Below are positions 1 to 64,000 of a stretch of 64,000 bases of DNA, piece after piece. The notes below the pieces were generated by a model that saw only the letters and a program-made list of their open reading frames with translations, was not told where the DNA came from and searched no databases. The DNA is from Bdellovibrio bacteriovorus HD100 (GTDB taxonomy: Bacteria > Bdellovibrionota > Bdellovibrionia > Bdellovibrionales > Bdellovibrionaceae), in contig NC_005363.1 of assembly GCF_000196175.1 (NCBI RefSeq), positions 1,488,001 through 1,552,000 on the forward strand. The letters are read 5' to 3'. The position numbers and the translations under genes are program-made. How positions within the stretch are numbered: the first letter of the stretch is position 1; each line of letters starts with the position of its first letter.

Positions 1-2
1 GC

Positions 3-254
3 TTCCCGCTGAATGACTGGACAGGGGGCTTCAACGCCTGGAAAAAAGAGGTTCTGCACGGGATTGATCTTTCCACGGTTGAATCCAACGGTTACAGCTT
101 CCAGATCGAATTGAAATACAAAGCTTTGAAAAAGGGTTTCAAAGGGGCGGAGTCTCCGATTGTCTTTGAAGACCGTCGTGTGGGCCAAAGTAAAATGTCT
201 CTGAAAATTGTGCTTGAGGCTTTCTATCGTGTTTGGCTTATGCGTTTTAAATAG
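3..254 (+). CDS. Polyprenol-phosphate mannosyltransferase (GT2), C-terminal part
   Basis: Only the last 83 residues are in the window; the gene begins to the left. The tail contains a pattern typical of dolichol/polyprenol-phosphate mannosyltransferases of glycosyltransferase family 2: a GFNAWKKEVL segment, then NGYSFQIELKYKALKKG, then SPIVFEDRRVGQSKMS and a basic end. In the family this region forms the end of the catalytic domain, which transfers a sugar from a nucleotide donor to a polyprenyl phosphate on the cytoplasmic membrane face. No C-terminal membrane segments follow, so it resembles the short soluble form. The stop overlaps the probable start of the next gene. Exact sugar and acceptor cannot be told. 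Confidence 0.75.
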   Translation, partial: FPLNDWTGGFNAWKKEVLHGIDLSTVESNGYSFQIELKYKALKKGFKGAESPIVFEDRRVGQSKMSLKIVLEAFYRVWLMRFK

Positions 255-1077
255 GGCAGCGCTGCTGCTCTTGATGTTCTTTCTGTTTCCTGTCAGTTTG
301 TGGGCGCAAGCCCAGCAGGCGACGGTGATTCTGGATGGCGCCCTGGTGTATCAGGACGCCGACTTTGATGCGCCGGTCATCACCACTTTGAAAATCGGTT
401 CTGTTTTTAATATCTCCACAAACAAAAAAGGTCCGTTCTATAAGATCCGTCTGAAACCCGGTCATCTGGGGTGGATTTCCGACACGGATATCAAACCGGG
501 CATTATCAAAATTCCCAAGCCGGAGCAGGTCAAGCTGAGCGAAGCCAAGGAAGAGAAAAAGAAAAGGCCTTTCTTTGCCACCCGTTATCGCGGCCCGGTT
601 CTGCAGATGACGAATTTCACTGAAGACACGCTAAGAGAAGAGCGCACTGACAGCCTGTTGTTCTATGGAGTGAAGTTCAACGGCTTTAACACGCTTTTCA
701 GCGGCGAGATCTACACGGACGCCAATATCTTGTTCCACTTCGGTGCGCCCTCGTACTACGAGGACTATACCAAAAAAGCCGCTGACGGTTTTATCTTCAT
801 GACGGACTTTACTTTCCAGACAGTCATCCCCCAGGGCAAAAATTTTATTTACTACTATGGTTTTGGTCCGATGTTTAGGTATTCACACTTCAATATCGAT
901 GTGCCCAGCAACGGCGAAACTTTAAGTTATTCCGCCGATGATATGACTCTCGGAGCGGTGATCGATCTGGGAATTGGCGCCCGCCTGGGCGGCATGTCCT
1001 TACGAACCAATGCGAAATACTACTGGGAACGAACCAAATACTTCGCTTTCGGCCTGAATCTGGGCTGGGATTTTTAA
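229..1077 (+). CDS. Secreted SH3-domain/outer-membrane beta-barrel-like protein
   Basis: A 282-residue protein if translation begins at GTG 229, which has a TTGAGG-like ribosome site about ten bases upstream. An ATG at 274 is the alternative. The N-terminus is a signal peptide (Arg, a run of Leu/Phe, then VSLWAQA). Residues about 30-75 look like a bacterial SH3 domain (alternating beta pattern ending GHLGWISDTDIKPG). A Lys/Glu-rich linker follows, then about 150 residues rich in alternating aromatic and polar residues ending in GLNLGWDF, the pattern of an outer-membrane beta barrel with terminal Phe. It overlaps the upstream glycosyltransferase by 26 bases. Function unknown; a peptidoglycan or envelope binding role is an inference from the SH3 part. 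Confidence 0.65.
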   Translation: MFGLCVLNRAALLLLMFFLFPVSLWAQAQQATVILDGALVYQDADFDAPVITTLKIGSVFNISTNKKGPFYKIRLKPGHLGWISDTDIKPGIIKIPKPEQVKLSEAKEEKKKRPFFATRYRGPVLQMTNFTEDTLREERTDSLLFYGVKFNGFNTLFSGEIYTDANILFHFGAPSYYEDYTKKAADGFIFMTDFTFQTVIPQGKNFIYYYGFGPMFRYSHFNIDVPSNGETLSYSADDMTLGAVIDLGIGARLGGMSLRTNAKYYWERTKYFAFGLNLGWDF

Positions 1078-1157
1078 CGCGCAGCTTCGGAAAAAGTAAG
1101 CTGGTACCTTTTGTGGAAGCGAGGTGTTATGAAGGCGCTTCTTAGAGGGGGCTCTTT

Positions 1158-1733
1158 GTGCGTTTGGCTGCATTGTTTTTTGTCATTCTTTTTAGTTCTG
1201 TTTCTTTTGCGGGTGGGGACATTGAGCCTTACTTCGAGGCTTTGAAAAATTCCGGTGCTAATTTTGAACCTGACGGCACTGTTTGTGAGGAAATTGCCCG
1301 TCTTGAAGTCACCAAAGAATTTGGTGATGCTTATGAAGTGACCACCGGGGTGGAATACAGCCTGGGGGAAGACACTTTAGGAGAGCTTGATGTGGTGGTG
1401 TTTGAGAAATCCACGCATAAAGTCGTTCTGGTGGCCGAGGTGAAGTGCTGGAAGAATCTGCAGCAGGCCATGGATAAGCTGAAAGCTCAGCGTGACCGTT
1501 TTACATGGAATTTGACCAAACACGCCAATCACATTCAGTTTCAGCCGGATACAGGTCTGAACTTCCGTGTGGAGGACTTCCAGGGGCCGTTTAAATTCCG
1601 CGCTATTTCTCAGTTTGGCGGTCTTAAAAAGGGCTTTGATCAAGAGATCCAACTGACCTTGACCGAGGTCAAACAACTGCGCTCCAAACTGCTGAAATGT
1701 CAGGCTTGGGGCGAGTGTCTGCGCCCACAATAG
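1158..1733 (+). CDS. Secreted PD-(D/E)XK nuclease-like protein
   Basis: A 191-residue protein starting at GTG 1158 behind a strong AGAGGGGG ribosome site. Residues 1-18 are a signal peptide (MRLAALFFVILFSSVSFA). Around residues 43-100 the sequence has the layout of the PD-(D/E)XK nuclease core: a helix with Glu (CEEIARLEV), then GELDVVVF with the metal-binding Asp, then VAEVKCWKN with the E-x-K motif, then a Gln-containing helix. The fold is used by many DNA and RNA nucleases; here the export signal would place it in the periplasm or outside the cell. Four Cys residues in the mature part could pair after export. Substrate unknown. Confidence is moderate because the family is recognised by motif spacing only. 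Confidence 0.55.
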   Translation: MRLAALFFVILFSSVSFAGGDIEPYFEALKNSGANFEPDGTVCEEIARLEVTKEFGDAYEVTTGVEYSLGEDTLGELDVVVFEKSTHKVVLVAEVKCWKNLQQAMDKLKAQRDRFTWNLTKHANHIQFQPDTGLNFRVEDFQGPFKFRAISQFGGLKKGFDQEIQLTLTEVKQLRSKLLKCQAWGECLRPQ

Positions 1734-1757
1734 TCCTTTGACTTGAGGGGGGAGCTC

Positions 1758-3638
1758 ATGCAAATTCCCCCTATGTCGATCCAGATTTTATCCCCTGAAG
1801 TTGTTGACCAAATCGCCGCGGGCGAGGTGGTGGAGCGTCCTGCTCATCTCGTCAAAGAACTTGTGGAAAACAGCATCGATGCCGGCGCCACCCGCGTGCA
1901 CGTGGAATTCTACGACGGCGGCCGCATCGTCAAGGTGATCGACAACGGCAAGGGGATGTCCCCGGAAGATTTGCCCAAATCCCTGGAACGATTCGCAACC
2001 AGCAAAATCTCAAAAACCGATGACCTGTGGTCTTTGCGCACTTTCGGTTTCCGCGGCGAAGCTTTGGCCAGTATCGCCTCTGTCAGCAAGCTGACACTGA
2101 CTTCGCGTCGTGCCGGGGATGAACAGGCCCATCAGCTGATCAGTGAATACGGAAAAAGAAAAGAGATCGACAAAGTCGGCGGCTCGCAAGGCACGACCAT
2201 CCTGATTGAAAACCTTTTCGACAACACTCCGGCGCGTTTGAAATTCCTGAAGTCTGATTCGGCTGAAAACTCGGCGATCAAGACGACCTTGAAGGCGATG
2301 GCCTTGTCTCATTACGATGTCGAGTTCCGCATTCAGGAAAACGGCAAGCTTGTGGCGTTCTGGCCGGCGTGTAAATCCCGCAAGGACCGTGTTGAACAAA
2401 TTCTTGAAATCAAACCTCTGTTCGAAGGCGAAGCTTCCCGCGAAAACGTGAAGGCCTATGCGGTGTTTGCCGATCCTCATAACGTCGCCAAGACTTCAAA
2501 AAATATCTGGCTGTTTGCGCAAAATCGCTGGATCCAGGATCGCAGTCTGCAGGCGGCCGTGAACGAAGCCTATCGCAGTCTTCTGATGCACGGAGAATAT
2601 CCGATTGCCGCCGTGTGGGTGGAAGTGGATCCGGACTGTGTGGATGTGAACATTCACCCGACAAAATCCCAGGTGAAATTCCAGGATCCGTCCCTGGCAT
2701 TCCGTGCTGTGGCGGCGGCTTTGCGTGGCACGCTGGAGCAGGCACCCTGGATCAAACGCTCGGATGTGGCAACGCAGAATGTGACCATGCCGCTTACGCA
2801 GAACTCTTCTGAGGAGTTTAAATCCACTGACGGGCTTCCGAACTTTGCTTCGCAACCCATGCCTCAGCAGAATCTGCGCTTCCAGGACAATTCTTTGGAA
2901 GTGACTCAGTTCCAGAAAAAAGAATTCAGCTTCCCGGCGTCCAGTTTTCCGGTCTCATCATTGCAGCAGCCGCAGACCACTTATCAGGCCCTGGCTGAGT
3001 CGGCGGCTCAGCGTGAATCCTTTGCTCCGAAAGCGGAGGAGGCTTCACTGGGTTACTGGTCTTCTTTGGAGGTTCTGGGGCAGGCGAATTTGACTTACAT
3101 CGTGACTCAGTCCAGAGACAAGCTGGTGTTCGTGGATCAGCACGCCGCTCACGAGCGTGTGGTGTTTGAAAAACTGATGAATGCCTGGAAGGGTGGGAAG
3201 GTTGATATTCAAGACTTCCTGTTCCCCCTGGCGATTGATATGTCTCCGGAAAAAGTCGAAGGTCTTTTGACCATGGCCAAAGAAATGGAACGCCTGGGTG
3301 TTTTCATTGAAGCTTTGGGTCCGGGCACGGTTGGTGTTAAAGCCGCCCCGTTGATGATCAAAGAATCCAGCCTCAGCGGTGTTTTGGACAAGATGGCGAC
3401 CGAGATCGTGGATCAGGGCGGCAGTTATTCTTTGGAAAGAACTGTGGGCGACATTTGTGCCACGATGGCGTGCCATTCCGTGGTGCGGGCAGGGCAGTCT
3501 TTAAGTCCGGATCAGATGCGCAGTCTGCTTCGTGACATGGACATGTTCCCGCTTTCAAGCTTCTGTCCTCACGGTCGCCCGGTCAGTGTGGAGTACCCGT
3601 ACTACAAGCTGGAAAAAGATTTCGGACGAATAGTTTAA
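1758..3638 (+). CDS. mutL: DNA mismatch repair protein MutL, endonuclease type
   Basis: 626 residues. ATG 1758 is chosen because a GGGGGGAG site sits four bases before it. The N-terminal GHKL ATPase shows ENSIDAGA, DNGKGM, FATSKI and TFGFRGEALASI, then DNTPARLKFLKS. A Gln/Ser/Pro-rich linker spans about residues 330-430. The C-terminal dimerisation domain carries DQHAAHERVVFE, the metal-binding signature of latent-endonuclease MutL proteins, plus ACHSVVRAG and CPHGRP. Known biology: MutL couples MutS mismatch recognition to strand incision, and this class nicks DNA itself rather than recruiting MutH. No mutS or mutH is in the window. Its stop overlaps the miaA start (TAATG), so the two are probably co-transcribed. 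Confidence 0.97.
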   Translation: MQIPPMSIQILSPEVVDQIAAGEVVERPAHLVKELVENSIDAGATRVHVEFYDGGRIVKVIDNGKGMSPEDLPKSLERFATSKISKTDDLWSLRTFGFRGEALASIASVSKLTLTSRRAGDEQAHQLISEYGKRKEIDKVGGSQGTTILIENLFDNTPARLKFLKSDSAENSAIKTTLKAMALSHYDVEFRIQENGKLVAFWPACKSRKDRVEQILEIKPLFEGEASRENVKAYAVFADPHNVAKTSKNIWLFAQNRWIQDRSLQAAVNEAYRSLLMHGEYPIAAVWVEVDPDCVDVNIHPTKSQVKFQDPSLAFRAVAAALRGTLEQAPWIKRSDVATQNVTMPLTQNSSEEFKSTDGLPNFASQPMPQQNLRFQDNSLEVTQFQKKEFSFPASSFPVSSLQQPQTTYQALAESAAQRESFAPKAEEASLGYWSSLEVLGQANLTYIVTQSRDKLVFVDQHAAHERVVFEKLMNAWKGGKVDIQDFLFPLAIDMSPEKVEGLLTMAKEMERLGVFIEALGPGTVGVKAAPLMIKESSLSGVLDKMATEIVDQGGSYSLERTVGDICATMACHSVVRAGQSLSPDQMRSLLRDMDMFPLSSFCPHGRPVSVEYPYYKLEKDFGRIV

Positions 3639-4564
3639 TGGCGAAAAGGCATGTGATTTTTGTTGTCGGCTCCACGGCCACCGGGAAATCCGAGTGGGCG
3701 CTGAAGCTTGCGCAAGAATTCAACGGCGTCATCGTCAATTGTGATTCGGTTCAGCTGTATAAGAAACTGGATATCGGTTCGGCCAAACCCAGCAAGGCAG
3801 AGCAGGCCTTGGTGCCGCACTATCTGCTGGATTATGTAAATCCGCCGGAAGAAATGACGGCCGGGAATTACTGCCGTGATTTTTACGCCATTCTAGAAGA
3901 GATCCCCGCCGACAAGCCGGTGTTTGTGGTGGGCGGTACTGGTTTTTATTTTATGGCCATTGAAAAGGGCATGTATCCGGTGATCCCGGTCCCGGTAGAA
4001 ATTCAGGCCCAGGTGGCCCTTGAGCTTGAAACTGAAGAAGGCGCCATCCGCCTGCACGCCGAAATGATGAAGGCCGATCCTGAATACGGCGCCAAGATTC
4101 ATCTGGCAGATCGCTATCGTATCGGGCGGGCGATTGAACTGATTCGCAGCCAGGGAAAAAGTGTCACGCAGATTCAAGCCGAATTTGAGTCCCAGCGAAA
4201 GCCGTTCCCGTTTCCGCTGTTGAAGATCGGTCCGAGTTGGGATCGCGAAGTGCTGCGCGAACGCATCGGGCAGCGCGTGGAAAAGATGCTCGCTGCCGGA
4301 TTGATTGAAGAGGTTCAGGGGCTTCTCGATGAAGGTCTGGCTTCATGGGCACCGATCAGCAGTGTGGGCTATAAAGAGACACTCGAATATCTGCGTGGGG
4401 GAATAAGTCTTTCGCAGCTGCAGGAAGAGATCACGACAAACACTCACCAGCTCGCCAAAAGACAGAGAACTTGGTTTCAGCGAGACAAAGACATTCAGTG
4501 GTTCGATGGGGCCTCGGGTTTTGCTGAGGTTCGAACCGTGGTCGAGAAATTTCTCAAACCTTGA
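3638..4564 (+). CDS. miaA: tRNA dimethylallyltransferase MiaA
   Basis: 308 residues. MiaA adds a dimethylallyl group to N6 of A37 in tRNAs reading codons that begin with U. The P-loop GSTATGKSEW is at the N-terminus, followed by the family segment DSVQLYKKLDIGSAKPS and by VGGTGFYFMA, where prenyl transfer and tRNA contacts are made. The C-terminal RQRTWFQRDKDIQWFDG is also typical. The start codon overlaps the mutL stop. The mutL-miaA pairing is common in bacteria, so the context supports the call. Length is normal for the family. Confidence 0.97.
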   Translation: MAKRHVIFVVGSTATGKSEWALKLAQEFNGVIVNCDSVQLYKKLDIGSAKPSKAEQALVPHYLLDYVNPPEEMTAGNYCRDFYAILEEIPADKPVFVVGGTGFYFMAIEKGMYPVIPVPVEIQAQVALELETEEGAIRLHAEMMKADPEYGAKIHLADRYRIGRAIELIRSQGKSVTQIQAEFESQRKPFPFPLLKIGPSWDREVLRERIGQRVEKMLAAGLIEEVQGLLDEGLASWAPISSVGYKETLEYLRGGISLSQLQEEITTNTHQLAKRQRTWFQRDKDIQWFDGASGFAEVRTVVEKFLKP

Positions 4565-4600
4565 CCCTGATTCGGTGGAAAGCCGAGAATAGAGGTAATT

Positions 4601-5479
4601 ATGAAAAGCATGACTGGGTACGGCACCGCAAGAGTTCAGACTAAAGACGTCACTGTGGAAGTGAGCATCCGTTCCGTGAACGGACGTTTCCTGGAGCCAC
4701 GTTTTCACCTGCCTCGTGAATTTGTTTCTTATGAAGGGGAGTTGAAGAAGATTCTGAGTGGAACCCTTCATCGTGGCACGGTGGATGTTTTCGTTTCCCG
4801 CCGTGTGAAGAACACGGCCAGCAAGGCGCAGATGACCGTGAACGATGCCTTGGCCAAGAAATACATGTCCGCTTATAAGCATCTTTCCAAAGAGTTGGGC
4901 GTGCCCTTTAATGTTCACCTTGAGGTGGTGGCAAGACTGCCTGAAATCATCAAAGTTGAAGAAACCTATGAGCTTTTCACTGGTGAAGACAAGATTCTGA
5001 AAAAAGCATTCACCGAAGCTTGTTCCAACTGCGACAAGGAACGCGCCCGCGAAGGCAAATCCCTGCAAAAGGATCTGCAAAAACTGCTGGTGGCTCTGGA
5101 AAAACAAGTGAAGATTATCAGTGAGTTGCGTGGCGAAGCCAATGCGCAACTTCAGGACCGTTACGAGCAAAAAGTTCGTGCGCGCCTTAAAGGCAGTGAA
5201 ATCGATTCCGCCCGTTTGTCCCAGGAAATCGTGATTCAGCTGGAAAAAGCCGACATCAACGAAGAGCTGAGCCGTCTTGCGGAACACATCAAGAACTACC
5301 GTCAGTTGGTGGGCTCGGTCACCGCTGAAGGTAAAAAGCTGGATTTCTATACCCAGGAATTGCTGCGTGAGGTGAATACCATTGGGTCAAAGTCTCAGGT
5401 AGCCAAGATCACTGCGGCTGTGGTAGAAGCAAAAACCCTTATTGAAAGACTTAGAGAACAGGTTCAAAACGTTCAGTAA
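4601..5479 (+). CDS. yicC: YicC/YloC family endoribonuclease
   Basis: 292 residues, beginning MKSMTGYGTA, the hallmark start of the YicC/YloC family. Later landmarks are VNGRFLEPRF near the start and, near the C-terminus, GKKLDFYTQELLREVNTIGSKS. Work on E. coli YicC describes it as an oligomeric endoribonuclease affecting small RNA stability; activity here is inferred from family membership. An AGAGG ribosome site lies about five bases upstream. It is followed after two bases by gmk, a neighbour pairing seen in many bacteria, so the two are likely translated from one message. Confidence 0.93.
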   Translation: MKSMTGYGTARVQTKDVTVEVSIRSVNGRFLEPRFHLPREFVSYEGELKKILSGTLHRGTVDVFVSRRVKNTASKAQMTVNDALAKKYMSAYKHLSKELGVPFNVHLEVVARLPEIIKVEETYELFTGEDKILKKAFTEACSNCDKERAREGKSLQKDLQKLLVALEKQVKIISELRGEANAQLQDRYEQKVRARLKGSEIDSARLSQEIVIQLEKADINEELSRLAEHIKNYRQLVGSVTAEGKKLDFYTQELLREVNTIGSKSQVAKITAAVVEAKTLIERLREQVQNVQ

Positions 5480-5481
5480 TT

Positions 5482-6039
5482 ATGAAAACTCGCATGATTA
5501 TCGTCGCCGCTCCAAGTGGCGCAGGAAAAAGCAGCTTTGTCGAAAGGATCACCCGGGAGGATTCCCGATTGGTGGATATCGTCACTTTCACAACGCGCTC
5601 TATCCGCCAGGGAGAGACGCCGGGTCTGCAGTACAATTTCATTGATCATGCTGATTTTGAACAGAAGATCAAAGAGGGCTTCTTTGTGGAGTGGGCGAAG
5701 GTTCACACCAATTTCTATGGAACCTCATATTCGTCCCTGGAAACAGCCTGGAATCAGGGTAAAACCGCCATTATGGACATCGACATCCAGGGTGTGGCGA
5801 CCTTTAAGTCCAAGTTCCCGGACGCTAAAACCGTCTTTATCCATCCCCCGAGTATTGACGAGCTGCGTCGTCGCATTGAAAAGCGCGATGGCAAGGTCCC
5901 TGCGGACATTGAAGTTCGTATGGCCAATGCCGAAAAGGAGATCCGTGAGGCCTCCAAGTTCGATTATCAGATCGTCAACGACGTGTTTGAGAAATCCTAT
6001 GGGGAATTTAAGAAAATCGTTGAAGATTTGCTAGCTTAG
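5482..6039 (+). CDS. gmk: Guanylate kinase
   Basis: 185 residues. It phosphorylates GMP to GDP with ATP. The P-loop is [10 protein letters not shown] at residues 8-17; TTRSIRQGE provides the GMP-binding Arg and Ser region; the DIDIQG segment and the late R-R-I-E-K-R stretch of the lid follow. Its length is slightly below the typical 200 residues but all core motifs are present. It starts two bases after yicC and precedes rpoZ, the common gmk-rpoZ-spoT order. That order joins guanine nucleotide supply, RNA polymerase assembly and (p)ppGpp metabolism. Confidence 0.97.
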
Positions 6040-6074
6040 CTGTAATTTGGCCTGATCTATTTGCTGGAGGCGTA

Positions 6075-6314
6075 ATGGCTCGTGTAACCGTTGAAGATTG
6101 CTTGGAAAAAGTACCTAACAGATTTGCCCTTGTTTTGATGGTTGCAAAACGTGCGAAGCAACTTCTGAAAGGTGCAGAAGCGACAGTTTCCACTCGTAGC
6201 AACAAGTACATCGTAAGCTCCCTGCGTGAAGTTGCGATGGGCAACGTGGGCTACCAGGACAGCCTGGATGCAAACGAAGCTATCCGTCAGATCGAAAAGG
6301 ATCTGAACAAGTAA
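6075..6314 (+). CDS. rpoZ: RNA polymerase omega subunit
   Basis: 79 residues, [20 protein letters not shown] start, with RAKQL and the central helix typical of omega. The subunit helps fold and hold beta-prime in RNA polymerase and, in proteobacteria, is part of one ppGpp binding site. An excellent CTGGAGGCG ribosome site precedes the ATG. The middle region is more divergent than the N-terminus, as usual. It lies between gmk and the (p)ppGpp synthetase/hydrolase and is followed by an intrinsic terminator, so the mutL-to-rpoZ run may end here. Confidence 0.96.
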
Positions 6315-6354
6315 TCACATTAAAGGCGCAAGCCCCATTTATGTGAACCCAATG

Positions 6355-6380
6355 AAGGGAGGCGGAAGTCTCCCTTTTTG
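6355..6380 (+). terminator. Intrinsic terminator after rpoZ
   Basis: AAGGGAG (6355-6361) pairs with CTCCCTT (6370-6376) across an eight-base loop and is followed by T residues. It lies 40 bases after the rpoZ stop. A second, weaker repeat, TCACAT...ATGTGA, sits just before it. Confidence 0.85.
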
Positions 6381-6445
6381 CGTTTTCTGGACGCCTGTAA
6401 TTCTTCGTTGGACACCCCTCTGGGGTCAGGTAAGCTATAGGGAAT

Positions 6446-8662
6446 ATGTTTAATTTCCTGAAAGAGGATGGCTTAACCAACAAGCCGGTCAAAACAGTCG
6501 ACGATCTGCTGGCGCGCATTCGAGTCTATTATCCGAATGCAGATCTCAAAATTATTGAGAAGGCCTATTCATTCTCTGAGAAAATGCACGAAGGCCAAAT
6601 CCGCCGCAGCGGTGAACCTTACATTTCTCATCCTCTTTCGGTTGCCGCAATCTTGGCGGACTTCCATTTGGATCTGGACACCATTGCCACCGGTCTTCTG
6701 CATGACACCGTTGAAGACACCGCGGCCACGCTGGAAGACATTCGCCGCGAGTTCGGTGATGTGATCGCGCACCTGGTGGACGGGGTGACCAAGATCGGTC
6801 AGATGAAGTTCAAGAACAGCCACGAAAAGCAGGGTGAAAACATCCGCAAAATGATCGTGGCCATGGGTAAAGACGTGCGCGTCGTTCTGGTGAAGCTGGC
6901 TGATCGCCTTCACAACATGCGAACTTTGAATTTCATGCCGTTTGAAAAACAAGAGCGCATCGCTCTTGAAACATTGGAAATCTATTGTCCGCTGGCAGGG
7001 CGCATGGGTATCAGTGCGCTGAAGATTGAGCTGGAAGACCTGTGCTTCCGTTACTATCGCCCGGACATGTACTATGAACTTGTCCAGCAGATTAAAAAGA
7101 CCGAAGCCGAGCAGAATAGATATATCGAGGAAGTGAAGCATCTGATCGGAAAAGAACTGACCAAAGCCGGCTTCCGTTATGAAGTCTATGGGCGTTCCAA
7201 ACACTTGTGGTCCATCTACCGAAAAATGCAATCCCGTAACATCGACTACGATCAGGTATACGATGTTCTGGCATTCCGTGTGCTGGTTGAATCCGTGGCG
7301 GAATGTTATGCCGCTCTGGGGCTGGTCCACTCGCTGTGGAAGCCGATCCCGGGTCGTTTTAAAGACTTCATCGCGATGCCCAAGGCCAATAACTATCAGT
7401 CCCTGCACACGACCGTCATGGGCCCGGGCGGGGAGCGCATCGAGATTCAAATCCGTACCAGTGAAATGCATCTGGTTGCGGAAAAAGGTATCGCCGCTCA
7501 CTGGAAGTACAAAGAGCGCGGCAAGATGATGGACGACGGTGATTTGCAGCAGGCCAACTGGCTGCGTGATCTGGTGTCGTGGCATCAGAACGTGCGCAAT
7601 CCTGACGAATTCCTGGACACCGTCAAAACGGATTTGTTCGAAACTGAAATTTACGTTTTCACTCCGACCGGAGATGTTCGTGAATTCCCTGAAGGGGCCA
7701 CCCCGGTGGACTTTGCCTTCGCGGTTCACACGGAGCTTGGCAACCGCATTGTCGGGGCCCGCGTGAACGGCAAAATGGTGCCGCTGAAATATCAGCTGCA
7801 AAACGGGGACACAGTCGAAGTTGTCACTTCCAAAACCCAGGTGCCTTCCAAGGACTGGTTGAAATTTGTCGTTACCAATAAAGCCAAATCCAAAATCCGC
7901 GCCTTCGTCAAAGAAGAGCAGCGCCGTCGTGCGATCATGCTGGGTAAAGAACTGGTGGAAAAAGAATTCCGCAAGTTCGGCATGGCTGCCGTGAAGTATC
8001 TGAAAGGCCCGGCCTTTGAAGCCTATCTGAAGGACCACGGCCTGGCGGATCTGGATGAGTTGTACGTGACCGTGGGTTACGGAAAACTTGAAACGCGCAT
8101 TCTGGTGGAAAGACTTTCCCCGGAAAATATCGCCAAAGAAGCGGCCAAAACCGAAGACACGACCTTTATGGAAAGAGTCATGCGTGCCGCGACTCAAAAA
8201 ACACGCAAGACCAATTCCCTTATCAGTGTGGACGGCATGGATGACGTGCTGGTGCACTATGCAAAATGCTGTCATCCGATCCCGGGGGATCCGATCGTGG
8301 GCTTTATCAGCCGTGGCCGTGGTATCTCCATTCACCGCAGCGACTGCCGCAAGGCTTTTGAATTCGATCAGCTTCGCAAAGTCGATGTGACCTGGAATGT
8401 GAAACAAGCCGGAGAAGGCCAGGAGCGCATTGTGCGCCTGAAGATCATCTCCCAGGACGTGCCGGGATTGCTAAAACTGATGTCAGAAGCCTTTGCCCAG
8501 CAGGGGATCAATATTCAGTCAGCCCAGATCCGCACGACCAAGGATAAAAAAGCCGTGTGTAACTTCGAGGTCAGCGTTCAGAATGCGAGCCAGTTGAACC
8601 AGGCGGTGTTTGAAATCCAGAAGATCAAGGGGATCATTGGGGTCACCCGTGTTATTCACTAA
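6446..8662 (+). CDS. spoT: Bifunctional (p)ppGpp synthetase/hydrolase (RSH)
   Basis: 738 residues. Domains in order: HD hydrolase with HDTVED (residues about 78-83) intact; synthetase with YGRSKHLWSIYRK, YDVLAFRVLV and KANNYQSLHTT; TGS domain (IYVFTPTGDVREFPEGATP); a helical and Cys-containing region (KCCHPIPGD); C-terminal ACT domain (VPGLLKLMSEAFAQQGINI). The synthetase loop reads RFKD, the RXKD form found in bifunctional enzymes rather than the EXDD of mono-functional RelA. Both hydrolysis and synthesis of (p)ppGpp are therefore expected. The gene sits after the rpoZ terminator and probably has its own promoter just upstream. It could equally be labelled rel. Confidence 0.95.
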   Translation: MFNFLKEDGLTNKPVKTVDDLLARIRVYYPNADLKIIEKAYSFSEKMHEGQIRRSGEPYISHPLSVAAILADFHLDLDTIATGLLHDTVEDTAATLEDIRREFGDVIAHLVDGVTKIGQMKFKNSHEKQGENIRKMIVAMGKDVRVVLVKLADRLHNMRTLNFMPFEKQERIALETLEIYCPLAGRMGISALKIELEDLCFRYYRPDMYYELVQQIKKTEAEQNRYIEEVKHLIGKELTKAGFRYEVYGRSKHLWSIYRKMQSRNIDYDQVYDVLAFRVLVESVAECYAALGLVHSLWKPIPGRFKDFIAMPKANNYQSLHTTVMGPGGERIEIQIRTSEMHLVAEKGIAAHWKYKERGKMMDDGDLQQANWLRDLVSWHQNVRNPDEFLDTVKTDLFETEIYVFTPTGDVREFPEGATPVDFAFAVHTELGNRIVGARVNGKMVPLKYQLQNGDTVEVVTSKTQVPSKDWLKFVVTNKAKSKIRAFVKEEQRRRAIMLGKELVEKEFRKFGMAAVKYLKGPAFEAYLKDHGLADLDELYVTVGYGKLETRILVERLSPENIAKEAAKTEDTTFMERVMRAATQKTRKTNSLISVDGMDDVLVHYAKCCHPIPGDPIVGFISRGRGISIHRSDCRKAFEFDQLRKVDVTWNVKQAGEGQERIVRLKIISQDVPGLLKLMSEAFAQQGINIQSAQIRTTKDKKAVCNFEVSVQNASQLNQAVFEIQKIKGIIGVTRVIH

Positions 8663-11243
8663 CATCAGGAAGAATCTGCATTTCCTGATGGCTCTGTCCG
8701 TGCTGGGCATCGCCTCCATCGTGATTTTCGGATGGATTCTGCGGGACCCGGCTCTGATTCAAATTCGACCTGACTTTGCCCCGATGGTGATCAACACGGC
8801 ATTGGGGCTGGCCGCTCTGGCCATGGCTCTTCTTTTTTCGGAAGGGCGCTTTCTACGAATTTCCTTTTTCTCTTCGCTGTTTGCCTTTTTATTGGGGACG
8901 ATCAACCTGCTTCAGTATCTGACCGGTATTGATCTGGGCATTGATCAGGCCTTGGTAGAGCCATTTTACAGTGTGGGGGTGGCGTCGCCGGGGCGCATGT
9001 CCATAAGCACATCGGTTTGTATGTTGCTGTTAGGCGTGATGGGTGTGGTGTCGGGTCGTTCTTATGCCCGCCGGATGGTGCGAATCACGATCAGTTCTTT
9101 GGTGCTTGGGTTTAGTATACTGGGTTTTCTGGGGTACTTCCTGAACTTCAGTTCAGAGTACGGGTGGGGGGCAATCTCCCGCATGGCGATTCATACCTCG
9201 CTGTCCTTCGTTCTGCTGTCATTGGCGCACATTTTACAGTTGCGCCGCTCGGTGCGTGATGAAGAATCCGGTCGATCTGCCGTTGTGCCTTTGTATGTGG
9301 TTATGATCGGAGTTCTGACGGCGGTGGGTATCTGGCAGCTGTTGTTGCTGAAGGATATCGAAAGAAACCGCAGCATCACTTTGATTCGTGCTGAAAGTTT
9401 CCGCAGCAAGCTGGATGGAACATTTATTCCCCTTGAAAAAGCCCTGCAGCACATGTCCCGTCGCATGGCCGTGGGGGCCTATCGTGATGAATCTGTGTGG
9501 CGTATGGATGCTCAGTTTTACTACGAGGAATTCAAAGGCATCCGTCGAATTGCGTGGGCGGATCAGAATCTGCTGTTGCGCTGGCTGTATCCAATGGACG
9601 ACTTCAGCCGAAATATCCGCAACACCACCATGGGGCGTTCGGCTGAAATCAGACGCAGTTTGGATATGGCTCGCGAGTCCCATCAATCCCGCATTTCTCG
9701 CGTGATTGACATGAAATCCGGCGGGCGTGGTTTTGCGCTGCTGGTGCCGGTTTATAAGAACACAGAGTTTGCGGGAATTCTCAGTGCCGGGATCGAGATT
9801 CAGACTTTCCTGGATCGTTTTGCGCGCATTGAAAGTTATCATGTGGCCATTTATGAGGACGGGCAGGAGGTCTACCGCAGTTCAGACTGGGATCCTGTGT
9901 TGTCGCGGGACTGGCTGACGCGCATCCATTATACCAATATGGGTGTGGATTGGGCGATCGTCTTTGCACCTTCTACCAGAGCCATTCGCAGCAATACATC
10001 GGCGCTGCCTTCGGTGGTGCTGGTTTTTGCCGTGGGTATTTCCGTTTTGCTGGGGCTGTCGCTCAGCTTTTACAACCGCTCCGATGAAATGCGCAAACGG
10101 GCGCGGGCTGTGGCGGACTGGAAGTCGGCGGCGATGGATGCGACTCCGTTGATGATGATTTCCTTTGATGAACACGGTATTGTTCGGGAGATGAATCGCT
10201 CAGCGGAAGAAAAGACCGGCTGGAAGACCGAAGAGATCGCTGGAAAAGAGCACCCGTTCATCTTCCATGACCCACAGGACGTGGAGCTGATGCGGCTCAG
10301 ACTTGAAAGCGCACTGAAGCGTCCGGTTGAGCTGGGCGTTGATTTCTTCGAAGCCATGTTTGAAGCCGGCTTTAACACCGCTTCAGAGTGGACGTACGTG
10401 AATCGCAATGGTTCCCGCTTCCTTGGGCAGTTGTTCGTCGGAAAAGTCTTTGGTGAAAACGGGGACACGACGGGCTATCTGGCGGTTGTTGAGGACGTCA
10501 CCCAAAAGCGTCAGCGGGAAAAACAGATCAAGGAGCAGGAAGACAAGATCATCGCCAGCGCACGCCTGGCCTCGTTGGGTGAAATGGCAGCCGGCATCGC
10601 CCACGAGATCAACAATCCTTTGACCATCATCAATGGTCACGTCGGTGTTTTACGCCGCCTGCTGGGGGCCCGGGGGCTTGCCACGGACATTGAAGTGCAA
10701 AAGCGCGTTGAAGTCGTCGAAAACACCACCCAGCGCATCGCCAAGATCGTCAAAGGTTTGCGCTATTATTCCCGGGATTCTGATCCAGGTGATATGGAAT
10801 GGGTGACAGTGGATGCCATCATTGATGACACACTGGCGTTTTGTTCAGACAAGTTCCGGCATGAAGGGGTGGACCTGATTGCACGTCTGGAGCCGAACTT
10901 GAAGGTGTATGTGCGGCCGTATCAGATTTCCCAGGTGCTGTTGAATCTATTGAATAATGCGGCGGATGCCGTTCAGTCGGTCAACACCCGTAAGGTGGTG
11001 GTTGAAGCCAAAGGCGTGAAGGACGGTGTCGAGATTTCAATTTCCGATTCCGGTCCGGGAGTGCCAGCGTTTCTGCGCGATAAAATCATGGAGCCCTTCT
11101 TCACGACCAAAGAGGTCGGCATGGGGGTCGGTCTGGGATTGAGCATTTCAGAGGGGATCGTGCGATCTCATGAAGGCAGATTTTATCTGGATACGGAAGC
11201 CAGCCAAACAAGATTTGTGGTCTGGCTTCCTGCTAAACACTAA
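8649..11243 (+). CDS. Membrane sensor histidine kinase with PAS domain
   Basis: 864 residues from GTG 8649, chosen for the TTGGGG ribosome site six bases upstream; it overlaps the spoT end by 14 bases. The N-terminal 250 residues hold about seven hydrophobic segments. An extracytoplasmic sensor region of roughly 200 residues and another membrane helix ([19 protein letters not shown]) follow. A PAS domain comes next, then a short coiled coil, HisKA with phospho-acceptor His in [10 protein letters not shown], and HATPase with NNAADAV, DSGPGVP and VGLGLSI. It lacks a receiver domain and no response regulator gene is adjacent, so its partner is unknown. The overlap with spoT suggests translational coupling, but the signal sensed cannot be inferred. 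Confidence 0.9.
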
Positions 11244-13373
11244 CTACCAGAAATAATTCAGGCGCAGACCCAGCTCTCGAGGTGAGTTGACCTGGTTGTA
11301 GCTGACGGACTGACCGCCAATGGAACTTGTGCGGTCATAGATCACATAACGGGTGTCAAGCACGTTGCGCACGTACAAATCCACATTCATGCTCCATGCA
11401 GCCAAAGAATACTGCCCCAGCAAATCCAGATAGAACTGTTCCGGTGAATCCATGGTGTTTTCCGCATTGCCATAGGACTTGCTCAAGTATCTGAAGATAC
11501 CTGCGGCATTCCAGTCCTGGCTGATCTGATAGCCATAAGACAGGCGACCGGTCCAGTTGGGTGCAAACGGGAATTCATTGTCGGTGTAGTCCTTGGTGCC
11601 ATTCACAAAATCTTTGAAGCGGGTTTTTACATAACCAGCCCCCAGATTGAACTCATGGCGGGACGCCGGTTTCCAGTTGATCTCGGCTTCCGCTCCGTAC
11701 AGCTCCGAGCTGGCAGCATTGACCACTTGGGTGTCAAACGGGTCGTTTGAAAGTTGCACCATCACCTGCTGGTCTTTCCAGTCCGTATAGAATGCCGCCG
11801 AGCTGAAGTTCCAGTTGGAAGCGGCATATTTGTAAGACAGCTCATAGTTGCCGGTTTTTTCCGGATCGTAGGTGTCCACACGAACGCGCTTGCGGTTGAT
11901 GGACAAACCACCCGTGCGATAGCCTTCGGTGTAAGAGATCCCGTAGCTGTGCTGATCTTGAGTCAGCATGTAAGCCACTTTTGGAAGCAGGATGGAGTTG
12001 TTGTCCTCGTCTTCGTAGCTGCCAGTCACGCTGTCCAGATAGGCATCCACTGCGGCGTTGGTGCCGGCCCCCAGATTCTGCTTGCGGGTGGCGGTGACGT
12101 CAGCTCCGTATTTGTTTTTCACGAACTCGTAGCGCAGCCCCAGATTGATGGACTGATTTTCAGTGAATTTCCACAGGTAAGAATCAAACAGGGCAAATAC
12201 CGTGCGGTATTTGTCAGTCACCTGACTTGAAGCTACGGGCGTGAAAACAGAGACTGAAAGCGGGTACAGGATGTCGAAGCGGGCGTCGTCCTTCAGATAG
12301 TAGTCATGCGCATGGAAGCCCAGGACGTTCTTTAGTTTTTCGTTCTGGAACTTCAAAAGGTTTTCCACGCTGACAAAGCGGTCGTTGTGTTCTTCCGTAC
12401 GAACACCCGCGGTTGGGTTGGCCGTGCCATCCGCATCGCTGGTTTCGTCGTTTTTCGCCTGGGAATAGGCGCCGATAACCTCATTGGTCCATTGGTCATT
12501 CAATTTGACGAAATAGCGCAGGCTTGTTTGCTGGTTGCCGGTTTTGCTTTCAAAGTCCACGTCCTCGTTAACTTCATAGTCAAACGGGTTGGCACTTTGA
12601 ACGTAGTTTCCACCAGTTTCATTTTGCATGATCTTGGTGTTCCAGCGAACATAATCGGTTTCATTGATTTTGTAGGTCAGATCCAGACCCAGATGGTCTT
12701 TGGATTTTCCGCCCCATTTGTTGTTGTCAGTCTTGATATTTTTGATGAAACCATCATCCTGTTCGTGATTCACAGAAACACGGCTCAGCAGTTTTCCTTC
12801 CAGCCACACGTTGTTGGTCATCACACCCGCTTCAATGCGGTTGAAGCTGCCATAGCCAAGCTTGGCTGCTCCTTCGGTCTGATCCCCAGGTTTGTTATGG
12901 AAAAGCAAAATGCTGCCGGCCAAAGAGTTCACACCTTGTGTGGTGGACTGAGGGCCGCGGTACACTTCCACCTGCTGGGAATCCCACAGCTCAAAGCTGC
13001 CCGCTTTGATCGCAAGGTCGGTCTGGAAAACATCATCCACCAAGATAGAAGACAGATTGTCTTTCTGGAAGCCCGTCACGCCGGTGTTGTTCACACCACG
13101 GATACTGAAGCTGTCGTCGTTTTTGTTGATGGAAACGTTGGGAACCGCATTCAGGGCCTGGATGGAATCAGACTGAATTGGGGAGTCCAGCTCACGGCTG
13201 GGAACCACAGAAATACTTTCGGTGCTTTCCTGATAGGATTTGTTTTCCTTGGACCCTTGAACCTGCACGGCCTCCAGAGTGGAGGCTTCTTGAGCGGAAG
13301 CCTCTTCTGTGGCTGGAGTTTGAGCGTTCAGAATCAGCGGAAAGACGGTCAGAAGTGTGATGATGCGTTTCAT
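11244..13373 (-). CDS. iutA: TonB-dependent siderophore receptor, aerobactin receptor position
   Basis: 709 residues. A signal peptide (MKRIITLLTVFPLILNAQ) is followed by a TonB-box-like STLEAVQV and a plug domain with SIRGVNNTGVTG and VEVYRGPQSTTQGVNSLAGS. The C-terminal beta barrel ends in RLNYFW, the outer-membrane terminal aromatic pattern. Such proteins import ferric siderophores using TonB energy. It is the last gene of the siderophore operon, nine bases after the hydroxylase, exactly where iutA lies in the E. coli aerobactin operon. The ligand is inferred from that context; the sequence looks like a generic TonB receptor, so the iutA name is positional. Confidence 0.85.
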   Translation of the reverse strand: MKRIITLLTVFPLILNAQTPATEEASAQEASTLEAVQVQGSKENKSYQESTESISVVPSRELDSPIQSDSIQALNAVPNVSINKNDDSFSIRGVNNTGVTGFQKDNLSSILVDDVFQTDLAIKAGSFELWDSQQVEVYRGPQSTTQGVNSLAGSILLFHNKPGDQTEGAAKLGYGSFNRIEAGVMTNNVWLEGKLLSRVSVNHEQDDGFIKNIKTDNNKWGGKSKDHLGLDLTYKINETDYVRWNTKIMQNETGGNYVQSANPFDYEVNEDVDFESKTGNQQTSLRYFVKLNDQWTNEVIGAYSQAKNDETSDADGTANPTAGVRTEEHNDRFVSVENLLKFQNEKLKNVLGFHAHDYYLKDDARFDILYPLSVSVFTPVASSQVTDKYRTVFALFDSYLWKFTENQSINLGLRYEFVKNKYGADVTATRKQNLGAGTNAAVDAYLDSVTGSYEDEDNNSILLPKVAYMLTQDQHSYGISYTEGYRTGGLSINRKRVRVDTYDPEKTGNYELSYKYAASNWNFSSAAFYTDWKDQQVMVQLSNDPFDTQVVNAASSELYGAEAEINWKPASRHEFNLGAGYVKTRFKDFVNGTKDYTDNEFPFAPNWTGRLSYGYQISQDWNAAGIFRYLSKSYGNAENTMDSPEQFYLDLLGQYSLAAWSMNVDLYVRNVLDTRYVIYDRTSSIGGQSVSYNQVNSPRELGLRLNYFW

Positions 13374-13382
13374 GGGTTCTCA

Positions 13383-14660
13383 CTAGATGTAGGTAATAAA
13401 GTTAGGCACAGCCTTGTCGATCGGGAAGATGCTCTTTTTTGTCAGGTTGTTGATGATGCGGGCCGAACGCCATGCCATCAGACTGGTCTGCGGTTCCGAG
13501 ATCCCGTGACCATGACGGCTGAAGTTCAACGCAAAGATTTTGTTGTTCTCTGAACCGTTCCAGGAAACCTGGAAGTCCTGATTCATCTGGAAACGGCCAT
13601 TTTCATCGAAATTGATCATCGGGCGCAAAGGCTCAATCAAAGACGGGATGTTCACGCGGAAGCCCGTACTTAGCACCACGGTGTCAGCCGTCGTGGTTTC
13701 GCTCTGGTTGCTAAAGCCATTGTGGATGTGCATTTTGTAGCGATCACCGATTTTCACCATTTCAGTCACACGACGGTACGGCAGAATTTCAATCTGACGT
13801 TTGTCGCCCCAAACGTGTTTTAGCTGGTAAAGATCGCGGTACAGGGTTTCCAGATATTCCGGAGTGTTTCCGTCGCTGGCCAGTTTTTGATATTTTACGA
13901 TAGGATCTTTTTGATCCTGATCCAGCTGCAGGAACTCTTTCACGTAAGACGGTGTGAAGTATTCGTTCACGAACGGAGAGTTGTCCAGCGGCTCCAGATT
14001 CTGGCGGCTGGCAATCAGCTTCAGACTTTTCGGATGACCCCATTTGCCCTGCAGGCAGTTGCGGAAGATTTCAAGACCGGTCTGACCACCGCCGACCACG
14101 ACAACGTCTTTGTTGGTGGCATCAAGCAGCTTCAGATAGCTGGACTTGGCGTGGAAGACTTCCGGACCTTCCAGGGCCTGTGCAAACTCTGGCAGGTGCG
14201 GGACAAGGCCCGTACCAATACAGATATTCTGCGCGGTGAAGATTTCACCATTGATGGTCAGGATGAATTTGCTGCCGTCGTAGGTGACAGATTCAATGTC
14301 GCTGTCAAAGCTCAGGTATTCAGGCAGATTCTGGCTGACCCACTGGCAGTACATTTCAAATTCACGACGGGTGATGGTCTGCCGTCCTGTGTTCAGGAAC
14401 GCATAGAACAAACCCTTTTGAACCAGGAAGTTCATGAAGCTGAATGGGTTCGTCGGATCTGCCGCCGTGACCAGATCCTTCATGTAAGAAGTCTGCATTT
14501 CAGAATCCGCGAACATGATTTCAGAATGCCAGTCAAAGCGGTGTTTGCGATCAAAGAAGCGGAATTTCACATCCGGAGTCTTGCTTAGCAAAGCTGCCAG
14601 ACTCAGGTTGAACAAACCAATGCCGATACCGATCAGATCATAGTGTTTGTTGTCGCTCAT
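13383..14660 (-). CDS. iucD: Lysine N6-hydroxylase (siderophore biosynthesis)
   Basis: 425 residues, matching the family length. The N-terminal FAD fingerprint is GIGIGLFNLSLAALL, with the substrate region RFDWHSEIMFADSEMQTSYM. The NADPH-binding GGGQTGLEIF lies near residue 188, and the C-terminal LSTGFRVNIP is the ATG(Y/F)-type hydroxylase motif. The enzyme hydroxylates the side-chain amine of lysine, or ornithine in relatives, as the first step of hydroxamate formation. The start overlaps the iucC stop by four bases. Together with iucA, iucB and iucC it makes lysine, hence aerobactin, the most likely route; no decarboxylase for a diamine siderophore is present. Confidence 0.92.
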   Translation of the reverse strand: MSDNKHYDLIGIGIGLFNLSLAALLSKTPDVKFRFFDRKHRFDWHSEIMFADSEMQTSYMKDLVTAADPTNPFSFMNFLVQKGLFYAFLNTGRQTITRREFEMYCQWVSQNLPEYLSFDSDIESVTYDGSKFILTINGEIFTAQNICIGTGLVPHLPEFAQALEGPEVFHAKSSYLKLLDATNKDVVVVGGGQTGLEIFRNCLQGKWGHPKSLKLIASRQNLEPLDNSPFVNEYFTPSYVKEFLQLDQDQKDPIVKYQKLASDGNTPEYLETLYRDLYQLKHVWGDKRQIEILPYRRVTEMVKIGDRYKMHIHNGFSNQSETTTADTVVLSTGFRVNIPSLIEPLRPMINFDENGRFQMNQDFQVSWNGSENNKIFALNFSRHGHGISEPQTSLMAWRSARIINNLTKKSIFPIDKAVPNFITYI

Positions 14661-16405
14661 GCGCGCCCCTTTTTAAGGGCCAGGGCCACGGGGTTTTTCA
14701 GATCCTCACCCAGGATTGGCAGTGGGCGCTCGGCAGAATCTGCATAGCCGATTTTGAAACGGACTTTGTTCACCAATACGCGGTGGAAGGTGTCCTGAAG
14801 AAGGTCGATTTTGCCAAAATAGTTCAAAGCTTTGATCTCCGGATTTTCCGCCAGATAAGACTCAAGAGTCCTACCCAAAACGGCATAGAATTCAATCTCG
14901 GGATATTTATCGCATTCTTGCAAAGTTTCGGAGATAAAACGTAACACCGTTACTAAATGACCAGTCAAAAGATCATGAATCAGATAATGTCTCGGTAATC
15001 GGGTTAAATCGAAGCCGGAAAGGGAGCTGGAGTCATCACTCAGGCGCAAATCCCCCTGAAAATCTTTCAAGAAGACCCCGGAGGGTGTGGAGTTTTTCAG
15101 ACGGATGACCACGTTCTGCCCATGGGCCACCAGGCCGATCCCGTAACGGGCCTGCAGGTGGTAAAGCGGGATAAAGACTTTTTCAAAGTACCGCGCAAGC
15201 CAGGAACCAAGATCCAGACCGGAGGCTTTCGCGTAAGCACCCAACAGCGAATGCCCCTTGGCATCGCGATGGAAAAGGCTTCCGGCGATAATGGCCGTTT
15301 CGCCTTCAGCAAGGTGGCAGTCTGAACTTTGGCGCCACAAAACACCCAATAACTCATTGTAGCGGTAAGGGGCCTGGGCAATCTGGTTGTACAAGCCGTG
15401 GCTGACGGACAGACCGGCTTTTTCTTCAAGCACTGTCACGCCTGACAGGACTTCATCCTTCTGGCAAAGTTCGCTCAGAGCGGTGCTGAGCGCCGGGCCT
15501 TGCTTCATGTACTTGCCCGGGATCCCGCGAATGGCCGAAGTGTTCAGGATCGTGATTGGCAGCTTGATGTCGAGTTTTCCCGGGCGGGTGATGTTGCTGA
15601 ACGTGCGCAGGCTGATCTGCGGCAGGTACTGGTCACCAAAGGCTCCCAGGAAGTGAATGTGGCCACAGGCCAAATCCGTTCCGTATTGAATTTTGATATA
15701 GCGTTCCCACTGCCACGGATGAACCGGGACAAAGTGGTGATCGGACTTTGAGATGTTTTTAGCAGCCAGCTCTTTTTCAAAAGCTGTTTTGTCCGAAAGA
15801 CACTCGTTCAATACATCGTCCCAGGAAAGACGGGCATCCAATCCCTCCAGGGTTTGAGTCTTGCGAACAGCCAGCCAGTAAAACTGAACGGGCTTGGCGT
15901 TTTCAGGTCCGTAAAGATCTTGATCTGCTGCACTCCAGCCGATACGGCCTTTATTCAGCAAGATTTTCGGATGCCCCTTCAAAAAGGTCTGAACCTTTTC
16001 CCCGCTGAAGGCAGTCATTTCTTCAGCAGTTACCTGACGATTCAGTTCCAGCACGCGCAAGTCCGCATACAGGGTGTTGTGCATCTCTTCCAAAAAATTG
16101 GCTAGGATGATGTCATCCATGCCGGTTTCTTTCTGGCAGTCGATAAAGAACTGTCCGGCACTTTCCGCGGTAACGCCGTTGCGGGTGATTGACGCCGGAT
16201 CCACCTTCAGATCCGTCCAAAGGCCACGCCAGGCATTGAATTTATAAACGGTCTGATTTGCCAGCGTCAGTTCATAAGGGCCGACGACGGATTCATCCCG
16301 CGTGGTTGTGGCCACGGGGTTGATCACCTGTTCATAGGTGAGCTCCTGCAGACTTTTTGCGATCATCTGCAGATTGATGTTTTTCCAGTCGGCCAAAGAA
16401 CTCAT
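14657..16405 (-). CDS. iucC: IucA/IucC family siderophore synthetase, second condensation
   Basis: 582 residues, the family's usual size. These NRPS-independent synthetases adenylate citrate carboxyls and join them to an amine. Seen here: HPWQWERYIK in the first half, TSAIRGIPGKYMKQGP for ATP and citrate binding, and AHGQNVVIRLKN in the C-terminal half. A C-terminal IucC-type FhuF-like region follows. In the aerobactin operon, iucC is third and attaches the second N6-acetyl-N6-hydroxylysine to citryl-hydroxylysine. It overlaps iucB and iucD by four bases each, so the block is translationally coupled. The assignment as IucC rather than IucA rests on gene order. Confidence 0.9.
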   Translation of the reverse strand: MSSLADWKNINLQMIAKSLQELTYEQVINPVATTTRDESVVGPYELTLANQTVYKFNAWRGLWTDLKVDPASITRNGVTAESAGQFFIDCQKETGMDDIILANFLEEMHNTLYADLRVLELNRQVTAEEMTAFSGEKVQTFLKGHPKILLNKGRIGWSAADQDLYGPENAKPVQFYWLAVRKTQTLEGLDARLSWDDVLNECLSDKTAFEKELAAKNISKSDHHFVPVHPWQWERYIKIQYGTDLACGHIHFLGAFGDQYLPQISLRTFSNITRPGKLDIKLPITILNTSAIRGIPGKYMKQGPALSTALSELCQKDEVLSGVTVLEEKAGLSVSHGLYNQIAQAPYRYNELLGVLWRQSSDCHLAEGETAIIAGSLFHRDAKGHSLLGAYAKASGLDLGSWLARYFEKVFIPLYHLQARYGIGLVAHGQNVVIRLKNSTPSGVFLKDFQGDLRLSDDSSSLSGFDLTRLPRHYLIHDLLTGHLVTVLRFISETLQECDKYPEIEFYAVLGRTLESYLAENPEIKALNYFGKIDLLQDTFHRVLVNKVRFKIGYADSAERPLPILGEDLKNPVALALKKGRA

Positions 16406-17382
16406 AGGTAGCGTCCCCCGAAGAAGGCTTCACGACGGCACTCCAGCAGCGCCGCACGTTTGTGAGGGAAGTCGAATTCTTTCAGTTTCTTCCACGCGGT
16501 GAAAGTTTCCAGGTACTTCAGGACGTTGACATTGTCCGAACGAGGCTCTGCCATGATTTTACGCGTGCGGGGTTCTTCCAGGAACAGGTAATGGCACACG
16601 GATTTCAAGATGGCGTCGGTGTTGGCAAAGCCCAGCACGCTGACATCCCCAATCAGGAAGTGGAAGCCACGGTCAAAGGCCTCTGAATCATAGTATGGAC
16701 CCAGGCGGTCTTCTTTGGTCCAGTACATTTCAAAGTAACCCACCGGCACTCCGTCAAATTCCAGAATGGTCGGGAATTGGTGGCCGTCCTTCAGACCTTT
16801 TGCAAGGTAATCACGCAGTTCTTCTTTGGGTTTGTCCAGTTCCCAGAATTTCAGTACACGCGGCTGGTTGTGCCACTCGTGGAAGATATCCAGGTCTTTT
16901 TCGATATGCGCCACACGGAAAGTCAAAACTTTGCCGTCGCTCAAAGTGCGGCGGTAAAGGATCTGACCTTCTTGAATTGCGGGGCGCACCGGGTGAGCGA
17001 CGTCTTTGGTCGTTGTCCATTTTTCCGGAGTCCATGTGTTCAAACCGTTGTGAACCCAAAGTGGACGAAGCTGGAAGAAATCATCACGATTCACAACCAA
17101 CGGAGACGTATTGGCACCCACCAGGGCCTGAATTTCAGGGTGCGCGTCAGTGACAGTCACAGACTGCAAAGATTTGTTGGAGTTAAACAGAGCTTCCAGC
17201 ATCGCCAGAATTTCAACAGCAGAGACGGCGCCGTTGGTGTTCAGGGTGGTGCTTTCGCCATCGACAGAAACTTTGAAAGGGACTTGAACTTTGTCCGTTT
17301 TCAGAAGGCCCGTTGTGCCTTCGATGTGCACGTTAAAAGCCTGACCAGTGGCGCAAACGTAAGTGGAGAATTGGATGTTCAT
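16402..17382 (-). CDS. iucB: N6-hydroxylysine O-acetyltransferase (IucB/AlcB type)
   Basis: 326 residues. The N-terminal 130 residues are a poorly conserved beta-rich part. The C-terminal GNAT domain shows the AlcB/IucB signature: FHEWHNQPRVLKFWE, then GVPVGYFEMYWTKEDRLGPYYD, RGFHFLIGD, and MAEPRSDNVNVLKYLE. The enzyme acetylates hydroxylysine from acetyl-CoA to form the hydroxamate used in siderophore assembly. It overlaps iucA by four bases and iucC by four bases. Its size and place match E. coli IucB. An alternative substrate such as succinyl-CoA or another acyl-CoA cannot be excluded. Confidence 0.9.
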   Translation of the reverse strand: MNIQFSTYVCATGQAFNVHIEGTTGLLKTDKVQVPFKVSVDGESTTLNTNGAVSAVEILAMLEALFNSNKSLQSVTVTDAHPEIQALVGANTSPLVVNRDDFFQLRPLWVHNGLNTWTPEKWTTTKDVAHPVRPAIQEGQILYRRTLSDGKVLTFRVAHIEKDLDIFHEWHNQPRVLKFWELDKPKEELRDYLAKGLKDGHQFPTILEFDGVPVGYFEMYWTKEDRLGPYYDSEAFDRGFHFLIGDVSVLGFANTDAILKSVCHYLFLEEPRTRKIMAEPRSDNVNVLKYLETFTAWKKLKEFDFPHKRAALLECRREAFFGGRYL

Positions 17383-19130
17383 GACAGGGCTCCAGAGAAA
17401 GAGATTGGGTTGTCGATCAAATTGTAAATAGCCAATGGGTTGGCCACAGTGTTTTCATTCAGACTTTGCAGGCTGCAGATGAAGTTGCCTTTTTGCCAGA
17501 TGCGCGCATCGCGGGTCACGTAATCCAAAAAGCTTGTGTCCGGCAGATTCGGTTTATACAGGCCTTTGATGAACTCGTTCATATCCTGAATCAGCAGGGC
17601 TTCGCTGGCTCCTTCTGGATGCGACAGGGCTGCCAGAATATTCCAGGTTGAATTCACCAGCAGATAGTAGGCAAAAAGAATATTGCCTTTGTTATCCAGA
17701 ATGTTGCCGTTATCACGGGTCAGACTTGCCACGTCATTGTGATAAAGACTGTAGCCTTGTTCGCTGTAACCCGTTCCCTGGCAATCACGGAAATAGGCCT
17801 TCACCGGCAGATTTTCAGAAATACGCAAAATCATGTTCTGCTGGTGCGCGCCCAGCAAAATGCCGTATTCACTTTGAGCCGTGATAAACGGCTGCAACGC
17901 CACCTGCATATAGTGCTTAAACCATTCGCGGCTGGCGTCTTTCAGATTTTTACCGGATGATTTCGCAAGCTTCTGCACCTGTTTCCAGATCAAGGTGTCG
18001 CCACCCAGGGGATTGTCCTGGGCCAGTGTGGAAACCACGATGTTTTCTTCACCTGGGACTTCGGTTTGGAACGGATTTTCCCGGCAGACCACGATGCTTT
18101 CGTTGATGACTTTCCCATCGATGGTTTTCAACGCGGCAAAAGCAGGTTCAAAGACCACTTCAAACTGCGGGTTGTCCTGCAGGAACTTTTTCCCGACGGT
18201 GGTCGCCATCACGTCATACACTTGCAGACCGCGCACAACTTCCACGTCAGTCAGGTGACGGATGGAATTGGTCAGTCGCACGGTCAAAGAAAACTTCAGC
18301 ATATACGGGCTGTGGGCCCCGTAAATTGAGCGCAAGGAAGACGTTGGATGCCAGATTTTGGTTGATACCACGCCGCCGTCCACAATCAGACCTTTTTCGA
18401 GATAGGACTGGATCGAAGCGTTTTTCAAAAGATGCTGGCGCTGCCATGGGTGAACGGGGAATGCGACAAAGCCTTCCGGAATGCTGCCGGATCCTTCAGC
18501 CTGGAACAGGTGATCGGTCCAGTTCTTGGTGGCAAAGGCTGCCGCAGTTTGCACATGCAGGACTTCAGGTTTTACAAAGAACCAGTGCAAGGGGAAGCGT
18601 CCGCCCATTTCCGGAGAATAAATTTCAAAATCACGATCATCAAATCCCTCACGCATTTTGGGATACGGGTGAAAGTTGTGACCGACCATCAGGCCTTGTT
18701 CCGCCTCGATGAAGCTGACTTTGCCGGAATAGATGTGTTCAATGTCCTTTTCGCGAGCTTTCAGGGAAAGCTCCATATTGTGCAGGCTGTTTTCAAGGCG
18801 GCCCATGAACAGATCTTTTTTGCCAAGATCCTGTTCCCAGTGTTTGCACAGGAACGTCAGAAGCTCATTTGCGGCCTGGTTGAAATCAACGGATTGCAAA
18901 GCCGAGCCGTGGCGCAAATAGAAAGTGCCGGTGTATTCGTGGCGTCCCAGCAGGGACTTTTTGCTCAGGGGAATCAGCACTTCCTGGCCATTTTTAAGGT
19001 CCACAGAAATGACGTCAGTCTTTTCCGGAGTGGTTCCTGCTTCAAAAGTAAAATTTTGATATTCCCTGAACAGGGAATTCATAAAGCAAGAGACCGTGTG
19101 TTTCAGGGCCAGTTCTTTGAAATTATGCAT
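17379..19130 (-). CDS. iucA: IucA/IucC family siderophore synthetase, first condensation
   Basis: 583 residues from ATG 19130 (MHNFKELALK), behind GAGGCGG six bases away; an upstream in-frame start at 19163 would lie inside the MFS gene. Landmarks are FPVHPWQRQHLL, KIWHPTSSLRSIYG, KFSLTVRLTNSIRHLTD and GAHQQNMILRI, the set shared by NRPS-independent synthetases. By order it is IucA, which joins citrate to the first N6-acetyl-N6-hydroxylysine. The start overlaps the transporter stop by eight bases (ATGCATAA). It differs clearly from the downstream iucC, so the pair is not a recent duplication. Confidence 0.9.
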   Translation of the reverse strand: MHNFKELALKHTVSCFMNSLFREYQNFTFEAGTTPEKTDVISVDLKNGQEVLIPLSKKSLLGRHEYTGTFYLRHGSALQSVDFNQAANELLTFLCKHWEQDLGKKDLFMGRLENSLHNMELSLKAREKDIEHIYSGKVSFIEAEQGLMVGHNFHPYPKMREGFDDRDFEIYSPEMGGRFPLHWFFVKPEVLHVQTAAAFATKNWTDHLFQAEGSGSIPEGFVAFPVHPWQRQHLLKNASIQSYLEKGLIVDGGVVSTKIWHPTSSLRSIYGAHSPYMLKFSLTVRLTNSIRHLTDVEVVRGLQVYDVMATTVGKKFLQDNPQFEVVFEPAFAALKTIDGKVINESIVVCRENPFQTEVPGEENIVVSTLAQDNPLGGDTLIWKQVQKLAKSSGKNLKDASREWFKHYMQVALQPFITAQSEYGILLGAHQQNMILRISENLPVKAYFRDCQGTGYSEQGYSLYHNDVASLTRDNGNILDNKGNILFAYYLLVNSTWNILAALSHPEGASEALLIQDMNEFIKGLYKPNLPDTSFLDYVTRDARIWQKGNFICSLQSLNENTVANPLAIYNLIDNPISFSGALS

Positions 19131-20310
19131 AGACCGCCTCGCGACGTCTGTAAAGAAGGGCAATGTTCAATGCCATGACAACAACGAGCGCCGTCATCAC
19201 ACTTTCAATGCCGAAAAGATCCAATTTAAAAGTCAAAGCGGCCAGGCCCCCGCCAAAGGTGTAACCCAGTGTATTGGCGGCAGCCGCAAGCCCGGCACGA
19301 CGGCCAAACTGCAGTTCAGGGCCGCGTGTCGCCATCAAGGCCATATAGCAAGGTGGAATCAGGGAAAGCCCCACTGACAAAAGAACAATCGCCAGCCAAA
19401 GCTGCGCCCAGCCGCCCAGATCACCCAGGATCAGGCTTGCGCCCAGCAGGGTGGCCACGCCTACGATCATGGCACCTTGCCACGGATTTTTGAAAAGAAC
19501 TTTACCCAGAGCTTGAGTGAGCACAGCCAAAATTGCGCTGACCAAAAGCAGTTTTGCCATCAAGACGCTGGAATCGACCGAAGTCAGGTCGAAGGATTTT
19601 TTCAGGATGGAAGCCAATGAGAAATTCAAAATGCCGACAAAGCTTGTGAACAAGATCGCCAGTGAAAAGATGTCAGAAATGTGGCGCAGGGCGGACTTCC
19701 ATTCCAAGATCGAAATGCGCTCGGTCTGTGTCGCCTTCGGAGCTTCCGACTGTGTGATGCCAAACAGGTTCAAGCCCAATACCACGAGCGCCCACACAAC
19801 CGTGCTTTGCAAAATCAAAAGCATGTTGGAACCGCCCCCCAAAAGCAGATACAGCGGCCCCAATGCACGGCCCACATTCAGACTCATGGAGTTGGACAGC
19901 ATGGACTTCAATGGCGTCTGTTCCGGGTGCTGATCAATTTGCAGGGCTTGGGATACTGGAACGATTGCAGCGGCCGTCAGGCCATAAAGCAGGCGGCTTC
20001 CCCACACGGCTAGTTCATTCATCCAATAAGTTCCCGGCGCCATCAATACCGCAGTCAGAATCCCGGTGGAAAGAAAAAGTCCCAGCATACCGACAGAAAG
20101 AACTTTCATGCGGCCCCAGCTGTCACTGCGGGATGCCCAGAAAGGGCTGGACCACAGGAACAGAAAACTTCCCACGCTGAAACTCAGCACCACGGATGAC
20201 AAACTCAAAGTCGCTTTTTCCGCAATGAACGGAATCAGCGTGAAGGTCATCATCTGGATGGCACTGAAAGTGGTGGTGTTTAAATGTCCCAGGGCGCTCA
20301 GCTTCTTCAT
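19123..20310 (-). CDS. MFS transporter, probable siderophore exporter
   Basis: 395 residues from ATG 20310, which overlaps the PepSY stop (ATGA) and has AGGGAG just upstream. About twelve hydrophobic segments are visible, and the loop between helices 2 and 3 has WASRSDSWGRMKVLSVG, the major-facilitator signature G/D-R-x-G-R-(K/R). Lying directly before iucA in the operon, it most likely exports the finished siderophore, as MFS proteins do for several hydroxamates. Import of a ferri-siderophore or of a breakdown product is also possible. It ends in LLYRRREAVYA, with a basic cytoplasmic tail. Confidence 0.8.
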   Translation of the reverse strand: MKKLSALGHLNTTTFSAIQMMTFTLIPFIAEKATLSLSSVVLSFSVGSFLFLWSSPFWASRSDSWGRMKVLSVGMLGLFLSTGILTAVLMAPGTYWMNELAVWGSRLLYGLTAAAIVPVSQALQIDQHPEQTPLKSMLSNSMSLNVGRALGPLYLLLGGGSNMLLILQSTVVWALVVLGLNLFGITQSEAPKATQTERISILEWKSALRHISDIFSLAILFTSFVGILNFSLASILKKSFDLTSVDSSVLMAKLLLVSAILAVLTQALGKVLFKNPWQGAMIVGVATLLGASLILGDLGGWAQLWLAIVLLSVGLSLIPPCYMALMATRGPELQFGRRAGLAAAANTLGYTFGGGLAALTFKLDLFGIESVMTALVVVMALNIALLYRRREAVYA

Positions 20311-21611
20311 TGAGCTCCCTTTTTCAGCCACGCGACCACGAAGTAAACGACGATGTACACCGGCACGATCAGAGCCGCGACAAACAGGGTGTTCAGGGCC
20401 CCTTGAACCAGGAAGCTGCCGATCACGGCGGTTGTTGAAAAGACGGACAGGATCACCGGCACGGTGTAGATCTTTTTAAACAAAGCACCTTTCCAAGGCT
20501 GTATGGAAGTGGCTTTGGCAGCAGGGGCAGGAGCTTTTTTACGGCGACGGTTCCACCAGATGTAAATTCCTGAAACTGGCATCACCAGTGACGCCACAGA
20601 CAGAATCACCCACAATATTTTCAGGAACAATCCGCCATAGTTTCCGAAATGCAGAGGTTCTGACAGCATGGCGACTTTCAGATACCATGGAAGCTCACGC
20701 ACCTCCGTCAGTTCTCCCGTAACGCCATCAATGATAACCAGGTCCACAAGACGTTCGGTCATCGGTGTGTTTCCATGCATCAGGACCATGAAGTGGCCCG
20801 GAGGCGAGAACTGCGTGTCCGGAAACACCATGAAATCAAAAGTGGATTCTGGCAAAGCCTTCTGCGCAGACGCGATCACCTTGTCCAAAGGCGCCAGCGG
20901 GGCCTGGGGAGCTGTGGGATACTGCACATTCAGTTTTTGCAGTTCACTGTATTGAAAGACTTTGATCAGAGTGGAAGAGAACCCAAGGAACGAACCAGTC
21001 ACGCCGATCATCAAACTCCAGGCAAAGGCGGTCATGCCGATAAAGCGGTGCAGGTCTCCCATGGTGGCGCGGGTGGAGCCTTTGCGAACTTCGCCAAAGT
21101 TCGTCTTGCGCGAAAAGTTGCCGTAAATGAAGAAGCCTGAAATCAGCGTAAAGGCGTAAAGCACGCCGATCAGGCCGACATAGATTTTGCCGTTGGAGCC
21201 CAGCAGGAACTCACGATGCAGGCGCAGGATGAAATCCATAACCCCGTCGGTTTTCTTTGGTGCCGAGACCTCTTCGCCCGTGTGAACGTTGAAATACACG
21301 CGGTGCGATTCACGGAAAAGTTTTGAACCCTTCGTGCCCATGCGAAGTTGCGCGACATTGTGATCAACTTCTTCGATGTTGAAGGACTGGGGGCGGTCCT
21401 CCGGGTATTTCTGCAGAATTTTTTCTATATGGGTGTCCATGGCCGGAATGACTTCGGCATGGTGCTCTTCCTGATGGCTGTCATGACCTTCGATCTCGTC
21501 CTTCAGGATCAAAATGGTTCCGGTCAGGATCAAAACAAACAGGTGCACGGCCACGAAAATGCCCACATATATGTGGAATTTATAGAGAATTTTAAAAAGC
21601 CGTCCGGTCAC
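20307..21611 (-). CDS. PepSY-associated TM protein, possible ferric-siderophore reductase
   Basis: 434 residues from GTG 21611, with CAGGAA about seven bases upstream. Four transmembrane helices with a large loop: the first helix carries KFHIYVGIFVAVHLFVLILTG, others include LHREFLLG and LHRFIGMTAFAWSLMIGVTG with paired His residues. A last pair follows GNYGGLFLKILWVILSV. This is the PepSY_TM family pattern, seen in proteins near siderophore receptors that are thought to reduce ferric complexes in the periplasm with haem held by the His residues. It is the first gene of the siderophore operon. Reductase activity is inference; direct evidence in this sequence is the fold pattern and context only. 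Confidence 0.75.
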   Translation of the reverse strand: MTGRLFKILYKFHIYVGIFVAVHLFVLILTGTILILKDEIEGHDSHQEEHHAEVIPAMDTHIEKILQKYPEDRPQSFNIEEVDHNVAQLRMGTKGSKLFRESHRVYFNVHTGEEVSAPKKTDGVMDFILRLHREFLLGSNGKIYVGLIGVLYAFTLISGFFIYGNFSRKTNFGEVRKGSTRATMGDLHRFIGMTAFAWSLMIGVTGSFLGFSSTLIKVFQYSELQKLNVQYPTAPQAPLAPLDKVIASAQKALPESTFDFMVFPDTQFSPPGHFMVLMHGNTPMTERLVDLVIIDGVTGELTEVRELPWYLKVAMLSEPLHFGNYGGLFLKILWVILSVASLVMPVSGIYIWWNRRRKKAPAPAAKATSIQPWKGALFKKIYTVPVILSVFSTTAVIGSFLVQGALNTLFVAALIVPVYIVVYFVVAWLKKGAQ

Positions 21612-21745
21612 GATATGTTCCTGCGAATAAGAGTCATTTAGCGTTGGTTGGTTTTAATATGGGGCGCTAGAGGGGGCAAGTTCTCAGAGTGGATGTAAGC
21701 GTATTGAGAAAATAAGAGAGGGTCTTTGTGAGGGGGGCTTAGAAA
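21612..21745. other. Intergenic leader/promoter region of the siderophore operon
   Basis: Contains the weak Fur-like box near the operon start, and an AT-rich stretch (GTATTGAGAAAATAAGAG) that could hold promoter elements. I see no open frame or other repeat. Confidence 0.4.
21622..21636 (-). promoter_or_regulatory. Fur-box-like sequence before the siderophore operon
   Basis: Read on the minus strand this is TGACTCTTATTCGCA. It matches the 15-base Fur consensus TGATAATNATTATCA at 10 of 14 informative positions and ends ten bases before the GTG start, overlapping the ribosome site. Given the iron-uptake genes behind it, an iron-responsive operator is plausible but unproven; a better site may lie further upstream. 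Confidence 0.35.
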
Positions 21746-21781
21746 TAAAAACCCCCATCAGTTTAGTGATGGGGGTTTTTT
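21746..21781 (-). terminator. Bidirectional intrinsic terminator
   Basis: AAAAACCCCCATCA and TGATGGGGGTTTTTT pair perfectly around GTTTAG. It lies 30 bases after the stop of the small secreted protein on the minus strand and separates that gene from the siderophore operon; A and T runs on both sides make it usable in both directions. Confidence 0.92.
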
Positions 21782-21810
21782 GAAAGAAATCGGTCAAATT
21801 GGCAGTAAAA

Positions 21811-22311
21811 TTACTTCACACGGCCAGTAACTTGGATGTGGATACCCACTTTGTCGGAATCACACAGGTCCGCGGCGTCAGAAACTGGAACGTAAACAGC
21901 CACACGGCCGTGAAGGTATTTGTAGTCGTTTTTAGCCAGCAATTGATCCAGGTAGGCTTTGCCTTCAGAGCAGTCAGAAGTGCCGGAAGTCGCGTAAGCT
22001 TTGGATTGAGTCAAAGATACCGTCCAAAGAGCGTTGTCTGCCAACATCAAAGTGCTGTAGTTGCAAGTGGAGTCACCTTCAGTGTAAGTCGCCTTCAGAA
22101 GGATGTTGTCCAAAGAGTAGTCTGCAGAAGCCGTTGTGAAGATGATGTTGCGGGAAGAAATATCAACCGGAGTTGCTGTCTGAGTGTTGCCATCGTCACA
22201 AACGTAAGCTGTGAATTTTGCCAACCATCTTTCGCCGTCAAGAACCAGGTCTTGGTTTGCTTGGGCAGAGAATGGAAGAACCAATAGAAGTGCCAGTGCA
22301 AATTTTTTCAT
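21811..22311 (-). CDS. Small secreted protein of unknown function
   Basis: 166 residues with a clear signal peptide (MKKFALALLLVLPFSAQA|N). The mature protein is acidic and beta-rich with five Cys (CDDGN, STCNYS, TSDCSEGK, ADLCDSD pattern), probably forming disulfides. No domain recognised. It is monocistronic, flanked by a terminator behind and by an inverted-repeat promoter region in front that resembles iron-regulated operators. It lies next to the siderophore operon in the same direction. An iron-stress or envelope role is conceivable from context only. Confidence 0.7.
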   Translation of the reverse strand: MKKFALALLLVLPFSAQANQDLVLDGERWLAKFTAYVCDDGNTQTATPVDISSRNIIFTTASADYSLDNILLKATYTEGDSTCNYSTLMLADNALWTVSLTQSKAYATSGTSDCSEGKAYLDQLLAKNDYKYLHGRVAVYVPVSDAADLCDSDKVGIHIQVTGRVK

Positions 22312-22390
22312 GTTTTCTCCTAGATTGAGGTTTTAATGAACTGGCGTGATTTCTAAAATCAAAGAGGGCAGGGGTCAACTTTTGAAATCT

Positions 22391-22430
22391 AATGAGAATC
22401 TATTGATAAACGCGATTATCAAATGAGAAT
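22391..22430. promoter_or_regulatory. Operator-like region: inverted repeat plus two Fur-type half sites
   Basis: TTGATAA (22403-22409) and TTATCAA (22416-22422) form a perfect inverted repeat with a six-base spacer. Two copies of AATGAGAAT (22391-22399 and 22422-22430) flank it in direct orientation. AATGAGAAT and GATAAT are the kind of units that make up Fur boxes. The region is 80-120 bases upstream of the small secreted protein on the minus strand. Confidence 0.5.
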
Positions 22431-22456
22431 TACAGTGTCCGAATTAAAATGTGATT

Positions 22457-23368
22457 TTACAAATTCCAAGCCCATCCGGCTTTGATCACAATCATGCTGG
22501 CTTTCACAGTGTCGGAAGCCGGGAACATATTGTATTCGATGCTGACGGGAATGTAGTTTTTACGATCCATCTGCCAGTCCAAACCGCCGCCGAAAGTGAA
22601 GACCTGATTGGTGGAGATTTCTGATTCATTCAGTGCGGTGGAAGACTTGGAAAGTGCCAGCAGGTAACCCATGCCACCACCCAGCCACACGCGGTACTTG
22701 TCTTGAATCGGATACCATTTCAAAAGGCCATACAAAGACAGATAGGTGATTTTGGCGTCACAAGTGGTGCTGCTGTTGCAAGCGGCTTCGGTTGTGCTGC
22801 CTGTGACGTTGAACTGCTCCATCGCCGCATAACCACGGCCCACCAGGCTGTTGTTCAGGGCATAGTCATAAAAGCCGCCGAAACCAAATCCTGTGCCGGA
22901 CATGCTGGCAGAAGCTTTCTGGCTGATGCCGAAGCTGTCACGATAGGTGATGTCCGCATCCATGGAGTTCATCAGATAGCCGCCCAAAACGCCCCAGGAG
23001 TCCTTCAGGACACGCAAATAGCCGGTGGCATTGGTTTGTCTAGGAGCAGCCTCTTCAGGCGTTTCTGGAGGGGCGTCAGCAGACATGGCAGACGGAGCTT
23101 TGGCTTGCAAAGTAAAACCATCTGCAGCTTTGCCACGAACGATTTCGCCCAGGGCCTTGTTGCCTTTGACTTGTTTGATGCGAATGATGGCCGAGCGCTT
23201 TTGTGTGGACGGGTTGATCAGGTAGAACTCTTCACCCACCTCGGTGGCATCGCCATCCAGGTTGATCAGAACTTTTTGCCCTTTGACTGCAGAAACCGAT
23301 GCGGCAAGGCCTGTGGAGGAAAAACAAAGCAGAAGACTCAAAGCGCACAGCTGGTTTTTGAAATTCAC
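22457..23368 (-). CDS. Outer-membrane beta-barrel protein with N-terminal SH3-like part
   Basis: 303 residues. Signal peptide MNFKNQLCALSLLLCFSSTGLA. Residues about 25-85 form a beta-rich domain (GQKVLINLDGDATEVGEEFYLIN, with IRIKQVKGNKALGEIVRG) that resembles small SH3-like modules seen at the start of other Bdellovibrio envelope proteins. A Pro/Ala/Glu linker follows. Residues 115-303 show alternating hydrophobic strands, Gly-rich turns and a final WAWNL, as in eight-stranded OmpA/OmpW-like barrels. It follows a lipoprotein gene after ten bases, so the two form an operon. Transport or structural role unknown. Confidence 0.7.
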   Translation of the reverse strand: MNFKNQLCALSLLLCFSSTGLAASVSAVKGQKVLINLDGDATEVGEEFYLINPSTQKRSAIIRIKQVKGNKALGEIVRGKAADGFTLQAKAPSAMSADAPPETPEEAAPRQTNATGYLRVLKDSWGVLGGYLMNSMDADITYRDSFGISQKASASMSGTGFGFGGFYDYALNNSLVGRGYAAMEQFNVTGSTTEAACNSSTTCDAKITYLSLYGLLKWYPIQDKYRVWLGGGMGYLLALSKSSTALNESEISTNQVFTFGGGLDWQMDRKNYIPVSIEYNMFPASDTVKASMIVIKAGWAWNL

Positions 23369-23378
23369 TCGGGGGCCT

Positions 23379-23768
23379 CTATTCCAGTGTCATCAGGTTG
23401 TTTTCAAGTTCACGGATGAATTGATCTTTGTACAGAGTCCAGATGGTCTCATTGGCGAATTGATAGATGCAGGACTGAGTGGCCTTTTCGCTTTTTTGCA
23501 AAGCTTTGACTTCGACCACTTCGCCACGGAGCGTGCGCCAGATTTCCAGATCGGTTTCAGAGATGACAAGTTCGTAGGTGTGAGAGGGGAATTCCTCGTT
23601 GAACCAGGTTTCAAGTTTGCCCTCTTTTTTACAGCTGATCAGCTGAAAAGAGGCGGCGGCCACTTTGTCCGGAGCTTCGGATTCAAACTGCTTACGACCC
23701 TCCGAGCGGTAGATTGTACAACCGCTGAGCAAAACCACAAAAAGGGAGGAAAGTATGAAACTTTTCAT
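23379..23768 (-). CDS. Small lipoprotein of unknown function
   Basis: 129 residues. Residues 1-17 are a lipoprotein signal with lipobox LLSGC, so Cys17 should be lipidated and the protein held in the membrane facing the periplasm. The rest is a mixed alpha/beta sequence with two further Cys (ISCKKEG and QSCIYQFA). No family recognised. It is the first gene of a two-gene operon with the beta-barrel protein, which suggests the two act together at the envelope. Confidence 0.7.
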   Translation of the reverse strand: MKSFILSSLFVVLLSGCTIYRSEGRKQFESEAPDKVAAASFQLISCKKEGKLETWFNEEFPSHTYELVISETDLEIWRTLRGEVVEVKALQKSEKATQSCIYQFANETIWTLYKDQFIRELENNLMTLE

Positions 23769-23803
23769 AGCCCTTTAATTATAAGAACTTAAAAGGCAAA
23801 AAA

Positions 23804-23829
23804 AAAGCCCCGAATTACTTCAGGGCTTT
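23804..23829 (-). terminator. Intrinsic terminator of ssb
   Basis: AAAGCCC (23804-23810) and GGGCTTT (23823-23829) pair; on the minus strand the stem is followed by a run of T. It lies 65 bases after the ssb stop, behind the hairpin element at 23844-23894. Confidence 0.88.
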
Positions 23830-23843
23830 AGGCTTAATTTAAT

Positions 23844-23894
23844 GCTGCTTCAGCTTACGCGTCTCCGACGCTCCAGCTCTGCCGGCTGCCGCCG
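23844..23894 (-). repeat. Post-stop hairpin element, copy A (after ssb)
   Basis: Starts one base after the ssb stop codon on the minus strand. Its minus-strand core is GCGTCGGAGACGC, a five-base-pair hairpin, followed by GTAAGCTGAAGCAGC. The element shares CAGAGC and GCTGAAGCAGC blocks with copy B after gspC, and GGCGGCAGCCG with copy C after gspE. Confidence 0.75.
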
Positions 23895-24326
23895 TTAGAA
23901 TGGAATTTCATCGTTAGAGTTGAAGCTAGGCTCCGGACCGAAATCTTGGAAGTTGAAATCGTCGTTACCCATAGAGTTGCCAGAGGACTTTTCGCCACCA
24001 GCTGCACCCAGGAACTGAACTGTGGAAGCCACGATTTCAGTCGTGTAGCGTTTTTGACCTTGTTGGTCTTCCCACTGACGAGTTTGCAATTTGCCTTCTA
24101 CGTAAACCTGACGGCCTTTGGAAAGGTGTTTGCCGCAGATCTCAGCCAATTTGCCCCATACAGTGATACGGTGCCATTCAGTGCGCTCTTGGCGTTGACC
24201 GTCTTTTACCCATGACTCACTTGTAGCCAGGTTCAAACGCGCCACAGTGCTGCCACTGCCGATCGCTTTAACTTCAGGATCAGCGCCCAAACGGCCTACA
24301 AGGATAACTTTATTTACTCCGGACAT
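23895..24326 (-). CDS. ssb: Single-stranded DNA-binding protein
   Basis: 143 residues. The N-terminal OB-fold starts [20 protein letters not shown], with [18 protein letters not shown] and [17 protein letters not shown], all standard SSB landmarks. A Gly/Asn/Ser-rich linker from residue 112 leads to the acidic tip NDEIPF, the C-terminal tail that binds replication and repair partners. It coats single-stranded DNA during replication, recombination and repair. It is monocistronic, with its own terminator. Slightly shorter than E. coli SSB because of the shorter linker. Confidence 0.97.
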
Positions 24327-24438
24327 ATTCCCTCCAAATATTAATTAACCAGTTCGTTTTTTGTCAGAACCGGATTGAAGTCAATAAGGACTTCGCTCTT
24401 GATTTGTATTGTGAAGAGGGTGAGCAATATTTAGGCAG

Positions 24439-24469
24439 AGCCCCGCATCAAGTTAATTTAAGCGGGGCT
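24439..24469 (-). terminator. Hairpin after gspN, possible terminator
   Basis: AGCCCCGC and GCGGGGCT pair perfectly over a 15-base loop, 22 bases after the gspN stop on the minus strand. No T-run follows on that strand, so termination would be weak or Rho-assisted. Confidence 0.55.
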
Positions 24470-24491
24470 GGCAGGGGGGCTAAAAGTCGGA

Positions 24492-25457
24492 CTAACGCAC
24501 AGCGCCGATGCTTGGCGGCATCATAGGGTTGCTGGCGGAAACCTTGAATTTGTACTGAGAACCTTCCGAAGTCGGAGTTTTGTAACCATCGATGAACGTC
24601 AAAAACAAAGCCGCACGCTCTTGGAAGCTGCGTTTTGTTTTTAAATCCACTTCGATGTTATAGGCGCCGATCTGATGACCGAAAGAGTTTCCACGATTCA
24701 CAATCGTCAGGCCGATCTTGCCCTTGATAGTGCCGTAAAGCTCATCACCCGGTTTACCAATGGTGCCGGTTTCAATCACGAACTGTCCGGCGGCTAGGCG
24801 GCCCTTCAGTTCCACCGTGCTCAGTTTCAGATCCGGCAACGTCAACGGCCCCATCGGGGTGTTCACGTTGGAAGGCGGAAGTTCAAACTGATTGATGGAA
24901 AGATTCATCTCGATATCAGGTTGCTCTTGGAATGTCAGATCAGCCAGTGCCGTGGATTCCAGATTCAGCTGACCTTTCAGTAGAATCGGTAAGTTCGCCA
25001 TTTCGCGCAGGTCATGCAGGGAAATCTTTTTTGCGCTGACTTCGATCTTGTGGCGTTCGGCGCCGTTTTCGGTTTTGCTGCCTTTGCCAACATGAACATC
25101 GACGTCACCTTTCAACAAACCCTTTGCAGACACATGGCCGTAAGGTTTTTGCTGAATCAGACCACGAACAGACGGGGTGATCACCAGCTCGGTCGCCGAA
25201 ATCGCCGGAGTTCTGATGGATTCAATATAGACTTGATCCATCTTCACGCCCGGTTGCGGGAACAGGCTCATTTTCAGTTTTTCAAACTGCACATAGACTG
25301 AATTATTGGACAGACGGGATACCTGGGAAGAAATCAAATCACTCAGGTCATCAAACGGGAACAGCATAAAAGCAAACACCAGGGCGGAAACCACCATGAC
25401 AAAGATTTTGCCTTTGCTTTCGCGGATCAATTTCAGCAACTGACGAAACTGCTCCAT
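24492..25457 (-). CDS. gspN: Type II secretion system protein GspN
   Basis: 321 residues. A single N-terminal membrane helix (FVMVVSALVFAFMLFPF) precedes a long periplasmic region with repeated amphipathic beta strands (LNLESTALADLTF, LKGRLAAGQFVIETG, GTIKGKIGL). This matches the GspN family, which shares a fold with AsmA-like lipid-handling proteins. It is the last gene of the gspL-M-N block, one base from gspM. GspN is optional in type II systems and its role is not settled; here its place in a complete gsp set supports the call. Confidence 0.85.
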   Translation of the reverse strand: MEQFRQLLKLIRESKGKIFVMVVSALVFAFMLFPFDDLSDLISSQVSRLSNNSVYVQFEKLKMSLFPQPGVKMDQVYIESIRTPAISATELVITPSVRGLIQQKPYGHVSAKGLLKGDVDVHVGKGSKTENGAERHKIEVSAKKISLHDLREMANLPILLKGQLNLESTALADLTFQEQPDIEMNLSINQFELPPSNVNTPMGPLTLPDLKLSTVELKGRLAAGQFVIETGTIGKPGDELYGTIKGKIGLTIVNRGNSFGHQIGAYNIEVDLKTKRSFQERAALFLTFIDGYKTPTSEGSQYKFKVSASNPMMPPSIGAVR

Positions 25458-26152
25458 TATTCGTCTCCGCTGTCATTGTTGTTGTTGCGTTTGAAGCGGT
25501 TGCCGCGGGAAGGAGGCTCTGGAGCTTCCGGTGCCGGAGCAGCAGGGACGGCCAGGGCCACCAGCTTGTAAACCACGTCAAAATAGCGGTTGTCCTCGCG
25601 GTTGGCGGTCATCACCATGTCTTTCATTTTCACGCTGGGGTTGATGCTCTGAAACTGATAACCCAGATCCAGCACCTGACGGATGTTCAATTTTGCAAGG
25701 CTGACCTGCAAAAGACCTTCCGTCAGATTTTTAGGAACCAGATTGGAATTATTCTCCTGAACCTCGGTGCCTTTGATTTGTTCCGGCAAAAGATTCGCCG
25801 CTTTGATTTGATTGTCGATATTGTTGCGAATCATGTCCATGCTTGGCGCCTGAGGAATCTGCGGCACATCCGAGGATTCACGGCTGACCTTCAGCAATTC
25901 ACGAATGGTCATGCGTTTGCTTTCAAATTCGCCGACGTACTCAGTGGACTGAGTGTACTTGCCATAGGGAACGGAAAGAATGATCAAAGAAACCAGCGCC
26001 ACGCCACCCACCAAAGTGAGCTTTTGCATGGCAGGGGTCATGTTTTCATAGCGGTCGCGCAGTTGGTTGTAAGCACCACTTTCCTGGATGCGTTCCCAGG
26101 TTACGCGGGCGTCGCTGACAAGTTTTTCTTTTAAATCGTCAAAACTGCTCAT
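25457..26152 (-). CDS. gspM: Type II secretion system protein GspM
   Basis: 231 residues. A cytoplasmic N-terminal segment of about 45 residues, one membrane helix (LTLVGGVALVSLIILSVPYG), then a periplasmic ferredoxin-like domain (TEGLLQVSLAKLNIRQVLDLGYQFQ is a typical helix-strand run). The C-terminus is a disordered Pro/Asn/Arg tail (NRFKRNNNNDSGDE). GspM forms the inner-membrane platform with GspL, GspC and GspF. Similarity is by topology and position rather than by a strong motif. It overlaps gspL by four bases and touches gspN. Confidence 0.82.
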   Translation of the reverse strand: MSSFDDLKEKLVSDARVTWERIQESGAYNQLRDRYENMTPAMQKLTLVGGVALVSLIILSVPYGKYTQSTEYVGEFESKRMTIRELLKVSRESSDVPQIPQAPSMDMIRNNIDNQIKAANLLPEQIKGTEVQENNSNLVPKNLTEGLLQVSLAKLNIRQVLDLGYQFQSINPSVKMKDMVMTANREDNRYFDVVYKLVALAVPAAPAPEAPEPPSRGNRFKRNNNNDSGDE

Positions 26153-27816
26153 CTTGTCACCTTCTCAACATTGCGATCGACATTGAAGCTGAATGAAAAA
26201 GCGGTGCGGCCGGGCAGAGCACCCAAAGTGCTTTGGCCGCTTTTCACCTGACCATCCGTGGAAACATTGGTCAGCGCTTGCTGCAACAGACTCATTTCGC
26301 GCGGGGAGTTCACATACCCTTGCAAAGTCACCTGTGCGTCCTGAATCGCCATCTGGTGAATGTCCAAAGTGATCGAGGACTTTGGCGGAGCCGCATCGTT
26401 GATCTTTTTGGCGATATCCAGGGCGGAATTCATGTTGGCCACGCTCGCCAGAGTTTTTAGGTCAGCGGCGCGTTTTTTATTGTCGCGGATGTACTTGCGA
26501 ATGCCGTTTTCAGAAGCGGCACGGCCTTTCAGGCCGGCCACAGTCTTGGCCTGGGACTTCAGCACTTCCTGAGTGCGGTCCGCAAGACTTAAAGCGAAGC
26601 TTTCACGCAAAGAAGAGTACACAAACAAAACCACCAAAGCCGCCGTCGCCACTTTGATTGTCGAGCCCCATTTTTCCCAGAACATTTTCAGCTGGTGATT
26701 TTCTTTGGCGAACTCACCGCGCAGGAAGTTCAAAGGTGGGTTTCTTGGTTTTTTGAAGCCTTCAATCGCCAGACCCAAAGCCACACCGCAAACAGCACCG
26801 TGATAGGCCGAGCGTTCGAAATTCACATTCGGGATCTGATCCAGAACAGACACGCGGTTCACCGGCACTTCCAGAACTTGCGTCAGGAACGGGCCTAGAT
26901 TCTGAATTTGGGAAACGCCGCCGGTCAGGTGGATGCTGTTGATTTGGGCGTTGAATTCACTCTTCAGTTCCAGAATGGCCAGCTGCAGGTCCCGCGCCAT
27001 TTCGCGCACACATTTGGCGATCGTGTCCGAGAACGTGACTTGATCAAAAGTGGCACCTTGTTTGTTGGTCAGGATGAACGCTTTGGTCTGAAGTTCCTTG
27101 ATCGCTTCGATGTACGGAATTTCGTATTTCTTGGCGATGGCGTCAGCGATATTTTTGCCACCCCAAAGGATCGAGCCCACCTGAATCAGAGAGCTGCCTT
27201 CAAATGCGCACACCAAAGTGCGGCTGTGACCAATATTCAGAGTGATGGTGATTTGACGAACGGGTCTGACTTCTTCATTCAGATTCAGAGCCGGAGCTGC
27301 CAACGCGGGTGGGGCCTCATTCCAGCGTTCGAACACGTTCGCAAAGGAAGTGCCCTCGGAAGAAATGATGAACGGATCCATGTTGGAATCCTGCGCGCGT
27401 TGAATCAGGTTCTGCACGTGAATTTTTGGAGCTGCACACGCCAGAACTTCCGCTCCGGAACCTACCGTGCGAATGATTTTGGCGTCAAAGATGGCATTGT
27501 CAGATGAAAATGGCAGATCTTCTTCAAGCTCAAAGGCCAGAGATTTTGAGATCTTGATGCGGTCATTGAACGGGAAGAATTTGTTTCGCATCGCCACACG
27601 ATTTTGTGGCAATGCAAAGTTAAACCGCGTTTGTGCCGGGTCATAAAGACTGGAGAGGTCACGCAAATACTCAAGGATTTCAAGCTCCTGATCAGCGCCT
27701 GGAGAAATTCCGAGTGGATGCTCCATGAACTGAGTTACTTGAAAGCCCTTTGAAGTGGACTGCACTTCAACAACCTTGATGCTGCTGGATCCGATGTCAA
27801 TGCCGAGAGATTTCAA
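26149..27816 (-). CDS. gspL: Type II secretion system protein GspL
   Basis: 555 residues from TTG 27816, chosen because GGAGG lies seven bases upstream and the conserved actin-like fold begins at once: LKSLGIDIGSSSIKVVEVQS. Longer in-frame extension would run through a large inverted repeat and is rejected. Residues 1-350 are an actin/PilM-like ATPase fold (LNIGHSRTLVCAF, HLTGGVSQI). A membrane helix (VATAALVVLFVYSS) and a periplasmic coiled-coil plus ferredoxin-like domain follow. GspL ties the GspE ATPase to the membrane platform. It overlaps gspM by four bases. It heads the third piece of the split secretion locus and so needs its own promoter in 27817-28283. Confidence 0.88.
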   Translation of the reverse strand: MKSLGIDIGSSSIKVVEVQSTSKGFQVTQFMEHPLGISPGADQELEILEYLRDLSSLYDPAQTRFNFALPQNRVAMRNKFFPFNDRIKISKSLAFELEEDLPFSSDNAIFDAKIIRTVGSGAEVLACAAPKIHVQNLIQRAQDSNMDPFIISSEGTSFANVFERWNEAPPALAAPALNLNEEVRPVRQITITLNIGHSRTLVCAFEGSSLIQVGSILWGGKNIADAIAKKYEIPYIEAIKELQTKAFILTNKQGATFDQVTFSDTIAKCVREMARDLQLAILELKSEFNAQINSIHLTGGVSQIQNLGPFLTQVLEVPVNRVSVLDQIPNVNFERSAYHGAVCGVALGLAIEGFKKPRNPPLNFLRGEFAKENHQLKMFWEKWGSTIKVATAALVVLFVYSSLRESFALSLADRTQEVLKSQAKTVAGLKGRAASENGIRKYIRDNKKRAADLKTLASVANMNSALDIAKKINDAAPPKSSITLDIHQMAIQDAQVTLQGYVNSPREMSLLQQALTNVSTDGQVKSGQSTLGALPGRTAFSFSFNVDRNVEKVTR

Positions 27817-27861
27817 AGCAATTCCTCCATGAACTGGCTTTGGTCTAAGTTTATGCGACGT

Positions 27862-27986
27862 TTGGCTCTGTGTATAGCTATTATTGTCGCCACGCCATCC
27901 GGGCTCAGTCGGTGCCACAGCTTCGCTGTGGTTCGCGCATCCATGCGCCACCGAAGGGCGACAATAATAGCTATACACAGAGCCAA
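27862..27986. repeat. Long inverted repeat E1 (30-base perfect arms)
   Basis: Bases 27862-27891 and 27957-27986 are perfect reverse complements over 30 bases (left arm begins TTGGCTCTGTGTATAGC). The 65-base loop contains its own hairpins, ACAGCttcGCTGT and GCGCATccATGCGC, enclosed by TCGGTG...CACCGA. It lies 45 bases upstream of the gspL start, in the gap between gspL and the opposing gene. Confidence 0.95.
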
Positions 27987-28114
27987 TGGCATAAAAGACC
28001 TGCATCTTGGCGCGGGGGATGTAGGCTGTTCCCCTTTGGGGAAGGCGCGTTTTTTGGGGAGGGGCGGAGGTTGGAGGAGTGGGCTGGATTTTGGTCGAGG
28101 CGATGGCGGTGGAG

Positions 28115-28153
28115 TAACGCAATTCGCCGCCGTAGCGAGGGCGGATTGCGTTA
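28115..28153. repeat. Short inverted repeat (14-base arms)
   Basis: Arms 28115-28128 and 28140-28153 match at 13 of 14 positions with an 11-base loop GCCGTAGCGAG. No T-run follows in either direction, so it is not an obvious terminator. It sits 130 bases upstream of the 28284 gene. Confidence 0.8.
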
Positions 28154-28283
28154 ATTGGTTGAGTTGTGGGGGTGTTCAGATATTAGACGGTCCTTGGAAA
28201 TTTTGCTGGTTTCTTCGATGTAATCATACAGAAACGTATTTAGTGATAGAAACGCGGATCAAATTCAATTTTTTGAGGTTTTC

Positions 28284-29519
28284 ATGCGTTCTTTTGGCGT
28301 TTTTGTGTTGGTCTGTCTGGTTTCGCTTAATTCACATGCTTTGTTTGGGATTGGGAAGAAGAAGAAAGCTACTCCTGTTTCAGAGTATTCAAAAGGACAT
28401 ACGATTAAAACAACTGACGGGTGCAGCTTGAATTTGTCAGATCTTTATATCAACCCTAAAAACAAACATTCTTGGAGCGGAGCCTGCCCTGGCGGTTATG
28501 CGGAGGGGATTGGCTGGGTATCTGTTCAAGCGAATGGAATTTCATATAAAGCCTTTGCAGTTCAAATGCAGCGTGGATGGGTTCTGCCGGGGAGCTACTG
28601 GTATATTTCCGGTCAAACAGATTTCTACCAAAGCACACTTGGGGCTCATGATTGTAAAGATAGAAAGAGCAATATGCAGCAATGTGCTCGGATTGAGTCG
28701 TTCGTGGCTGCGAACCCTCCTTATGAGCAAATTCTGACTTCTGATGGGTGTAAACTTCAGCAACCTAGCTTGCTGGTCCATGGATCGCAGGTGACCTGGA
28801 GTGGGAAGTGTGAGAATGGCTTGGCCGAAGGGTATGGATATGTAAGGCACCCTTCTAGGGATGGGAACAATGTCATTATTGGAAAATCAGCCTATTTGTT
28901 GCGTTATCATCAAGGCAAGAGAGTTGTCGGCAGTTACTATCAGTGGGACTCTGAGCTCAATGGATCCAAAAACTCGTTCATCTTCAAGATTGATCACGTT
29001 CTAACTCCTATGCATATTGAAACATTAAAGCCCTGCGCGTCCATCAAGCCTTGTAAAGAGTTGATGGCGGCGAAGGCTTTGGGTGGGAAGAATCCTGAAG
29101 GAATGGCTCCGGTGTCGGACTTCATGCCTCCCGTTACTAATACTCGTGGGGGTGGGGATCGTCCTCCGACATTTGATCCCAATCCTCGTCCGAATCCGGG
29201 TGTTCCGGCGCAGCCTCCGGTGAATGGTGGGAATGGTTCTTCTGCTGGTGGCGGATATGGTAGCGGCAAGTACAAAGCTCCGAAAGTGGCTTGTGATGAC
29301 TATGCTTTGGGTCTAGAAATGGACAAACACTCTGCAACTATTAATGAGGGCGTTGGGATCTGTGACAATGCCAAGGCGACGGCAAAACTTTATGAGTTCT
29401 ATGCCAACTTGCTAGAGGCGAGTTGCCCGTACAAAACTGCTGAAGTGGCACAGGTGCGTGAGGCTGTCGAATCTGCCAAACAAACAATTCGTGGCAGTTG
29501 CACAGACTATAATTACTAA
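28284..29519 (+). CDS. Secreted Cys-containing protein with two tandem MORN-like repeats
   Basis: 411 residues with signal peptide MRSFGVFVLVCLVSLNSHA. The mature part has two copies of a domain of about 110 residues. Both copies contain DGC, a WSG-x-C core (WSGACPGGYAEGIGWVS and WSGKCENGLAEGYGYVR) and a later long strand. The G-x-AEG-x-G pattern is like a MORN motif with added Cys pairs. A Pro/Gly/Asn-rich linker (about residues 280-330) leads to a C-terminal helical part with four more Cys. Function unknown. It runs against the surrounding gsp genes, has TGAGG six bases before the ATG and ends at a bidirectional terminator, so it behaves as an inserted cassette. Confidence 0.8.
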   Translation: MRSFGVFVLVCLVSLNSHALFGIGKKKKATPVSEYSKGHTIKTTDGCSLNLSDLYINPKNKHSWSGACPGGYAEGIGWVSVQANGISYKAFAVQMQRGWVLPGSYWYISGQTDFYQSTLGAHDCKDRKSNMQQCARIESFVAANPPYEQILTSDGCKLQQPSLLVHGSQVTWSGKCENGLAEGYGYVRHPSRDGNNVIIGKSAYLLRYHQGKRVVGSYYQWDSELNGSKNSFIFKIDHVLTPMHIETLKPCASIKPCKELMAAKALGGKNPEGMAPVSDFMPPVTNTRGGGDRPPTFDPNPRPNPGVPAQPPVNGGNGSSAGGGYGSGKYKAPKVACDDYALGLEMDKHSATINEGVGICDNAKATAKLYEFYANLLEASCPYKTAEVAQVREAVESAKQTIRGSCTDYNY

Positions 29520-29547
29520 TTAAGAAAATCTTAGGTTCTAAAAACTA

Positions 29548-29573
29548 AAAACCCCGGTACATCGCCGGGGTTT
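29548..29573. terminator. Bidirectional terminator between the secreted protein and gspK
   Basis: AAACCCCGG and CCGGGGTTT pair around TACATCG, with A-rich left and T-rich right flanks. It lies 28 bases after the stop of the + strand gene and just past the gspK stop on the other strand, so it should separate gspK from gspL transcription. Confidence 0.92.
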
Positions 29574-29579
29574 CTTTTT

Positions 29580-30887
29580 TTATCTTTCGTTCCAGTACAC
29601 AACTCGTGGGGGGCCTTTCGGGATCTGAGTGGCGTTGGCGTTGTTGCCCCCGGCACCAGCACCGCTTCCTCCGGCGGCGCCGGATCCGGAACCACCAGAG
29701 CCAGAGGATCCGCCGCCTCCAGTGGTGTCGCCGCCCGCTGCGGCTTTTTTGTCTTTATCGACGTAGGATTTCACTTTGCTTGCGGTTTTTTGCAGGTCCA
29801 TTACCACCGCAACAATTTCGCGTGTGGCGCCGGCGAATTCACCAGTGCTGCGGATCTTGAAGTTCATCACGCTGTCGCAGATCAAGGGCACGTCTTCAGG
29901 ATTTCCTTCGATGCGCACGCCTTTGCCTTGAACAAACTGCCAGAAGTCGCTGCTGCCGCCGCCTTGATCACACTTAAATGGACCGCCTTCTTCTTCGGAA
30001 TCGCGGCGTTTGATGATCTCGGTCACCACTTCATCGGTCATCGCCGGGTCCAGGGACTTTAGAACTTCGCGGGTCGCAATGTTCGGGTTGATCCCTTTCA
30101 TGCCATAGATGGTGACCCGCGGGGCCATCAAGTCATAGAAATCATCGTTCATGCCCGGGACCATGTGCAGTTCGGCAACAGAGCGGAACGGGCGGTTGGG
30201 TGGATAGTAATCGCTTTGCGAAGCCTGGTTCAGCTCTGCATAGTTGGCGCGTTTGTCGCCGCCGTTTAAAGAGGCAGATTTCGGGCTCATCCAGTCGGCG
30301 ATGTTGTTCACCAGCTCGTCAAATCGGACGTTGCTGTATTCACGCTGGAAGTTTTCATCTTCCTTCATTTTTTGTGTAAAGATCGTGACCAGTTGTTTTT
30401 TCGTCAGCTCTTGCAGCGATTTTGACGGGGAGGCCAAGTCATTGATATCGATCTTGGACCCTTCATCCTCGATCGTCACAATGTAGCTTGTGTCCATGGA
30501 CGAATCCGCGACAGCTTTTTTGAAGGCATCCTTGTCGATGGCACTGAGTTCATCCGGCACCGGCAGGGGCCATGCAAACGGGAACTGCCAGATTTGATCC
30601 AGCATCTTGGTGTCACCCAGTTTGTCGCCCAATTTGCTTTGGGCCTGTTGGTAAATCTTAATACGCAGCAGGCTCAGCTGCATGCCGGACTTCGCGGCAT
30701 AGTAAGCCTTCACGCGGTTTAAACCCTGTGAATTCACCAGGTATTCAACGTTGGAATCGTAAGACACTTCCATCGCAATCCACATCATCAGCATGATACA
30801 GGCAATCGCGATCATCAGCGCGATGCCCCGGGCATTATTGATTGGGCGCTTGAGTTCGCGGCCAAGAGCTTTGATTGCCTTGAGCAT
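29580..30887 (-). CDS. gspK: Type II secretion minor pseudopilin GspK
   Basis: 435 residues from ATG 30887, behind GAGGAGGGTG. The N-terminal prepilin region is RGIALMIAIACIMLMMWIAMEV; like other GspK proteins it lacks the Glu5 of the remaining pseudopilins. The long periplasmic part includes DEGSKIDINDLASPS and INPNIATREVLKSLDPAM, recognisable GspK landmarks. GspK caps the pseudopilus tip with GspI and GspJ. Unusual: the C-terminal 55 residues are a Gly/Ser/Ala-rich low-complexity tail ending PPRVVYWNER. It overlaps gspJ by 53 bases, a long overlap for this set. Confidence 0.9.
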   Translation of the reverse strand: MLKAIKALGRELKRPINNARGIALMIAIACIMLMMWIAMEVSYDSNVEYLVNSQGLNRVKAYYAAKSGMQLSLLRIKIYQQAQSKLGDKLGDTKMLDQIWQFPFAWPLPVPDELSAIDKDAFKKAVADSSMDTSYIVTIEDEGSKIDINDLASPSKSLQELTKKQLVTIFTQKMKEDENFQREYSNVRFDELVNNIADWMSPKSASLNGGDKRANYAELNQASQSDYYPPNRPFRSVAELHMVPGMNDDFYDLMAPRVTIYGMKGINPNIATREVLKSLDPAMTDEVVTEIIKRRDSEEEGGPFKCDQGGGSSDFWQFVQGKGVRIEGNPEDVPLICDSVMNFKIRSTGEFAGATREIVAVVMDLQKTASKVKSYVDKDKKAAAGGDTTGGGGSSGSGGSGSGAAGGSGAGAGGNNANATQIPKGPPRVVYWNER

Positions 30888-31716
30888 TTGCACCCTCCTC
30901 TGAATTGTTGGGGAAGTGAATAGGGACGATCAGTTGCATTGAATACTTTTTGCTTTTGCCGGCGGTTTTCTTTTCCACGGTCAAAGAGATCTCAACCGCT
31001 TGCGGGAACTTTCCTTTGGTCGCCGCATCGCCTTGAGCATCTGTGCGCCAGTCGTTGGCCCAATCCTGTTTGCCTTTACCCATATAGCGCAGTTTGAATT
31101 CGCTGACGTTTTCAAGCAATGCGACCTCGTCGCCACCTTTGGTGACATCCAGATCCACATACGGAGAGCTTCGGCGCCATAGGCACTTGGAGCTGCCGCC
31201 GCCTTCGCGCAACGATTTACAATCGCGCAGGGCATAGCCGACTTCGATAAAGTCCGCCTGCTTGGTGTTTCTGACGGTGCGGGCATTGTTCATGGTCACA
31301 AAATTGATGGACTCGTTGTTGCCTACGAAGTGAGTCTCGGGATCGCGACGGGGAACTTCTCGTTGCTCAGGTTGTTCCGGTGGGTCGTTCGTGATTGGGC
31401 CGGCGCCTCCGCCTGGGAATCCGCTGCCAGAGCCGTCAGAATTTCCACCGGCACCACCGGCGCCCGTGTTTTTCTTCTTCATCAGCTGCTCAAGTTCTTT
31501 TTCAACGTCGCGATAGTGGTAAGCCAGATTGATGTCTCTTTCCAGCAGGCGCAAACCATCACGCATGCGGGACACATCATCGATCTGATCTTGCAGTTTG
31601 ACCTTGGCTTTCACAGCCTGCTGAATGGCCTGCGCCGTCAGCATCGTGAGTGTCCCCAGGATGGTGATCGTGATCATAAGCTCAATCATGGTAAAGCCGC
31701 GGTTGTGTTTCATCAT
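30835..31716 (-). CDS. gspJ: Type II secretion minor pseudopilin GspJ
   Basis: 293 residues from ATG 31716, whose first base is the last base of the gspI stop. The prepilin start is RGFTMIELMITITILGTLTM with Gly before Phe as cleavage site and Glu5. Middle residues 85-120 are a Gly/Ser/Pro-rich insert (GAGGAGGNSDGSGSGFPGGG) not expected in a typical GspJ of about 200 residues. The distal part has the beta-rich pseudopilin domain (FKLRYMGKGKQDWANDWRT). It probably joins GspI and GspK at the pseudopilus tip. Confidence 0.88.
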   Translation of the reverse strand: MMKHNRGFTMIELMITITILGTLTMLTAQAIQQAVKAKVKLQDQIDDVSRMRDGLRLLERDINLAYHYRDVEKELEQLMKKKNTGAGGAGGNSDGSGSGFPGGGAGPITNDPPEQPEQREVPRRDPETHFVGNNESINFVTMNNARTVRNTKQADFIEVGYALRDCKSLREGGGSSKCLWRRSSPYVDLDVTKGGDEVALLENVSEFKLRYMGKGKQDWANDWRTDAQGDAATKGKFPQAVEISLTVEKKTAGKSKKYSMQLIVPIHFPNNSEEGANAQGNQSSWPRTQAPNQ

Positions 31717-32216
31717 CACATCCCCGGCATCGAAGGCAGTGGCAGTTCCTTGTCATAGTCGACAAAGTACTGAGTGGCAGAAAACTCCAAAGGTTTTTTG
31801 GCACCTTTATAGATCACAGTCACTTTGACTTCTTTCACGGACTTGGAAAGATGCTCCGTCAAAGTCTTCATCACGGTCAAAGCCATTTCATCGGCACCAC
31901 CAGCCTGGGCGGTGAGGGTCGCTGAAATATCCGGGACTTCAAATTCTTTGGAGGTCATTTTCCAGGTGTATTGCGGGTACTCAGAACCAAAGTCGTCTTC
32001 GGTTTCTTCCGGGATGGAGTCCAGAGGCTTTCCGGCGTACTCCATTTCGACTTCGACCATTTTTCGTTCAAGCAAAGCGGTGACTTCGGTGGACAGTTGG
32101 GTCTTGCGGACACGCATGAAAGAACCGCTCCAGGAATTTGCCAAAAGCATAATTCCTGAGGACAGGATCACCATCGCCATGATGGTTTCAATCAATGTGA
32201 ATCCGTTTTTTTTCAC
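31716..32216 (-). CDS. gspI: Type II secretion minor pseudopilin GspI
   Basis: 166 residues. Starts MKKNGFTLIETIMAMVILSSG: prepilin leader of five residues, Gly-Phe cleavage site and Glu5, then the hydrophobic helix. A WKM...PDISATLTAQ beta region follows, as in GspI. It overlaps the gspH stop by four bases and the gspJ start by one base. In type II systems GspI is the core of the tip trimer that starts pseudopilus assembly. Confidence 0.9.
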   Translation of the reverse strand: MKKNGFTLIETIMAMVILSSGIMLLANSWSGSFMRVRKTQLSTEVTALLERKMVEVEMEYAGKPLDSIPEETEDDFGSEYPQYTWKMTSKEFEVPDISATLTAQAGGADEMALTVMKTLTEHLSKSVKEVKVTVIYKGAKKPLEFSATQYFVDYDKELPLPSMPGM

Positions 32217-32797
32217 CGCTGGACTTCCTTTAACGAAGAAGCTTTCTCAATGATATCAGCTTGACCCGTTAAAGGATTAAAAACAAGAGTCCAAGTTAAA
32301 TTATTTCCATTCGTGATCTGCACAGCAGAGGCTTCCACAAAGCCCTCTGGGAAGAAATGGATGTAGGCCACCCCGGAAGTCATAGGGGATTTCATATTCA
32401 CAGTCTCCACCGAGGCAAAACGCAGGCCCTCGGGAAGCTCTTTTTCTTTTTTCAGCAGGGACTTGTCCATCTGAAACAGTGGCGGAGGAGCGCCCTCTTC
32501 ATCCCGGTCTTTTTCTTTTTCCGCAGCTTCAGGATCCACAGCTTGGGGGCCACTGGCGCGTTCCAGCCAATACTTTTCCTCTCCCGGTTCCATGCTGATG
32601 GCCAGGCGGTAAGTGGAGTTGGTCAAACGGGCTTTGTTGCGGATTTCTTTGGAAAGAACGATGAAGTTGCGGGCGACGGACTTGATGTTGCCGTCTTTTT
32701 TGAGAAGTCGGGGGGCTCCCACTGTGATCAGGGCGGCCATAATGGCCAGCACGATCATGATCTCAATGAGAGTGAAACCCCGCTGATTACCAGGCAT
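32213..32797 (-). CDS. gspH: Type II secretion minor pseudopilin GspH
   Basis: 194 residues. Starts MPGNQRGFTLIEIMIVLAIM with cleavage Gly, Phe and Glu5. The periplasmic domain includes FIVLSKEIRNKARLTNSTYRLAI, the helix-strand start typical of GspH. A charged loop (KEKDRDEEGAPPP) is longer than usual. GspH joins the pseudopilus below the tip complex. It lies five bases after gspG and overlaps gspI by four bases. Confidence 0.88.
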   Translation of the reverse strand: MPGNQRGFTLIEIMIVLAIMAALITVGAPRLLKKDGNIKSVARNFIVLSKEIRNKARLTNSTYRLAISMEPGEEKYWLERASGPQAVDPEAAEKEKDRDEEGAPPPLFQMDKSLLKKEKELPEGLRFASVETVNMKSPMTSGVAYIHFFPEGFVEASAVQITNGNNLTWTLVFNPLTGQADIIEKASSLKEVQR

Positions 32798-32802
32798 CTG
32801 AA

Positions 32803-33213
32803 TTAGTTCAGATCATCCAGTGTGATGTCTTTGTCAAAGCCAGAACCACCTTCGCGGCCGTCTTTACCCAAAGATTTCAAAGAGTATTCGCCACCTTCCA
32901 GTTCGTAAACCAGATCGTGACCGAATGGATCTTGAAGTTTCTTGGTGTAGTAAGGCTGAGGACCCCAGTTAGAGCAGTTTGGATCAGCAGTTGTCAGGCC
33001 TTCCAAAGTCTGAGGATATTTACCGCAATCCGTGTAGTACATGGAAAGGGCATTCACGATTTGTGTCAGTTGGATCTTAGCCTCTTTGGCTTTGGATTTA
33101 TCCAATTGTCCCGTGATGTTAGGAAGAAGAAGAGCTGCGATACCACCGATGATGGCAAGGACGATCATGATTTCAATCAGAGTCATACCCTTGCGGTTTT
33201 TGAGAAGAGACAT
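32803..33213 (-). CDS. gspG: Type II secretion major pseudopilin GspG
   Basis: 136 residues, the normal size. Begins MSLLKNRKGMTLIEIMIVLA with Glu5 after the cleavage Gly; Met replaces the usual Phe at mature position 1. The C-terminal domain has the GspG pattern YYTDCGKYPQTLEGL, DPFGHDLVYE and SLGKDGREGG, the last part of the calcium-binding loop. GspG is the main subunit of the pseudopilus that pushes substrates through the secretin. An AAGGAG site precedes the ATG. It heads the G-H-I-J-K block, separated from gspF by an opposing cassette, so a promoter in 33214-33330 is expected. Confidence 0.95.
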   Translation of the reverse strand: MSLLKNRKGMTLIEIMIVLAIIGGIAALLLPNITGQLDKSKAKEAKIQLTQIVNALSMYYTDCGKYPQTLEGLTTADPNCSNWGPQPYYTKKLQDPFGHDLVYELEGGEYSLKSLGKDGREGGSGFDKDITLDDLN

Positions 33214-33635
33214 ACTTACTCCTTTTTACAGACATTGAGGATAACAAAACCTAGCCCAAAATCAAAGGACAGAGCGGCAGCCGGACTAATGTCACATAAT
33301 AATTCTTCGCTTGGGATTTCGGTTTTGCGACGCCTGAAGAGGAGACTGAGGCCTGCGTCTCGCCTTCGGACAGTCCTCGCTCGTGTTGGCTTTTTCTGTT
33401 TCGCCTTGTTGGGTGGCTCGGCTGCGGAACTCGGCGTGACTCAGGCCTCAGTCTCCTCTTCAGGCTCGAATTGGATATCACAGTGAGATTGTATGGGACA
33501 TTGGTCGGGACTGCCTTTGCTGGGTTGTGAAGGTGTGTGGATGGTTTGGGGTGGGGAGTTTATGGGTTACTTTAGGTTTTTGGTTGGACGTTTGTCTGTC
33601 TTATTTTGAGTGAGGGAACTGCCGATAAGTTTGGG
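33214..33635. other. Non-coding gap between gspG and the opposing gene
   Basis: Contains inverted repeat E2 (33332-33465). The remainder should hold the divergent promoters; the 120 bases next to gspG are AT-rich with no clear consensus, and the stretch 33490-33635 is GT-rich. No gene seen. Confidence 0.7.
33332..33465. repeat. Long inverted repeat E2 (34-base arms, two mismatches)
   Basis: Bases 33333-33355 and 33442-33464 are perfect 23-base reverse complements (left arm begins CCTGAAGAGGAGACTG). Pairing continues one base outward and nine inward with two mismatches. The loop contains GACAGTCCTCGC (33369-33380) and GCTGCGGAACTCGG (33421-33434), both also found in element E3. It lies between gspG and the opposing 33636 gene. 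Confidence 0.95.
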
Positions 33636-34700
33636 ATGAGAAGTGTTTTTGGTGTCGTGTTCTTGTTTTTGATGCAGGCGCAGGCTTTTGAAATTTCGAA
33701 GCAATCGGGCAAGCTTATTTTGTCGGGGGCGTGTGAAGAAGGGAAAAGTATTTACTCTTCTTTGGCGCGGTGGAGCACGAATGCTAAGACGGGGAAGACT
33801 TGTGATCCTGTGGCTGTGGCTGGGGAGTCCGGTGGTTCCTGTAATTTGGATATCACGGATTGTGTGCCCGAACATGTGGTCAAATATCATGGGGCCAGGC
33901 CGGAAGTGGATGGGCCAAACTGTTGGAATCTGTCTTTGGTGATGAGTAAAATTTTGCCAGCCATGCGTTATTCTACGCCGGAAGAAATGAATTTTTATAT
34001 GCGTCCGCCTCTTTGCCGCGCTTTAAAAGACGGTGAAAAGAAAGAGCCGGGGGATGTCGGTGCCATTCGTCAGATCGCGGGTTTTAATAAGACCGAGGAA
34101 TATCACGGGTTCATCTATATCGATGAAAAAATCGCCTACTCTAAAAACGGTTTTAGCAACATGGCGCCTTATGAATTGCAGACATTGGATAAGGTTTACA
34201 GGACCTACGAAGTCCCGGATAAACCGGGATGTCGCCAAAATGTGATCAACTCCAAGAGCTCCCAGTGTGGTCAGGCGGTGGCCTTCTATCGCTGTGATTC
34301 CATGGATGAATACTTGGAAAAAAACAAAAATGTTCCGGATCAGGTTCGTGAATCCTTTAAGAATATGGATGCGGCTGAAAACTGCGTGCAGGAAGCTCTG
34401 TTTAAAGGGGATACTTTAAGTGTTGAAGCCCGCAAGAACCTGCGTGATACAGGCCTTGCGCTTGTCGAGTACCTGCAAAGCGCGAAGAGCAAACCTGAAG
34501 TTGCCAAAATGAAAGCTGAAGAGCGTGACTTCCTTTTGGGAAGTCTGCAACTGCGTCTGGCGGCTCTGGGTGATCAATTGGAGTTCGTCGCGATGGAAAG
34601 GCAGGATGGCGAGGCCTTTAAAGCCTCCGGCGAATTGAAATACGTGGCCGAGATGTTACAGGCCTCGGCAAAGCAGCTGAAAAAAGGAGCTCGCAAATGA
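33636..34700 (+). CDS. Secreted NlpC/P60-like cysteine peptidase candidate
   Basis: 354 residues from ATG 33636, since a signal peptide starts there (MRSVFGVVFLFLMQAQAFE). Residues about 85-170 show PNCWNLSLVM (possible nucleophile Cys), then PGDVGAIRQI and EYHGFIYIDEKIAYSKNG (possible His). This order, Cys then PGD then H-x-x-x-Y/I, is the layout of NlpC/P60 and related papain-like amidases that cut peptidoglycan peptides. The C-terminal 120 residues are helical. Further Cys residues could form disulfides. It overlaps a lipoprotein gene by four bases. The peptidase call is motif-based, with no known close family recognised. Confidence 0.5.
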   Translation: MRSVFGVVFLFLMQAQAFEISKQSGKLILSGACEEGKSIYSSLARWSTNAKTGKTCDPVAVAGESGGSCNLDITDCVPEHVVKYHGARPEVDGPNCWNLSLVMSKILPAMRYSTPEEMNFYMRPPLCRALKDGEKKEPGDVGAIRQIAGFNKTEEYHGFIYIDEKIAYSKNGFSNMAPYELQTLDKVYRTYEVPDKPGCRQNVINSKSSQCGQAVAFYRCDSMDEYLEKNKNVPDQVRESFKNMDAAENCVQEALFKGDTLSVEARKNLRDTGLALVEYLQSAKSKPEVAKMKAEERDFLLGSLQLRLAALGDQLEFVAMERQDGEAFKASGELKYVAEMLQASAKQLKKGARK

Positions 34701-35122
34701 GGAATGCATTGTTGATGTTGTTGGCAGGATTTGTTTTGGCGGGCTGTGGCTCTGTGTGGAAGGGGCCCGAGGCGGCACCGGTGCGCAAGCCTGATAATGC
34801 CTTAGTGACTGGGCAGGAATTGAAAGCCTGGGGGCCTGTGAACCTACTGCAAGGACTGAAAAGCCATTGCTGCAATGGCGTGATGATCGAAAAGACGGCT
34901 GTGACATTCTGGGGCGAAGCCGAGATCGCGGAACTGCAAAAGTATGTGGATGACACAACTCCATCCGCTCCGGTGTATCGTCCGTCCAGCGCGGTGATGT
35001 GCCATGGACCAAAATACGTTTCTTCCGTGGGCCGCGAAGCCCGCCATCTGATCGAGGGGATTAAGAAGGGGACGTATCCAGTCTCGCAATGCTCCACCTA
35101 CGATCTGCAATTCTCCGAATAA
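34697..35122 (+). CDS. Lipoprotein of unknown function, partner of the preceding gene
   Basis: 141 residues. Lipoprotein signal MRNALLMLLAGFVLAGCGS with lipobox VLAGC. The mature part has a CCNG pair and two more Cys (VMCHGPKY, SQCSTYD), and a helical middle (GEAEIAELQKYVDD). No family recognised. Start overlaps the end of the NlpC/P60-like gene (ATGA), so the two are co-translated and may act as an anchored pair or as an enzyme and its inhibitor; neither is shown by the sequence. A bidirectional terminator follows at once. Confidence 0.7.
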   Translation: MRNALLMLLAGFVLAGCGSVWKGPEAAPVRKPDNALVTGQELKAWGPVNLLQGLKSHCCNGVMIEKTAVTFWGEAEIAELQKYVDDTTPSAPVYRPSSAVMCHGPKYVSSVGREARHLIEGIKKGTYPVSQCSTYDLQFSE

Positions 35123-35152
35123 AAAAAGGAGCCTCAAGGGCTCCTTTTTTAT
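35121..35152. terminator. Bidirectional terminator between the lipoprotein and gspF
   Basis: AAAAAAAGGAGCC and GGCTCCTTTTTT pair around TCAAG. It follows the lipoprotein stop on the + strand and lies 20 bases past the gspF stop on the - strand, so it probably ends the gspC-D-E-F message. Confidence 0.92.
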
Positions 35153-35172
35153 TTCTACTTTTGCTCTAAATT

Positions 35173-36390
35173 CTATCCCGCAACGTTCGCCATTTCGAAC
35201 ATTGGGACCATGACGGCCATAACGATCATGCCGATCGCGGCACCCATGATAACGATGACGATCGGACCCATGATGCTGGTCAGGCCTTCCAATTTGGTTT
35301 TTACCTGGAAGTCATAGGCATCCGAAACCTGGCTTAGCATGTTTTCCAGCTCGCCGGTTTTTTCGCCGATGTTCACCATGTGGATCACGATAGGGGGGAA
35401 CTGGCCGGATTTTTTCAATGGACCGGCAATAGATTCACCCTCAGAGATATTGCTACGGGCTTCATCAATCGCTTTGGCCAGAACGTGGTTGTCGACAACG
35501 TTTCTGACGATATCCATCGCCGCCAGCATCGGAACACCACCATTTAGAAGTGTCGCCAGGGTGCGGGTGAAGCGGGAAACCGCAACCATGCGAACCGTCG
35601 GGCCAATCAGCGGCAATTTCAAAGAAATCGCATCCCATTGGTTTTTGCCGGCCGGGGTGTTTCTCCAGTTGCGGAAGAGCAGATACACGATCAGCATGCT
35701 TCCCAAAATCAGATACCAATAGTTCACCGCAAACTGGGACGCATCAATCAAAGCCACTGTGTACCACGGAAGCTGCAACTGCGGAGCGGACTCAAACACG
35801 GTCACCATTTTTGGAATCAGGAAGATGAACAAGAAGCCCATCAAACCAAAGGTCACAACCAGCATGATCACCGGATAAGTCATCGCACTGCTGACTTTGG
35901 CGCGCAAATCGGCCTGAGCCTCGGTGAATTCTGCCAGACGCATCAAGATGACATCCAGGCTTCCTGACATTTCACCGGCTTCCACCATCGAAACATAGAT
36001 CGTGGTGAAGACGTTCGGGTATTTCAGCATGGCTTTATGCAGGGTGGAACCTTCGTTGACCATGTTCTTACAGTCAGCCAAAGCTTCCGCCAGAGTCGGG
36101 TTTTCGACCTGTTCAGAAACGGCTGTCAGTGCATCCACCAATGGGATGTTGGCTTTGATCAATGTCGCCAGCTGACGGGTCATCAAAGAAAGGTCTTTCA
36201 CGCCCACGTTTTTAGTGGCGCGGGGACCGGATTTCTTTTTTGGATCGATCTTCTTTTTGTCTTTAATGTCGATGACAAAGATATTGTCTTTTTTGAGCTT
36301 GGTGCGGGCCGCACGCTGGTTCTCAGCGTCGATGGTCCCTTTTACGTTTCTTCCGTCTTTCGACAGGCCTTTGTACTCAAAAATAGGCAT
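35173..36390 (-). CDS. gspF: Type II secretion inner-membrane platform protein GspF
   Basis: 405 residues, standard length. Two repeated GspF/T2SF domains, each with SVARFTRTLATLL-type or LSLMTRQLATLIKANIPLVDAL motifs, and three membrane helices (PVIMLVVTFGLMGFLFIFLIP, WYLILGSMLIVYLLF, GPIVIVIMGAAIGMIVMAVM). GspF is the multi-helix core of the assembly platform, contacting GspE and GspL and helping add pseudopilin subunits. The gene lies 80 bases after gspE; the gap contains post-stop hairpin copy C. Confidence 0.95.
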   Translation of the reverse strand: MPIFEYKGLSKDGRNVKGTIDAENQRAARTKLKKDNIFVIDIKDKKKIDPKKKSGPRATKNVGVKDLSLMTRQLATLIKANIPLVDALTAVSEQVENPTLAEALADCKNMVNEGSTLHKAMLKYPNVFTTIYVSMVEAGEMSGSLDVILMRLAEFTEAQADLRAKVSSAMTYPVIMLVVTFGLMGFLFIFLIPKMVTVFESAPQLQLPWYTVALIDASQFAVNYWYLILGSMLIVYLLFRNWRNTPAGKNQWDAISLKLPLIGPTVRMVAVSRFTRTLATLLNGGVPMLAAMDIVRNVVDNHVLAKAIDEARSNISEGESIAGPLKKSGQFPPIVIHMVNIGEKTGELENMLSQVSDAYDFQVKTKLEGLTSIMGPIVIVIMGAAIGMIVMAVMVPMFEMANVAG

Positions 36391-36419
36391 TGTGGTTACC
36401 TTATAAGTCGTTTCTAAGC

Positions 36420-36470
36420 TGGTTCAGCTGCAGGGGCGAAGCCCCTGCGCTCTCCGCGGCTGCCGCCGCC
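36420..36470 (-). repeat. Post-stop hairpin element, copy C (after gspE)
   Basis: Begins directly after the gspE stop codon on the minus strand. It has GGCGGCGGCAGCCGCGG, as in copy A, then a hairpin GCAGGGGC-ttc-GCCCCTGC and a CAGCTGAACCAGC end resembling the GCTGAAGCAGC of the other copies. Confidence 0.65.
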
Positions 36471-38165
36471 CTAAATATCCAGCTGCGTATTGGAAGTCAG
36501 TTCTTCAATCGTCGTGATACCCGCAAGGACTTTTTGGATCCCGTGGTCACGGAAGGTCTTCATTCCGTTGGCAACTGCTTGTCTTTTAATTGTATTACCG
36601 TCTTTTCGCTGCATGATCAATGAACGGATGTCATCCGTTACGATCAGCAGTTCCCCGATATTGGTACGACCGGAGTAGCCTTTCTGCGAGCAGTGGTTGC
36701 AACCCATGGCTTTGCAGATGTTGGCTTTGTTAGCTTCTTCGCGAGTGATACCCAGAAGCTGAATTTCAAAATCCGTGGCTTCATGCGGAGCTTTGCAGTG
36801 AGGGCAAAGAACACGCACCAAACGCTGGGCGATAACACCTGTGATAGAGGTCGCAATCAGGAATGGCTCCACCCCGAAGTCGATCAGACGGGGGAAGGCC
36901 CCGGCAGAGTCATTCGTATGCAGTGTGGATAGAACCAAGTGACCCGTCAAAGAAGCCTGGATCGCAAGTTCGGCGGTTTCCAAGTCACGAATCTCACCGA
37001 CCATGATGATGTCAGGGTCTTGACGAAGGAAGGAACGAAGGCCGGCGGCGAAAGTCAGGCCGATCTTCGAGTTCACTTGCACCTGACCGATCCCGTGGAT
37101 ACGTTGCTCCACCGGATCTTCAACTGTCAGGATGTTCACGTCAGGCTGATTCAGCTTGGAAAGGGCCCCGTAAAGAGTCGTGGACTTACCAGAACCCGTT
37201 GGACCCGTGACCAGAAAGATCCCGTAAGAACGAGTCAGGATGTCTTCTTCCATGCGGGACAGGTTGTCTTGAGAGAAGCCCAAGGCCGCCAGTTCGCGCA
37301 CCACAGAGGATCTGTCCTGAATACGCATAACCAGACGCTCACCGAACGTGGTCGGGACGCAAGACAGACGGATATCGATATCTTTACCACCGACTTTCAA
37401 AGGAATACGACCGTCCTGAGGCAAACGCTTTTCGGCGATGTTCAGGTTGGCCATAACTTTGATACGGGACGTGATGGCGTTTTGCAGCTTTTTAGGTGGT
37501 TTGAACACGTCGAACAAAATACCGTCCGTACGGAAGCGCACGGCCATGTCTTTTTCATAAGGTTCGATGTGGATATCAGACGCTTTTTCTTTCACCGCAC
37601 GGAACAGAAGGCTGTTCACCATCTTGATCACCGGAGCGTCATCTTCGCCGGCCTCAAGCAAATCCACGATAGGATCATCTAAATCGTAATCTTCTTCGGC
37701 GATTTCATCCAAACCGGAAAGATTCGCGGTGCTTTTTTCGTAAACTTTATTGATCGCATCCTGAACACGGCTGGAAGTGGTGATCAAAGGGCGCACGCGC
37801 TTTCCGAACAGCACCTTCATGTCATCCAGGGCTTTAAGATTCACCGGATTGCTGGTCAGAACAATCAGCAGGTCCGCATCTTCCTTGTAGGGAAGGACAT
37901 TGTGCTGTTTTGCGTAGTTGATCGGAAGGTCACGGATCAAGTCGACGGCGATCTCGCTGACCGGGATGTCGCGGATAAAATCCAAGCCCAGTTCTTTGCA
38001 CAGATCGGAGACCACTTCATCCGCCGTGGAAAATTCCTTCGCAGCCAAAGCCTCGCCCACGGTGACGGGTCTCACCACCGAAGGGTTGTTTAACACAGAA
38101 CGGATTTGGTCCTGTGTTAAAGAGGTTGATTTGGCAAGTATCGTTGAAACATCCACGGAGGCCAT
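36471..38165 (-). CDS. gspE: Type II secretion ATPase GspE
   Basis: 564 residues. The N-terminal part is a GspE/MshE N-domain. The ATPase core has Walker A GPTGSGKSTT, the Asp box MVGEIRDLETAELA and the His box STLHTNDSAGAFPRL. Near residue 460 the zinc-binding four-Cys element is complete: CPHC, then CKAMGC and CNHC-type spacing. GspE hydrolyses ATP at the cytoplasmic face to drive pseudopilus assembly. It sits five bases after gspD. In this window it is the only secretion-type ATPase. Confidence 0.97.
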   Translation of the reverse strand: MASVDVSTILAKSTSLTQDQIRSVLNNPSVVRPVTVGEALAAKEFSTADEVVSDLCKELGLDFIRDIPVSEIAVDLIRDLPINYAKQHNVLPYKEDADLLIVLTSNPVNLKALDDMKVLFGKRVRPLITTSSRVQDAINKVYEKSTANLSGLDEIAEEDYDLDDPIVDLLEAGEDDAPVIKMVNSLLFRAVKEKASDIHIEPYEKDMAVRFRTDGILFDVFKPPKKLQNAITSRIKVMANLNIAEKRLPQDGRIPLKVGGKDIDIRLSCVPTTFGERLVMRIQDRSSVVRELAALGFSQDNLSRMEEDILTRSYGIFLVTGPTGSGKSTTLYGALSKLNQPDVNILTVEDPVEQRIHGIGQVQVNSKIGLTFAAGLRSFLRQDPDIIMVGEIRDLETAELAIQASLTGHLVLSTLHTNDSAGAFPRLIDFGVEPFLIATSITGVIAQRLVRVLCPHCKAPHEATDFEIQLLGITREEANKANICKAMGCNHCSQKGYSGRTNIGELLIVTDDIRSLIMQRKDGNTIKRQAVANGMKTFRDHGIQKVLAGITTIEELTSNTQLDI

Positions 38166-38170
38166 CAGAA

Positions 38171-40468
38171 TTACTCCTCAATAATAGGTTCAGCAGTCGC
38201 AGGCACATCAGCAGCGGAAGGTGCCTCTGCTTTGCGGCGGATTTCATCCAGTTTTGCACCGTATGGATCCACGCCGCCCTGAGCTTTTACGAAGTCCACG
38301 CGCTCATCCAGTTTTTTGGAAACGATGGCATTGGCTTCGATGTTGTTGCGCACGATTTTCGGAGTCAGGAACACAACCATGTTCGTTTTGTCTTTTACGA
38401 TCGTGCGGGACTTGAACAACCATCCAATAATTGGAATATCGCCCAGCAGAGGCACTTTCGTGACGGACTCCTGGTCTTGTTCTTTCATCAAACCACCCAG
38501 AACCACTGTGTCGCCGTTGTTCACGTTGATCACGGTTTTCAGGGAACGTTTTGCCAGAGGCTGCGTGGAATCCTGGAACGCTTTCGGTGTGGAAGCTGTA
38601 GAAAGCTGCGCCACCTGTTGTTTGATTTCCATGCGGATCTGATTGGAAGCCGGGCTGATGAATGGTTTGATCGCAAGTTTGATCGTCGCGTCTTCAAACT
38701 GTGGTGTTCTGACCGTCGTGCCGCTGGTTCCAACGTTCTGTACGTTTTCACCGACAACAACCTTGTCACCCACTTCCAATTCGCCCTCTTGATTGTCCAA
38801 AGTCATCAACTGAGGAGTGGACAGGATGTTGGCTTTTTTCGCGGTTTTCAGGAAGTTGATGAAACCAAGCAGGCTTGGGATCTTCAAAGTCGTTTTGGAA
38901 ACCGGATCTGTCACTTCCACTGTTTTACCCTGGCCGAAACCGATCACGGCACCAGAACCACCTGTCGGGGACAGGAAGTCATTGATATTGGAAAGGCCGT
39001 TGAAACCGACTTTGCCGTAACCGCTGTCGCCGTACTGGTAGTAACCAATACCCCAGGAATTCCCGTCATTCACAGACATTTCCATGATGATGGCTTCAAC
39101 AAACACCTGGTCGCGAGGAGTATCAATTTTAGAAAGGATATTCAGAACTACATCGTAATCCTGCTTGCTGGCAGTCACGATCAGGCTGTTGGTGGTTTTA
39201 TCAGCTGTGATCTTAACATCGCCACCGAAGATTTCCTGAGGAGCTTGCATCCCTTGAGAACCCAGCGGGGACAGCAGACTGCCACCAGTTGCCGGTTTTG
39301 GAGCGGCATCCTTGGTCACACCTTGAAGTGTTTGAGCGATTTTTTCAGCATCACCATGGCGAACATTGTAAACGTAAACGCCGCCGGATTCTTCAGCGCG
39401 GATTTTGAAGTCCAGCTGAGAGATCAGCTTTTTAATGCGCACGATACCGGACTTGTTACCCACAACGATGATAGAGTTTGTACGGTCATCAGGAATCGCC
39501 ATAAAGAAGCTGGCGCCCTGTTGGGACGTCGCCCCCGCAGAACGGGAGAATCTTGGAACGCCGGCAGTGAAGGTGCCCGGAGCAGAACCCTGAGTTTTAT
39601 TGCCTTTATTGACGATTTTATCAACGAGGTCCGCAAGATCTTTGGATTTAGCGTACTTAACCGGAATCACTTCAAGTTGTTCTTCAAATCCTGGAACGTC
39701 CAACTGGCTGATAATTTTCATCACGCGGTCGATATTGGAACCGTAATCCGAGATGATGATGGAGTTTGTTGGCTCGTAGATGTTCATTTCACCGTCTTTG
39801 GACGGCAAGATACGCAGGTCACGGTTCACTTGAGAAGCCGAGATGTGCTTCAAGTGGATGATACGTGTGATCATCTGATCAGCATTTGGGTAGTAAGCGC
39901 CGGAGAAAGTTTCGATGTTATCACGCTGGGCATTTCTTGCGGATTTTACTTTCAGGAAGCTTCCGGAAGGAACCACGGTGAAACCATTGATCGCCAAAGC
40001 TGACAAGAACGCTTTGTAAGCTTCAGAAACGGTGATCTTGGTCGGAGCGATGATCGTGATTTTGCCACGAACGCCCGGATCGATGATGAAGTTCTTGCCG
40101 GTCAATTCGCTGATCGCGCGAATGATGTCAGAAATCTCAACGTTCGGGAAGTCGAAGGATTCGATGGTTTCCGGGAAGTTCTTGTTGTTGATGTCTTCGA
40201 TTGGAGCTTTGGCAAACTTGTCTTTTTCCGCCTTGCTCAAAGGTGAGGATCCTGTCGCAGCTTCAGATCCGCCACGTGGAGCCATGCCTGTCGGACCGCC
40301 GGAATTGCTGTCGCCAAAATCAGAAGGAGCGGAATCACCACCACCCATATCGCCGAAGTCCGGTGGCGGTGGTGGAGGCGGGAAGTCCTCAAACTGAGCC
40401 TTTGCTGCCGGGCCCACAAGCTGGGCCGTCATCAATGAAGCAAGTCCTATGCTGACGTTCTTTTTCAT
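38171..40468 (-). CDS. gspD: Type II secretion outer-membrane secretin GspD
   Basis: 765 residues. After a signal peptide (VSIGLASLMTAQLVGPAAKA) there is a Pro/Gly/Ser-rich stretch (DFPPPPPPPDFGDMGGG) not present in standard GspD. N-domains follow (SDIIRAISELTGKNFIIDPG, VVPSGSFLKV), and then the secretin core (VPLLGDIPIIGWLFKS, the family signature). It forms the gate in the outer membrane through which folded substrates leave. No pilotin gene is adjacent; the C-terminal tail is short, so it may assemble without one. Five bases separate it from gspE. Confidence 0.96.
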   Translation of the reverse strand: MKKNVSIGLASLMTAQLVGPAAKAQFEDFPPPPPPPDFGDMGGGDSAPSDFGDSNSGGPTGMAPRGGSEAATGSSPLSKAEKDKFAKAPIEDINNKNFPETIESFDFPNVEISDIIRAISELTGKNFIIDPGVRGKITIIAPTKITVSEAYKAFLSALAINGFTVVPSGSFLKVKSARNAQRDNIETFSGAYYPNADQMITRIIHLKHISASQVNRDLRILPSKDGEMNIYEPTNSIIISDYGSNIDRVMKIISQLDVPGFEEQLEVIPVKYAKSKDLADLVDKIVNKGNKTQGSAPGTFTAGVPRFSRSAGATSQQGASFFMAIPDDRTNSIIVVGNKSGIVRIKKLISQLDFKIRAEESGGVYVYNVRHGDAEKIAQTLQGVTKDAAPKPATGGSLLSPLGSQGMQAPQEIFGGDVKITADKTTNSLIVTASKQDYDVVLNILSKIDTPRDQVFVEAIIMEMSVNDGNSWGIGYYQYGDSGYGKVGFNGLSNINDFLSPTGGSGAVIGFGQGKTVEVTDPVSKTTLKIPSLLGFINFLKTAKKANILSTPQLMTLDNQEGELEVGDKVVVGENVQNVGTSGTTVRTPQFEDATIKLAIKPFISPASNQIRMEIKQQVAQLSTASTPKAFQDSTQPLAKRSLKTVINVNNGDTVVLGGLMKEQDQESVTKVPLLGDIPIIGWLFKSRTIVKDKTNMVVFLTPKIVRNNIEANAIVSKKLDERVDFVKAQGGVDPYGAKLDEIRRKAEAPSAADVPATAEPIIEE

Positions 40469-40520
40469 GTTGCTTCTCCTCCTGAGGAGTTGTCTTAAAA
40501 TCCTTTTAAGTTCTTCTAAA

Positions 40521-40571
40521 GCTGCTTCAGCCTACGCGCCTCCGGCGCTGCGGCTCTGCCGGCCAGGCCGA
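40521..40571 (-). repeat. Post-stop hairpin element, copy B (after gspC)
   Basis: Begins directly after the gspC stop codon on the minus strand. Its core is GCGCCGGAGGCGC, the same hairpin as copy A with a C-G pair in place of T-A. It ends in GTAGGCTGAAGCAGC. It fills most of the gspC-gspD gap. Confidence 0.75.
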
Positions 40572-41486
40572 CTACTGAATGTTATAAGTCATGGTTTCGT
40601 TTTTACCGTTACGCTCCACTTGAAGAGTCACTTTGGGTGAGTTCTTCAGTGTGTTGTAAAGTTCCATGGCTTTGGCAGGGCTGTCGACAGGGGTGCCGTC
40701 GACAGACTTAATGACATCCATTCTTTGGATGCCAAGTTGTTCGTAAATACTGCCAGGTTGCATGTCCAAAATACGGAAACCATTGATGTTGCCGGTGCCG
40801 GGTTCGCGATTAGGAACCGCACGGGCTTGCATCAGAATGCTCGACAGATCATTGGTGTATTTCAATAGATCTGCACGTTTGATCACGAAGTTGTTGTCGC
40901 CAACTTTTTGCACTTCTTTACTGCCATCGCCAGCTGGTTTGCCGGCGCCGAAAGCGACTTTGCCGCCTTCTTTTTTCATTTCGATGTATTCAAGACGGTT
41001 GGAGTTCAGATTGCGGAAAACCACCTTTTGGCGCTCCACTTTCATGATCTCGGCCATGCCTTCGATCTGCTTGCCAGGACTGTAAGAAACCACGCCTTGC
41101 TTGCCGCGAATTTCAATGGCGGCCAGGGATTTTTCAGGGTTGGAGTGCACCAAAGTTCCGATCAAGTTCAAAGGCAACTGAGACGGGACTGGATCCGCTT
41201 CACGCTGGGCTTCTGCGCCTTTGGATTTATCCACCAAAGCATCAGGAATCACCCCGCTGGAGGCAAAGATGTTACGGCTGGTGATCGAATTGTAAGCGCC
41301 CCGGCTGACACCGGCTTCAAACTGACTGGATTTCGGATGGGAGGGGGGAGCGGATTGCGGCAGCATTTTGTCGCGATAGGCGAGAATGCCCAGATCGGCC
41401 ACGCAGTAACCAATAAATGCAAAGAGAATATAGGGATACCACTTTTCAAGTGGTGGTCTTTGATTCTTCGAGTTGCGTGAAGTCAC
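40572..41486 (-). CDS. gspC: Type II secretion protein GspC
   Basis: 304 residues. Short cytoplasmic N-terminus, one membrane helix (WYPYILFAFIGYCVADLGIL), then the homology region (SQLPLNLIGTLVHSNPEKSLAAIE) that contacts the secretin GspD. The C-terminal PDZ domain (FRILDMQPGSIYEQLGIQRMDV and INGTPVDSPAKAMELY-like run) may bind substrates. GspC links the inner-membrane platform to the secretin. It is the first gene of the gspC-D-E-F block. The divergent upstream region contains two palindromes. Confidence 0.93.
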   Translation of the reverse strand: MTSRNSKNQRPPLEKWYPYILFAFIGYCVADLGILAYRDKMLPQSAPPSHPKSSQFEAGVSRGAYNSITSRNIFASSGVIPDALVDKSKGAEAQREADPVPSQLPLNLIGTLVHSNPEKSLAAIEIRGKQGVVSYSPGKQIEGMAEIMKVERQKVVFRNLNSNRLEYIEMKKEGGKVAFGAGKPAGDGSKEVQKVGDNNFVIKRADLLKYTNDLSSILMQARAVPNREPGTGNINGFRILDMQPGSIYEQLGIQRMDVIKSVDGTPVDSPAKAMELYNTLKNSPKVTLQVERNGKNETMTYNIQ

Positions 41487-41548
41487 GGTTGTACAATCCT
41501 TTGTAATTAACCAGCATTACTGCTGTCAGCTCCTAGTCCTTGGGCCTC

Positions 41549-41563
41549 TTGATAGCCTATCAA
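41549..41563. promoter_or_regulatory. 15-base palindrome in the gspC divergent promoter region
   Basis: TTGATAG-c-CTATCAA is a perfect palindrome; with flanking GCCT (41544-41547) and AGGC (41566-41569) it could also fold as a hairpin. It lies between the divergent starts of gspC (41486) and the 41662 gene, a natural place for an operator. Regulator unknown. Confidence 0.45.
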
Positions 41564-41595
41564 AAAGGCGAGGTGACTGCACTAAAAAATACATA

Positions 41596-41622
41596 CTGGA
41601 CCCTGGTCTGGGTCCAGCATTT
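41596..41622 (+). terminator. Terminator-like hairpin upstream of the 41662 gene
   Basis: CTGGACCC and GGGTCCAG pair perfectly over TGGTCT and are followed by CATTTTT. It is 40 bases before the 41662 start, with no gene ending nearby on that strand, so an attenuator in the leader is possible. Confidence 0.5.
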
Positions 41623-41661
41623 TTCTGCACACATTTCGTAAAGATAGGTCATGATAGGGAT

Positions 41662-42231
41662 ATGAGAATTCTCTACTTCACGGATGGAGCAGGAATCGAT
41701 CTCTTGGGTATTCGCGAGTCTTTACTGCGGATCCCGGAGGTGCTCACCTCTCTACGTCGAGGCCAGGAACAGGCACGATACGTAGACCTGATGCAGGTGA
41801 TGGCATTGCCGGACGAAGATTTTCGTCTGGTCCCTTCTGTATTGAGAAACTACCTGATCAATTTGGTTCAACGGGGACTGCATCAGCGCTGGATTAATCG
41901 TGATCACCGTGCGGATTTGATCCTTCGTCGCATCAATCACCGTAACTTTGCTGAAATCAAAGCGGAAGTTTTGAACTTCATCCACGGCAAGTTGGAAGGC
42001 CGCCCTGTGGCGACCAAGGATCTGCACTTGTTGCACTTCTTAAGTTCAATTGAGATCACTATCATCGGCCCCGGCTACGACGAAATTGAAATGTGGCTGA
42101 GACGCGAAATCTCCACCCGCAGCGATGTGAAAGTGCTGATTAAAGACGTGATCGCATCGGATCCACAACTTGACTGGTTCTGGCCGCATGTCACAGAATC
42201 AGTGCTGCCGACAGAAGGCATTGCCAACTAA
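41662..42231 (+). CDS. Cytoplasmic protein of unknown function
   Basis: 189 residues from ATG 41662 (MRILYFTDGAGIDLLGIRES). No signal peptide or membrane helix. It is rich in charged helices (LRNYLINLVQRGLHQRWINR, INHRNFAEIKAEVLNF) and has many Arg and Leu residues. No family recognised. It is divergent from gspC and monocistronic, ending at a strong bidirectional terminator. The gap upstream holds a palindrome and a terminator-like hairpin, so its expression may be attenuated or shared in control with gspC. A regulatory or adaptor role is speculation. Confidence 0.65.
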   Translation: MRILYFTDGAGIDLLGIRESLLRIPEVLTSLRRGQEQARYVDLMQVMALPDEDFRLVPSVLRNYLINLVQRGLHQRWINRDHRADLILRRINHRNFAEIKAEVLNFIHGKLEGRPVATKDLHLLHFLSSIEITIIGPGYDEIEMWLRREISTRSDVKVLIKDVIASDPQLDWFWPHVTESVLPTEGIAN

Positions 42232-42261
42232 AAAAAAGCCCGGTTGCACCGGGCTTTTTTT
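42231..42261. terminator. Bidirectional terminator between convergent genes
   Basis: AGCCCGG (42237-42243) pairs with CCGGGCT (42249-42255), flanked by A and T runs. It serves the + strand gene ending at 42231 and the - strand gene ending at 42260, whose stop lies in the T-run. Confidence 0.93.
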
Positions 42262-43717
42262 ATTTCTGAGCACACATACCATCAAATGAGTTCGTGCCCT
42301 TTGGGTAGGGCTTGCAGACACGGGCGGCAAAGCGTGCGCCCGCAGCATGTTGAGAAACGGTCCAGTCAAAATCAGTTTCCCAGGACTTCACCGTGCGAAC
42401 AGCCTTGCGGCAGGAATCCATCGTAAGACCATTGCCACAGATGTTCAGGCTGACTTCCGTTTTGGCAATCAACCACTGCAGGAACGGATGTGGTCCCCAC
42501 AGCTGATCACGCGAACAAGGCAGGCTGATGCCGGCAACTTCACCGCTGACATGCCAGGATGAATAAATCCCGCTGGCGATCATTTTGTCCATGTATTTTT
42601 CCAGCATCGTGCGGGCGCGGGCTTCGATCCGCGGCAGGGACAGGTCAAATGGGGCGCCGACAGTTTTAAGGTAATTGCAGAACGGATCCTTGGCCACTTT
42701 GTCATAGCCGCATTTTTTCTCGCGGCCACGCTTCAGGGTGGTCTCAATCACAACTTCTTCAAAGGTGCGGCCCATGCCGCGCAAGGCGACCTCTTTGGTG
42801 CGTTGTAAACTCCAGAAAAGATGTGCCGGAATTTCGATCTGCTGGCAAAGACGGATGCCCCGGTAAAGGTGGGCCGCCATGGATTCCACCTGAATCGCCA
42901 GAAGAGGGCTTAAGCCCGCTTCGATCATCTGGCAGGTCATAAATGCGGCACCCATGACATGATAGTTTTTTGAGGCAATTTGAATGTCTTTCTTGCCGGG
43001 ATACTGAATGCTTAAAACTTTTTTCTTAAGGTCATCACTGATATCAGAGGCCTTGGAAAGACCGCCGGCCACATAGAAGTCTGCATATTGAGACGGGCAG
43101 ACGGTGTTGATTTCCGAGTTCCCATCTGTCGGGGAATAAAGCTCGTCCGAGGAAATTCCGGAATTGCTCAGTTTGATTTCCACATCCTGATTGGTGAATT
43201 CGCCTTGATTCTTATCGTCGTGCCCACAAAGGCCAATAAGGCTCATCGCCACGTTGGGGTTTCCATCGGCGTATTTCAGAGCCTTTTCGTACAGCCAGCC
43301 CGGTTTGAGATCCTTGCGGTTTTTTCCGGCCACGTCCCCCAAAGAAGGACGGGCATGGCGGGATTTGTCGCCTTCGGCCGTTTGTCTTTGGCGGGTGTTT
43401 AATTTCAAATCGCGATAAAACAAATACGCTTTTTCTGCAAAGCAGGCATTTTGCTGGAATTGCTGTTCAAAGAACAAAGCCACGCCCGTGTTGGCGTTGG
43501 CCACCTGGTTGTCATAGGTGTAGGACTTCAGGGAAAGAATATTGTAATAGCGTTCAAGGCCGTCTTTGACGCCAGAGTTGGGAAGTTTGCTGATCAGGGA
43601 AAGTGCAATCTTGTTCGCCGAAGAGATATTGTTCACATCCGGCCCCAGCTCGCTGGCTTGAGCGTTCAAAGAAAGACCCAGGACCCCGGCAAGGAGGGTT
43701 TTAGAGAACTGTTTCAT
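42260..43717 (-). CDS. Large secreted protein of unknown function
   Basis: 485 residues from ATG 43717, where a signal peptide begins (MKQFSKTLLAGVLGLSLNAQAS). Upstream in-frame starts would bury it. The mature protein has ten or more Cys (IGLCGHDD, INTVCPSQ, IRLCQQIE, KKCGYDK, DPFCNYL, LNICGNGL and others), is helix-rich and ends FDGMCAQK. No enzyme motif seen with confidence. No obvious ribosome site is present. As a secreted Cys-rich protein downstream of the gsp region it could be a secretion substrate, but nothing in the sequence shows this. Confidence 0.7.
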   Translation of the reverse strand: MKQFSKTLLAGVLGLSLNAQASELGPDVNNISSANKIALSLISKLPNSGVKDGLERYYNILSLKSYTYDNQVANANTGVALFFEQQFQQNACFAEKAYLFYRDLKLNTRQRQTAEGDKSRHARPSLGDVAGKNRKDLKPGWLYEKALKYADGNPNVAMSLIGLCGHDDKNQGEFTNQDVEIKLSNSGISSDELYSPTDGNSEINTVCPSQYADFYVAGGLSKASDISDDLKKKVLSIQYPGKKDIQIASKNYHVMGAAFMTCQMIEAGLSPLLAIQVESMAAHLYRGIRLCQQIEIPAHLFWSLQRTKEVALRGMGRTFEEVVIETTLKRGREKKCGYDKVAKDPFCNYLKTVGAPFDLSLPRIEARARTMLEKYMDKMIASGIYSSWHVSGEVAGISLPCSRDQLWGPHPFLQWLIAKTEVSLNICGNGLTMDSCRKAVRTVKSWETDFDWTVSQHAAGARFAARVCKPYPKGTNSFDGMCAQK

Positions 43718-43843
43718 TTTGAGACGGCGCAATTGTGACTTTCCCATACGGGTAAACACAAGCAAAACCAGCGCCTGCACGGGATAAAGCAGGGCTGATT
43801 TAAGCCCCTAAGCACTGTCGAAAGTGCCCAAAATAGTTACCGC

Positions 43844-44974
43844 TTACAGGGCAAAGAAGGGCTCGATTTCCGCGGGTTTTTCGTTGTTCGGGTGCATGAA
43901 GGACGGCACCTCGGCATCCGGTGGAATCAGCAGGTAAACTCCAAATGGCATCTTCGCCGAAATCCAGTTGCGGGGGCGGCGATAGATAAATTCAGTGCGC
44001 GTTTGCGTGTACACCAGGAATTCATTTTCCTTGGCATCGTCAAAGGCCTTCCAAAGCAGGCTTTCAAAGATGTCGCCGTTGTCGGCAAACAGGAAATTCA
44101 AATATTTAAAGTTCAATCCCGCTTCAATTTTCAGACGGGAATAAGGCTTCGTCAAAGTGCGGGTCCAACCCAGCATCTTTCCGAACTTCAGGAACTGACG
44201 GAAGTTGTGCCCGCGCAAAGAATACTGCATCGGAATAAATTCCTGCATGCCTCCGGCAGACCACGGGGCCACACAGCCCACGATGTTTTCATTCTTGTCA
44301 AAAGCGATGATGAAATCTTCCAGTTTCAAACCCTTCCAGCGCTCGAGTTTTTCCATAAAGCTGGTTTCATCCCACGTCGTGGCCAGATCGCGCTGACGGG
44401 ACTTTTGCGTGATATAGTAAATCAAAGCATCCACGTTCTGAGCACTTCCGCGGCGCAGGCGCAAATGGGGCAGCGGATTGGATGCCCACGGCAGTCGCCC
44501 GTGGACCGACACCATGTTAAAGCGGCGGAACAGATGATAGTTCGGCAAAGGACGCTTCATCGAACGGGGACGCACAAAGGCATTCAAGGCCTGCACATCC
44601 GCCATGCTCATCACCGAGAACAAATACTTGTTCCCCAGAGTTTGGGAAACTTCATTCATCACCGGTAAAAAGTGCTGAGACCATTCCAAAATCGCACGGC
44701 GATTGGAAGAAATACGCAAATCCCGGCCAAAGGCGACGGTGGAAACTTTCCCATCCAGCCACACATCACGAACCACGAAGCTGGCCATGCCCTCGATTTT
44801 GTTTTCATCGGTCTTAAGCTGGTAAGTCAGGTGCTGGTCGGATTGAACGGAGTAGGGCGCGAAAAAATCCCTTTCGCGATCAATGCGGATTTCAACCGGG
44901 CCGTTCAGGGGGAAGCTTTTGTAAAACTCAACAAGGGCTTTGGAGTCCTCAGGTTTTGCGATCTCTAATCTCAT
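43844..44974 (-). CDS. Double GNAT-like acyltransferase
   Basis: 376 residues from ATG 44974, behind AGGAAAA eight bases upstream, overlapping nothing but starting 12 bases after the cobalamin adenosyltransferase stop. The N-terminal half looks like a GNAT domain (RLEIAKPEDSKALVEFYKSF, then IEGMASFVVRDVWLDGK and AFGRDLRISSNRRAILEWS). A second, weaker one follows (DFIIAFDKNENIVGCVAPWS; YLNFLFADNGDIFESLLWKA). GNAT proteins move acyl groups from CoA to amines. The substrate is unknown. It is probably co-transcribed with the gene upstream. Confidence 0.65.
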   Translation of the reverse strand: MRLEIAKPEDSKALVEFYKSFPLNGPVEIRIDRERDFFAPYSVQSDQHLTYQLKTDENKIEGMASFVVRDVWLDGKVSTVAFGRDLRISSNRRAILEWSQHFLPVMNEVSQTLGNKYLFSVMSMADVQALNAFVRPRSMKRPLPNYHLFRRFNMVSVHGRLPWASNPLPHLRLRRGSAQNVDALIYYITQKSRQRDLATTWDETSFMEKLERWKGLKLEDFIIAFDKNENIVGCVAPWSAGGMQEFIPMQYSLRGHNFRQFLKFGKMLGWTRTLTKPYSRLKIEAGLNFKYLNFLFADNGDIFESLLWKAFDDAKENEFLVYTQTRTEFIYRRPRNWISAKMPFGVYLLIPPDAEVPSFMHPNNEKPAEIEPFFAL

Positions 44975-44985
44975 TAAGTTTTTTC

Positions 44986-45561
44986 CTAGGTTTTCTTCCA
45001 AAGAACGTCTGCGACTCCGTGTTTCATGTTGGCCCAGCGGGCTGCCACGAACAGATAGTCACTCAGTCGGTTCAAATACTGCAAAGTCATGGAATAGCGC
45101 TCGTCTTTAACCGCAATTTCGGCAGACCGACGCTCGCTGCGGCGGCACAGTGTGCGCGCCACATGCAGGTGCGCTGACGTCGGGTGACCGGCTGGCAGAA
45201 TAAAGTTGCGCAGCTCCGGCAGGGTGGTGGTCAGTTCGTCAATTTGCAGCTCCAGATAGCGGATTTGTTCTTCCGTAATGGGCGGCAAAAGTTTGAAGAC
45301 CTCATCTTTTTCGGTGGCCAGCAGGCTGCCGATGTTGAAAAGCTCGTTTTGCACCTTTTCCAGGGAATGATTGAGTTCTGACATCTCGGGGAAGGGGGCC
45401 AAAGTCGAACGCACCACACCCAGATAGCTGTTCAGTTCGTCCACGGTTCCGTAGGCCTCGACGCGTGGATTGAATTTTTCAACACAGGAGCCGTCCACAA
45501 GGCGGGTGCTGCCTTTGTCGCCAGTGCGCGTATAAATTTTGGCTTTGGGAGCATTCGTCAT
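44986..45561 (-). CDS. Cob(I)alamin adenosyltransferase, PduO type
   Basis: 191 residues from ATG 45561 (MTNAPKAKIYTRTGDKGSTR). The TRTGDKGSTRL segment is the ATP-binding hallmark; VEAYGTVDELNSYLG and ARTLCRRSERR are the other conserved parts, with NRLSDYLFVAARW at the end. The enzyme transfers adenosyl from ATP to cob(I)alamin, giving coenzyme B12. All residues normally needed are present. The nearby genes do not include B12 synthesis enzymes, so it may serve salvage for B12-dependent enzymes elsewhere. Confidence 0.95.
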   Translation of the reverse strand: MTNAPKAKIYTRTGDKGSTRLVDGSCVEKFNPRVEAYGTVDELNSYLGVVRSTLAPFPEMSELNHSLEKVQNELFNIGSLLATEKDEVFKLLPPITEEQIRYLELQIDELTTTLPELRNFILPAGHPTSAHLHVARTLCRRSERRSAEIAVKDERYSMTLQYLNRLSDYLFVAARWANMKHGVADVLWKKT

Positions 45562-45626
45562 AGATTTGACCCTTCTTGTATTTAGTGTCACGGTTAAGGT
45601 CTATCAGGTCAAGAAGTGAGAGTGAT

Positions 45627-46442
45627 ATGGTTAATGCAAATGAAGTACCCTTGATTGTGACGATCCCCCATTCCGGTGAAAAAGTTCCGGATCAAACGCC
45701 GTGGTTGAAGTCTTTGCCCGAGGAAGTTTTGATGTGCGACGTGGATCGTTTTGTCGACTTTCTGTATGAACCGACTTTGCACAAGCTGCACATTCCCTAT
45801 GTGAAAACCGAATGGCATCGTTATGCGGCCGACTTGAACCGGGTGCCTGAAGACGTGGACGCAACGTCCGTTATCGGCAACAGCAACCCGGCCGGCATGC
45901 ACAACCGTGGCTTTCACTGGGTGATCACGACTTACAAACATCAGCTGATGAAAGAACCAATGTCGGTGGATGCGCACAACGAACTGGTGAAGCTGGTTTA
46001 TGAGCCCTTCCATGCCGGCGTTCGCAAGCTGTATGCGGACCTGCATGAAAAAGGTTTCAAGAAAACTTATCACATTGATGCCCACAGCATGCCCTCTTTG
46101 GGGACCAGCGAGCACCGCGATCCGGGCGAATTGAGAGCCGATATCGTTGTCAGCGACAGCAAAGGCAAAAGCTGTGACCCGCGCTTTAAAGATCTGGTGA
46201 TTGCGGCCTATGCCTCTGCCGGATTCAAAGTCGGTTACAACTGGCCGTATTTTGGCGGGCGCGTCACGGAGCAATACGGTGATCCTAAACGCGAGCAACA
46301 TACACTTCAGGTGGAGCTGAACCGCTCATTGTATATGGATGAAAAGACCAAAAAGCTCAAACCTGAAGAAGCGAAAAAGGTTCAAGAGAAGCTGTTGTTC
46401 GCCGTCAGTTATGTCCGCAACAATTTGCTGCATATAATGTAG
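45627..46442 (+). CDS. N-formylglutamate amidohydrolase family protein
   Basis: 271 residues from ATG 45627. The family start is present: PLIVTIPHSGEKVPD, then MCDVDRFVDFLY, and later TYHIDAHSMPSLGT with metal-binding His/Asp. NRSLYMDE near the C-terminus also fits. The FGase family removes the formyl group from N-formylglutamate in histidine breakdown, but many members act on other N-substituted amino acids. No hut genes are adjacent. A divergent arrangement with the cobalamin adenosyltransferase leaves about 65 bases for both promoters. Confidence 0.8.
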   Translation: MVNANEVPLIVTIPHSGEKVPDQTPWLKSLPEEVLMCDVDRFVDFLYEPTLHKLHIPYVKTEWHRYAADLNRVPEDVDATSVIGNSNPAGMHNRGFHWVITTYKHQLMKEPMSVDAHNELVKLVYEPFHAGVRKLYADLHEKGFKKTYHIDAHSMPSLGTSEHRDPGELRADIVVSDSKGKSCDPRFKDLVIAAYASAGFKVGYNWPYFGGRVTEQYGDPKREQHTLQVELNRSLYMDEKTKKLKPEEAKKVQEKLLFAVSYVRNNLLHIM

Positions 46443-46473
46443 GGCGTCGTAAAGGCAAAAAGCGTGGTCATAA

Positions 46474-46535
46474 AAGCCGATCTAAACTATTGATAGCTAT
46501 ACCAAAATTAATAAGCTCTCAATAAGGATCGGCTT
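46474..46535 (+). promoter_or_regulatory. Leader stem-loop over the ccsB ribosome site and start
   Basis: AAGCCGATC (46474-46482) is the reverse complement of GATCGGCTT (46527-46535), whose last base is the first base of the TTG start. Inside it TATTGA pairs with TCAATA, and AGCT with AGCT. The ribosome site AAGGAT overlaps the right arm, so the fold would hide it. Confidence 0.6.
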
Positions 46536-47950
46536 TGGATAAGACCTCTGCGCCCCAAAAATCCCTGTTTAAAAGAATCAACAAGCCATTGGCGTCCTTG
46601 AAGCTCGCGGTTTTCATCATCGTGGCTCTGGCTGTGATCACTGCGGTGGGGACATTTGTTGAAGCCCGCTATGATGCTTATGCGGCAAAAAAGCTGGTTT
46701 ACGACACCTGGTACATGTACGGAATCATGGGTCTGTTGGTGATCAATCTGACCGCCGTGATGGCGGATCGTTGGCCTTGGAAAAAACGTCATGCCGCCTT
46801 CGTTCTGGCTCACATCGGGATTATCATTCTGCTGGCAGGCTCGCTTCTGACCTGGAAGTGGGGGTTGGATGGATCCATGCGTGTGGGCATCGGTGAAGCC
46901 AACAACTTCGTGCAAACCGCAGAAACTGACATCGTCGTGTACACGTCCTTTGACGGTGACCGCTACACAAAAACTCTGGAACAAGAAGTGGACTTCTTCA
47001 AGAATCCGCCGACTGTCGAAAAGCCCTTCATCATTCCTGCGTATGAAGGCGAAATCAGAATTGTTGATTACAAAAAATACGTTGTTCCTTCAAAGAAGGT
47101 GATCGAAGGCGAAGTGGGGAAGGCCGGTTCGGGCCTGCGCTTCCAGCTTCAGAATGACAACGTGAATGTGATCGAATGGCTGGTTCAGAAAAAACCAGGC
47201 AATCTGGTCAGTCACAATTTCGGTCCGGCACAAATCTTTATGGGTCCGGCTCCGGAAAAGCCTCGTGGTGCCAATGAAATCTTCCTGACTCCGGAAAAAG
47301 ACGGTTTGAAATACGTTGTCTTCCAGAAAGACTCTGACAAGCCCTTGAAGAAAGGCTTTGTGAAAGAGGGCGACGTGTTTGATCCGGGCTTTAAAATGGC
47401 CCTGAATTTCCGTGTGCTGCGCTTCCTGCCGGCGGCGCGTGAAGATTGGGATCTGCAGGATTCCAGCCGTCCAACCCCGCTGACCACTTCCGCAGTGAAG
47501 ATCATCTTTGATGGTAAAGAAAACTGGGTTCTGCTGAATGACATGGTGAAGCTGTTCACCACGAATTCAGTCTATCTGCTGACCTACGGCAACCGCCGTA
47601 TCGATCTGGGTTTCAACCTGAAGCTTAAAAAATTCGAGGTGGCGCGCTATCAGGGAACCATGCGTGCGGCCGCCTACGAAAGTCTGGTGGAAGTTCCGGA
47701 CTTTGGCGAATATCTGATTTCGATGAACGAGCCTTTGAAATATAAGGGTTTGACCATCTATCAGGCGAGCTTCCAGGAGGAAGACGGGCGTCCGGTGGCC
47801 TCCATCTTCTCCATCAATCATGACCCGGGAAGATTCCTGAAATATCTGGGCTCATTGGTGCTTTCATTGGGTATCGTGCTGTTAATGTGGTTTAAACATC
47901 TGGACTTCAAACTTGCCCGTAAAACGGGAGCAGGGACGAAAGAATCATGA
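46535..47950 (+). CDS. ccsB: Cytochrome c biogenesis protein ResB/CcsB (system II)
   Basis: 471 residues from TTG 46535, with AAGGA six bases before. Three N-terminal membrane helices (AVFIIVALAVITAVGTFVEA, YGIMGLLVINLTAVMADRW, AAFVLAHIGIIILLAGSLL) and a fourth at the C-terminus (FLKYLGSLVLSLGIVLLMW) enclose a large periplasmic domain, the ResB layout. The SLKLAVFI motif before helix 1 and the HIGI motif in helix 3 are typical. Together with CcsA it exports haem and attaches it to apocytochromes. It overlaps ccsA by four bases and precedes the cytochrome-rich act genes. The symbol could be resB or ccs1. Confidence 0.9.
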   Translation: MDKTSAPQKSLFKRINKPLASLKLAVFIIVALAVITAVGTFVEARYDAYAAKKLVYDTWYMYGIMGLLVINLTAVMADRWPWKKRHAAFVLAHIGIIILLAGSLLTWKWGLDGSMRVGIGEANNFVQTAETDIVVYTSFDGDRYTKTLEQEVDFFKNPPTVEKPFIIPAYEGEIRIVDYKKYVVPSKKVIEGEVGKAGSGLRFQLQNDNVNVIEWLVQKKPGNLVSHNFGPAQIFMGPAPEKPRGANEIFLTPEKDGLKYVVFQKDSDKPLKKGFVKEGDVFDPGFKMALNFRVLRFLPAAREDWDLQDSSRPTPLTTSAVKIIFDGKENWVLLNDMVKLFTTNSVYLLTYGNRRIDLGFNLKLKKFEVARYQGTMRAAAYESLVEVPDFGEYLISMNEPLKYKGLTIYQASFQEEDGRPVASIFSINHDPGRFLKYLGSLVLSLGIVLLMWFKHLDFKLARKTGAGTKES

Positions 47951-49587
47951 AAAAAATATTTCTCATCATTGCTTCATTGTTGGTGACTTGTGCCGCTGTG
48001 GCCAAGCCCGGTGATCTGCTGAAATCCATGCCGGTTCAGGACGGCGGTCGTATCAAGCCTTACGACAGCTTTGCCAAAGAAATGCTGGAAATCGTCTATG
48101 GCAAAACCAAATTCGAGGGCCGCAATGCCACCGAAATCGTTTTGACCTGGATGCTGTCTCCGCAGGCGTGGGAAGGCAAAAAAATCTTTGAAGTGCGCAA
48201 CCACCAGGTTCTGCAGGCGATGAATCTTCCGAAAGACCAGCGCTATTTCAACGGTGAAGAGCTTTTTGCCAACGAAAGATTCACCCTGCTTCGTCAGGAA
48301 CTTCAGGCCAAGCGTGAAACCAAAGAAAAGCTGGATCCGTACTTCCAGGCTTTGCAGCGTTTGGAAAACCAGTTCTTTGTATTTCAGGAAATCGCAGCCG
48401 GCCGTATGCTGAAGGTCGCTCCTCCTAAAGAAGGGGACACGTGGCTGGCGGTGGCGGATTTGCCAGAGCATCTTCAGGCGAAATTCCTGGATGTGACCAA
48501 AGCCTTTGTGACTTATCTGGGTGTGATCGCGGAAAAAGGGGACTCTTCTGTTTCCGGCAAAGCTCTGGATGAAGCCGTGGCGGCCTTTGAAACGGCGGCG
48601 CAGGCGGAAAATCCGGCATTGTACAGCCTGGGTGGTAAAATCACGGCAGAGGTTCACTATAACTCCTTCCATCCGTTCCGTTGGGCGTATGTGTTCTATT
48701 TCCTGGCATTCCTTGTGTTGTTGCTGGTGTGGGCTTTGAGCAAAGAGTCCCTGATGACGGCGGCGTGGGTGCTGTTGGGCATTGGTTTTGCGCTGAACAC
48801 TTATGGATTTGGTTTGCGCATGTACATCATGGACCGTGCGCCGGTATCCAATATGTATGAAACAGTTGTCTGGGTTGCCTGGGGAACTGTGTTGTTTGCG
48901 GCGATTTTGGAAATCATTTACAAGTACCGGTTGATTCTGGTGGCCGGGACTTTGGTGGCTGCCTTTGGTCTGGTGATCGCGGACTTTGCGCCGGCAGTTT
49001 TGGATCCTTCCTTGCAGCCGCTGGAGCCGGTTTTGCGCAGCAACTACTGGCTGACGATCCACGTGATGACAATCACTATCAGTTATGCGGCCTTCTTCCT
49101 GGCGTTCGGGTTGGGTGATTTGGGATTGATCTATTATCTGCGTGGGGAAGAAAAGCACCAGGCGCAGATCAAAGCCATCACCACCAGCATCTATCGCGCT
49201 ATGCAGATTGGTGTCGCGTTCCTGGCTCCGGGGATCATCCTTGGTGGTATCTGGGCGGATTACTCTTGGGGCCGTTTCTGGGGTTGGGACCCAAAAGAAA
49301 CTTGGGCTTTGATCGCGCTGCTGGGTTATCTGGCGGTGTTGCATGCGCGCTACGCAGGCATGTTGAAGCATTTCGGAATGGTAGTGACAGCGGTTATCAC
49401 TTTCTCGTTGGTGATCATGGCGTGGTACGGAGTGAACTTCGTACTTGGCGCGGGGCTCCATTCCTACGGCTTCGGTGCTGGTGGGGTTGAGTATGTGTCT
49501 GCTTTCGTGGCAGCGCACATGCTGTTAGTGGTTTATGTGAGTGTGATTAGACAAGGCAGAGGGAAGAAGGCGACGAAAGAGTCTTAA
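47947..49587 (+). CDS. ccsA: Cytochrome c biogenesis protein CcsA (system II)
   Basis: 546 residues. A signal-like N-terminus and a periplasmic domain of about 230 residues precede eight membrane helices. The haem-binding tryptophan-rich motif is complete: WADYSWGRFWGWDPKETWALI. Conserved His residues appear in NYWLTIHVMTI and in the last helices (AVLHARYAG and AAHMLLVV). The enzyme presents haem to apocytochrome c in the periplasm. The long N-terminal domain (more than the usual 300-residue CcsA) is reminiscent of fused CcsA variants. It is followed by 170 bases and then actA. Confidence 0.93.
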   Translation: MKKIFLIIASLLVTCAAVAKPGDLLKSMPVQDGGRIKPYDSFAKEMLEIVYGKTKFEGRNATEIVLTWMLSPQAWEGKKIFEVRNHQVLQAMNLPKDQRYFNGEELFANERFTLLRQELQAKRETKEKLDPYFQALQRLENQFFVFQEIAAGRMLKVAPPKEGDTWLAVADLPEHLQAKFLDVTKAFVTYLGVIAEKGDSSVSGKALDEAVAAFETAAQAENPALYSLGGKITAEVHYNSFHPFRWAYVFYFLAFLVLLLVWALSKESLMTAAWVLLGIGFALNTYGFGLRMYIMDRAPVSNMYETVVWVAWGTVLFAAILEIIYKYRLILVAGTLVAAFGLVIADFAPAVLDPSLQPLEPVLRSNYWLTIHVMTITISYAAFFLAFGLGDLGLIYYLRGEEKHQAQIKAITTSIYRAMQIGVAFLAPGIILGGIWADYSWGRFWGWDPKETWALIALLGYLAVLHARYAGMLKHFGMVVTAVITFSLVIMAWYGVNFVLGAGLHSYGFGAGGVEYVSAFVAAHMLLVVYVSVIRQGRGKKATKES

Positions 49588-49761
49588 ATTTGGTGTGCAC
49601 ACTTTTTGAGCGGACGGGTCCGAGTTTCTCTCTTTTTCAATATGCTTGCAAAAAGAATATGGACAACTGGACTTTTCCACCATTAAATAGGAGCAAACTA
49701 AAATTAGGACAGCATTCGTTTGTCTTTGGCCCACATCGTAATGAGTTAGCGAAGGATGATT
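49588..49761. other. Intergenic promoter region before actA
   Basis: 174 bases with a short CGGAC-ggg-TCCG hairpin near 49620 and an AT-rich stretch (ACCATTAAATAGGAG) around 49680 that could be a promoter. No clear terminator for ccsA, so read-through into act is possible. Confidence 0.4.
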
Positions 49762-50301
49762 ATGCATCGGGTATTCAAAAGAACAGCGGCGGGCGCAATG
49801 GCGTTTATTGGCGCGCTCATGGTTACAACACTTCTGACAGGCTGTAAATTCCAGCCGGGTTGGGGATATAATAAAGGATACGCTCCAGAACAGCCGATTC
49901 CTTTTGATCACTCTCTACATGTGGGTACGCACAAAATGCAGTGTCAGTACTGCCACAATCAAATCGAGAGAACAAAACACGCAAACATTCCTGCGCTTTC
50001 AACGTGCATGAACTGTCACTTGCAGGTTGCCACCGACAAGCCGGCAATCCAAAAGCTGCGTGAAGCTTATGATAACGGGGACTCCATTGAATGGACTCGC
50101 GTTCACATGCTTCCGGACTTCGTTCACTTCAACCACAACGCCCACATTGCCAAAGGCGTGAACTGTCAGACGTGCCACGGTCCAATCGAGACCATGAAAA
50201 CCGTTCAACAGTTCTCTGATCTCTCTATGGGTTGGTGCGTGAACTGTCACCGTCAGCCAGAGAACAAAGCTCCACTTAACTGCTCAACTTGCCACTACTA
50301 A
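49762..50301 (+). CDS. actA: Alternative complex III subunit A, pentahaem cytochrome c
   Basis: 179 residues from ATG 49762 (MHRVFKRTAAG); an ATG two codons earlier lies too close to AAGG. A hydrophobic N-terminal segment ends in a lipobox-like LLTGC. Five haem-binding CXXCH motifs are present: CQYCH, CMNCH, CQTCH, CVNCH and CSTCH. This count is characteristic of ActA, the periplasmic electron-transfer subunit of alternative complex III. It needs the cytochrome maturation genes just upstream. Twelve bases separate it from actB. Confidence 0.93.
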   Translation: MHRVFKRTAAGAMAFIGALMVTTLLTGCKFQPGWGYNKGYAPEQPIPFDHSLHVGTHKMQCQYCHNQIERTKHANIPALSTCMNCHLQVATDKPAIQKLREAYDNGDSIEWTRVHMLPDFVHFNHNAHIAKGVNCQTCHGPIETMKTVQQFSDLSMGWCVNCHRQPENKAPLNCSTCHY

Positions 50302-50313
50302 GGGTTTGGTAAA

Positions 50314-53300
50314 ATGTCTGAACATCATGATCACGATCACGATTTAGAAATGAAAAAAGCGCTTCGCCCGAAAGTGGAGCGCGACACAAAATACTGGAAC
50401 AGTCTTGAACAATGGAGCAACGATCCAGAGTTCAACAAAATTGCTTCCACTGAATTCCAGTCCTCTCCATTGCGTGAGAGTGACGATGAAGGCGGCTGGG
50501 CACGCCGTGAATTCCTGAAGCTGATGGGTGCATCCCTTGCGATGGCTTCTGCAGGTTGCATCCGTCGTCCGGTTCAGAAAATCGTTCCTTACAATAAACA
50601 ACCAGAAGAAGTGACTCTGGGTATGGCGAACTACTATACCTCTGCTTACTTCGATGGTTCTGACGCTTTGGGTGTTTTGGTTAAAACACGTGAAGGCCGT
50701 CCTATTAAAATTGAAGCAAACCCTGGTCATCCATTCAGCATCAGCGGTTTGAGCATCCGTTCCCAGGCTTCTTTGTTGTCCATGTATGATCCTGAAAGAC
50801 TGAAAGGTCCTCAGCGCAACCTGTTCAACGAAAAGAAATCCAACAGCCAGGTTATCGACGTTAAGTGGGAAGACCTGGATAAAAAAGTTGCTGAGCAGCT
50901 GAAAAAAGGTGACGTTGTCATCCTTTCCGGCAACGTGGCTTCTCCGGCAACCCGCGCGGTGATCGGTGATTTCGCTCAAGGTTTCAAAGCCAAACACGTG
51001 GTTTGGGAAGCTCTTTCCAATGACGACGTTCGTGAAGGTCAAAAAGCCTCTTACGGCGACGACGTGGTTCCGGCGTTCCGCTTCGATAAAGCGAAAATGA
51101 TCGTTTCCATCGACGCTGACTTCCTGGGTACATGGATTTCTCCTACAGCGTTCACGAATCAGTTCGTTGAAGGCCGTAAAGACATCAAAAACATGAACCG
51201 TTTGGTGTCCTTCGATTCTAATTACTCTTTGACTGGCGCCAATGCGGACATCCGCATGAAAATCAAGCCTTCCCAGCAACTGGATGTTGTGATGGGTCTT
51301 CTTCACGAAATCATCGTGAAGAAAGGTGCTTCCTCTCACGCTGGCAACAGCGCGGTGAAAGCGGCTTTGGCTCCGTTTGCTGACGTGGCTAAAAAACTGA
51401 ATGTGGAACCTGCTTTGTTCGCGAAAGTGGCGGCAGATCTTTGGGCTAATCAGGGCACTTCCCTGGTGGTTGCAGGTGGTATCACCACTCTGACTGAAAA
51501 ATCCAAAGAACTTCAGGTGGCAGTGAACTTCCTGAACTCCATCCTGGGTAACGACGGCAAGACAGTTGACCACAACGGTGGAAACAAAGGTGACAAAGCT
51601 TCTCAGGCGGATATGGCTGCTTTGATCAAAGACATGAAAGATGGCAAAGTGAAAACTTTGATCATCCACCGTGTGAATCCAGGCTTCGTTCTGGGCGCGG
51701 ACATGGGCTTTGCTGAGGCTATCAAAAAAGTCGACCTGGTTGTTTACACAGGTGACCGTATCGACGAAACAGGCGTCTTTGCTGACTACATCACTCCGGA
51801 CAACCACGCGTTGGAATCCTGGAGCGATATGGAACTGGCTTCCGGTGTTTACAGCATCTGCCAGCCGTCCATCCGTCCAATGTACGACACTCGTTCCTTC
51901 CAGTTGTCATTGATGACTTGGGCGTACCTTGCGAACATGGGTCCATCCCGTCTTCGTGACTACGAGACCTTCTATGATTACCTGCGCGTCTTCTGGAAAT
52001 CTGACATCTTCCCTAAATACGGAAAAGGTCAGTCCTTCGAGGACTTCTGGCAGACGGCTCTGCAAAAAGGTTATGTCGGGGAGATCAACTCTGGTTCTTC
52101 TTCTCGTTCCTTCAAAGTGGATGCATTCACATCCATCAAACCTGCAGCGGCAAAAGAAGGCTTTGAACTGGCTCTTTATTCCACTTCTCAACACGGTGAT
52201 GGATCGCTTGCGAACGTTTCCTGGTTGCATGAGCTTCCAGATCCAGTGACCAAAGCAGTTTGGGACAACTATGTGATGGTTTCTTTGGCGACGGCTGAAA
52301 AGCACGGCCTGAAACAAGCGACTGTGGTTGAACTGACTGTGGGCGGTAAAACCCTGGAACTTCCAGTGTTGATCCAGCCGGGTCTGCATGATGACGTTTT
52401 GGCAGTGGCTGTCGGCTTCGGTCGCACGCGCGCTGGTAAAGTGGGTAATGGCATCGGTCAAAACGCCTTTGTCTTTGTGACTGCTAAAGACGGTAAAACT
52501 GTTGCCGCTGGTTCTTCAGCGACTTTCAAGAAAACTTCCAAAAAGTATGAACTTGCGATCACGCAAGGTCACCACACAATGGAAGGCCGTACGATCGCCG
52601 TTGAAGCGACATTGGCTGATTACAACAAAAAGAAATCCACAGGCATCCCGCACCCACACGTTTGGTCCATCTGGTCCGGCCACGAATACAGTGGTCACAA
52701 ATGGGGCATGGCGGTTGATCTTCACTCCTGCACAGGCTGTTCTTCCTGCGTGATTGCATGTCAATCCGAGAACAACATCCCGGTTGTGGGTAAGCGCTAT
52801 GTGATCGAAGGTCGTGAAATGCACTGGTTGCGTATCGACCGTTACTACATCGGCAATCCGGAAAACGCAGAAGCGGTCTTCCAGCCGGTGATGTGCCAAC
52901 ACTGTGACAATGCTCCGTGCGAAACGGTGTGTCCGGTTCTGGCGACGGTTCACTCTGACGAGGGTCTGAACGACATGGTTTACAACCGTTGCGTTGGTAC
53001 TCGTTATTGCGCGAATAACTGCCCGTACAAAGTACGTCGTTTCAACTGGTTCAACTATGCGAAACTGATCGAGAAGCCGATGCACATGGCTCTGAATCCT
53101 TCTGTGGGTGTTCGTACCCGCGGGGTGATGGAGAAATGTACATTCTGCGTTCAAAGAATCCAGGATGCCAAAACAGTGGCTCGCAATGAAAAACGTCAGT
53201 TGAAAGACGGGGATGTTAAGGTTGCGTGTCAGACTGCATGTCCTGCAGGCGGTATCGTATTCGGCGACCTGAACGATCCAAACAGTGCGGTAGCCAAAAT

Positions 53301-53447
53301 CTTCAAAACTGAAGAACGTGGTTACGCACTTCTTGAAGAGTGGCATGCGGCTCCGTCCGTTCGCTATCTTTCCAAGATCCGTAACAATGATAAAGAATCA
53401 ACTGGTGATCAAAAAGGTCACGGTACTGCAAAACAAGGTGAGCACTC

Positions 53448-53451
<4 letters not shown>
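50314..53451 (+). CDS. actB: Alternative complex III subunit B, molybdopterin-like plus Fe-S
   Basis: 1045 residues, the fused form of ActB1 and ActB2. A twin-Arg motif [10 protein letters not shown] and a lipobox-like ASAGC occur near residue 70. Residues about 85-700 resemble the molybdopterin oxidoreductase fold but, as in other ActB proteins, probably lack the cofactor. The C-terminal 250 residues hold Cys clusters for iron-sulfur centres: [36 protein letters not shown] and CTFCV with CQTAC. ActB forms the electron wire of the quinol-oxidising complex. Its stop overlaps actC (ATGA). Confidence 0.95.
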
Positions 53452-54808
<1,357 letters not shown>

Positions 54809-54809
<1 letters not shown>

Positions 54810-55333
54810 TGGCGGCTAAATATACAAAAGGTATTGCTGGTATCTGGTTGGAAGAGGCTCAAATTCTGAAAGCGACCCGCAAAGTGCGTGAGTCCGGTTT
54901 CACGAAGTTTGAAGCGATCTCTGCTTATCCTATTCACGGAATGGAAGAAGCAGCGGGTATCAAACGCTCCTGGATTCCTTACGTGGCATTCACTATGGGT
55001 CTGGCTGGTTTGGCTGGTGGTCTTGCATTGACTTACTGGACATCTGCTGTGAACTGGGCGGTGAACGTGGGTGGTAAGCCGTTCTTCAGCTTGCCTGCGT
55101 TTGTACCTATCATGTTCGAATTGACGATTTTGTTGTCGGCGCTTTCTTCAGTAGGGGCTTTGTTCTATGCCTGCGGTATCCCGCGCATGGATCCACCGGT
55201 GATCGATCCGGATCTAAGCTGCCACAAGTTCGCTATCTTTATCCCGCACAATGACAACGGTTACGACGAAGCTAAAATTGAATCTATGTTCAAAGAGCTT
55301 GGCGCAACTGAAGTGAAGAAGACGGAGTACTAG
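54809..55333 (+). CDS. actD: Alternative complex III subunit D (DUF3341 type)
   Basis: 174 residues. Starts with a cytoplasmic beta-alpha region (LKATRKVRESGFTKFEAISAYPIHGMEEA), followed by two membrane helices (WIPYVAFTMGLAGLAGGLALTYW; VPIMFELTILLSALSSVGALF) and a short C-terminal domain. This is the ActD layout of one ferredoxin-like domain and two helices. It holds the other membrane subunits together. Its first base is the last base of the actC stop. Confidence 0.92.
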
Positions 55334-55337
55334 TAAG

Positions 55338-55919
55338 ATGAGAAACATCGTGAATATTTCAATGGGTGTTGCAGCAGCGGGATTGGCTGTTCTGGCGTTG
55401 TCCAGCTGCGGTCCTCGTGGCAACAAGCCGAATGTGGAATTGATCCAGGATATGATGGTGACTCCGGCCGTGAAGGCTCAGTCCTACGATGCGGATGCTC
55501 CTCATCACCGTGGTATGCGTGTTCCTCCGGAAGGGACAGCTCCGGTTGGTTTTGAACCGTACCAGTATGCTACCGACGTGGAAGCAGCTTCCAAGAATCT
55601 GAAAAATCCACTGGCTGGTAAAATGGACGAAGAGACTTTGATCGTAGGTCAGAAATTCTACGAGACCAACTGTGCTCTTTGTCATGGTTACAAAGGTGAA
55701 GGCGGTGAGGCTGCGAAGTCCACCATCTCTGCAAAAATGGCTTTGAAGCCGCCTGCAGTTGTGAGCGACAAGGTTAAAGGCTGGACCGATGGTCACCTTT
55801 ATCATGTGATCACAGTGGGTCAGGGTGTGATGGGTCCTTATGCTTCCCACATTCCTCAGCAGTACCGCTGGCAGGTTGTTAACTATATCCGCTTCCTAGA
55901 GAAGCAAGAAGCTAAGTAG
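55338..55919 (+). CDS. actE: Alternative complex III subunit E, monohaem cytochrome c lipoprotein
   Basis: 193 residues. A lipobox-like LALSSCGPRG suggests membrane anchoring. One haem site CALCHGYKGEGG is near residue 112, with the probable distal Met in GPYASHIPQQYRW-adjacent GQGVMGPYA. The rest is a class I cytochrome c fold ending VNYIRFLEKQEAK. ActE is the likely exit for electrons to cytochrome oxidase. Four bases after actD and seven before actF. Confidence 0.93.
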   Translation: MRNIVNISMGVAAAGLAVLALSSCGPRGNKPNVELIQDMMVTPAVKAQSYDADAPHHRGMRVPPEGTAPVGFEPYQYATDVEAASKNLKNPLAGKMDEETLIVGQKFYETNCALCHGYKGEGGEAAKSTISAKMALKPPAVVSDKVKGWTDGHLYHVITVGQGVMGPYASHIPQQYRWQVVNYIRFLEKQEAK

Positions 55920-55926
55920 GTTGTAA

Positions 55927-57129
55927 ATGGGCGCAAGCAATCATCATGTGAATCTGCATGTATCGAAATTTGAAGCTCCAGCGAAATTGAAAACGCTGAG
56001 CTTCGCCCTGATCGCGATCGGTCTTTTGACTTTCGTGATCGGTCTTATGAAAAATCAGGACAGATTGTGGACTTCTTATCTGGTGTCCTATTTCTACTTC
56101 TCTTGCCTGGCCTTGAGTGGTTTGTTCTGGATCGTTATCAACAACGTGGCTAAAGCCGGCTGGTCCGTGTCCATCCGTCGTTATGCTGAAGCAACTACGT
56201 CCTTCCTTCCGGCGATTCTAATCGGTGGTTTGGTTCTGTTGGTTGGTTTCAAGCACCTTTACCCTTGGGCGAACCCAGAGGTGGTGGCTGCAAATCCGGT
56301 GATCGCGGCGAAAACCGGCTACCTGAACATGGGTGGCTTCGTGATTCGTCTGTTCATCTTTGCGGTCGGCTGCATGATCTTCCGTCATGTGATCGTGGGC
56401 AACTCTTTGAAACAGGACAAGTCCGGTGACGAGTCTTTGACGACGAAGTCTGTGGCTCCGTCTGTTGGTTTCATCGTGTTCTACGCTTTGATGTTCTCTT
56501 TGTTCTGCGTGGATCTGTTGATGTCCTTGCTGCCAACTTGGTATTCCACCATCTTTGGTATCTATGGCTTCTCTGGTATGTTCCAGGCGGGCATGGCATT
56601 CCTGGCGATCGTTATCGTTTTGATGAGACGCTCTGGTTTGGTTAAAGGTTATGTGACTGAAGAGCACCAGCACGACGTGGTGAAATACCTTAAAGGTTTC
56701 TCCATTTTCTGGGCTTACATTGCGTTCTCTCAGTTCATGTTGATCTGGTACGCTAACATCCCTGAGGAAACTGAGTACTACATCGCGCGTGCTCAAGGCG
56801 GCTGGATGAGCATCTCCATGGCTCTTCTGATCTTCCGTTTCGTGGTTCCGTTCCTGGCACTTTTGCCTCGTGGAATGAAACGCAACGACAACAACGTGTT
56901 GTTGATCTCTGTCTTGGTATTGGTAATGCAATACGTGGACATCTACTGGATGGTTTACCCGAACTTCTTCGACGGTCACGTGACCTTCGGATTCTGGGAA
57001 ATCGGCATCTTCGCTGGTTTCGCGGGTGCGTTCCTTCTGACAATCATGTCCTTCTGGTCTAAGCACTCTTTGGTTCCGTTGAAAGACCCAAGAATGCACG
57101 AAGCGCTGAACCACCACGTTGCTTACTAA
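55927..57129 (+). CDS. actF: Alternative complex III subunit F, NrfD family
   Basis: 400 residues with ten predicted helices. It shares the NrfD family pattern with ActC but is shorter; landmarks include RRYAEATTSFLPAIL, MLIWYANIPEETEYYIAR and DIYWMVYPNFF. ActF is the second quinone/proton-linked membrane subunit. The cluster order actA-B-C-D-E-F is the standard one. No cytochrome oxidase genes follow, unlike many genomes where cox lies next; an intrinsic terminator comes 70 bases later instead. Confidence 0.94.
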   Translation: MGASNHHVNLHVSKFEAPAKLKTLSFALIAIGLLTFVIGLMKNQDRLWTSYLVSYFYFSCLALSGLFWIVINNVAKAGWSVSIRRYAEATTSFLPAILIGGLVLLVGFKHLYPWANPEVVAANPVIAAKTGYLNMGGFVIRLFIFAVGCMIFRHVIVGNSLKQDKSGDESLTTKSVAPSVGFIVFYALMFSLFCVDLLMSLLPTWYSTIFGIYGFSGMFQAGMAFLAIVIVLMRRSGLVKGYVTEEHQHDVVKYLKGFSIFWAYIAFSQFMLIWYANIPEETEYYIARAQGGWMSISMALLIFRFVVPFLALLPRGMKRNDNNVLLISVLVLVMQYVDIYWMVYPNFFDGHVTFGFWEIGIFAGFAGAFLLTIMSFWSKHSLVPLKDPRMHEALNHHVAY

Positions 57130-57142
57130 GTAGCACGTGGTC

Positions 57143-57312
57143 GGCTGACGGAGTGGGGGCCATGGCCCTCAAAACGCTCAGACAGTCCTCGCACAAAGGG
57201 AGCCTATCTTGGCTCCCTTTTTTTATTCTATTTACTCTTCTGATTACTACGGCAGGTTTTTCGGGTGCTGCGGAACTCGGTTTTGAGGACCAAGGCCCCC
57301 ACTCCGCCAGCC
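57143..57312. repeat. Long inverted repeat E3 (33-base arms, three mismatches)
   Basis: Arms 57143-57175 and 57280-57312 are reverse complements at 30 of 33 positions (left arm starts GGCTGACGGAGTGGGGG). Between them are GACAGTCCTCGC (57181-57192) and GCTGCGGAACTCGG (57267-57280), the same two blocks as in E2, and an intrinsic terminator. It follows the actF stop by 13 bases. Confidence 0.93.
57195..57224 (+). terminator. Intrinsic terminator of the act operon
   Basis: AAAGGGAGCC and GGCTCCCTTT pair over TATCTT and are followed by TTTT. It lies inside inverted repeat E3, between its two conserved blocks. Confidence 0.92.
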
Positions 57313-57589
57313 TCCTGGCTCTTATTCAGCACCGGGTGTTTCATCGCCGCCTCGAAGACGTTTGGCTGTTTCGCCTTTGGCGAAAGGCGCCCGGCCCGAA
57401 TAGCTACAGCGTGCTGGCGCCGCTGGTCGCCCGTTGGCGGAGGGAGGGGTATCTTTAAAAGGTGCCTGGTGATTTTTTACGTCTACGGTGTGTCATTGGT
57501 GGGGTTCTGGACCTGTATTTTGGCCTTATTTGGCGTCTTTAGTTGTTTCTGTTTTCCATTGGCACATCCTTGGGCTGTGTGGAGGACGT

Positions 57590-58156
57590 ATGAGAAACTT
57601 GCTCTCTGTGCTTGTGATCTTGTTGCTCTTAACGACGGTGGATTCGCTGGCGGTGCCGGTGAATGTTGCCGACAAAACTCAGCAGTTGGTGGATCAGTTT
57701 TATGCTGCCAAAGACCTTTGGGTCTCTATCTTGGGGAATCCTCCAAGGCCTTTGCCGCCTGAGGAATATCCGCCGGATTCTCCTAACAACCCTGGCAATC
57801 CGCCACCGAACCGGCCTCCGAATTGTCCTCCGGACGGTGGTGGTGGAGGGGGAGGTTTTCCCGGGCGTTGTGTAGAGGCTGTGTGCAAGCAGCTTAGCCG
57901 CTTTGAATGTGACGACAAGGACGATATGTATGAAGTCACCCGGGCTTGTCGCAATGTCAGTGGGCCTTGTGTGACCAGCTTGTGCAGTCGCATGTCGCGT
58001 TTTTCCTGTGATGAAAAGGTCGAGGTCTTTGAGGTGGCGGGGTTGTGCCGGGGGTTGGTGGATATTTCCTGCATCGACTATGTGTGCTCGCGGCTGTCGC
58101 GCTTTGACTGTGACGAGATGTCAGAGTTGAGGCAAGTCGCCCAGCAGTGCAGGTAA
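57590..58156 (+). CDS. Secreted protein with three four-Cys repeats
   Basis: 188 residues from ATG 57590, preceded by GGAGGACGT. Signal peptide MRNLLSVLVILLLLTTVDSLA. Residues about 45-85 are a Pro/Asn/Gly-rich linker. The C-terminal 95 residues are three tandem units of 33-34 residues with Cys at relative positions 1, 6, 14 and 27: CVEAVCKQLSRFEC, CVTSLCSRMSRFSC and CIDYVCSRLSRFDC, each followed by a late Cys-Arg. LSRF or MSRF is invariant. I do not recognise the family. The pattern suggests disulfide-stabilised helical hairpins; function unknown. Ends before an intrinsic terminator. Confidence 0.8.
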   Translation: MRNLLSVLVILLLLTTVDSLAVPVNVADKTQQLVDQFYAAKDLWVSILGNPPRPLPPEEYPPDSPNNPGNPPPNRPPNCPPDGGGGGGGFPGRCVEAVCKQLSRFECDDKDDMYEVTRACRNVSGPCVTSLCSRMSRFSCDEKVEVFEVAGLCRGLVDISCIDYVCSRLSRFDCDEMSELRQVAQQCR

Positions 58157-58182
58157 GTGCTGTTTTGAAGGATTTAAATTAT

Positions 58183-58211
58183 AAAACGACCGATTTCAGG
58201 CCGGTCGTTTT
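58183..58211. terminator. Bidirectional terminator after the four-Cys repeat protein
   Basis: AAAACGACCG and CGGTCGTTTT pair around ATTTCAGGC, with more T beyond. It separates the + strand gene ending at 58156 from the - strand gene ending at 58238. Confidence 0.9.
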
Positions 58212-58237
58212 GTTTTTTAGGGGTTTACGCTGAAGGG

Positions 58238-58567
58238 TTACTTTTTCATTGTGTCTGAAGCATCCTTTGCGGCATCGACGGCGGCATCTTTGCCTTCCTC
58301 CATGCGATTGCCGGCTTTTCTTGCGGCGCACTTCATATCACCTTCCATGCATGTGGCTTCCTCAATTCGATTCATGCCTTGCTTGGCTGTTCTTTTGGCT
58401 TTGCGGGCGGCTTTTTTGGTTCCGACTTCGGCGTCTTTATAGACTTCCTTGGTCTTGTCGCCGGCTTTTTCCATTTTTGTTGCGGCCTTGTCGGTCATGC
58501 TTTCTTCGGCGGTTGCCAGGGACGTCATAGCCAGAAATGCCACGCTTGCCATAAAAACTGATTTCAT
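58238..58567 (-). CDS. Small periplasmic helical protein, LEA-like
   Basis: 109 residues from ATG 58567, behind AGGAGA seven bases away. Signal peptide MKSVFMASVAFLAMTSLATA. The mature part is nearly all charged helix rich in Lys, Ala, Glu and Asp (KEVYKDAEVGTKKAARKAKR, KDAAVDAAKDASDTMKK), with an 11-residue-like periodicity as seen in LEA and stress-related helical proteins. Two Cys (ATCMEGDMKCAARK) are eight residues apart. Monocistronic. A protective or structural envelope role is only an inference. Confidence 0.7.
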   Translation of the reverse strand: MKSVFMASVAFLAMTSLATAEESMTDKAATKMEKAGDKTKEVYKDAEVGTKKAARKAKRTAKQGMNRIEEATCMEGDMKCAARKAGNRMEEGKDAAVDAAKDASDTMKK

Positions 58568-58748
58568 TGAGGTCTCCTTTAATAGATTGTTGAATTTCAT
58601 GAGTATTGTTCAAAGATAGTTATTTGTATTTTAATTCAGGTAAATCAGTAATTTAACAATGTTGTTTAAAGCATTCTATACGACTGTCCACGTGCTATAC
58701 GGTGATCTCAAATATAGACGCGTTTGATCCGCGGGCTTCCGTTTTGCA

Positions 58749-59441
58749 ATGAAGTCCTTCATGCCCAATGAGCGTTTTAAGGACCTTATTTATCTCAGTT
58801 CGAGCCAGCATTTGCCTTTGTATCTGCAAAGACTGCGGGGCGTGCGCTGGTATCGGTCGCGAAGTGCGGCTGAACTTAAGGAAACACTTCAATCTTCTAA
58901 AGGGGATCTTCACGTGATCATTCGCACCGAAAACCTCAGTCTGCGCGCGGTTCAGGCCTTCTTGAGCTGGAGTCATTCCCAGGTAAAGGCGTCGTTTATT
59001 TTTATCGCTCAACATATTGAAAACTCTGTACATCAACTTATTCTGAATCGCCCGGACATCCTTGTTCTGCGGGAGTCTGAGCGCGAAAGAATAGAACAGC
59101 TCGTGACGCGTCGCCTAAATGGAGAGAGCTTAAAGAGCCGCAAACAGGATCGCATGGCTGTCAGTTCTCCGGTGATGTTAAAGAAGTCCGTGATGGCGGA
59201 AAGTTCGCCGACCGGGGCCTGGGTTCAGTTTCTGCGTGAAGGGCACATGGTGGACTTTTCCCAAGGCGGGGCACAGATCTCCCTGGGGCAGGAGCAGGTC
59301 CAGAAAAAGGACTTTATCAGCCTGATGTACAAGAACCAGCATGGCGTCTGGGTGTCAGTGGAATCTCAGGTCCGCTGGGTCGCCAGTTCCCCAGAAGGTG
59401 AGCAGATTATTGGTGTGCAATTTCTTGCGGTGAGTGCTTGA
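58749..59441 (+). CDS. PilZ-domain protein (probable c-di-GMP effector)
   Basis: 230 residues. The N-terminal 125 residues are an unrecognised alpha/beta domain, possibly receiver-like in fold (LHVIIRTENLSLRAVQAFLS). The C-terminal 95 residues are a PilZ domain: basic R-x-x-x-R as SRKQDR, then DFSQGGAQISL for D/N-x-S-x-x-G, and VRWVASSPEGEQIIGVQF. Both ligand motifs are intact, so c-di-GMP binding is likely. No cognate cyclase or phosphodiesterase is nearby. Start at ATG 58749 or 58761; no strong ribosome site decides. Confidence 0.8.
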   Translation: MKSFMPNERFKDLIYLSSSQHLPLYLQRLRGVRWYRSRSAAELKETLQSSKGDLHVIIRTENLSLRAVQAFLSWSHSQVKASFIFIAQHIENSVHQLILNRPDILVLRESERERIEQLVTRRLNGESLKSRKQDRMAVSSPVMLKKSVMAESSPTGAWVQFLREGHMVDFSQGGAQISLGQEQVQKKDFISLMYKNQHGVWVSVESQVRWVASSPEGEQIIGVQFLAVSA

Positions 59442-59467
59442 CCCCTTGAGGGTGGGGGATTACTACT

Positions 59468-59501
59468 AATGTGATGCAAATGCATAATTATTCATCACAT
59501 T
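59468..59501 (+). promoter_or_regulatory. Inverted repeat upstream of thrS
   Basis: AATGTGATG (59468-59476) and CATCACATT (59493-59501) are perfect reverse complements over a 16-base AT-rich spacer. It is 65-100 bases before the thrS start and may be an operator or leader stem. Confidence 0.5.
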
Positions 59502-59540
59502 TTCAAACCAGTACGGCGCATTCTGCGACGACCCTTTCTG

Positions 59541-59560
59541 ACTCCGGCCAAGCCGGAGTG
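59541..59560 (+). promoter_or_regulatory. Hairpin holding the thrS ribosome site
   Basis: ACTCCGGC-caa-GCCGGAGT with the GGAG of the ribosome site in the right arm, seven bases before ATG 59566. Nearly the same hairpin precedes infC at 61575-61593. Confidence 0.7.
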
Positions 59561-59565
59561 CAAGC

Positions 59566-61536
59566 ATGCTAATGTCACAAATTACAATTATTTTGCCGGA
59601 TAACTCTACGAAGGTTTTTGACCATGAACCGACAGCGCTGGAAGTGGCGATGTCCATTGGCCCTCGCTTGGCCAAAGAAACTCTGGGTGCAAAACTGAAC
59701 GGATCAACTGAAATCTCTGATCTTCGCACCGTTTTGAAAGATCAAACGAAGGTGGCCCTGGTCACCACAAAATCTCCTGAATCAGTTGAGGTTGTTCGTC
59801 ACTCCTGCGCGCATATCATGGCCCAGGCGATTCAGGACATCTGGCCTGAAGTGAAAGTGACTATCGGTCCGGTGATCGACAATGGTTTCTATTACGATTT
59901 TGATTCTCCGTTTGCCTTCACGGAAGAGCACTTCGAGAAAATCGAAAAGAAGATGTCTGAGATCGTATCCAAGGATCTGCCAATTCATCGTGAAGACTGG
60001 CCGATTCAAAAAGCGATCGAGACCTTCAAGGGCATGAACGAACGCTTTAAAGTTGAGTTGATCGAGGACCTGGCTAAAAAAGGCGAGACCACTGTTGGCA
60101 TCTACTTTAACGGCACCAGCTGGTTTGATCTGTGCCGCGGTCCTCATATCCAATCCACAGGCCAGATCAAAGCGTTCAAACTTTTGAGCGTGGCGGGGGC
60201 TTACTGGAGAGGCGACGAGAAAAACGCCCAGCTTCAGCGCGTGTATGCGACAGCGTTCAACGACAAGAAAGATCTGGAAACATATCTTCACAATATCGAA
60301 GAAGCCAAAAAACGCGACCACCGTAAACTGGGTAAAGAACTGGGCATGTTCTATTTCAACGAACTGGCTCCGGGTTCTCCATTCTTCACGGGCAAGGGTG
60401 CGACGGTTTACAACTCTTTGCAGACTTATCTGCGTGAGCTGTACTTCGAAACAGGTTACCAGGAAGTGATCACGCCGCAGATCTTTGACGTGAACCTGTT
60501 CCATACGTCCGGTCACTATCAGAACTACAAAGAAAACATGTTCTTCACCAAAGTGGATGAGCGTGATTTTGCTTCCAAACCAATGAACTGTCCTTCTCAC
60601 TGCTTGCTTTATAACTCTGAGAAGTATTCTTACCGTGATCTGCCTATCAAAATGGCGGACTTTGGTCGTTTGCACCGTTATGAAAAATCGGGTGCCATGC
60701 ACGGTTTGACTCGTGTGCGTACGTTCTGTCAGGACGACGCGCACATCTTCTGCCGCATGGATCAGTTGCAGGAAGAAATCGCCAAGTTCATGAACCTGCT
60801 GAATCGTGTTTACGACAAGCTGGGCATGGGCAATTACAAGATCTTCCTTTCCACTCGTCCGGACAACCGTATGGGCAGTGAGGAATACTGGGATATGGCA
60901 GAGGGCGCCTTGGCGGAAGCCTTGAAATCCCTGAATTTGCCATTTGAGCTGAATCCAGGGGACGGGGCCTTCTATGGACCTAAGTTGGATATCATGTTCG
61001 TCGATGCATTGAATCGTCCTTGGCAGTTGGGTACACTTCAAGTGGATCCAAATCTTCCGCAGGCGTTTGATTTGAAATACACGGGCGAGGACAACAAGGA
61101 GCACCGTCCAGTGATGCTTCATCGTGCGATCCTGGGCTCTTTGGAGCGCTTTATCGGCGTTTACCTGGAGCACACGGCAGGTCACCTGCCACCGTGGATG
61201 ATGCCAGTGCAAGTGGCGATCCTGAATGTGACGGACCGTGTGAACTCGTTCTGCGAAGAGTTGCAAAACTCTTTGAAAGGACACAGTGTTCGCGTTGAGT
61301 TTGACCGCCGTAACGAGAAGTTGAATTATAAAATCCGTGAGGCGCAGCTTCAGAAGATTCCATACATGATTATTGTGGGGGATAAAGAGGCTGAATCCAG
61401 AACGGTTTCATTGCGTTTGAGAGACGGTTCAGAACACAAAGGTCTGACTGTGGATCAGGTGATGAATTTGATTACGACAGATATTAAAACAAGAAGTTTG
61501 CAGAGCTCTCTTGCGAAGTCTGCAACGACAAACTAG
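59566..61536 (+). CDS. thrS: Threonyl-tRNA synthetase
   Basis: 656 residues, normal length. N-terminal TGS domain (ITIILPDNSTKVFDHEPTAL), editing domain with HSCAHIMAQA and YIEAxK-like region, then the class II catalytic core with motif 2 (MHGLTRVRTFCQDDAHIF), zinc residues (MNCPSHCLLY and later HRAILGS), and motif 3 GSLERFIGVYLEH. The anticodon-binding domain follows (VAILNVTDRVNSFCEEL). It charges tRNA-Thr. Two ATGs (59566, 59572) are possible; the first has GGAG at good spacing. infC follows after 78 bases, the usual thrS-infC order. Confidence 0.97.
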   Translation: MLMSQITIILPDNSTKVFDHEPTALEVAMSIGPRLAKETLGAKLNGSTEISDLRTVLKDQTKVALVTTKSPESVEVVRHSCAHIMAQAIQDIWPEVKVTIGPVIDNGFYYDFDSPFAFTEEHFEKIEKKMSEIVSKDLPIHREDWPIQKAIETFKGMNERFKVELIEDLAKKGETTVGIYFNGTSWFDLCRGPHIQSTGQIKAFKLLSVAGAYWRGDEKNAQLQRVYATAFNDKKDLETYLHNIEEAKKRDHRKLGKELGMFYFNELAPGSPFFTGKGATVYNSLQTYLRELYFETGYQEVITPQIFDVNLFHTSGHYQNYKENMFFTKVDERDFASKPMNCPSHCLLYNSEKYSYRDLPIKMADFGRLHRYEKSGAMHGLTRVRTFCQDDAHIFCRMDQLQEEIAKFMNLLNRVYDKLGMGNYKIFLSTRPDNRMGSEEYWDMAEGALAEALKSLNLPFELNPGDGAFYGPKLDIMFVDALNRPWQLGTLQVDPNLPQAFDLKYTGEDNKEHRPVMLHRAILGSLERFIGVYLEHTAGHLPPWMMPVQVAILNVTDRVNSFCEELQNSLKGHSVRVEFDRRNEKLNYKIREAQLQKIPYMIIVGDKEAESRTVSLRLRDGSEHKGLTVDQVMNLITTDIKTRSLQSSLAKSATTN

Positions 61537-61574
61537 ACGGCGCACTTAAGCGACGCTAGAATTTAACTTAAATT

Positions 61575-61593
61575 ACTCCGGCGAAGCCGGAGT
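61575..61593 (+). promoter_or_regulatory. Hairpin upstream of infC
   Basis: ACTCCGGC-gaa-GCCGGAGT, 21 bases before the AUU start; the same stem as before thrS, with one change in the loop. The infC ribosome site (GTGGAGG) lies outside the hairpin here. Confidence 0.7.
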
Positions 61594-61614
61594 GTAAGCC
61601 AGTGGAGGTTTACC

Positions 61615-62283
61615 ATTAGCAAGTTTGAAGGTAATTTTAGAGGTGGCGGTCGCTTTGATCGCAACAAAAAAGACTCTAAAGACTCATTGAGAGTCAACCG
61701 CGAGATTCGCGCGCAACAGATCCGTGTTATCGATGATGAAGGTAACATGCTGGGCGTGATGACAGTTCCTGAGGCGTTACGCATTGCTGAAGATAGAGGC
61801 CTCGATCTTCTTGAGATTGCTCCAACAGCAACTCCTCCCACTTGTAAAATCATGGATTACGGCAAGTGGAAGTACGAGAATAAGAAAAAAGCCACTGCGG
61901 CTCGTAAAAAACAGACTGTTGTGACAATCAAAGAAATCCAGATGCGTCCTCGCACGGATCAGCATGACTTTGAAACCAAGATGAACCACGCCCGCCGCTT
62001 CCTTCTGGAAGGCGACAAGGTGAAGGTTTCCTTGCGTTTCATGGGTCGTGAAATGGCCCACCAGGAATTGGGTATGGACGTGATGAAAAAGTGCATCGCT
62101 TTCGTTGATGATCTGGCGCTGGTTGAATCTCAGCCGAAGATGGAAGGTAAGAACATGTTCCTGATGCTGGGTCCAGACCCGCTCAAGATCAAAGAATACC
62201 AGAAACTTCACCCGAACAAGTCCAAGCAAGACACCAAAGAACTTGCTGAGCTTGAAGAGGTCGAAGAAGACGACGAAGAGTAA
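61615..62283 (+). CDS. infC: Translation initiation factor IF-3, AUU start
   Basis: 222 residues from ATT 61615. TGGAGG lies six bases upstream and the extra N-terminus (SKFEGNFRGGGRFDRNKK) is basic and joins directly to RVNREIRAQQIRVIDDEG, the IF-3 start. The next possible usual start (TTG 61687) would cut this off and has no ribosome site. IF-3 motifs: GLDLLEIAPTATPPTCKIMDYGKWKYE and later KVKVSLRFMGREMAHQELG. IF-3 binds the 30S subunit and rejects non-standard start codons, so an AUU start lets it limit its own translation, as in E. coli. The C-terminus is acidic (EEVEEDDEE). rpmI and rplT do not follow. Confidence 0.95.
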   Translation: MSKFEGNFRGGGRFDRNKKDSKDSLRVNREIRAQQIRVIDDEGNMLGVMTVPEALRIAEDRGLDLLEIAPTATPPTCKIMDYGKWKYENKKKATAARKKQTVVTIKEIQMRPRTDQHDFETKMNHARRFLLEGDKVKVSLRFMGREMAHQELGMDVMKKCIAFVDDLALVESQPKMEGKNMFLMLGPDPLKIKEYQKLHPNKSKQDTKELAELEEVEEDDEE

Positions 62284-62350
62284 AAGGTACCTCTGCCGTA
62301 CCCTCCGCAGGAGGGCCCCCGGCAGTTTTTCCGAAGCGCTGCGTCGAACC
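62284..62350. repeat. Hairpin cluster after infC
   Basis: Contains GGTAC-ctctgcc-GTACC, CCCTCC-gca-GGAGGG and CTGCC...GGCAG, then TTTTTCCGAAGCGCTGCG. Its ends, AAAAGGTACC and TTTTTCCGAAGC-CTGCG, match the reverse complement of 1080-1110, so it may be one of a dispersed family. Confidence 0.5.
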
Positions 62351-62375
62351 AGTAAGCTGATACAATTTGTTCAAT

Positions 62376-62403
62376 AAAACCCACGTTGAAGAATGTGGGT
62401 TTT
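62376..62403 (+). terminator. Intrinsic terminator after infC
   Basis: AAAACCCAC and GTGGGTTTT pair over GTTGAAGAAT, followed by more T. It ends 34 bases before the dtd start. Confidence 0.9.
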
Positions 62404-62436
62404 GTTTTTTTAGAATCTGATTTATCAGGAGCCCCT

Positions 62437-62874
62437 ATGAAAGCCGTAGTGCAAAGAGTTCAGAATGCCTCCGTTGTTGTGGATGGAAAGTTGGTTTCCT
62501 CCATCGATAAAGGCTATTTGACGTTGTTGGGGGTTGCCAAGGGCGACAGTGAAGAACAACTGCAAAAGCTGATGACCAAGATCCTTGCTTTAAGAATATT
62601 CCCGGATGAAACCGGGAAGATGAACCTGTCCCTGAAAGACGTGGGCGGGCAGCACCTGATCGTGTCGCAGTTCACTTTGCTGGGGGATGCCTCCAAAGGC
62701 AATCGTCCCAGCTTCATCGGAGCAGAACTTCCGGATCGCGCCAAAGAACTTTATGAAAAGGCTCTGGTGCTCAGCGAATCTCAAGGCGTAAAAACCCAAG
62801 GCGGTATATTCGGGGCCGACATGAAGGTCAGTCTGCTGAATGACGGCCCGGTGACGTTGTTGCTGGAAGTATAG
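62437..62874 (+). CDS. dtd: D-aminoacyl-tRNA deacylase
   Basis: 145 residues, family length, from ATG 62437 behind AGGAG. Begins [18 protein letters not shown]. The catalytic-site motifs are intact: [17 protein letters not shown] and, at the end, [19 protein letters not shown], with the Gly-cis-Pro-like NDGPVT. It removes D-amino acids, and glycine mischarged on tRNA-Ala, from tRNAs. Its stop is one base from the stop of the opposing CoA-transferase gene. Confidence 0.96.
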
Positions 62875-62875
62875 T

Positions 62876-64000
62876 TTATTTCATGCTGCCTGTGTCCTGC
62901 AGCTTCTGATGCCAGGACAGGGCTTTGCTTAGCACGTGAGGGGTCTGACCGCCACGAGCCAGGGCTTCTTGATAGTACTCATTCAAAGCATCCCGGAACT
63001 CGGGATGACAGCAGTTTTGAATGATGACCTTGGCGCGCTCACGCGGCGCCAGTCCACGCAAATCCGCCAATCCCTGATCTGTGACAAGAATGTCGACGTC
63101 GTGCTCATTGCTGTCCACGTGCGAAGCCATCGGCACCACGTGTGAAATGGTGTTGTTCTTGGAAGCCGCCTGAGTCACAAAAATACTCATGTAAGAGTTT
63201 CGGGCAAAGTCCCCGGAACCACCAATCCCATTCATCATTTTTGATCCGGCAATATGGGTCGAGTTGACGTTGCCATAGATATCAAATTCGATGGCGGTGT
63301 TGATTGCGATCAGCCCCAGACGGCGGATGACTTCGGCCGCGTTACTGATGTTCTGTGGTCTGAGCAGAATTTTGCCACGGTACTTTTCCAGATTGGCAAA
63401 AAACTTTTCATAGCAGCTTTGCGAAACCGCCAAAGAGCAGGCTGAAGCAAAAGTCATTTTGCCAGAATCAATCAGTTCAAAGGTGCTGTCTTGCAGGACT
63501 TCCGAATACATCGTCAGATTTTCAAACTGCCCGTGAACAAAGCCGCTTAAAACCGCGTTGGCCACTTTGCCGATGCCGGCCTGAAGCGGGTGCAGGGACG
63601 GAGTCATGCGGCCCATTTTGATTTCGTGATTGAAGAAATCCATGAGGTGACCGGCAATGGCGCTGGTTTTTGTGTCGGGTGCGACCAGTTCTGCCGGGCT
63701 GTCTTTGGCATCAGAAAAGACAATGCCGATCACTTTTTCAGGATCCATTGGCATGGTATCAGTGCCGATGATCGATCCGGCATCCGTCACCGGAATGATC
63801 GAGCGGTGCGGGGAAAGGCCGGTATAGAAAATGTCGTGGAAGCCACGAATTTCAAGTGGGATCGTGACGTTGACTTCCAGTATGATGTGTTTGGCGTGCT
63901 GGGCATAAGCCAGATTGTTGCCAACGGAGGTTGTGGGCAGGACGTGACCATTTTCCAGAACCTGCGCCACCTCCAGCACGGCAATATCCACCGGAGGCAG
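62876..64000 (-). CDS. Acetyl-CoA hydrolase/transferase family protein, C-terminal part
   Basis: The last 374 residues are present; the start lies to the right of the window. The GNNLAY segment, then the conserved CoA-transferase region AIEFDIYGNVNSTHIAG with the probable catalytic Glu, then GIGGSGDFARNSYMS and HDVDILVTDQGLADLRG, identify the family of class I CoA transferases such as succinyl-CoA:acetate CoA transferase and acetyl-CoA hydrolase. It moves CoA between organic acids, linking acetate to central metabolism. Which acids are used cannot be told. It converges on dtd with a one-base gap. Confidence 0.9.
   Translation of the reverse strand: MPPVDIAVLEVAQVLENGHVLPTTSVGNNLAYAQHAKHIILEVNVTIPLEIRGFHDIFYTGLSPHRSIIPVTDAGSIIGTDTMPMDPEKVIGIVFSDAKDSPAELVAPDTKTSAIAGHLMDFFNHEIKMGRMTPSLHPLQAGIGKVANAVLSGFVHGQFENLTMYSEVLQDSTFELIDSGKMTFASACSLAVSQSCYEKFFANLEKYRGKILLRPQNISNAAEVIRRLGLIAINTAIEFDIYGNVNSTHIAGSKMMNGIGGSGDFARNSYMSIFVTQAASKNNTISHVVPMASHVDSNEHDVDILVTDQGLADLRGLAPRERAKVIIQNCCHPEFRDALNEYYQEALARGGQTPHVLSKALSWHQKLQDTGSMK

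Follow-up and report, generated by a model that had tools for sequence, protein, structure and literature searches.

The window, a stretch of 64,000 nucleotides from Bdellovibrio bacteriovorus HD100, carries on its minus strand, from 21611 to 11244, seven closely spaced genes encoding a PepSY_TM protein, an MFS transporter, IucA, IucB, IucC and IucD proteins and a TonB-dependent receptor, in this order. The features of the region are as follows:

21811..22311 (minus): gene of 166 amino acids with a signal-like N-terminus and no Pfam family
21690..21710 (minus): upstream direct-repeat-like element, located by weight matrix, common to feoAB and a cytochrome operon
20307..21611 (minus): PepSY_TM protein, 434 amino acids, likely a di-haem periplasmic ferric-siderophore reductase of the FoxB type (PF03929, 178 bits against a cut-off of 28.8)
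19123..20310 (minus): MFS transporter, 395 amino acids, likely a siderophore exporter (PF07690, MFS_1)
17379..19130 (minus): IucA-type NIS synthetase (Pfam IucA_IucC/FhuF domains)
16402..17382 (minus): IucB-type N-hydroxylysine acetyltransferase (PF13523, Acetyltransf_8)
14657..16405 (minus): IucC-type NIS synthetase (Pfam IucA_IucC/FhuF domains)
13383..14660 (minus): IucD-type lysine (or related amine) N-hydroxylase (PF13434, Lys_Orn_oxgnase, 376 bits)
11244..13373 (minus): TonB-dependent receptor, 709 amino acids, plug and barrel (PF07715 and PF00593), not an IutA orthologue

The open reading frames of the MFS and IucA genes span 19123-20331 and 17379-19163, respectively, and their likelier starts are the ATG codons at 20310 and 19130. 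With these starts, successive genes from PepSY_TM through IucD overlap by 4, 8, 4, 4 and 4 bases, and a gap of 9 bases separates IucD from the receptor gene; these overlaps suggest that the seven genes form one transcript. Gene order and coordinates agree with the original prediction, each reading frame holding the domains expected of it. The order does not result from chance, since every one of the 12 further host-family genomes with iucA has the same genes in the same order (13 of 13 loci with the window). A contig search with one protein as query returned one relative; an alignment used as query would reach further. The 166-amino-acid gene accompanies the operon in several genomes. Between 21811 and 21611, reading by eye picks out a hairpin followed by a T run, which is absent from the list produced by the hairpin scan.

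IucA, IucB, IucC and IucD pair one-to-one with the E. coli IucABCD proteins as best matches, at 33-38% identity, so that orthologues of all four aerobactin biosynthesis enzymes occur together. IucA (33% identical to E. coli IucA) finds IucA as its best solved-structure match, at 259 bits, the next being AcsD at 81; IucC (38%) finds IucC at 396 bits, followed by DesD at 243. IucB is 33% identical to its E. coli counterpart over 301 amino acids, and IucD is 38% identical to E. coli IucD and 43% to Vibrio IucD. Among the references tried, IucA, IucB and IucC obtain their top scores with the aerobactin set, and the operon holds no decarboxylase or diamine gene: both observations support the aerobactin-type synthesis originally proposed. 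A placement with non-aerobactin NIS pathways, named at the outset as contrary evidence, did not emerge when the genes were scored pairwise with those of a small number of reference loci. Most likely, as judged from sequence, the seven-gene block makes, exports and recovers an aerobactin-like siderophore.

The original prediction equated the locus with E. coli iucABCD-iutA. This holds for the order of the enzymes and for the place of the receptor gene, but not for the receptor itself: it scores 31 bits against E. coli IutA and 129 bits against TIGR01783, under the cut-off of 223.5, whereas IutA scores 635. An assignment of the last gene as iutA, suggested by its position, was rejected on these scores. 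The two best relatives of the receptor have PepSY-TM genes no more than two genes away.

The operon MFS protein is distantly related (30.5% identity, E 2.7e-15) to the MFS protein adjoining E. coli iucA, which supports the proposed role in export; siderophore export is its likely direction of transport. We also considered it as an importer of the RhtX/FptX type (TIGR02718) and rejected this candidate: no match was found at an E-value of 0.001 or better, nor any match to an NCBIfam family. The sole TIGR02718 match in the genome is an MFS gene elsewhere, and it is weak, scoring 101 bits where the cut-off is 356.

The PepSY_TM protein, the only match to this family in the genome, is likely of the FoxB type: it matches the FoxB structure 7abw at E 2e-7, with low identity and an alignment in two pieces. 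Its histidines H13, H132, H188 and H321 align opposite FoxB histidines whose identity as haem ligands is taken from their position and from the description in PMC13038864. These four are also the only histidines invariant in 21 of 21 PepSY_TM proteins. Structure predictions for the protein alone and with one relative were poor, with a mean pLDDT of 52 in both cases. Of the plasmid PepSY relatives examined, the two nearest lie close to TonB siderophore receptors. PepSY_TM is linked to iucA in all 13 iucA-positive genomes of the host family, and in genome G095 the PepSY and MFS genes are fused into a single reading frame ahead of iucA. The reduction initially suggested as a possibility is strengthened by the aligned histidines and by this linkage, and the protein is likely to be a di-haem periplasmic ferric-siderophore reductase. 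PepSY_TM proteins may serve other roles, such as that of CrpH in relation to copper, according to PMC13038864.

No FecCD-family (FhuCDB-type) permease was matched in this genome, in a search whose control was found in 13 of 14. Among 24 Bdellovibrio genomes searched, three gave FecCD matches: one lacks iucA (G003), one has two matches that are both ABC-3 metal permeases (G022) and one has a match below the cut-off (G012). A genuine FecCD permease was found in none of the 12 iucA-positive Bdellovibrio genomes. Since no such permease was found, the inner-membrane import route used by E. coli is probably not available here. FeoA and feoB are present, and a precedent exists in Bradyrhizobium, where FsrB acts together with FeoAB according to PMC10760861. 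Outside the host family, no PepSY gene lies in the stretch at 12 of the 24 iucA loci inspected. Of the genomes there, FecCD is present in 6 of the 8 whose cluster has a clear PepSY gene near it and in 10 of the 12 whose cluster has none; PepSY and FecCD are therefore not substitutes for each other outside the family, and we dropped this contrast as support.

The element at 21690..21710 recurs with at most two mismatches in 11 of the 13 operons, and the weight matrix also places it before feoAB or feoA in all five genomes examined. This common element supports a reading in which periplasmic reduction is followed by uptake through FeoAB. The window contains no Fur box at three or fewer mismatches, and the best Fur sites upstream of the operon are no better than those in shuffled sequences in 12 of 13 regions, the exception being G035. 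Consensus promoters are fewer than in shuffles. Iron control of the operon is presumed, and the element would offer a handle on it in a group in which an E. coli-type Fur box was not found.

We consider it probable that this is an aerobactin-type operon whose recovery half is reductive. Lysine would be hydroxylated by IucD and acetylated by IucB, and two acetylated hydroxylysines would be coupled to citrate by IucA and IucC. The product would leave through the MFS protein, and the ferric complex would return to the periplasm through the operon-encoded TonB-dependent receptor. There, the PepSY_TM di-haem protein would donate an electron to Fe(III), freeing Fe(II), which FeoAB would move across the inner membrane. 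Entry of the siderophore into the cytoplasm would then be unnecessary, and so would a FhuCDB-type transporter. More tentatively, and with some doubt, we may hypothesize that synthesis, export, receptor and periplasmic reductase form a seven-gene unit that has been transferred in one piece among members of the group and is tied to FeoAB by the common non-Fur element: for a citrate-hydroxamate siderophore of the cell's own making, PepSY and FeoAB would take the place of FhuCDB, cytoplasmic import having been given up.

An ordinary aerobactin system, in which the intact ferric siderophore enters the cytoplasm through a missed permease of another family and PepSY is an accessory, appears unlikely. 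Caulobacter uses aerobactin without its PepSY protein HiuB, as stated in PMC13001220, FecCD occurs in 26 of the 34 iucA-positive genomes searched outside the host family, and the weak RhtX/FptX match elsewhere in the genome could be such an importer. The operon MFS gives no match of this kind, however, PepSY is part of every host-family operon, and FecCD was matched neither in this genome nor, in genuine form, in the iucA-positive Bdellovibrio genomes. It is rather doubtful, too, that the product is a related citrate-hydroxamate built on a different amine, such as cadaverine or diaminopropane, or carrying a different acyl group. IucD alone leaves the substrate unfixed, as it resembles several amine hydroxylases: its best solved-structure match is a putrescine hydroxylase, and it is 41% identical to the hydroxylase of a different, siderophore-like Sinorhizobium cluster. 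IucB, at 33%, leaves the acyl group unfixed as well. Yet IucA and IucC are closer to the aerobactin enzymes than to acinetoferrin or Neorhizobium NIS enzymes, and an amine-making gene is absent from the operon in 13 of 13 host-family loci.

Recent acquisition from an enterobacterium or a Vibrio, perhaps as prey, would fit the patchy distribution of iucA (12 of 24 Bdellovibrio genomes, as the proposed survey of the genus revealed, and 46 of 368 in the phylum) and the lineage-specific site of the operon, which is empty of it at all 11 other loci examined. We rejected this origin as highly improbable. Identity to the E. coli and Vibrio enzymes is 33-43%, against 43-92% for IucA within the host family; GC content is similar to that of the surroundings; and the receptor differs. 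In the phylogeny initially called for, the main groups of the iuc trees broadly match those of the SpoT tree, which makes a recent enterobacterial transfer unlikely; PepSY, MFS and receptor were treed in quick form.

A siderophore cluster of B. bacteriovorus has already been published; our literature search found no paper on a reductive import variant of an aerobactin-type operon. If the reductive reading is true, a siderophore permease is not always needed to recover an aerobactin-type siderophore: the iron would be removed from it in the periplasm, by a step wired into the synthesis operon itself. The pepSY, receptor and feoB genes would then offer a genetic route to the iron acquisition of a periplasm-feeding predator outside prey or in host-independent growth.

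Like the E. coli iucABCD-iutA system (pEGY3 stretch, L087), the locus has the IucA-B-C-D order followed by a TonB-dependent receptor, with an MFS gene adjoining iucA. It differs in its non-orthologous receptor, in an MFS gene that is divergent in E. coli and here lies on the same strand inside the operon, in the PepSY_TM gene in front, and in that neither a FecCD permease in the genome nor a Fur box was found. The Vibrio sp. THAF191d cluster (L086) shares iucABCD, at 35-43% identity, and carries fhuC, fhuD, fhuB-like and iutA-like genes (named from reading their translations), corresponding to the normal ABC route; here, the fhu and iutA-like genes are replaced by PepSY and a different receptor. 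FoxB, FsrB, Burkholderia cenocepacia FhuB and HiuB share with our protein the family, the four-histidine pattern and the link to a TonB-dependent receptor. As far as the accessible parts of their reports go, HiuB is not needed for aerobactin, FsrB works with FeoAB, and all four serve siderophores produced by others, whereas here PepSY_TM is fixed to a synthesis operon.

The original prediction of an aerobactin-type operon, with PepSY and MFS genes in front and tight overlaps, holds for gene order and layout: all seven genes were found as described, on the minus strand of the window (positions 1488001-1552000 in a genome assembled as one contig, 3,782,950 bases long).

Genes of the operon
21611-20307, minus: PepSY_TM protein
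20310-19123, minus: MFS transporter
19130-17379, minus: IucA
17382-16402, minus: IucB
16405-14657, minus: IucC
14660-13383, minus: IucD
13373-11244, minus: TonB-dependent receptor

Successive genes from PepSY_TM to IucD overlap by 4, 8, 4, 4 and 4 bases, the receptor gene starts 9 bases past IucD, and we infer that the seven genes form one transcript. Ahead of them on the same strand, a gene at 21811-22311 encodes a protein of 166 aa whose N-terminus looks like a signal sequence and which matches neither Pfam nor NCBIfam; the gene accompanies the operon in several genomes. A hairpin followed by a T run, read by eye, lies between this gene and PepSY, so that the 166-aa gene seems to have its own terminator and transcription of the operon probably starts at a separate promoter beyond the hairpin.

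Among solved structures, IucA best matches Klebsiella IucA (259 bits; AcsD second, 81) and IucC best matches IucC (396 bits; DesD second, 243). IucA, IucB, IucC and IucD pair one-to-one with proteins of an E. coli plasmid pEGY3 stretch (33, 33, 38 and 38% identity); their identities to the enzymes of a Vibrio aerobactin-type cluster are 35, 35, 38 and 43%. Acinetoferrin enzymes score lower than this Vibrio cluster for all four, as does a Neorhizobium NIS locus for IucA and IucC. IucD is less telling: its best solved-structure match is a putrescine hydroxylase, and it is 41% identical to the hydroxylase of a Sinorhizobium cluster that includes an adenylation-domain protein. No diamine-forming gene was found within the operon. 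Our best guess from these comparisons is aerobactin or a near relative.

The last gene occupies the iutA position, as originally predicted, but orthology fails: the receptor scores 31 bits against E. coli IutA and 34 against a Vibrio IutA-like protein, and reaches 129 bits on TIGR01783 (cut-off 223.5; E. coli IutA, 635). With a profile of 13 such operon receptors, the top solved structure is the pesticin receptor FyuA (81 bits). The two best plasmid relatives, from Pseudoalteromonas and Vibrio (about 27% identity), both lie at most two genes from a PepSY-TM gene.

A FecCD permease search that was positive in 13 of 14 known genomes gave no match in this genome, which has four TonB-receptor barrels, a single PepSY_TM match, and feoA adjoining feoB. 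Across 24 Bdellovibrio genomes, FecCD matches occur in three: a strong one in G003, but this genome lacks iucA; a weak one in G022, where Pfam assigns both genes to ABC-3; and one below cut-off in G012. G003 (loci L081 and L082), the sole Bdellovibrio with a strong match, also carries a different PepSY_TM gene. Outside the family, FecCD is common whether or not PepSY lies by the cluster (26 of 34 iucA-positive genomes searched, including one family member, G035, itself without FecCD), so that the argument from absence is valid for the family only. The PepSY protein is a probable reductase, judging from its alignment with FoxB (E 2e-7, in two pieces): four of its histidines stand opposite FoxB histidines, and of six tested they alone are invariant, in a comparison of 13 proteins from the family with 8 others.

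Periplasmic reduction by this protein would be followed by Fe2+ uptake through FeoAB. The literature offers precedents in FsrB with FeoAB (PMC10760861), B. cenocepacia FhuB (PMC10866019) and HiuB; yet aerobactin use is independent of HiuB (PMC13001220), which counts in part against reductive import. A siderophore cluster in B. bacteriovorus is already published: one is listed for strain LR3 (PMC12843806). Siderophore genes are mentioned in two soil Bdellovibrio (PMC5941755) and ferric-siderophore receptors in HD100 (PMC4511183). The word siderophore is absent from the main text of an early-predation array study (PMC2797640). In the open-licence literature on Bdellovibrio iron and siderophores, and on aerobactin with PepSY or periplasmic reduction, we did not find the import variant described.

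No E. coli-type Fur box was found upstream of the operon. A different element, spotted by eye at 21690-21710 (minus strand), recurs in 11 of the 13 operons, differing at no more than two positions, and reads as a tandem repeat of 11-base period. With a 21-base weight matrix built from seven of the operon sites, the stretch ahead of this genome's feoA scores 15.5 bits, a value reached at 2 of 127,960 window positions, namely the operon's own site (part of the matrix) and 49634. Four more genomes, two of them without iucA, all carry the site 71-75 bases ahead of feoA (15.5, 19.5, 15.2 and 27.0 bits), so that it precedes feoAB in all five Bdellovibrio genomes examined (for instance at L079:3884-3904, with feoA at 3976); in G023, which lacks iucA, it is almost identical to the operon's. 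Scanning 1,297,384 positions gave 23 sites of at least 13 bits; eight of them comprise the site of the operon itself, four at feoA and three at the cytochrome operon. The three other TonB-receptor loci have no comparable upstream site (L030, best score 13.5, within or past the gene; L032 and L033, below 9). We regard the element as a strong lead linking the operon to feoAB, not as proof, because it was recognised by eye and in genomes that are related to each other. It may be an iron-control box of the genus, other than the classic Fur box; the palindrome given as a Fur box for metal-reducing delta-proteobacteria, WTGAAAATNATTTTCAW (PMC545781), shares a half-site with it in a different arrangement.

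The element also occurs at 49634-49654 (plus strand), about 100 bases ahead of a multihaem cytochrome c gene, and this second site is present in G009 and G023 as well. The genes that follow look like the first genes of an operon for alternative complex III.

Genes downstream of the second site
49756-50301: multihaem cytochrome c, preceded by the element
50314-53451: FeS/molybdopterin-like protein
53448-54809: NrfD protein

The distribution across strains, proposed as a check with the original prediction, is patchy: iucA occurs in 12 of 24 Bdellovibrio, 13 of 66 family and 46 of 368 phylum genomes. The seven-gene order is identical in all 13 iucA-positive family genomes (the window and 12 loci). 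Outside the family, 33 genomes have iucA; among 24 loci read, several ending at contig ends, PepSY near the cluster is clear in eight and a contig-end fragment in one, three have a distantly related PepSY-like protein in the neighbourhood, and no PepSY is in view in the other 12. Receptors at least 42% identical to ours occur in eight of the 24, an IutA-like receptor in one. Gene fusions were seen in G095, where iucA-iucB (L184:9078-11294, 738 aa) and PepSY-MFS (L184:11284-13488, 734 aa) are single ORFs, the MFS portion being a weak Pfam match (20 bits, below cut-off). Elsewhere in the phylum, long IucA ORFs (732-799 aa) point to further IucA-IucB-type fusions; the one in L173 clearly matches both proteins.

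The operon stands beside a histidine-kinase gene (8610-11243) in this genome, and G005 and G008 have it at the same spot; its position differs in the remaining iucA-positive genomes read. It is absent beside that gene at all 11 other loci examined (one per genome), eight of which have the gene directly adjacent to that at 22457. This arrangement is found in G009, which lacks iucA and which SpoT places close to this genome. At 11243/11244, the edge of the inserted block, the receptor and histidine-kinase genes lie tail to tail, 0 bases apart; no repeats or integrase caught the eye at the block's edges. The SpoT match in G003 is split into two pieces. Transfer had been raised for phylogenetic checking; a recent gift from enterobacteria is disfavoured by the main groups shared between the IucABCD and SpoT trees, the latter a rough species tree because SpoT is one gene, and by operon GC equal to that of its surroundings. 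Presence of iucA requires four changes on the SpoT tree. We take the operon to be long established in the group, where it was often lost and, on at least one occasion, moved as a unit.

The operon is real and conserved, and its import-half variant is worth a genetic test. Compared with the E. coli aerobactin system, its synthesis half is orthodox, whereas its import half differs in receptor, permease and probable reductase.

What the first reader, a model, noticed from the sequence alone, without database searches (positions are those of the whole stretch)
27862..57312. Family of long palindromes with unrelated arms and a shared core (E1, E2, E3)
Three inverted repeats of 125-170 bases each have arms of 30-34 bases that pair perfectly or with two to three mismatches, yet arm sequences are unrelated between copies. 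E2 (33332-33465) and E3 (57143-57312) share GACAGTCCTCGC a few bases inside the left arm and GCTGCGGAACTCGG touching the right arm. E1 (27862-27986) shares the arm-loop layout, with weaker loop similarity on the opposite strand. So structure is kept at the arms and sequence in the core. This could be a small mobile palindrome, perhaps moved in trans by a REP-type (HUH) transposase, or a structured RNA or termination element. I know of no named element with this description.
Basis: seen in the sequence. Interest (0 to 1): 0.8.

Follow-up and report, generated by a model that had tools for sequence, protein, structure and literature searches.

The report
Repeated hairpins with rewritten paired arms
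Bdellovibrio genomes carry two families of scattered DNA hairpins whose short core sequence is fixed while the roughly 30-base paired arms differ from copy to copy and can change on both sides together; they look like an undescribed kind of folded repeated genomic element whose function is still unknown.

Summary
E2 and E3 belong to a real family: 16 of 16 exact GACAGTCCTCGC sites in the 3.78-Mb genome lie in a paired-arm hairpin, and so do 106 of 107 fetched places in Bdellovibrio and one relative chosen by core motifs alone. E1 is a copy of a second family. Outside the genus but within its taxonomic family, each was found only in one sampled genome, the same one. Family 1 also occurs in Coriobacteriia, Myxococcales and Omnitrophota records. 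Arms are unrelated between copies; at one site in close species both arms can be replaced while flanks stay alike. Mismatch bias (A.C 67: G.T 23; 17: 2) and A-rich linkers suggest that the minus strand is selected to fold. No Rfam match. REP/RAYT movement is not supported. Best reading: a structure-recognised single-strand hairpin element, probably spreading, often placed after gene ends, its arms a sequence-free but pairing-bound stem. Whether it acts as ssDNA or RNA, and with which enzyme, is open.

The parts
33332..33364 (-). E2 (family 1): one half of the variable arm helix
   Evidence: the repeat finder I1, 94% complementary to 33433-33465
33369..33380 (-). E2 conserved core block GACAGTCCTCGC (+ strand letters); GCGAGGACUGUC on the strand that seems to fold
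   Evidence: consensus of 131 copies
33381..33420 (-). E2 apical region (type B, variable, A-rich on the minus strand)
33421..33434 (-). E2 conserved core block GCTGCGGAACTCGG
33433..33465 (-). E2: other half of the variable arm helix
   Evidence: different in both sister species
57143..57175 (-). E3 (family 1): one half of the arm helix
   Evidence: the repeat finder I3, 91%
57181..57192 (-). E3 conserved core block GACAGTCCTCGC
57195..57224 (+). intrinsic-terminator-like hairpin with T-run, enclosed in the apical region of E3
   Evidence: sequence; the same gene has a plain terminator in most species without the element (by eye)
57267..57280 (-). E3 conserved core block GCTGCGGAACTCGG
57280..57312 (-). 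E3: other half of the arm helix
27862..27891 (-). E1 (family 2): one half of the arm helix
   Evidence: the repeat finder I2, 100% complementary
27892..27956 (-). E1: conserved core of family 2 (several small hairpins)
   Evidence: repeated in the genus; 28 of 30 loci read have paired arms
27957..27986 (-). E1: other half of the arm helix
32803..33213 (-). neighbour of E2: type II secretion protein G gene; E2 lies upstream of it
   Evidence: ORF; Pfam PF08334, E 1.1e-25
26149..27822 (-). neighbour of E1: PilM-like gene; E1 lies upstream of it (start codon not certain)
   Evidence: ORF; Pfam PF11104, E 3.9e-20
55927..57129 (+). neighbour of E3: 400-aa ORF whose stop codon ends 13 bases before the E3 arm
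   Evidence: no Pfam match

Best explanation
E1, E2 and E3 are copies of two families of multi-copy elements that work as a folded single strand (the minus strand as drawn). Shown: each copy is a fixed core on top of a stem of about 30 bp whose sequence is free but whose pairing is kept (family 1 on the minus strand: arm-GCRAGUUCCGCAG...GCGAGGACUGUCYGARGC-arm). Inferred: the stem is a structural handle recognised by shape, next to a core recognised by sequence, by an enzyme that I have not identified and that may serve both families. The element most likely spreads as a non-autonomous single-strand hairpin that is often placed, in fixed orientation, just after a gene end. Inferred: arms stay paired because one arm can template the other during replication (template switching at a quasi-palindrome) and because selection removes unpaired arms. 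This does not by itself explain where new arm sequence comes from when both arms are replaced.
For: Copies and pairing. Two families with one layout. Co-occurrence: outside the genus, within the taxonomic family, family 1 was seen only in G035 and family 2 only in G035 of 42 genomes; G004, the one of 24 genus genomes without family 1 by exact pattern, has no family-2 match at E<=0.01. Strand: A.C 67 vs G.T 23 (131 copies) and 17 vs 2 (28 copies of family 2); one copy per site 44 vs 18; A-rich linkers on minus. Site use: of 66 copies with a + gene on the left, 35 begin from 11 bases before to 22 after its stop, against 2 of 43, 8 of 38 and 5 of 61 for the other three gene-end settings. Sporadic occupancy: the E2 site is filled in G000, G002, G023 and, with another subtype, G011 of 24; E3 site, see full report. 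Replacement of arms: E2 in G000 vs G023 10 of 22 aligned bases differ in each arm vs 5 of 99 and 7 of 99 in the adjoining 100-base flanks, fourfold-site divergence 0.144. Scar: in G002 the L013 site keeps paired arms but lost the core. tRNA-Leu 3' ends mirrored in the opposite arm at two sites.
Against: No insertion with a clean target-site duplication was found and no trans-acting gene was identified. G012 and G016 have family 1 but no family-2 match at E<=0.01, and the copy numbers of the two families do not correlate clearly (rho 0.28, p 0.18). Of 36 motif places from other phyla only 18 have arm scores above 12 (30 above 9). Arm identity between orthologues runs from 1.00 to chance with intermediates near 0.8, so part of the change may be ordinary compensatory substitution; some sites keep the same arms for long (L089/L098 at fourfold divergence 0.41). 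The wobble counts are not corrected for relatedness, and Adlercreutzia copies share one recurrent A.C position. Apical hairpins gave too few mismatches to confirm the strand (A.C 0: G.T 2 and 1: 0). TATAAT-like hexamers show a slight excess 5' of the + strand (41 of 131 with at most one mismatch) and none 5' of the minus strand (22 of 131; other-strand controls 21 and 21).
Confidence: 0.4

Rival explanations
1. A structured non-coding RNA or cis RNA motif transcribed from the minus strand. The long stem is its basal helix, which varies between copies as basal helices of riboswitches do; the core is a binding or catalytic loop; it need not be mobile.
For: Wobble bias fits RNA on the minus strand; A-rich unpaired linkers and several apical subtypes; strong folds, z -8.0 to -10.0; E1 and E2 lie upstream of minus-strand PilM-like and T2SSG genes.
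Against: No promoter-like signal on the minus 5' side; many copies abut, antisense, the end of a + gene; none of the 19 copies lies in the 8 attack-phase sRNAs of HD100 (PMC3627812 table 2; assumes that the genome is HD100, which I recall from its length); no Rfam family reached its cut-off.
Confidence: 0.33
2. A transcription boundary or terminator-associated element at gene 3' ends: the gene's own terminator sits in the loop and the arms isolate it from convergent transcription.
For: Position after + stop codons in 35 of 66; terminators enclosed in several type C copies; facing copies at 3426028(+) and 3426340(-).
Against: Arm mismatches do not favour the + RNA; only 25 of 134 have TTTT just after the right arm; many copies hold no terminator; E1 and E2 lie in front of genes.
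Confidence: 0.13
3. REP/BIME-like palindromes moved by a RAYT (Y1 HUH) transposase.
For: Y1_Tnp matches occur in 50 of 58 sampled genomes, and G035 has 12; family-2 copy number correlates weakly with Y1 count (rho 0.40, p 0.056).
Against: 20 of 20 Y1 loci read lack family 1 and a convincing family-2 core; a different palindrome lies beside 5 of them; G007, G012 and G016 have family 1 and no Y1 hit; family 1 does not correlate (rho 0.12); arms are not conserved in sequence.
Confidence: 0.05
4. Ordinary quasi-palindromes kept perfect by template switching, without function; the core is a hitchhiking repeat.
For: Template switching has been proposed to create and maintain perfect stems (PMC8794818, passages); mirrored tRNA ends.
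Against: The core is nearly invariant in 131 copies and recurs across phyla; strand-biased mismatches; arms unchanged at strongly diverged sites.
Confidence: 0.07

Closest known systems
REP/BIME repeats with RAYT transposases
   Same: short scattered intergenic palindromes, many copies per genome
   Different: REPs keep their arm sequence and a tetranucleotide tag (recalled); here arms differ between copies and only the core is kept; the palindromes found beside 5 of 20 Bdellovibrio Y1 loci look different
Structured RNA motifs of the riboswitch/ribozyme type (Rfam)
   Same: conserved loop sequence, variable paired stems, apical subtypes
   Different: no Rfam family reached its cut-off; the basal stem is about 30 bp, some genomes have 20-30 matches, no promoter signal on the folding strand
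Integron attC sites
   Same: folded single (bottom) strand, fixed orientation just after a stop codon, variable apical part (attC facts recalled)
   Different: no RYYYAAC/GTTRRRY boxes in the consensus; the conserved blocks lie inside the stem; copies are scattered, not in arrays
Quasi-palindromes corrected by template switching (PMC8794818, passages; PMC3820800, listing only)
   Same: well-paired arms, multi-base compensatory changes
   Different: here one conserved core recurs in every hairpin and both arms gain new sequence

Membership tests
REP/RAYT | arm sequence conserved between copies | tested here: not met
   non-orthologous arms 0.51 mean identity, max 0.717 in 600 random pairs
REP/RAYT | copies flank a Y1_Tnp gene | tested here: not met
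   0 of 20 Y1 loci read with family 1; family-2 core scores 20-29 there against 34-130 in accepted copies
Rfam RNA families | covariance model match at the curated cut-off | tested here: not met
   0 in the window; in 8 loci at E<=5, 11 matches of which only a tRNA reached its cut-off; the rest, among them miRNA-hairpin families down to E 7e-4, did not
structured RNA | wobble pairs tolerated on one strand | tested here: met
   A.C 67: G.T 23 and 17: 2 on +, i.e. wobble on minus
structured RNA | discrete transcript | not testable with these tools
   no RNA-seq held; promoter scan without support; no overlap with 8 published sRNAs
integron attC | R boxes RYYYAAC / GTTRRRY (recalled) | tested here: not met
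   read off the consensus of 131 copies
MITE / insertion sequence | conserved terminal inverted repeats | tested here: not met
   arms unrelated between copies
MITE / insertion sequence | target-site duplication and clean empty site | tested here: inconclusive
   occupied and unoccupied gene ends seen, no duplication resolved
intrinsic terminator | T-run right after the hairpin | tested here: not met
   25 of 134 with TTTT within 20 bases after the right arm, 16 of 134 with AAAA there
retroelement (RT-dependent) | reverse transcriptase in the genome | tested here: not met
   RVT_1 match in 4 of 24 genus genomes, one of these below cut-off; none in 20

The most novel reading that the evidence does not exclude
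A new class of genomic element with a sequence-free stem: one trans-acting system serves two core families, recognises the stem by shape and the core by sequence, and rewrites both arms of a copy in place, so that each copy in each species can bear its own private stem of about 30 bp while core and site persist. It would be a diversity-generating hairpin system without a reverse transcriptase, spread over several phyla.
Probability: 0.15. Interest if true: 0.93.

Novelty: new variant of a known kind. Interest (0 to 1): 0.72.

Why it matters
If right, it adds an undescribed, widely spread kind of repeated hairpin whose identity rests on shape plus a short core. It also gives a natural laboratory for how the two arms of a hairpin change together: sites with nearly identical flanks and different, well-paired arms exist in closely related species of a predator bacterium that is grown in laboratories. 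That makes the old question of how perfect RNA or DNA stems evolve directly testable.

Tried and rejected
REP/RAYT movement: not supported by Y1 loci and by genomes without Y1. Reverse-transcriptase rewriting (DGR- or retron-like): no RVT_1 match in 20 of 24 genus genomes. Arms as copies of other loci: with the E2 region as query in 24 genomes at E<=0.001, arm matches in G000 were to E2 itself only, and elsewhere the matches were orthologous flanks or centred on the core, one (G011) reaching about 20 bases into an arm (the tool scores a limited number of candidates per genome). Arms from phage, plasmid or prey DNA: E2 against phages gave only short matches (listed E 2-6; 6 of 16 records not listed), E1 against plasmids likewise (listed E 0.4-5; 1 of 11 not listed), E2 against E. 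coli none. Arms as local self-hairpins: left arms fold only slightly better than shuffles (mean z -0.52, 13% at p<=0.05, n=116). Arms as direct repeats: 0 of 116. A circularly permuted core that I thought I remembered: none in 19 sequences. Minus-strand promoter: no excess. Attack-phase sRNAs: none of 8 overlaps the 19 copies. Papers: searches showed no description in their listings; only the held open library was searched, and I opened only two papers (PMC3627812: passages and section 16; PMC8794818: passages).

Limits of the counts. Arm identities come from gapped alignment of 30-base arms (chance level 0.51), so 'replaced' means identity near chance, not a reconstructed event. The 131-copy set was chosen with an arm-pairing threshold; the 107-place test was not, but covers only fetched loci. 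The swapped-arm control contained orthologous swaps, hence its maximum of 27 (99th percentile 10). Cluster 14 (13 copies) was left out of the ortholog tables. Two family-2 loci with arm scores 12 and 13 (L221, L222) were left out of the count. In one search genes are longest ORFs and orthologous copies were not thinned.
Full report
What is there. The window lies in a 3,782,950-bp genome, the length of Bdellovibrio bacteriovorus HD100 as I recall it (the taxonomy entry exists; no call names the genome). The three palindromes are present with the stated arms. E2 and E3 share both core blocks. In the whole genome GACAGTCCTCGC occurs exactly 16 times, and 16 of 16 are followed by a GCGGAACT-type block and flanked by arms that pair; 3 of 14 one-mismatch sites read bring the set to 19. 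Variant cores (GGACACATCC and the like) exist, so this is a lower bound. The core reads YTCRGACAGTCCTCGC ... CTGCGGAACTYG; in Bdellovibrio the apical part between the blocks falls into size classes of about 27-32 (A), 43-49 (B) and 74-80 (C) bases.

Not chance. With places in the fetched loci chosen by the two motifs alone, 106 of 107 distinct places in Bdellovibrio and G035 have an arm-pairing score above 12 (median 27), against a maximum of 9 with shuffled left arms; in the other phyla 18 of 36 exceed 12 and 30 of 36 exceed 9 (median 12.5), their arms being shorter. Arms of non-orthologous copies are no more alike than chance alignments (mean identity 0.51, 600 pairs).

Distribution. Family 1 is found by exact pattern in 24 of 59 genomes: 23 of 24 of the genus and G035 of another genus; the reversed control pattern gives 0. 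In a phylum draw it is in 21 of 290, again only that genus and G035. One exact-pattern scan of a larger genome collection returned 25 stretches, titled Bdellovibrio, Adlercreutzia, Collinsella, other Coriobacteriia or Actinobacteria, Myxococcales or Deltaproteobacteria, and Omnitrophota, many of them metagenome bins; those read have paired arms of varying length. Three of the 11 genomes then searched whole have 30, 21 and 30 matches (Adlercreutzia caecimuris, A. muris, an Enterorhabdus bin). E1 belongs to family 2: at E<=1 each of 24 genus genomes has a match, up to 21 in one; 28 of 30 loci read show the same plan of core plus private paired arms, the two failures being the weak matches of G003 and G004. 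At E<=0.01 family 2 is in 16 of 19 sampled genus genomes and in 1 of 42 others of the family, G035. That both families single out G035 and that G004 lacks both suggests shared machinery; that G012 and G016 have family 1 without family 2 at that threshold, and that copy numbers do not correlate clearly (rho 0.28, p 0.18), speaks against a tight link.

Arms change together. 75 of 131 distinct copies fall into 24 ortholog clusters, 23 of them tabulated. Arm identity runs from 1.00 down to chance, with intermediates near 0.8; in distant pairs the flanks have changed as well. The telling cases are close pairs. At the E2 site three close species have three different, well-paired stems: G000 against G023, 10 of 22 aligned bases differ in each arm, 5 of 99 and 7 of 99 in the adjoining flanks, fourfold-site divergence 0.144. 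At the L001/L065 site flanks (0.91, 0.81), core (0.97) and apical part (0.87) are shared while arms are 0.53 and 0.60. At the L010 site the inner part of the stem is new on both sides while the outer part is kept. At L013 one species has different arms and another has lost the core and kept a hairpin of the arms. At the L018 site the apical part is shared while arms and outer core differ. Other sites are unchanged: L089/L098 arms are identical at fourfold divergence 0.41, and L026 arms are the same in three species. Over the tabulated pairs, of paired positions in one copy 1228 were the same in the other, 277 compensated, 41 wobble on minus, 28 wobble on plus, 159 broken and 100 in gaps; comparisons share sequences, and distant or misaligned pairs inflate the broken class.

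Which strand. On the + strand, A.C mismatches outnumber G.T 67 to 23 in family 1 and 17 to 2 in family 2 (binomial p 3.8e-6 and 7e-4, not corrected for relatedness). One copy per site gives 44 to 18; outside Bdellovibrio 15 to 6 and in a larger set 41 to 10, partly through one recurrent position in Adlercreutzia. A.C on plus is wobble on minus, so selection for pairing seems to act there. Linkers are A-rich on the minus strand. In many copies of both families a CCGAAGC-type motif adjoins the arm on that strand (by eye). Folds of E1-E3 are far below shuffles (z -8.0 to -10.0), as any long palindrome would be.

Where they sit. Of 104 family-1 copies with readable neighbours, 66 have a + gene on the left; 35 of these begin from 11 bases before to 22 after its stop, against 8 of 38, 2 of 43 and 5 of 61 in the other three settings (longest ORFs, not curated genes). 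Two copies of the genome follow tRNA-Leu genes, and their opposite arm mirrors the tRNA's 3' end. At the E3 site 23 genomes could be read (G008 gave no gene-end match): G000, G002, G023 and G006, and with a variant core G018 and G001, have the two-sided element around a terminator; G020 and G015 show only the left half in the 230 bases read; G003 has a degenerate copy; 14 have no element, 12 of them with a plain terminator soon after the stop (partly by eye). The E2 site is filled in 4 of 24 (that finder misses variant cores).

What it is not. No Rfam family reached its cut-off. Not linked to RAYT genes. No reverse transcriptase match in 20 of 24 genus genomes. E2 arms have no other full match in the 24 genomes at E<=0.001.

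Reading. I favour a structure-recognised single-strand hairpin element, probably spreading and non-autonomous, whose stem is sequence-free. A minus-strand structured RNA is the main rival. Arm pairing fits template switching, which has been proposed to create and maintain stems (PMC8794818, passages read); the source of new arm sequence remains unexplained. I file it as a new variant of a known kind because variable paired stems around a conserved loop are the mark of structured nucleic acids in general. The long private arms, the copy number, the joint change of both arms and the spread over phyla are the new part.

Noticed in passing
window 57456-57498: A stretch downstream of E3 matches many other places at about 80-100% in this genome (13 listed) and in other Bdellovibrio genomes; another short repeat family, not identified.
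   Followed up: no
L230 1107-1155, L231 1132-1197, L235 1142-1295, L236 2207-2255, L243 1150-1287: Y1_Tnp (RAYT-like) genes of two Bdellovibrio genomes have a classical palindrome GGGTATCGGTCA...TGACCGATACCC beside them, unlike families 1 and 2.
   Followed up: partly
L018 1464-1600 and 1748-1948 (genome 3426028 + and 3426340 -): Two family-1 copies face each other in one intergenic region; similar facing pairs occur in Adlercreutzia and other Bdellovibrio genomes.
   Followed up: partly
L280, L282, L297, L298, L311, L300: Variant left core GGACACATCC or GAACACATCC (GGATATATCC in L300) in place of GGACAGTCC, so exact-pattern counts are lower bounds.
   Followed up: partly
L279 near 8270 (minus strand): A minimal family-1 copy whose apical part is only about six bases stands where G000 has a type B copy.
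   Followed up: partly
L287 near 9960: The L010-site copy in G023 has an extra insert of about 60 bases inside the left core block.
   Followed up: no
L149 3079-3180 and L155: Left core block repeated or elements nested in Coriobacteriia copies, as if one element had formed next to a remnant of another.
   Followed up: no
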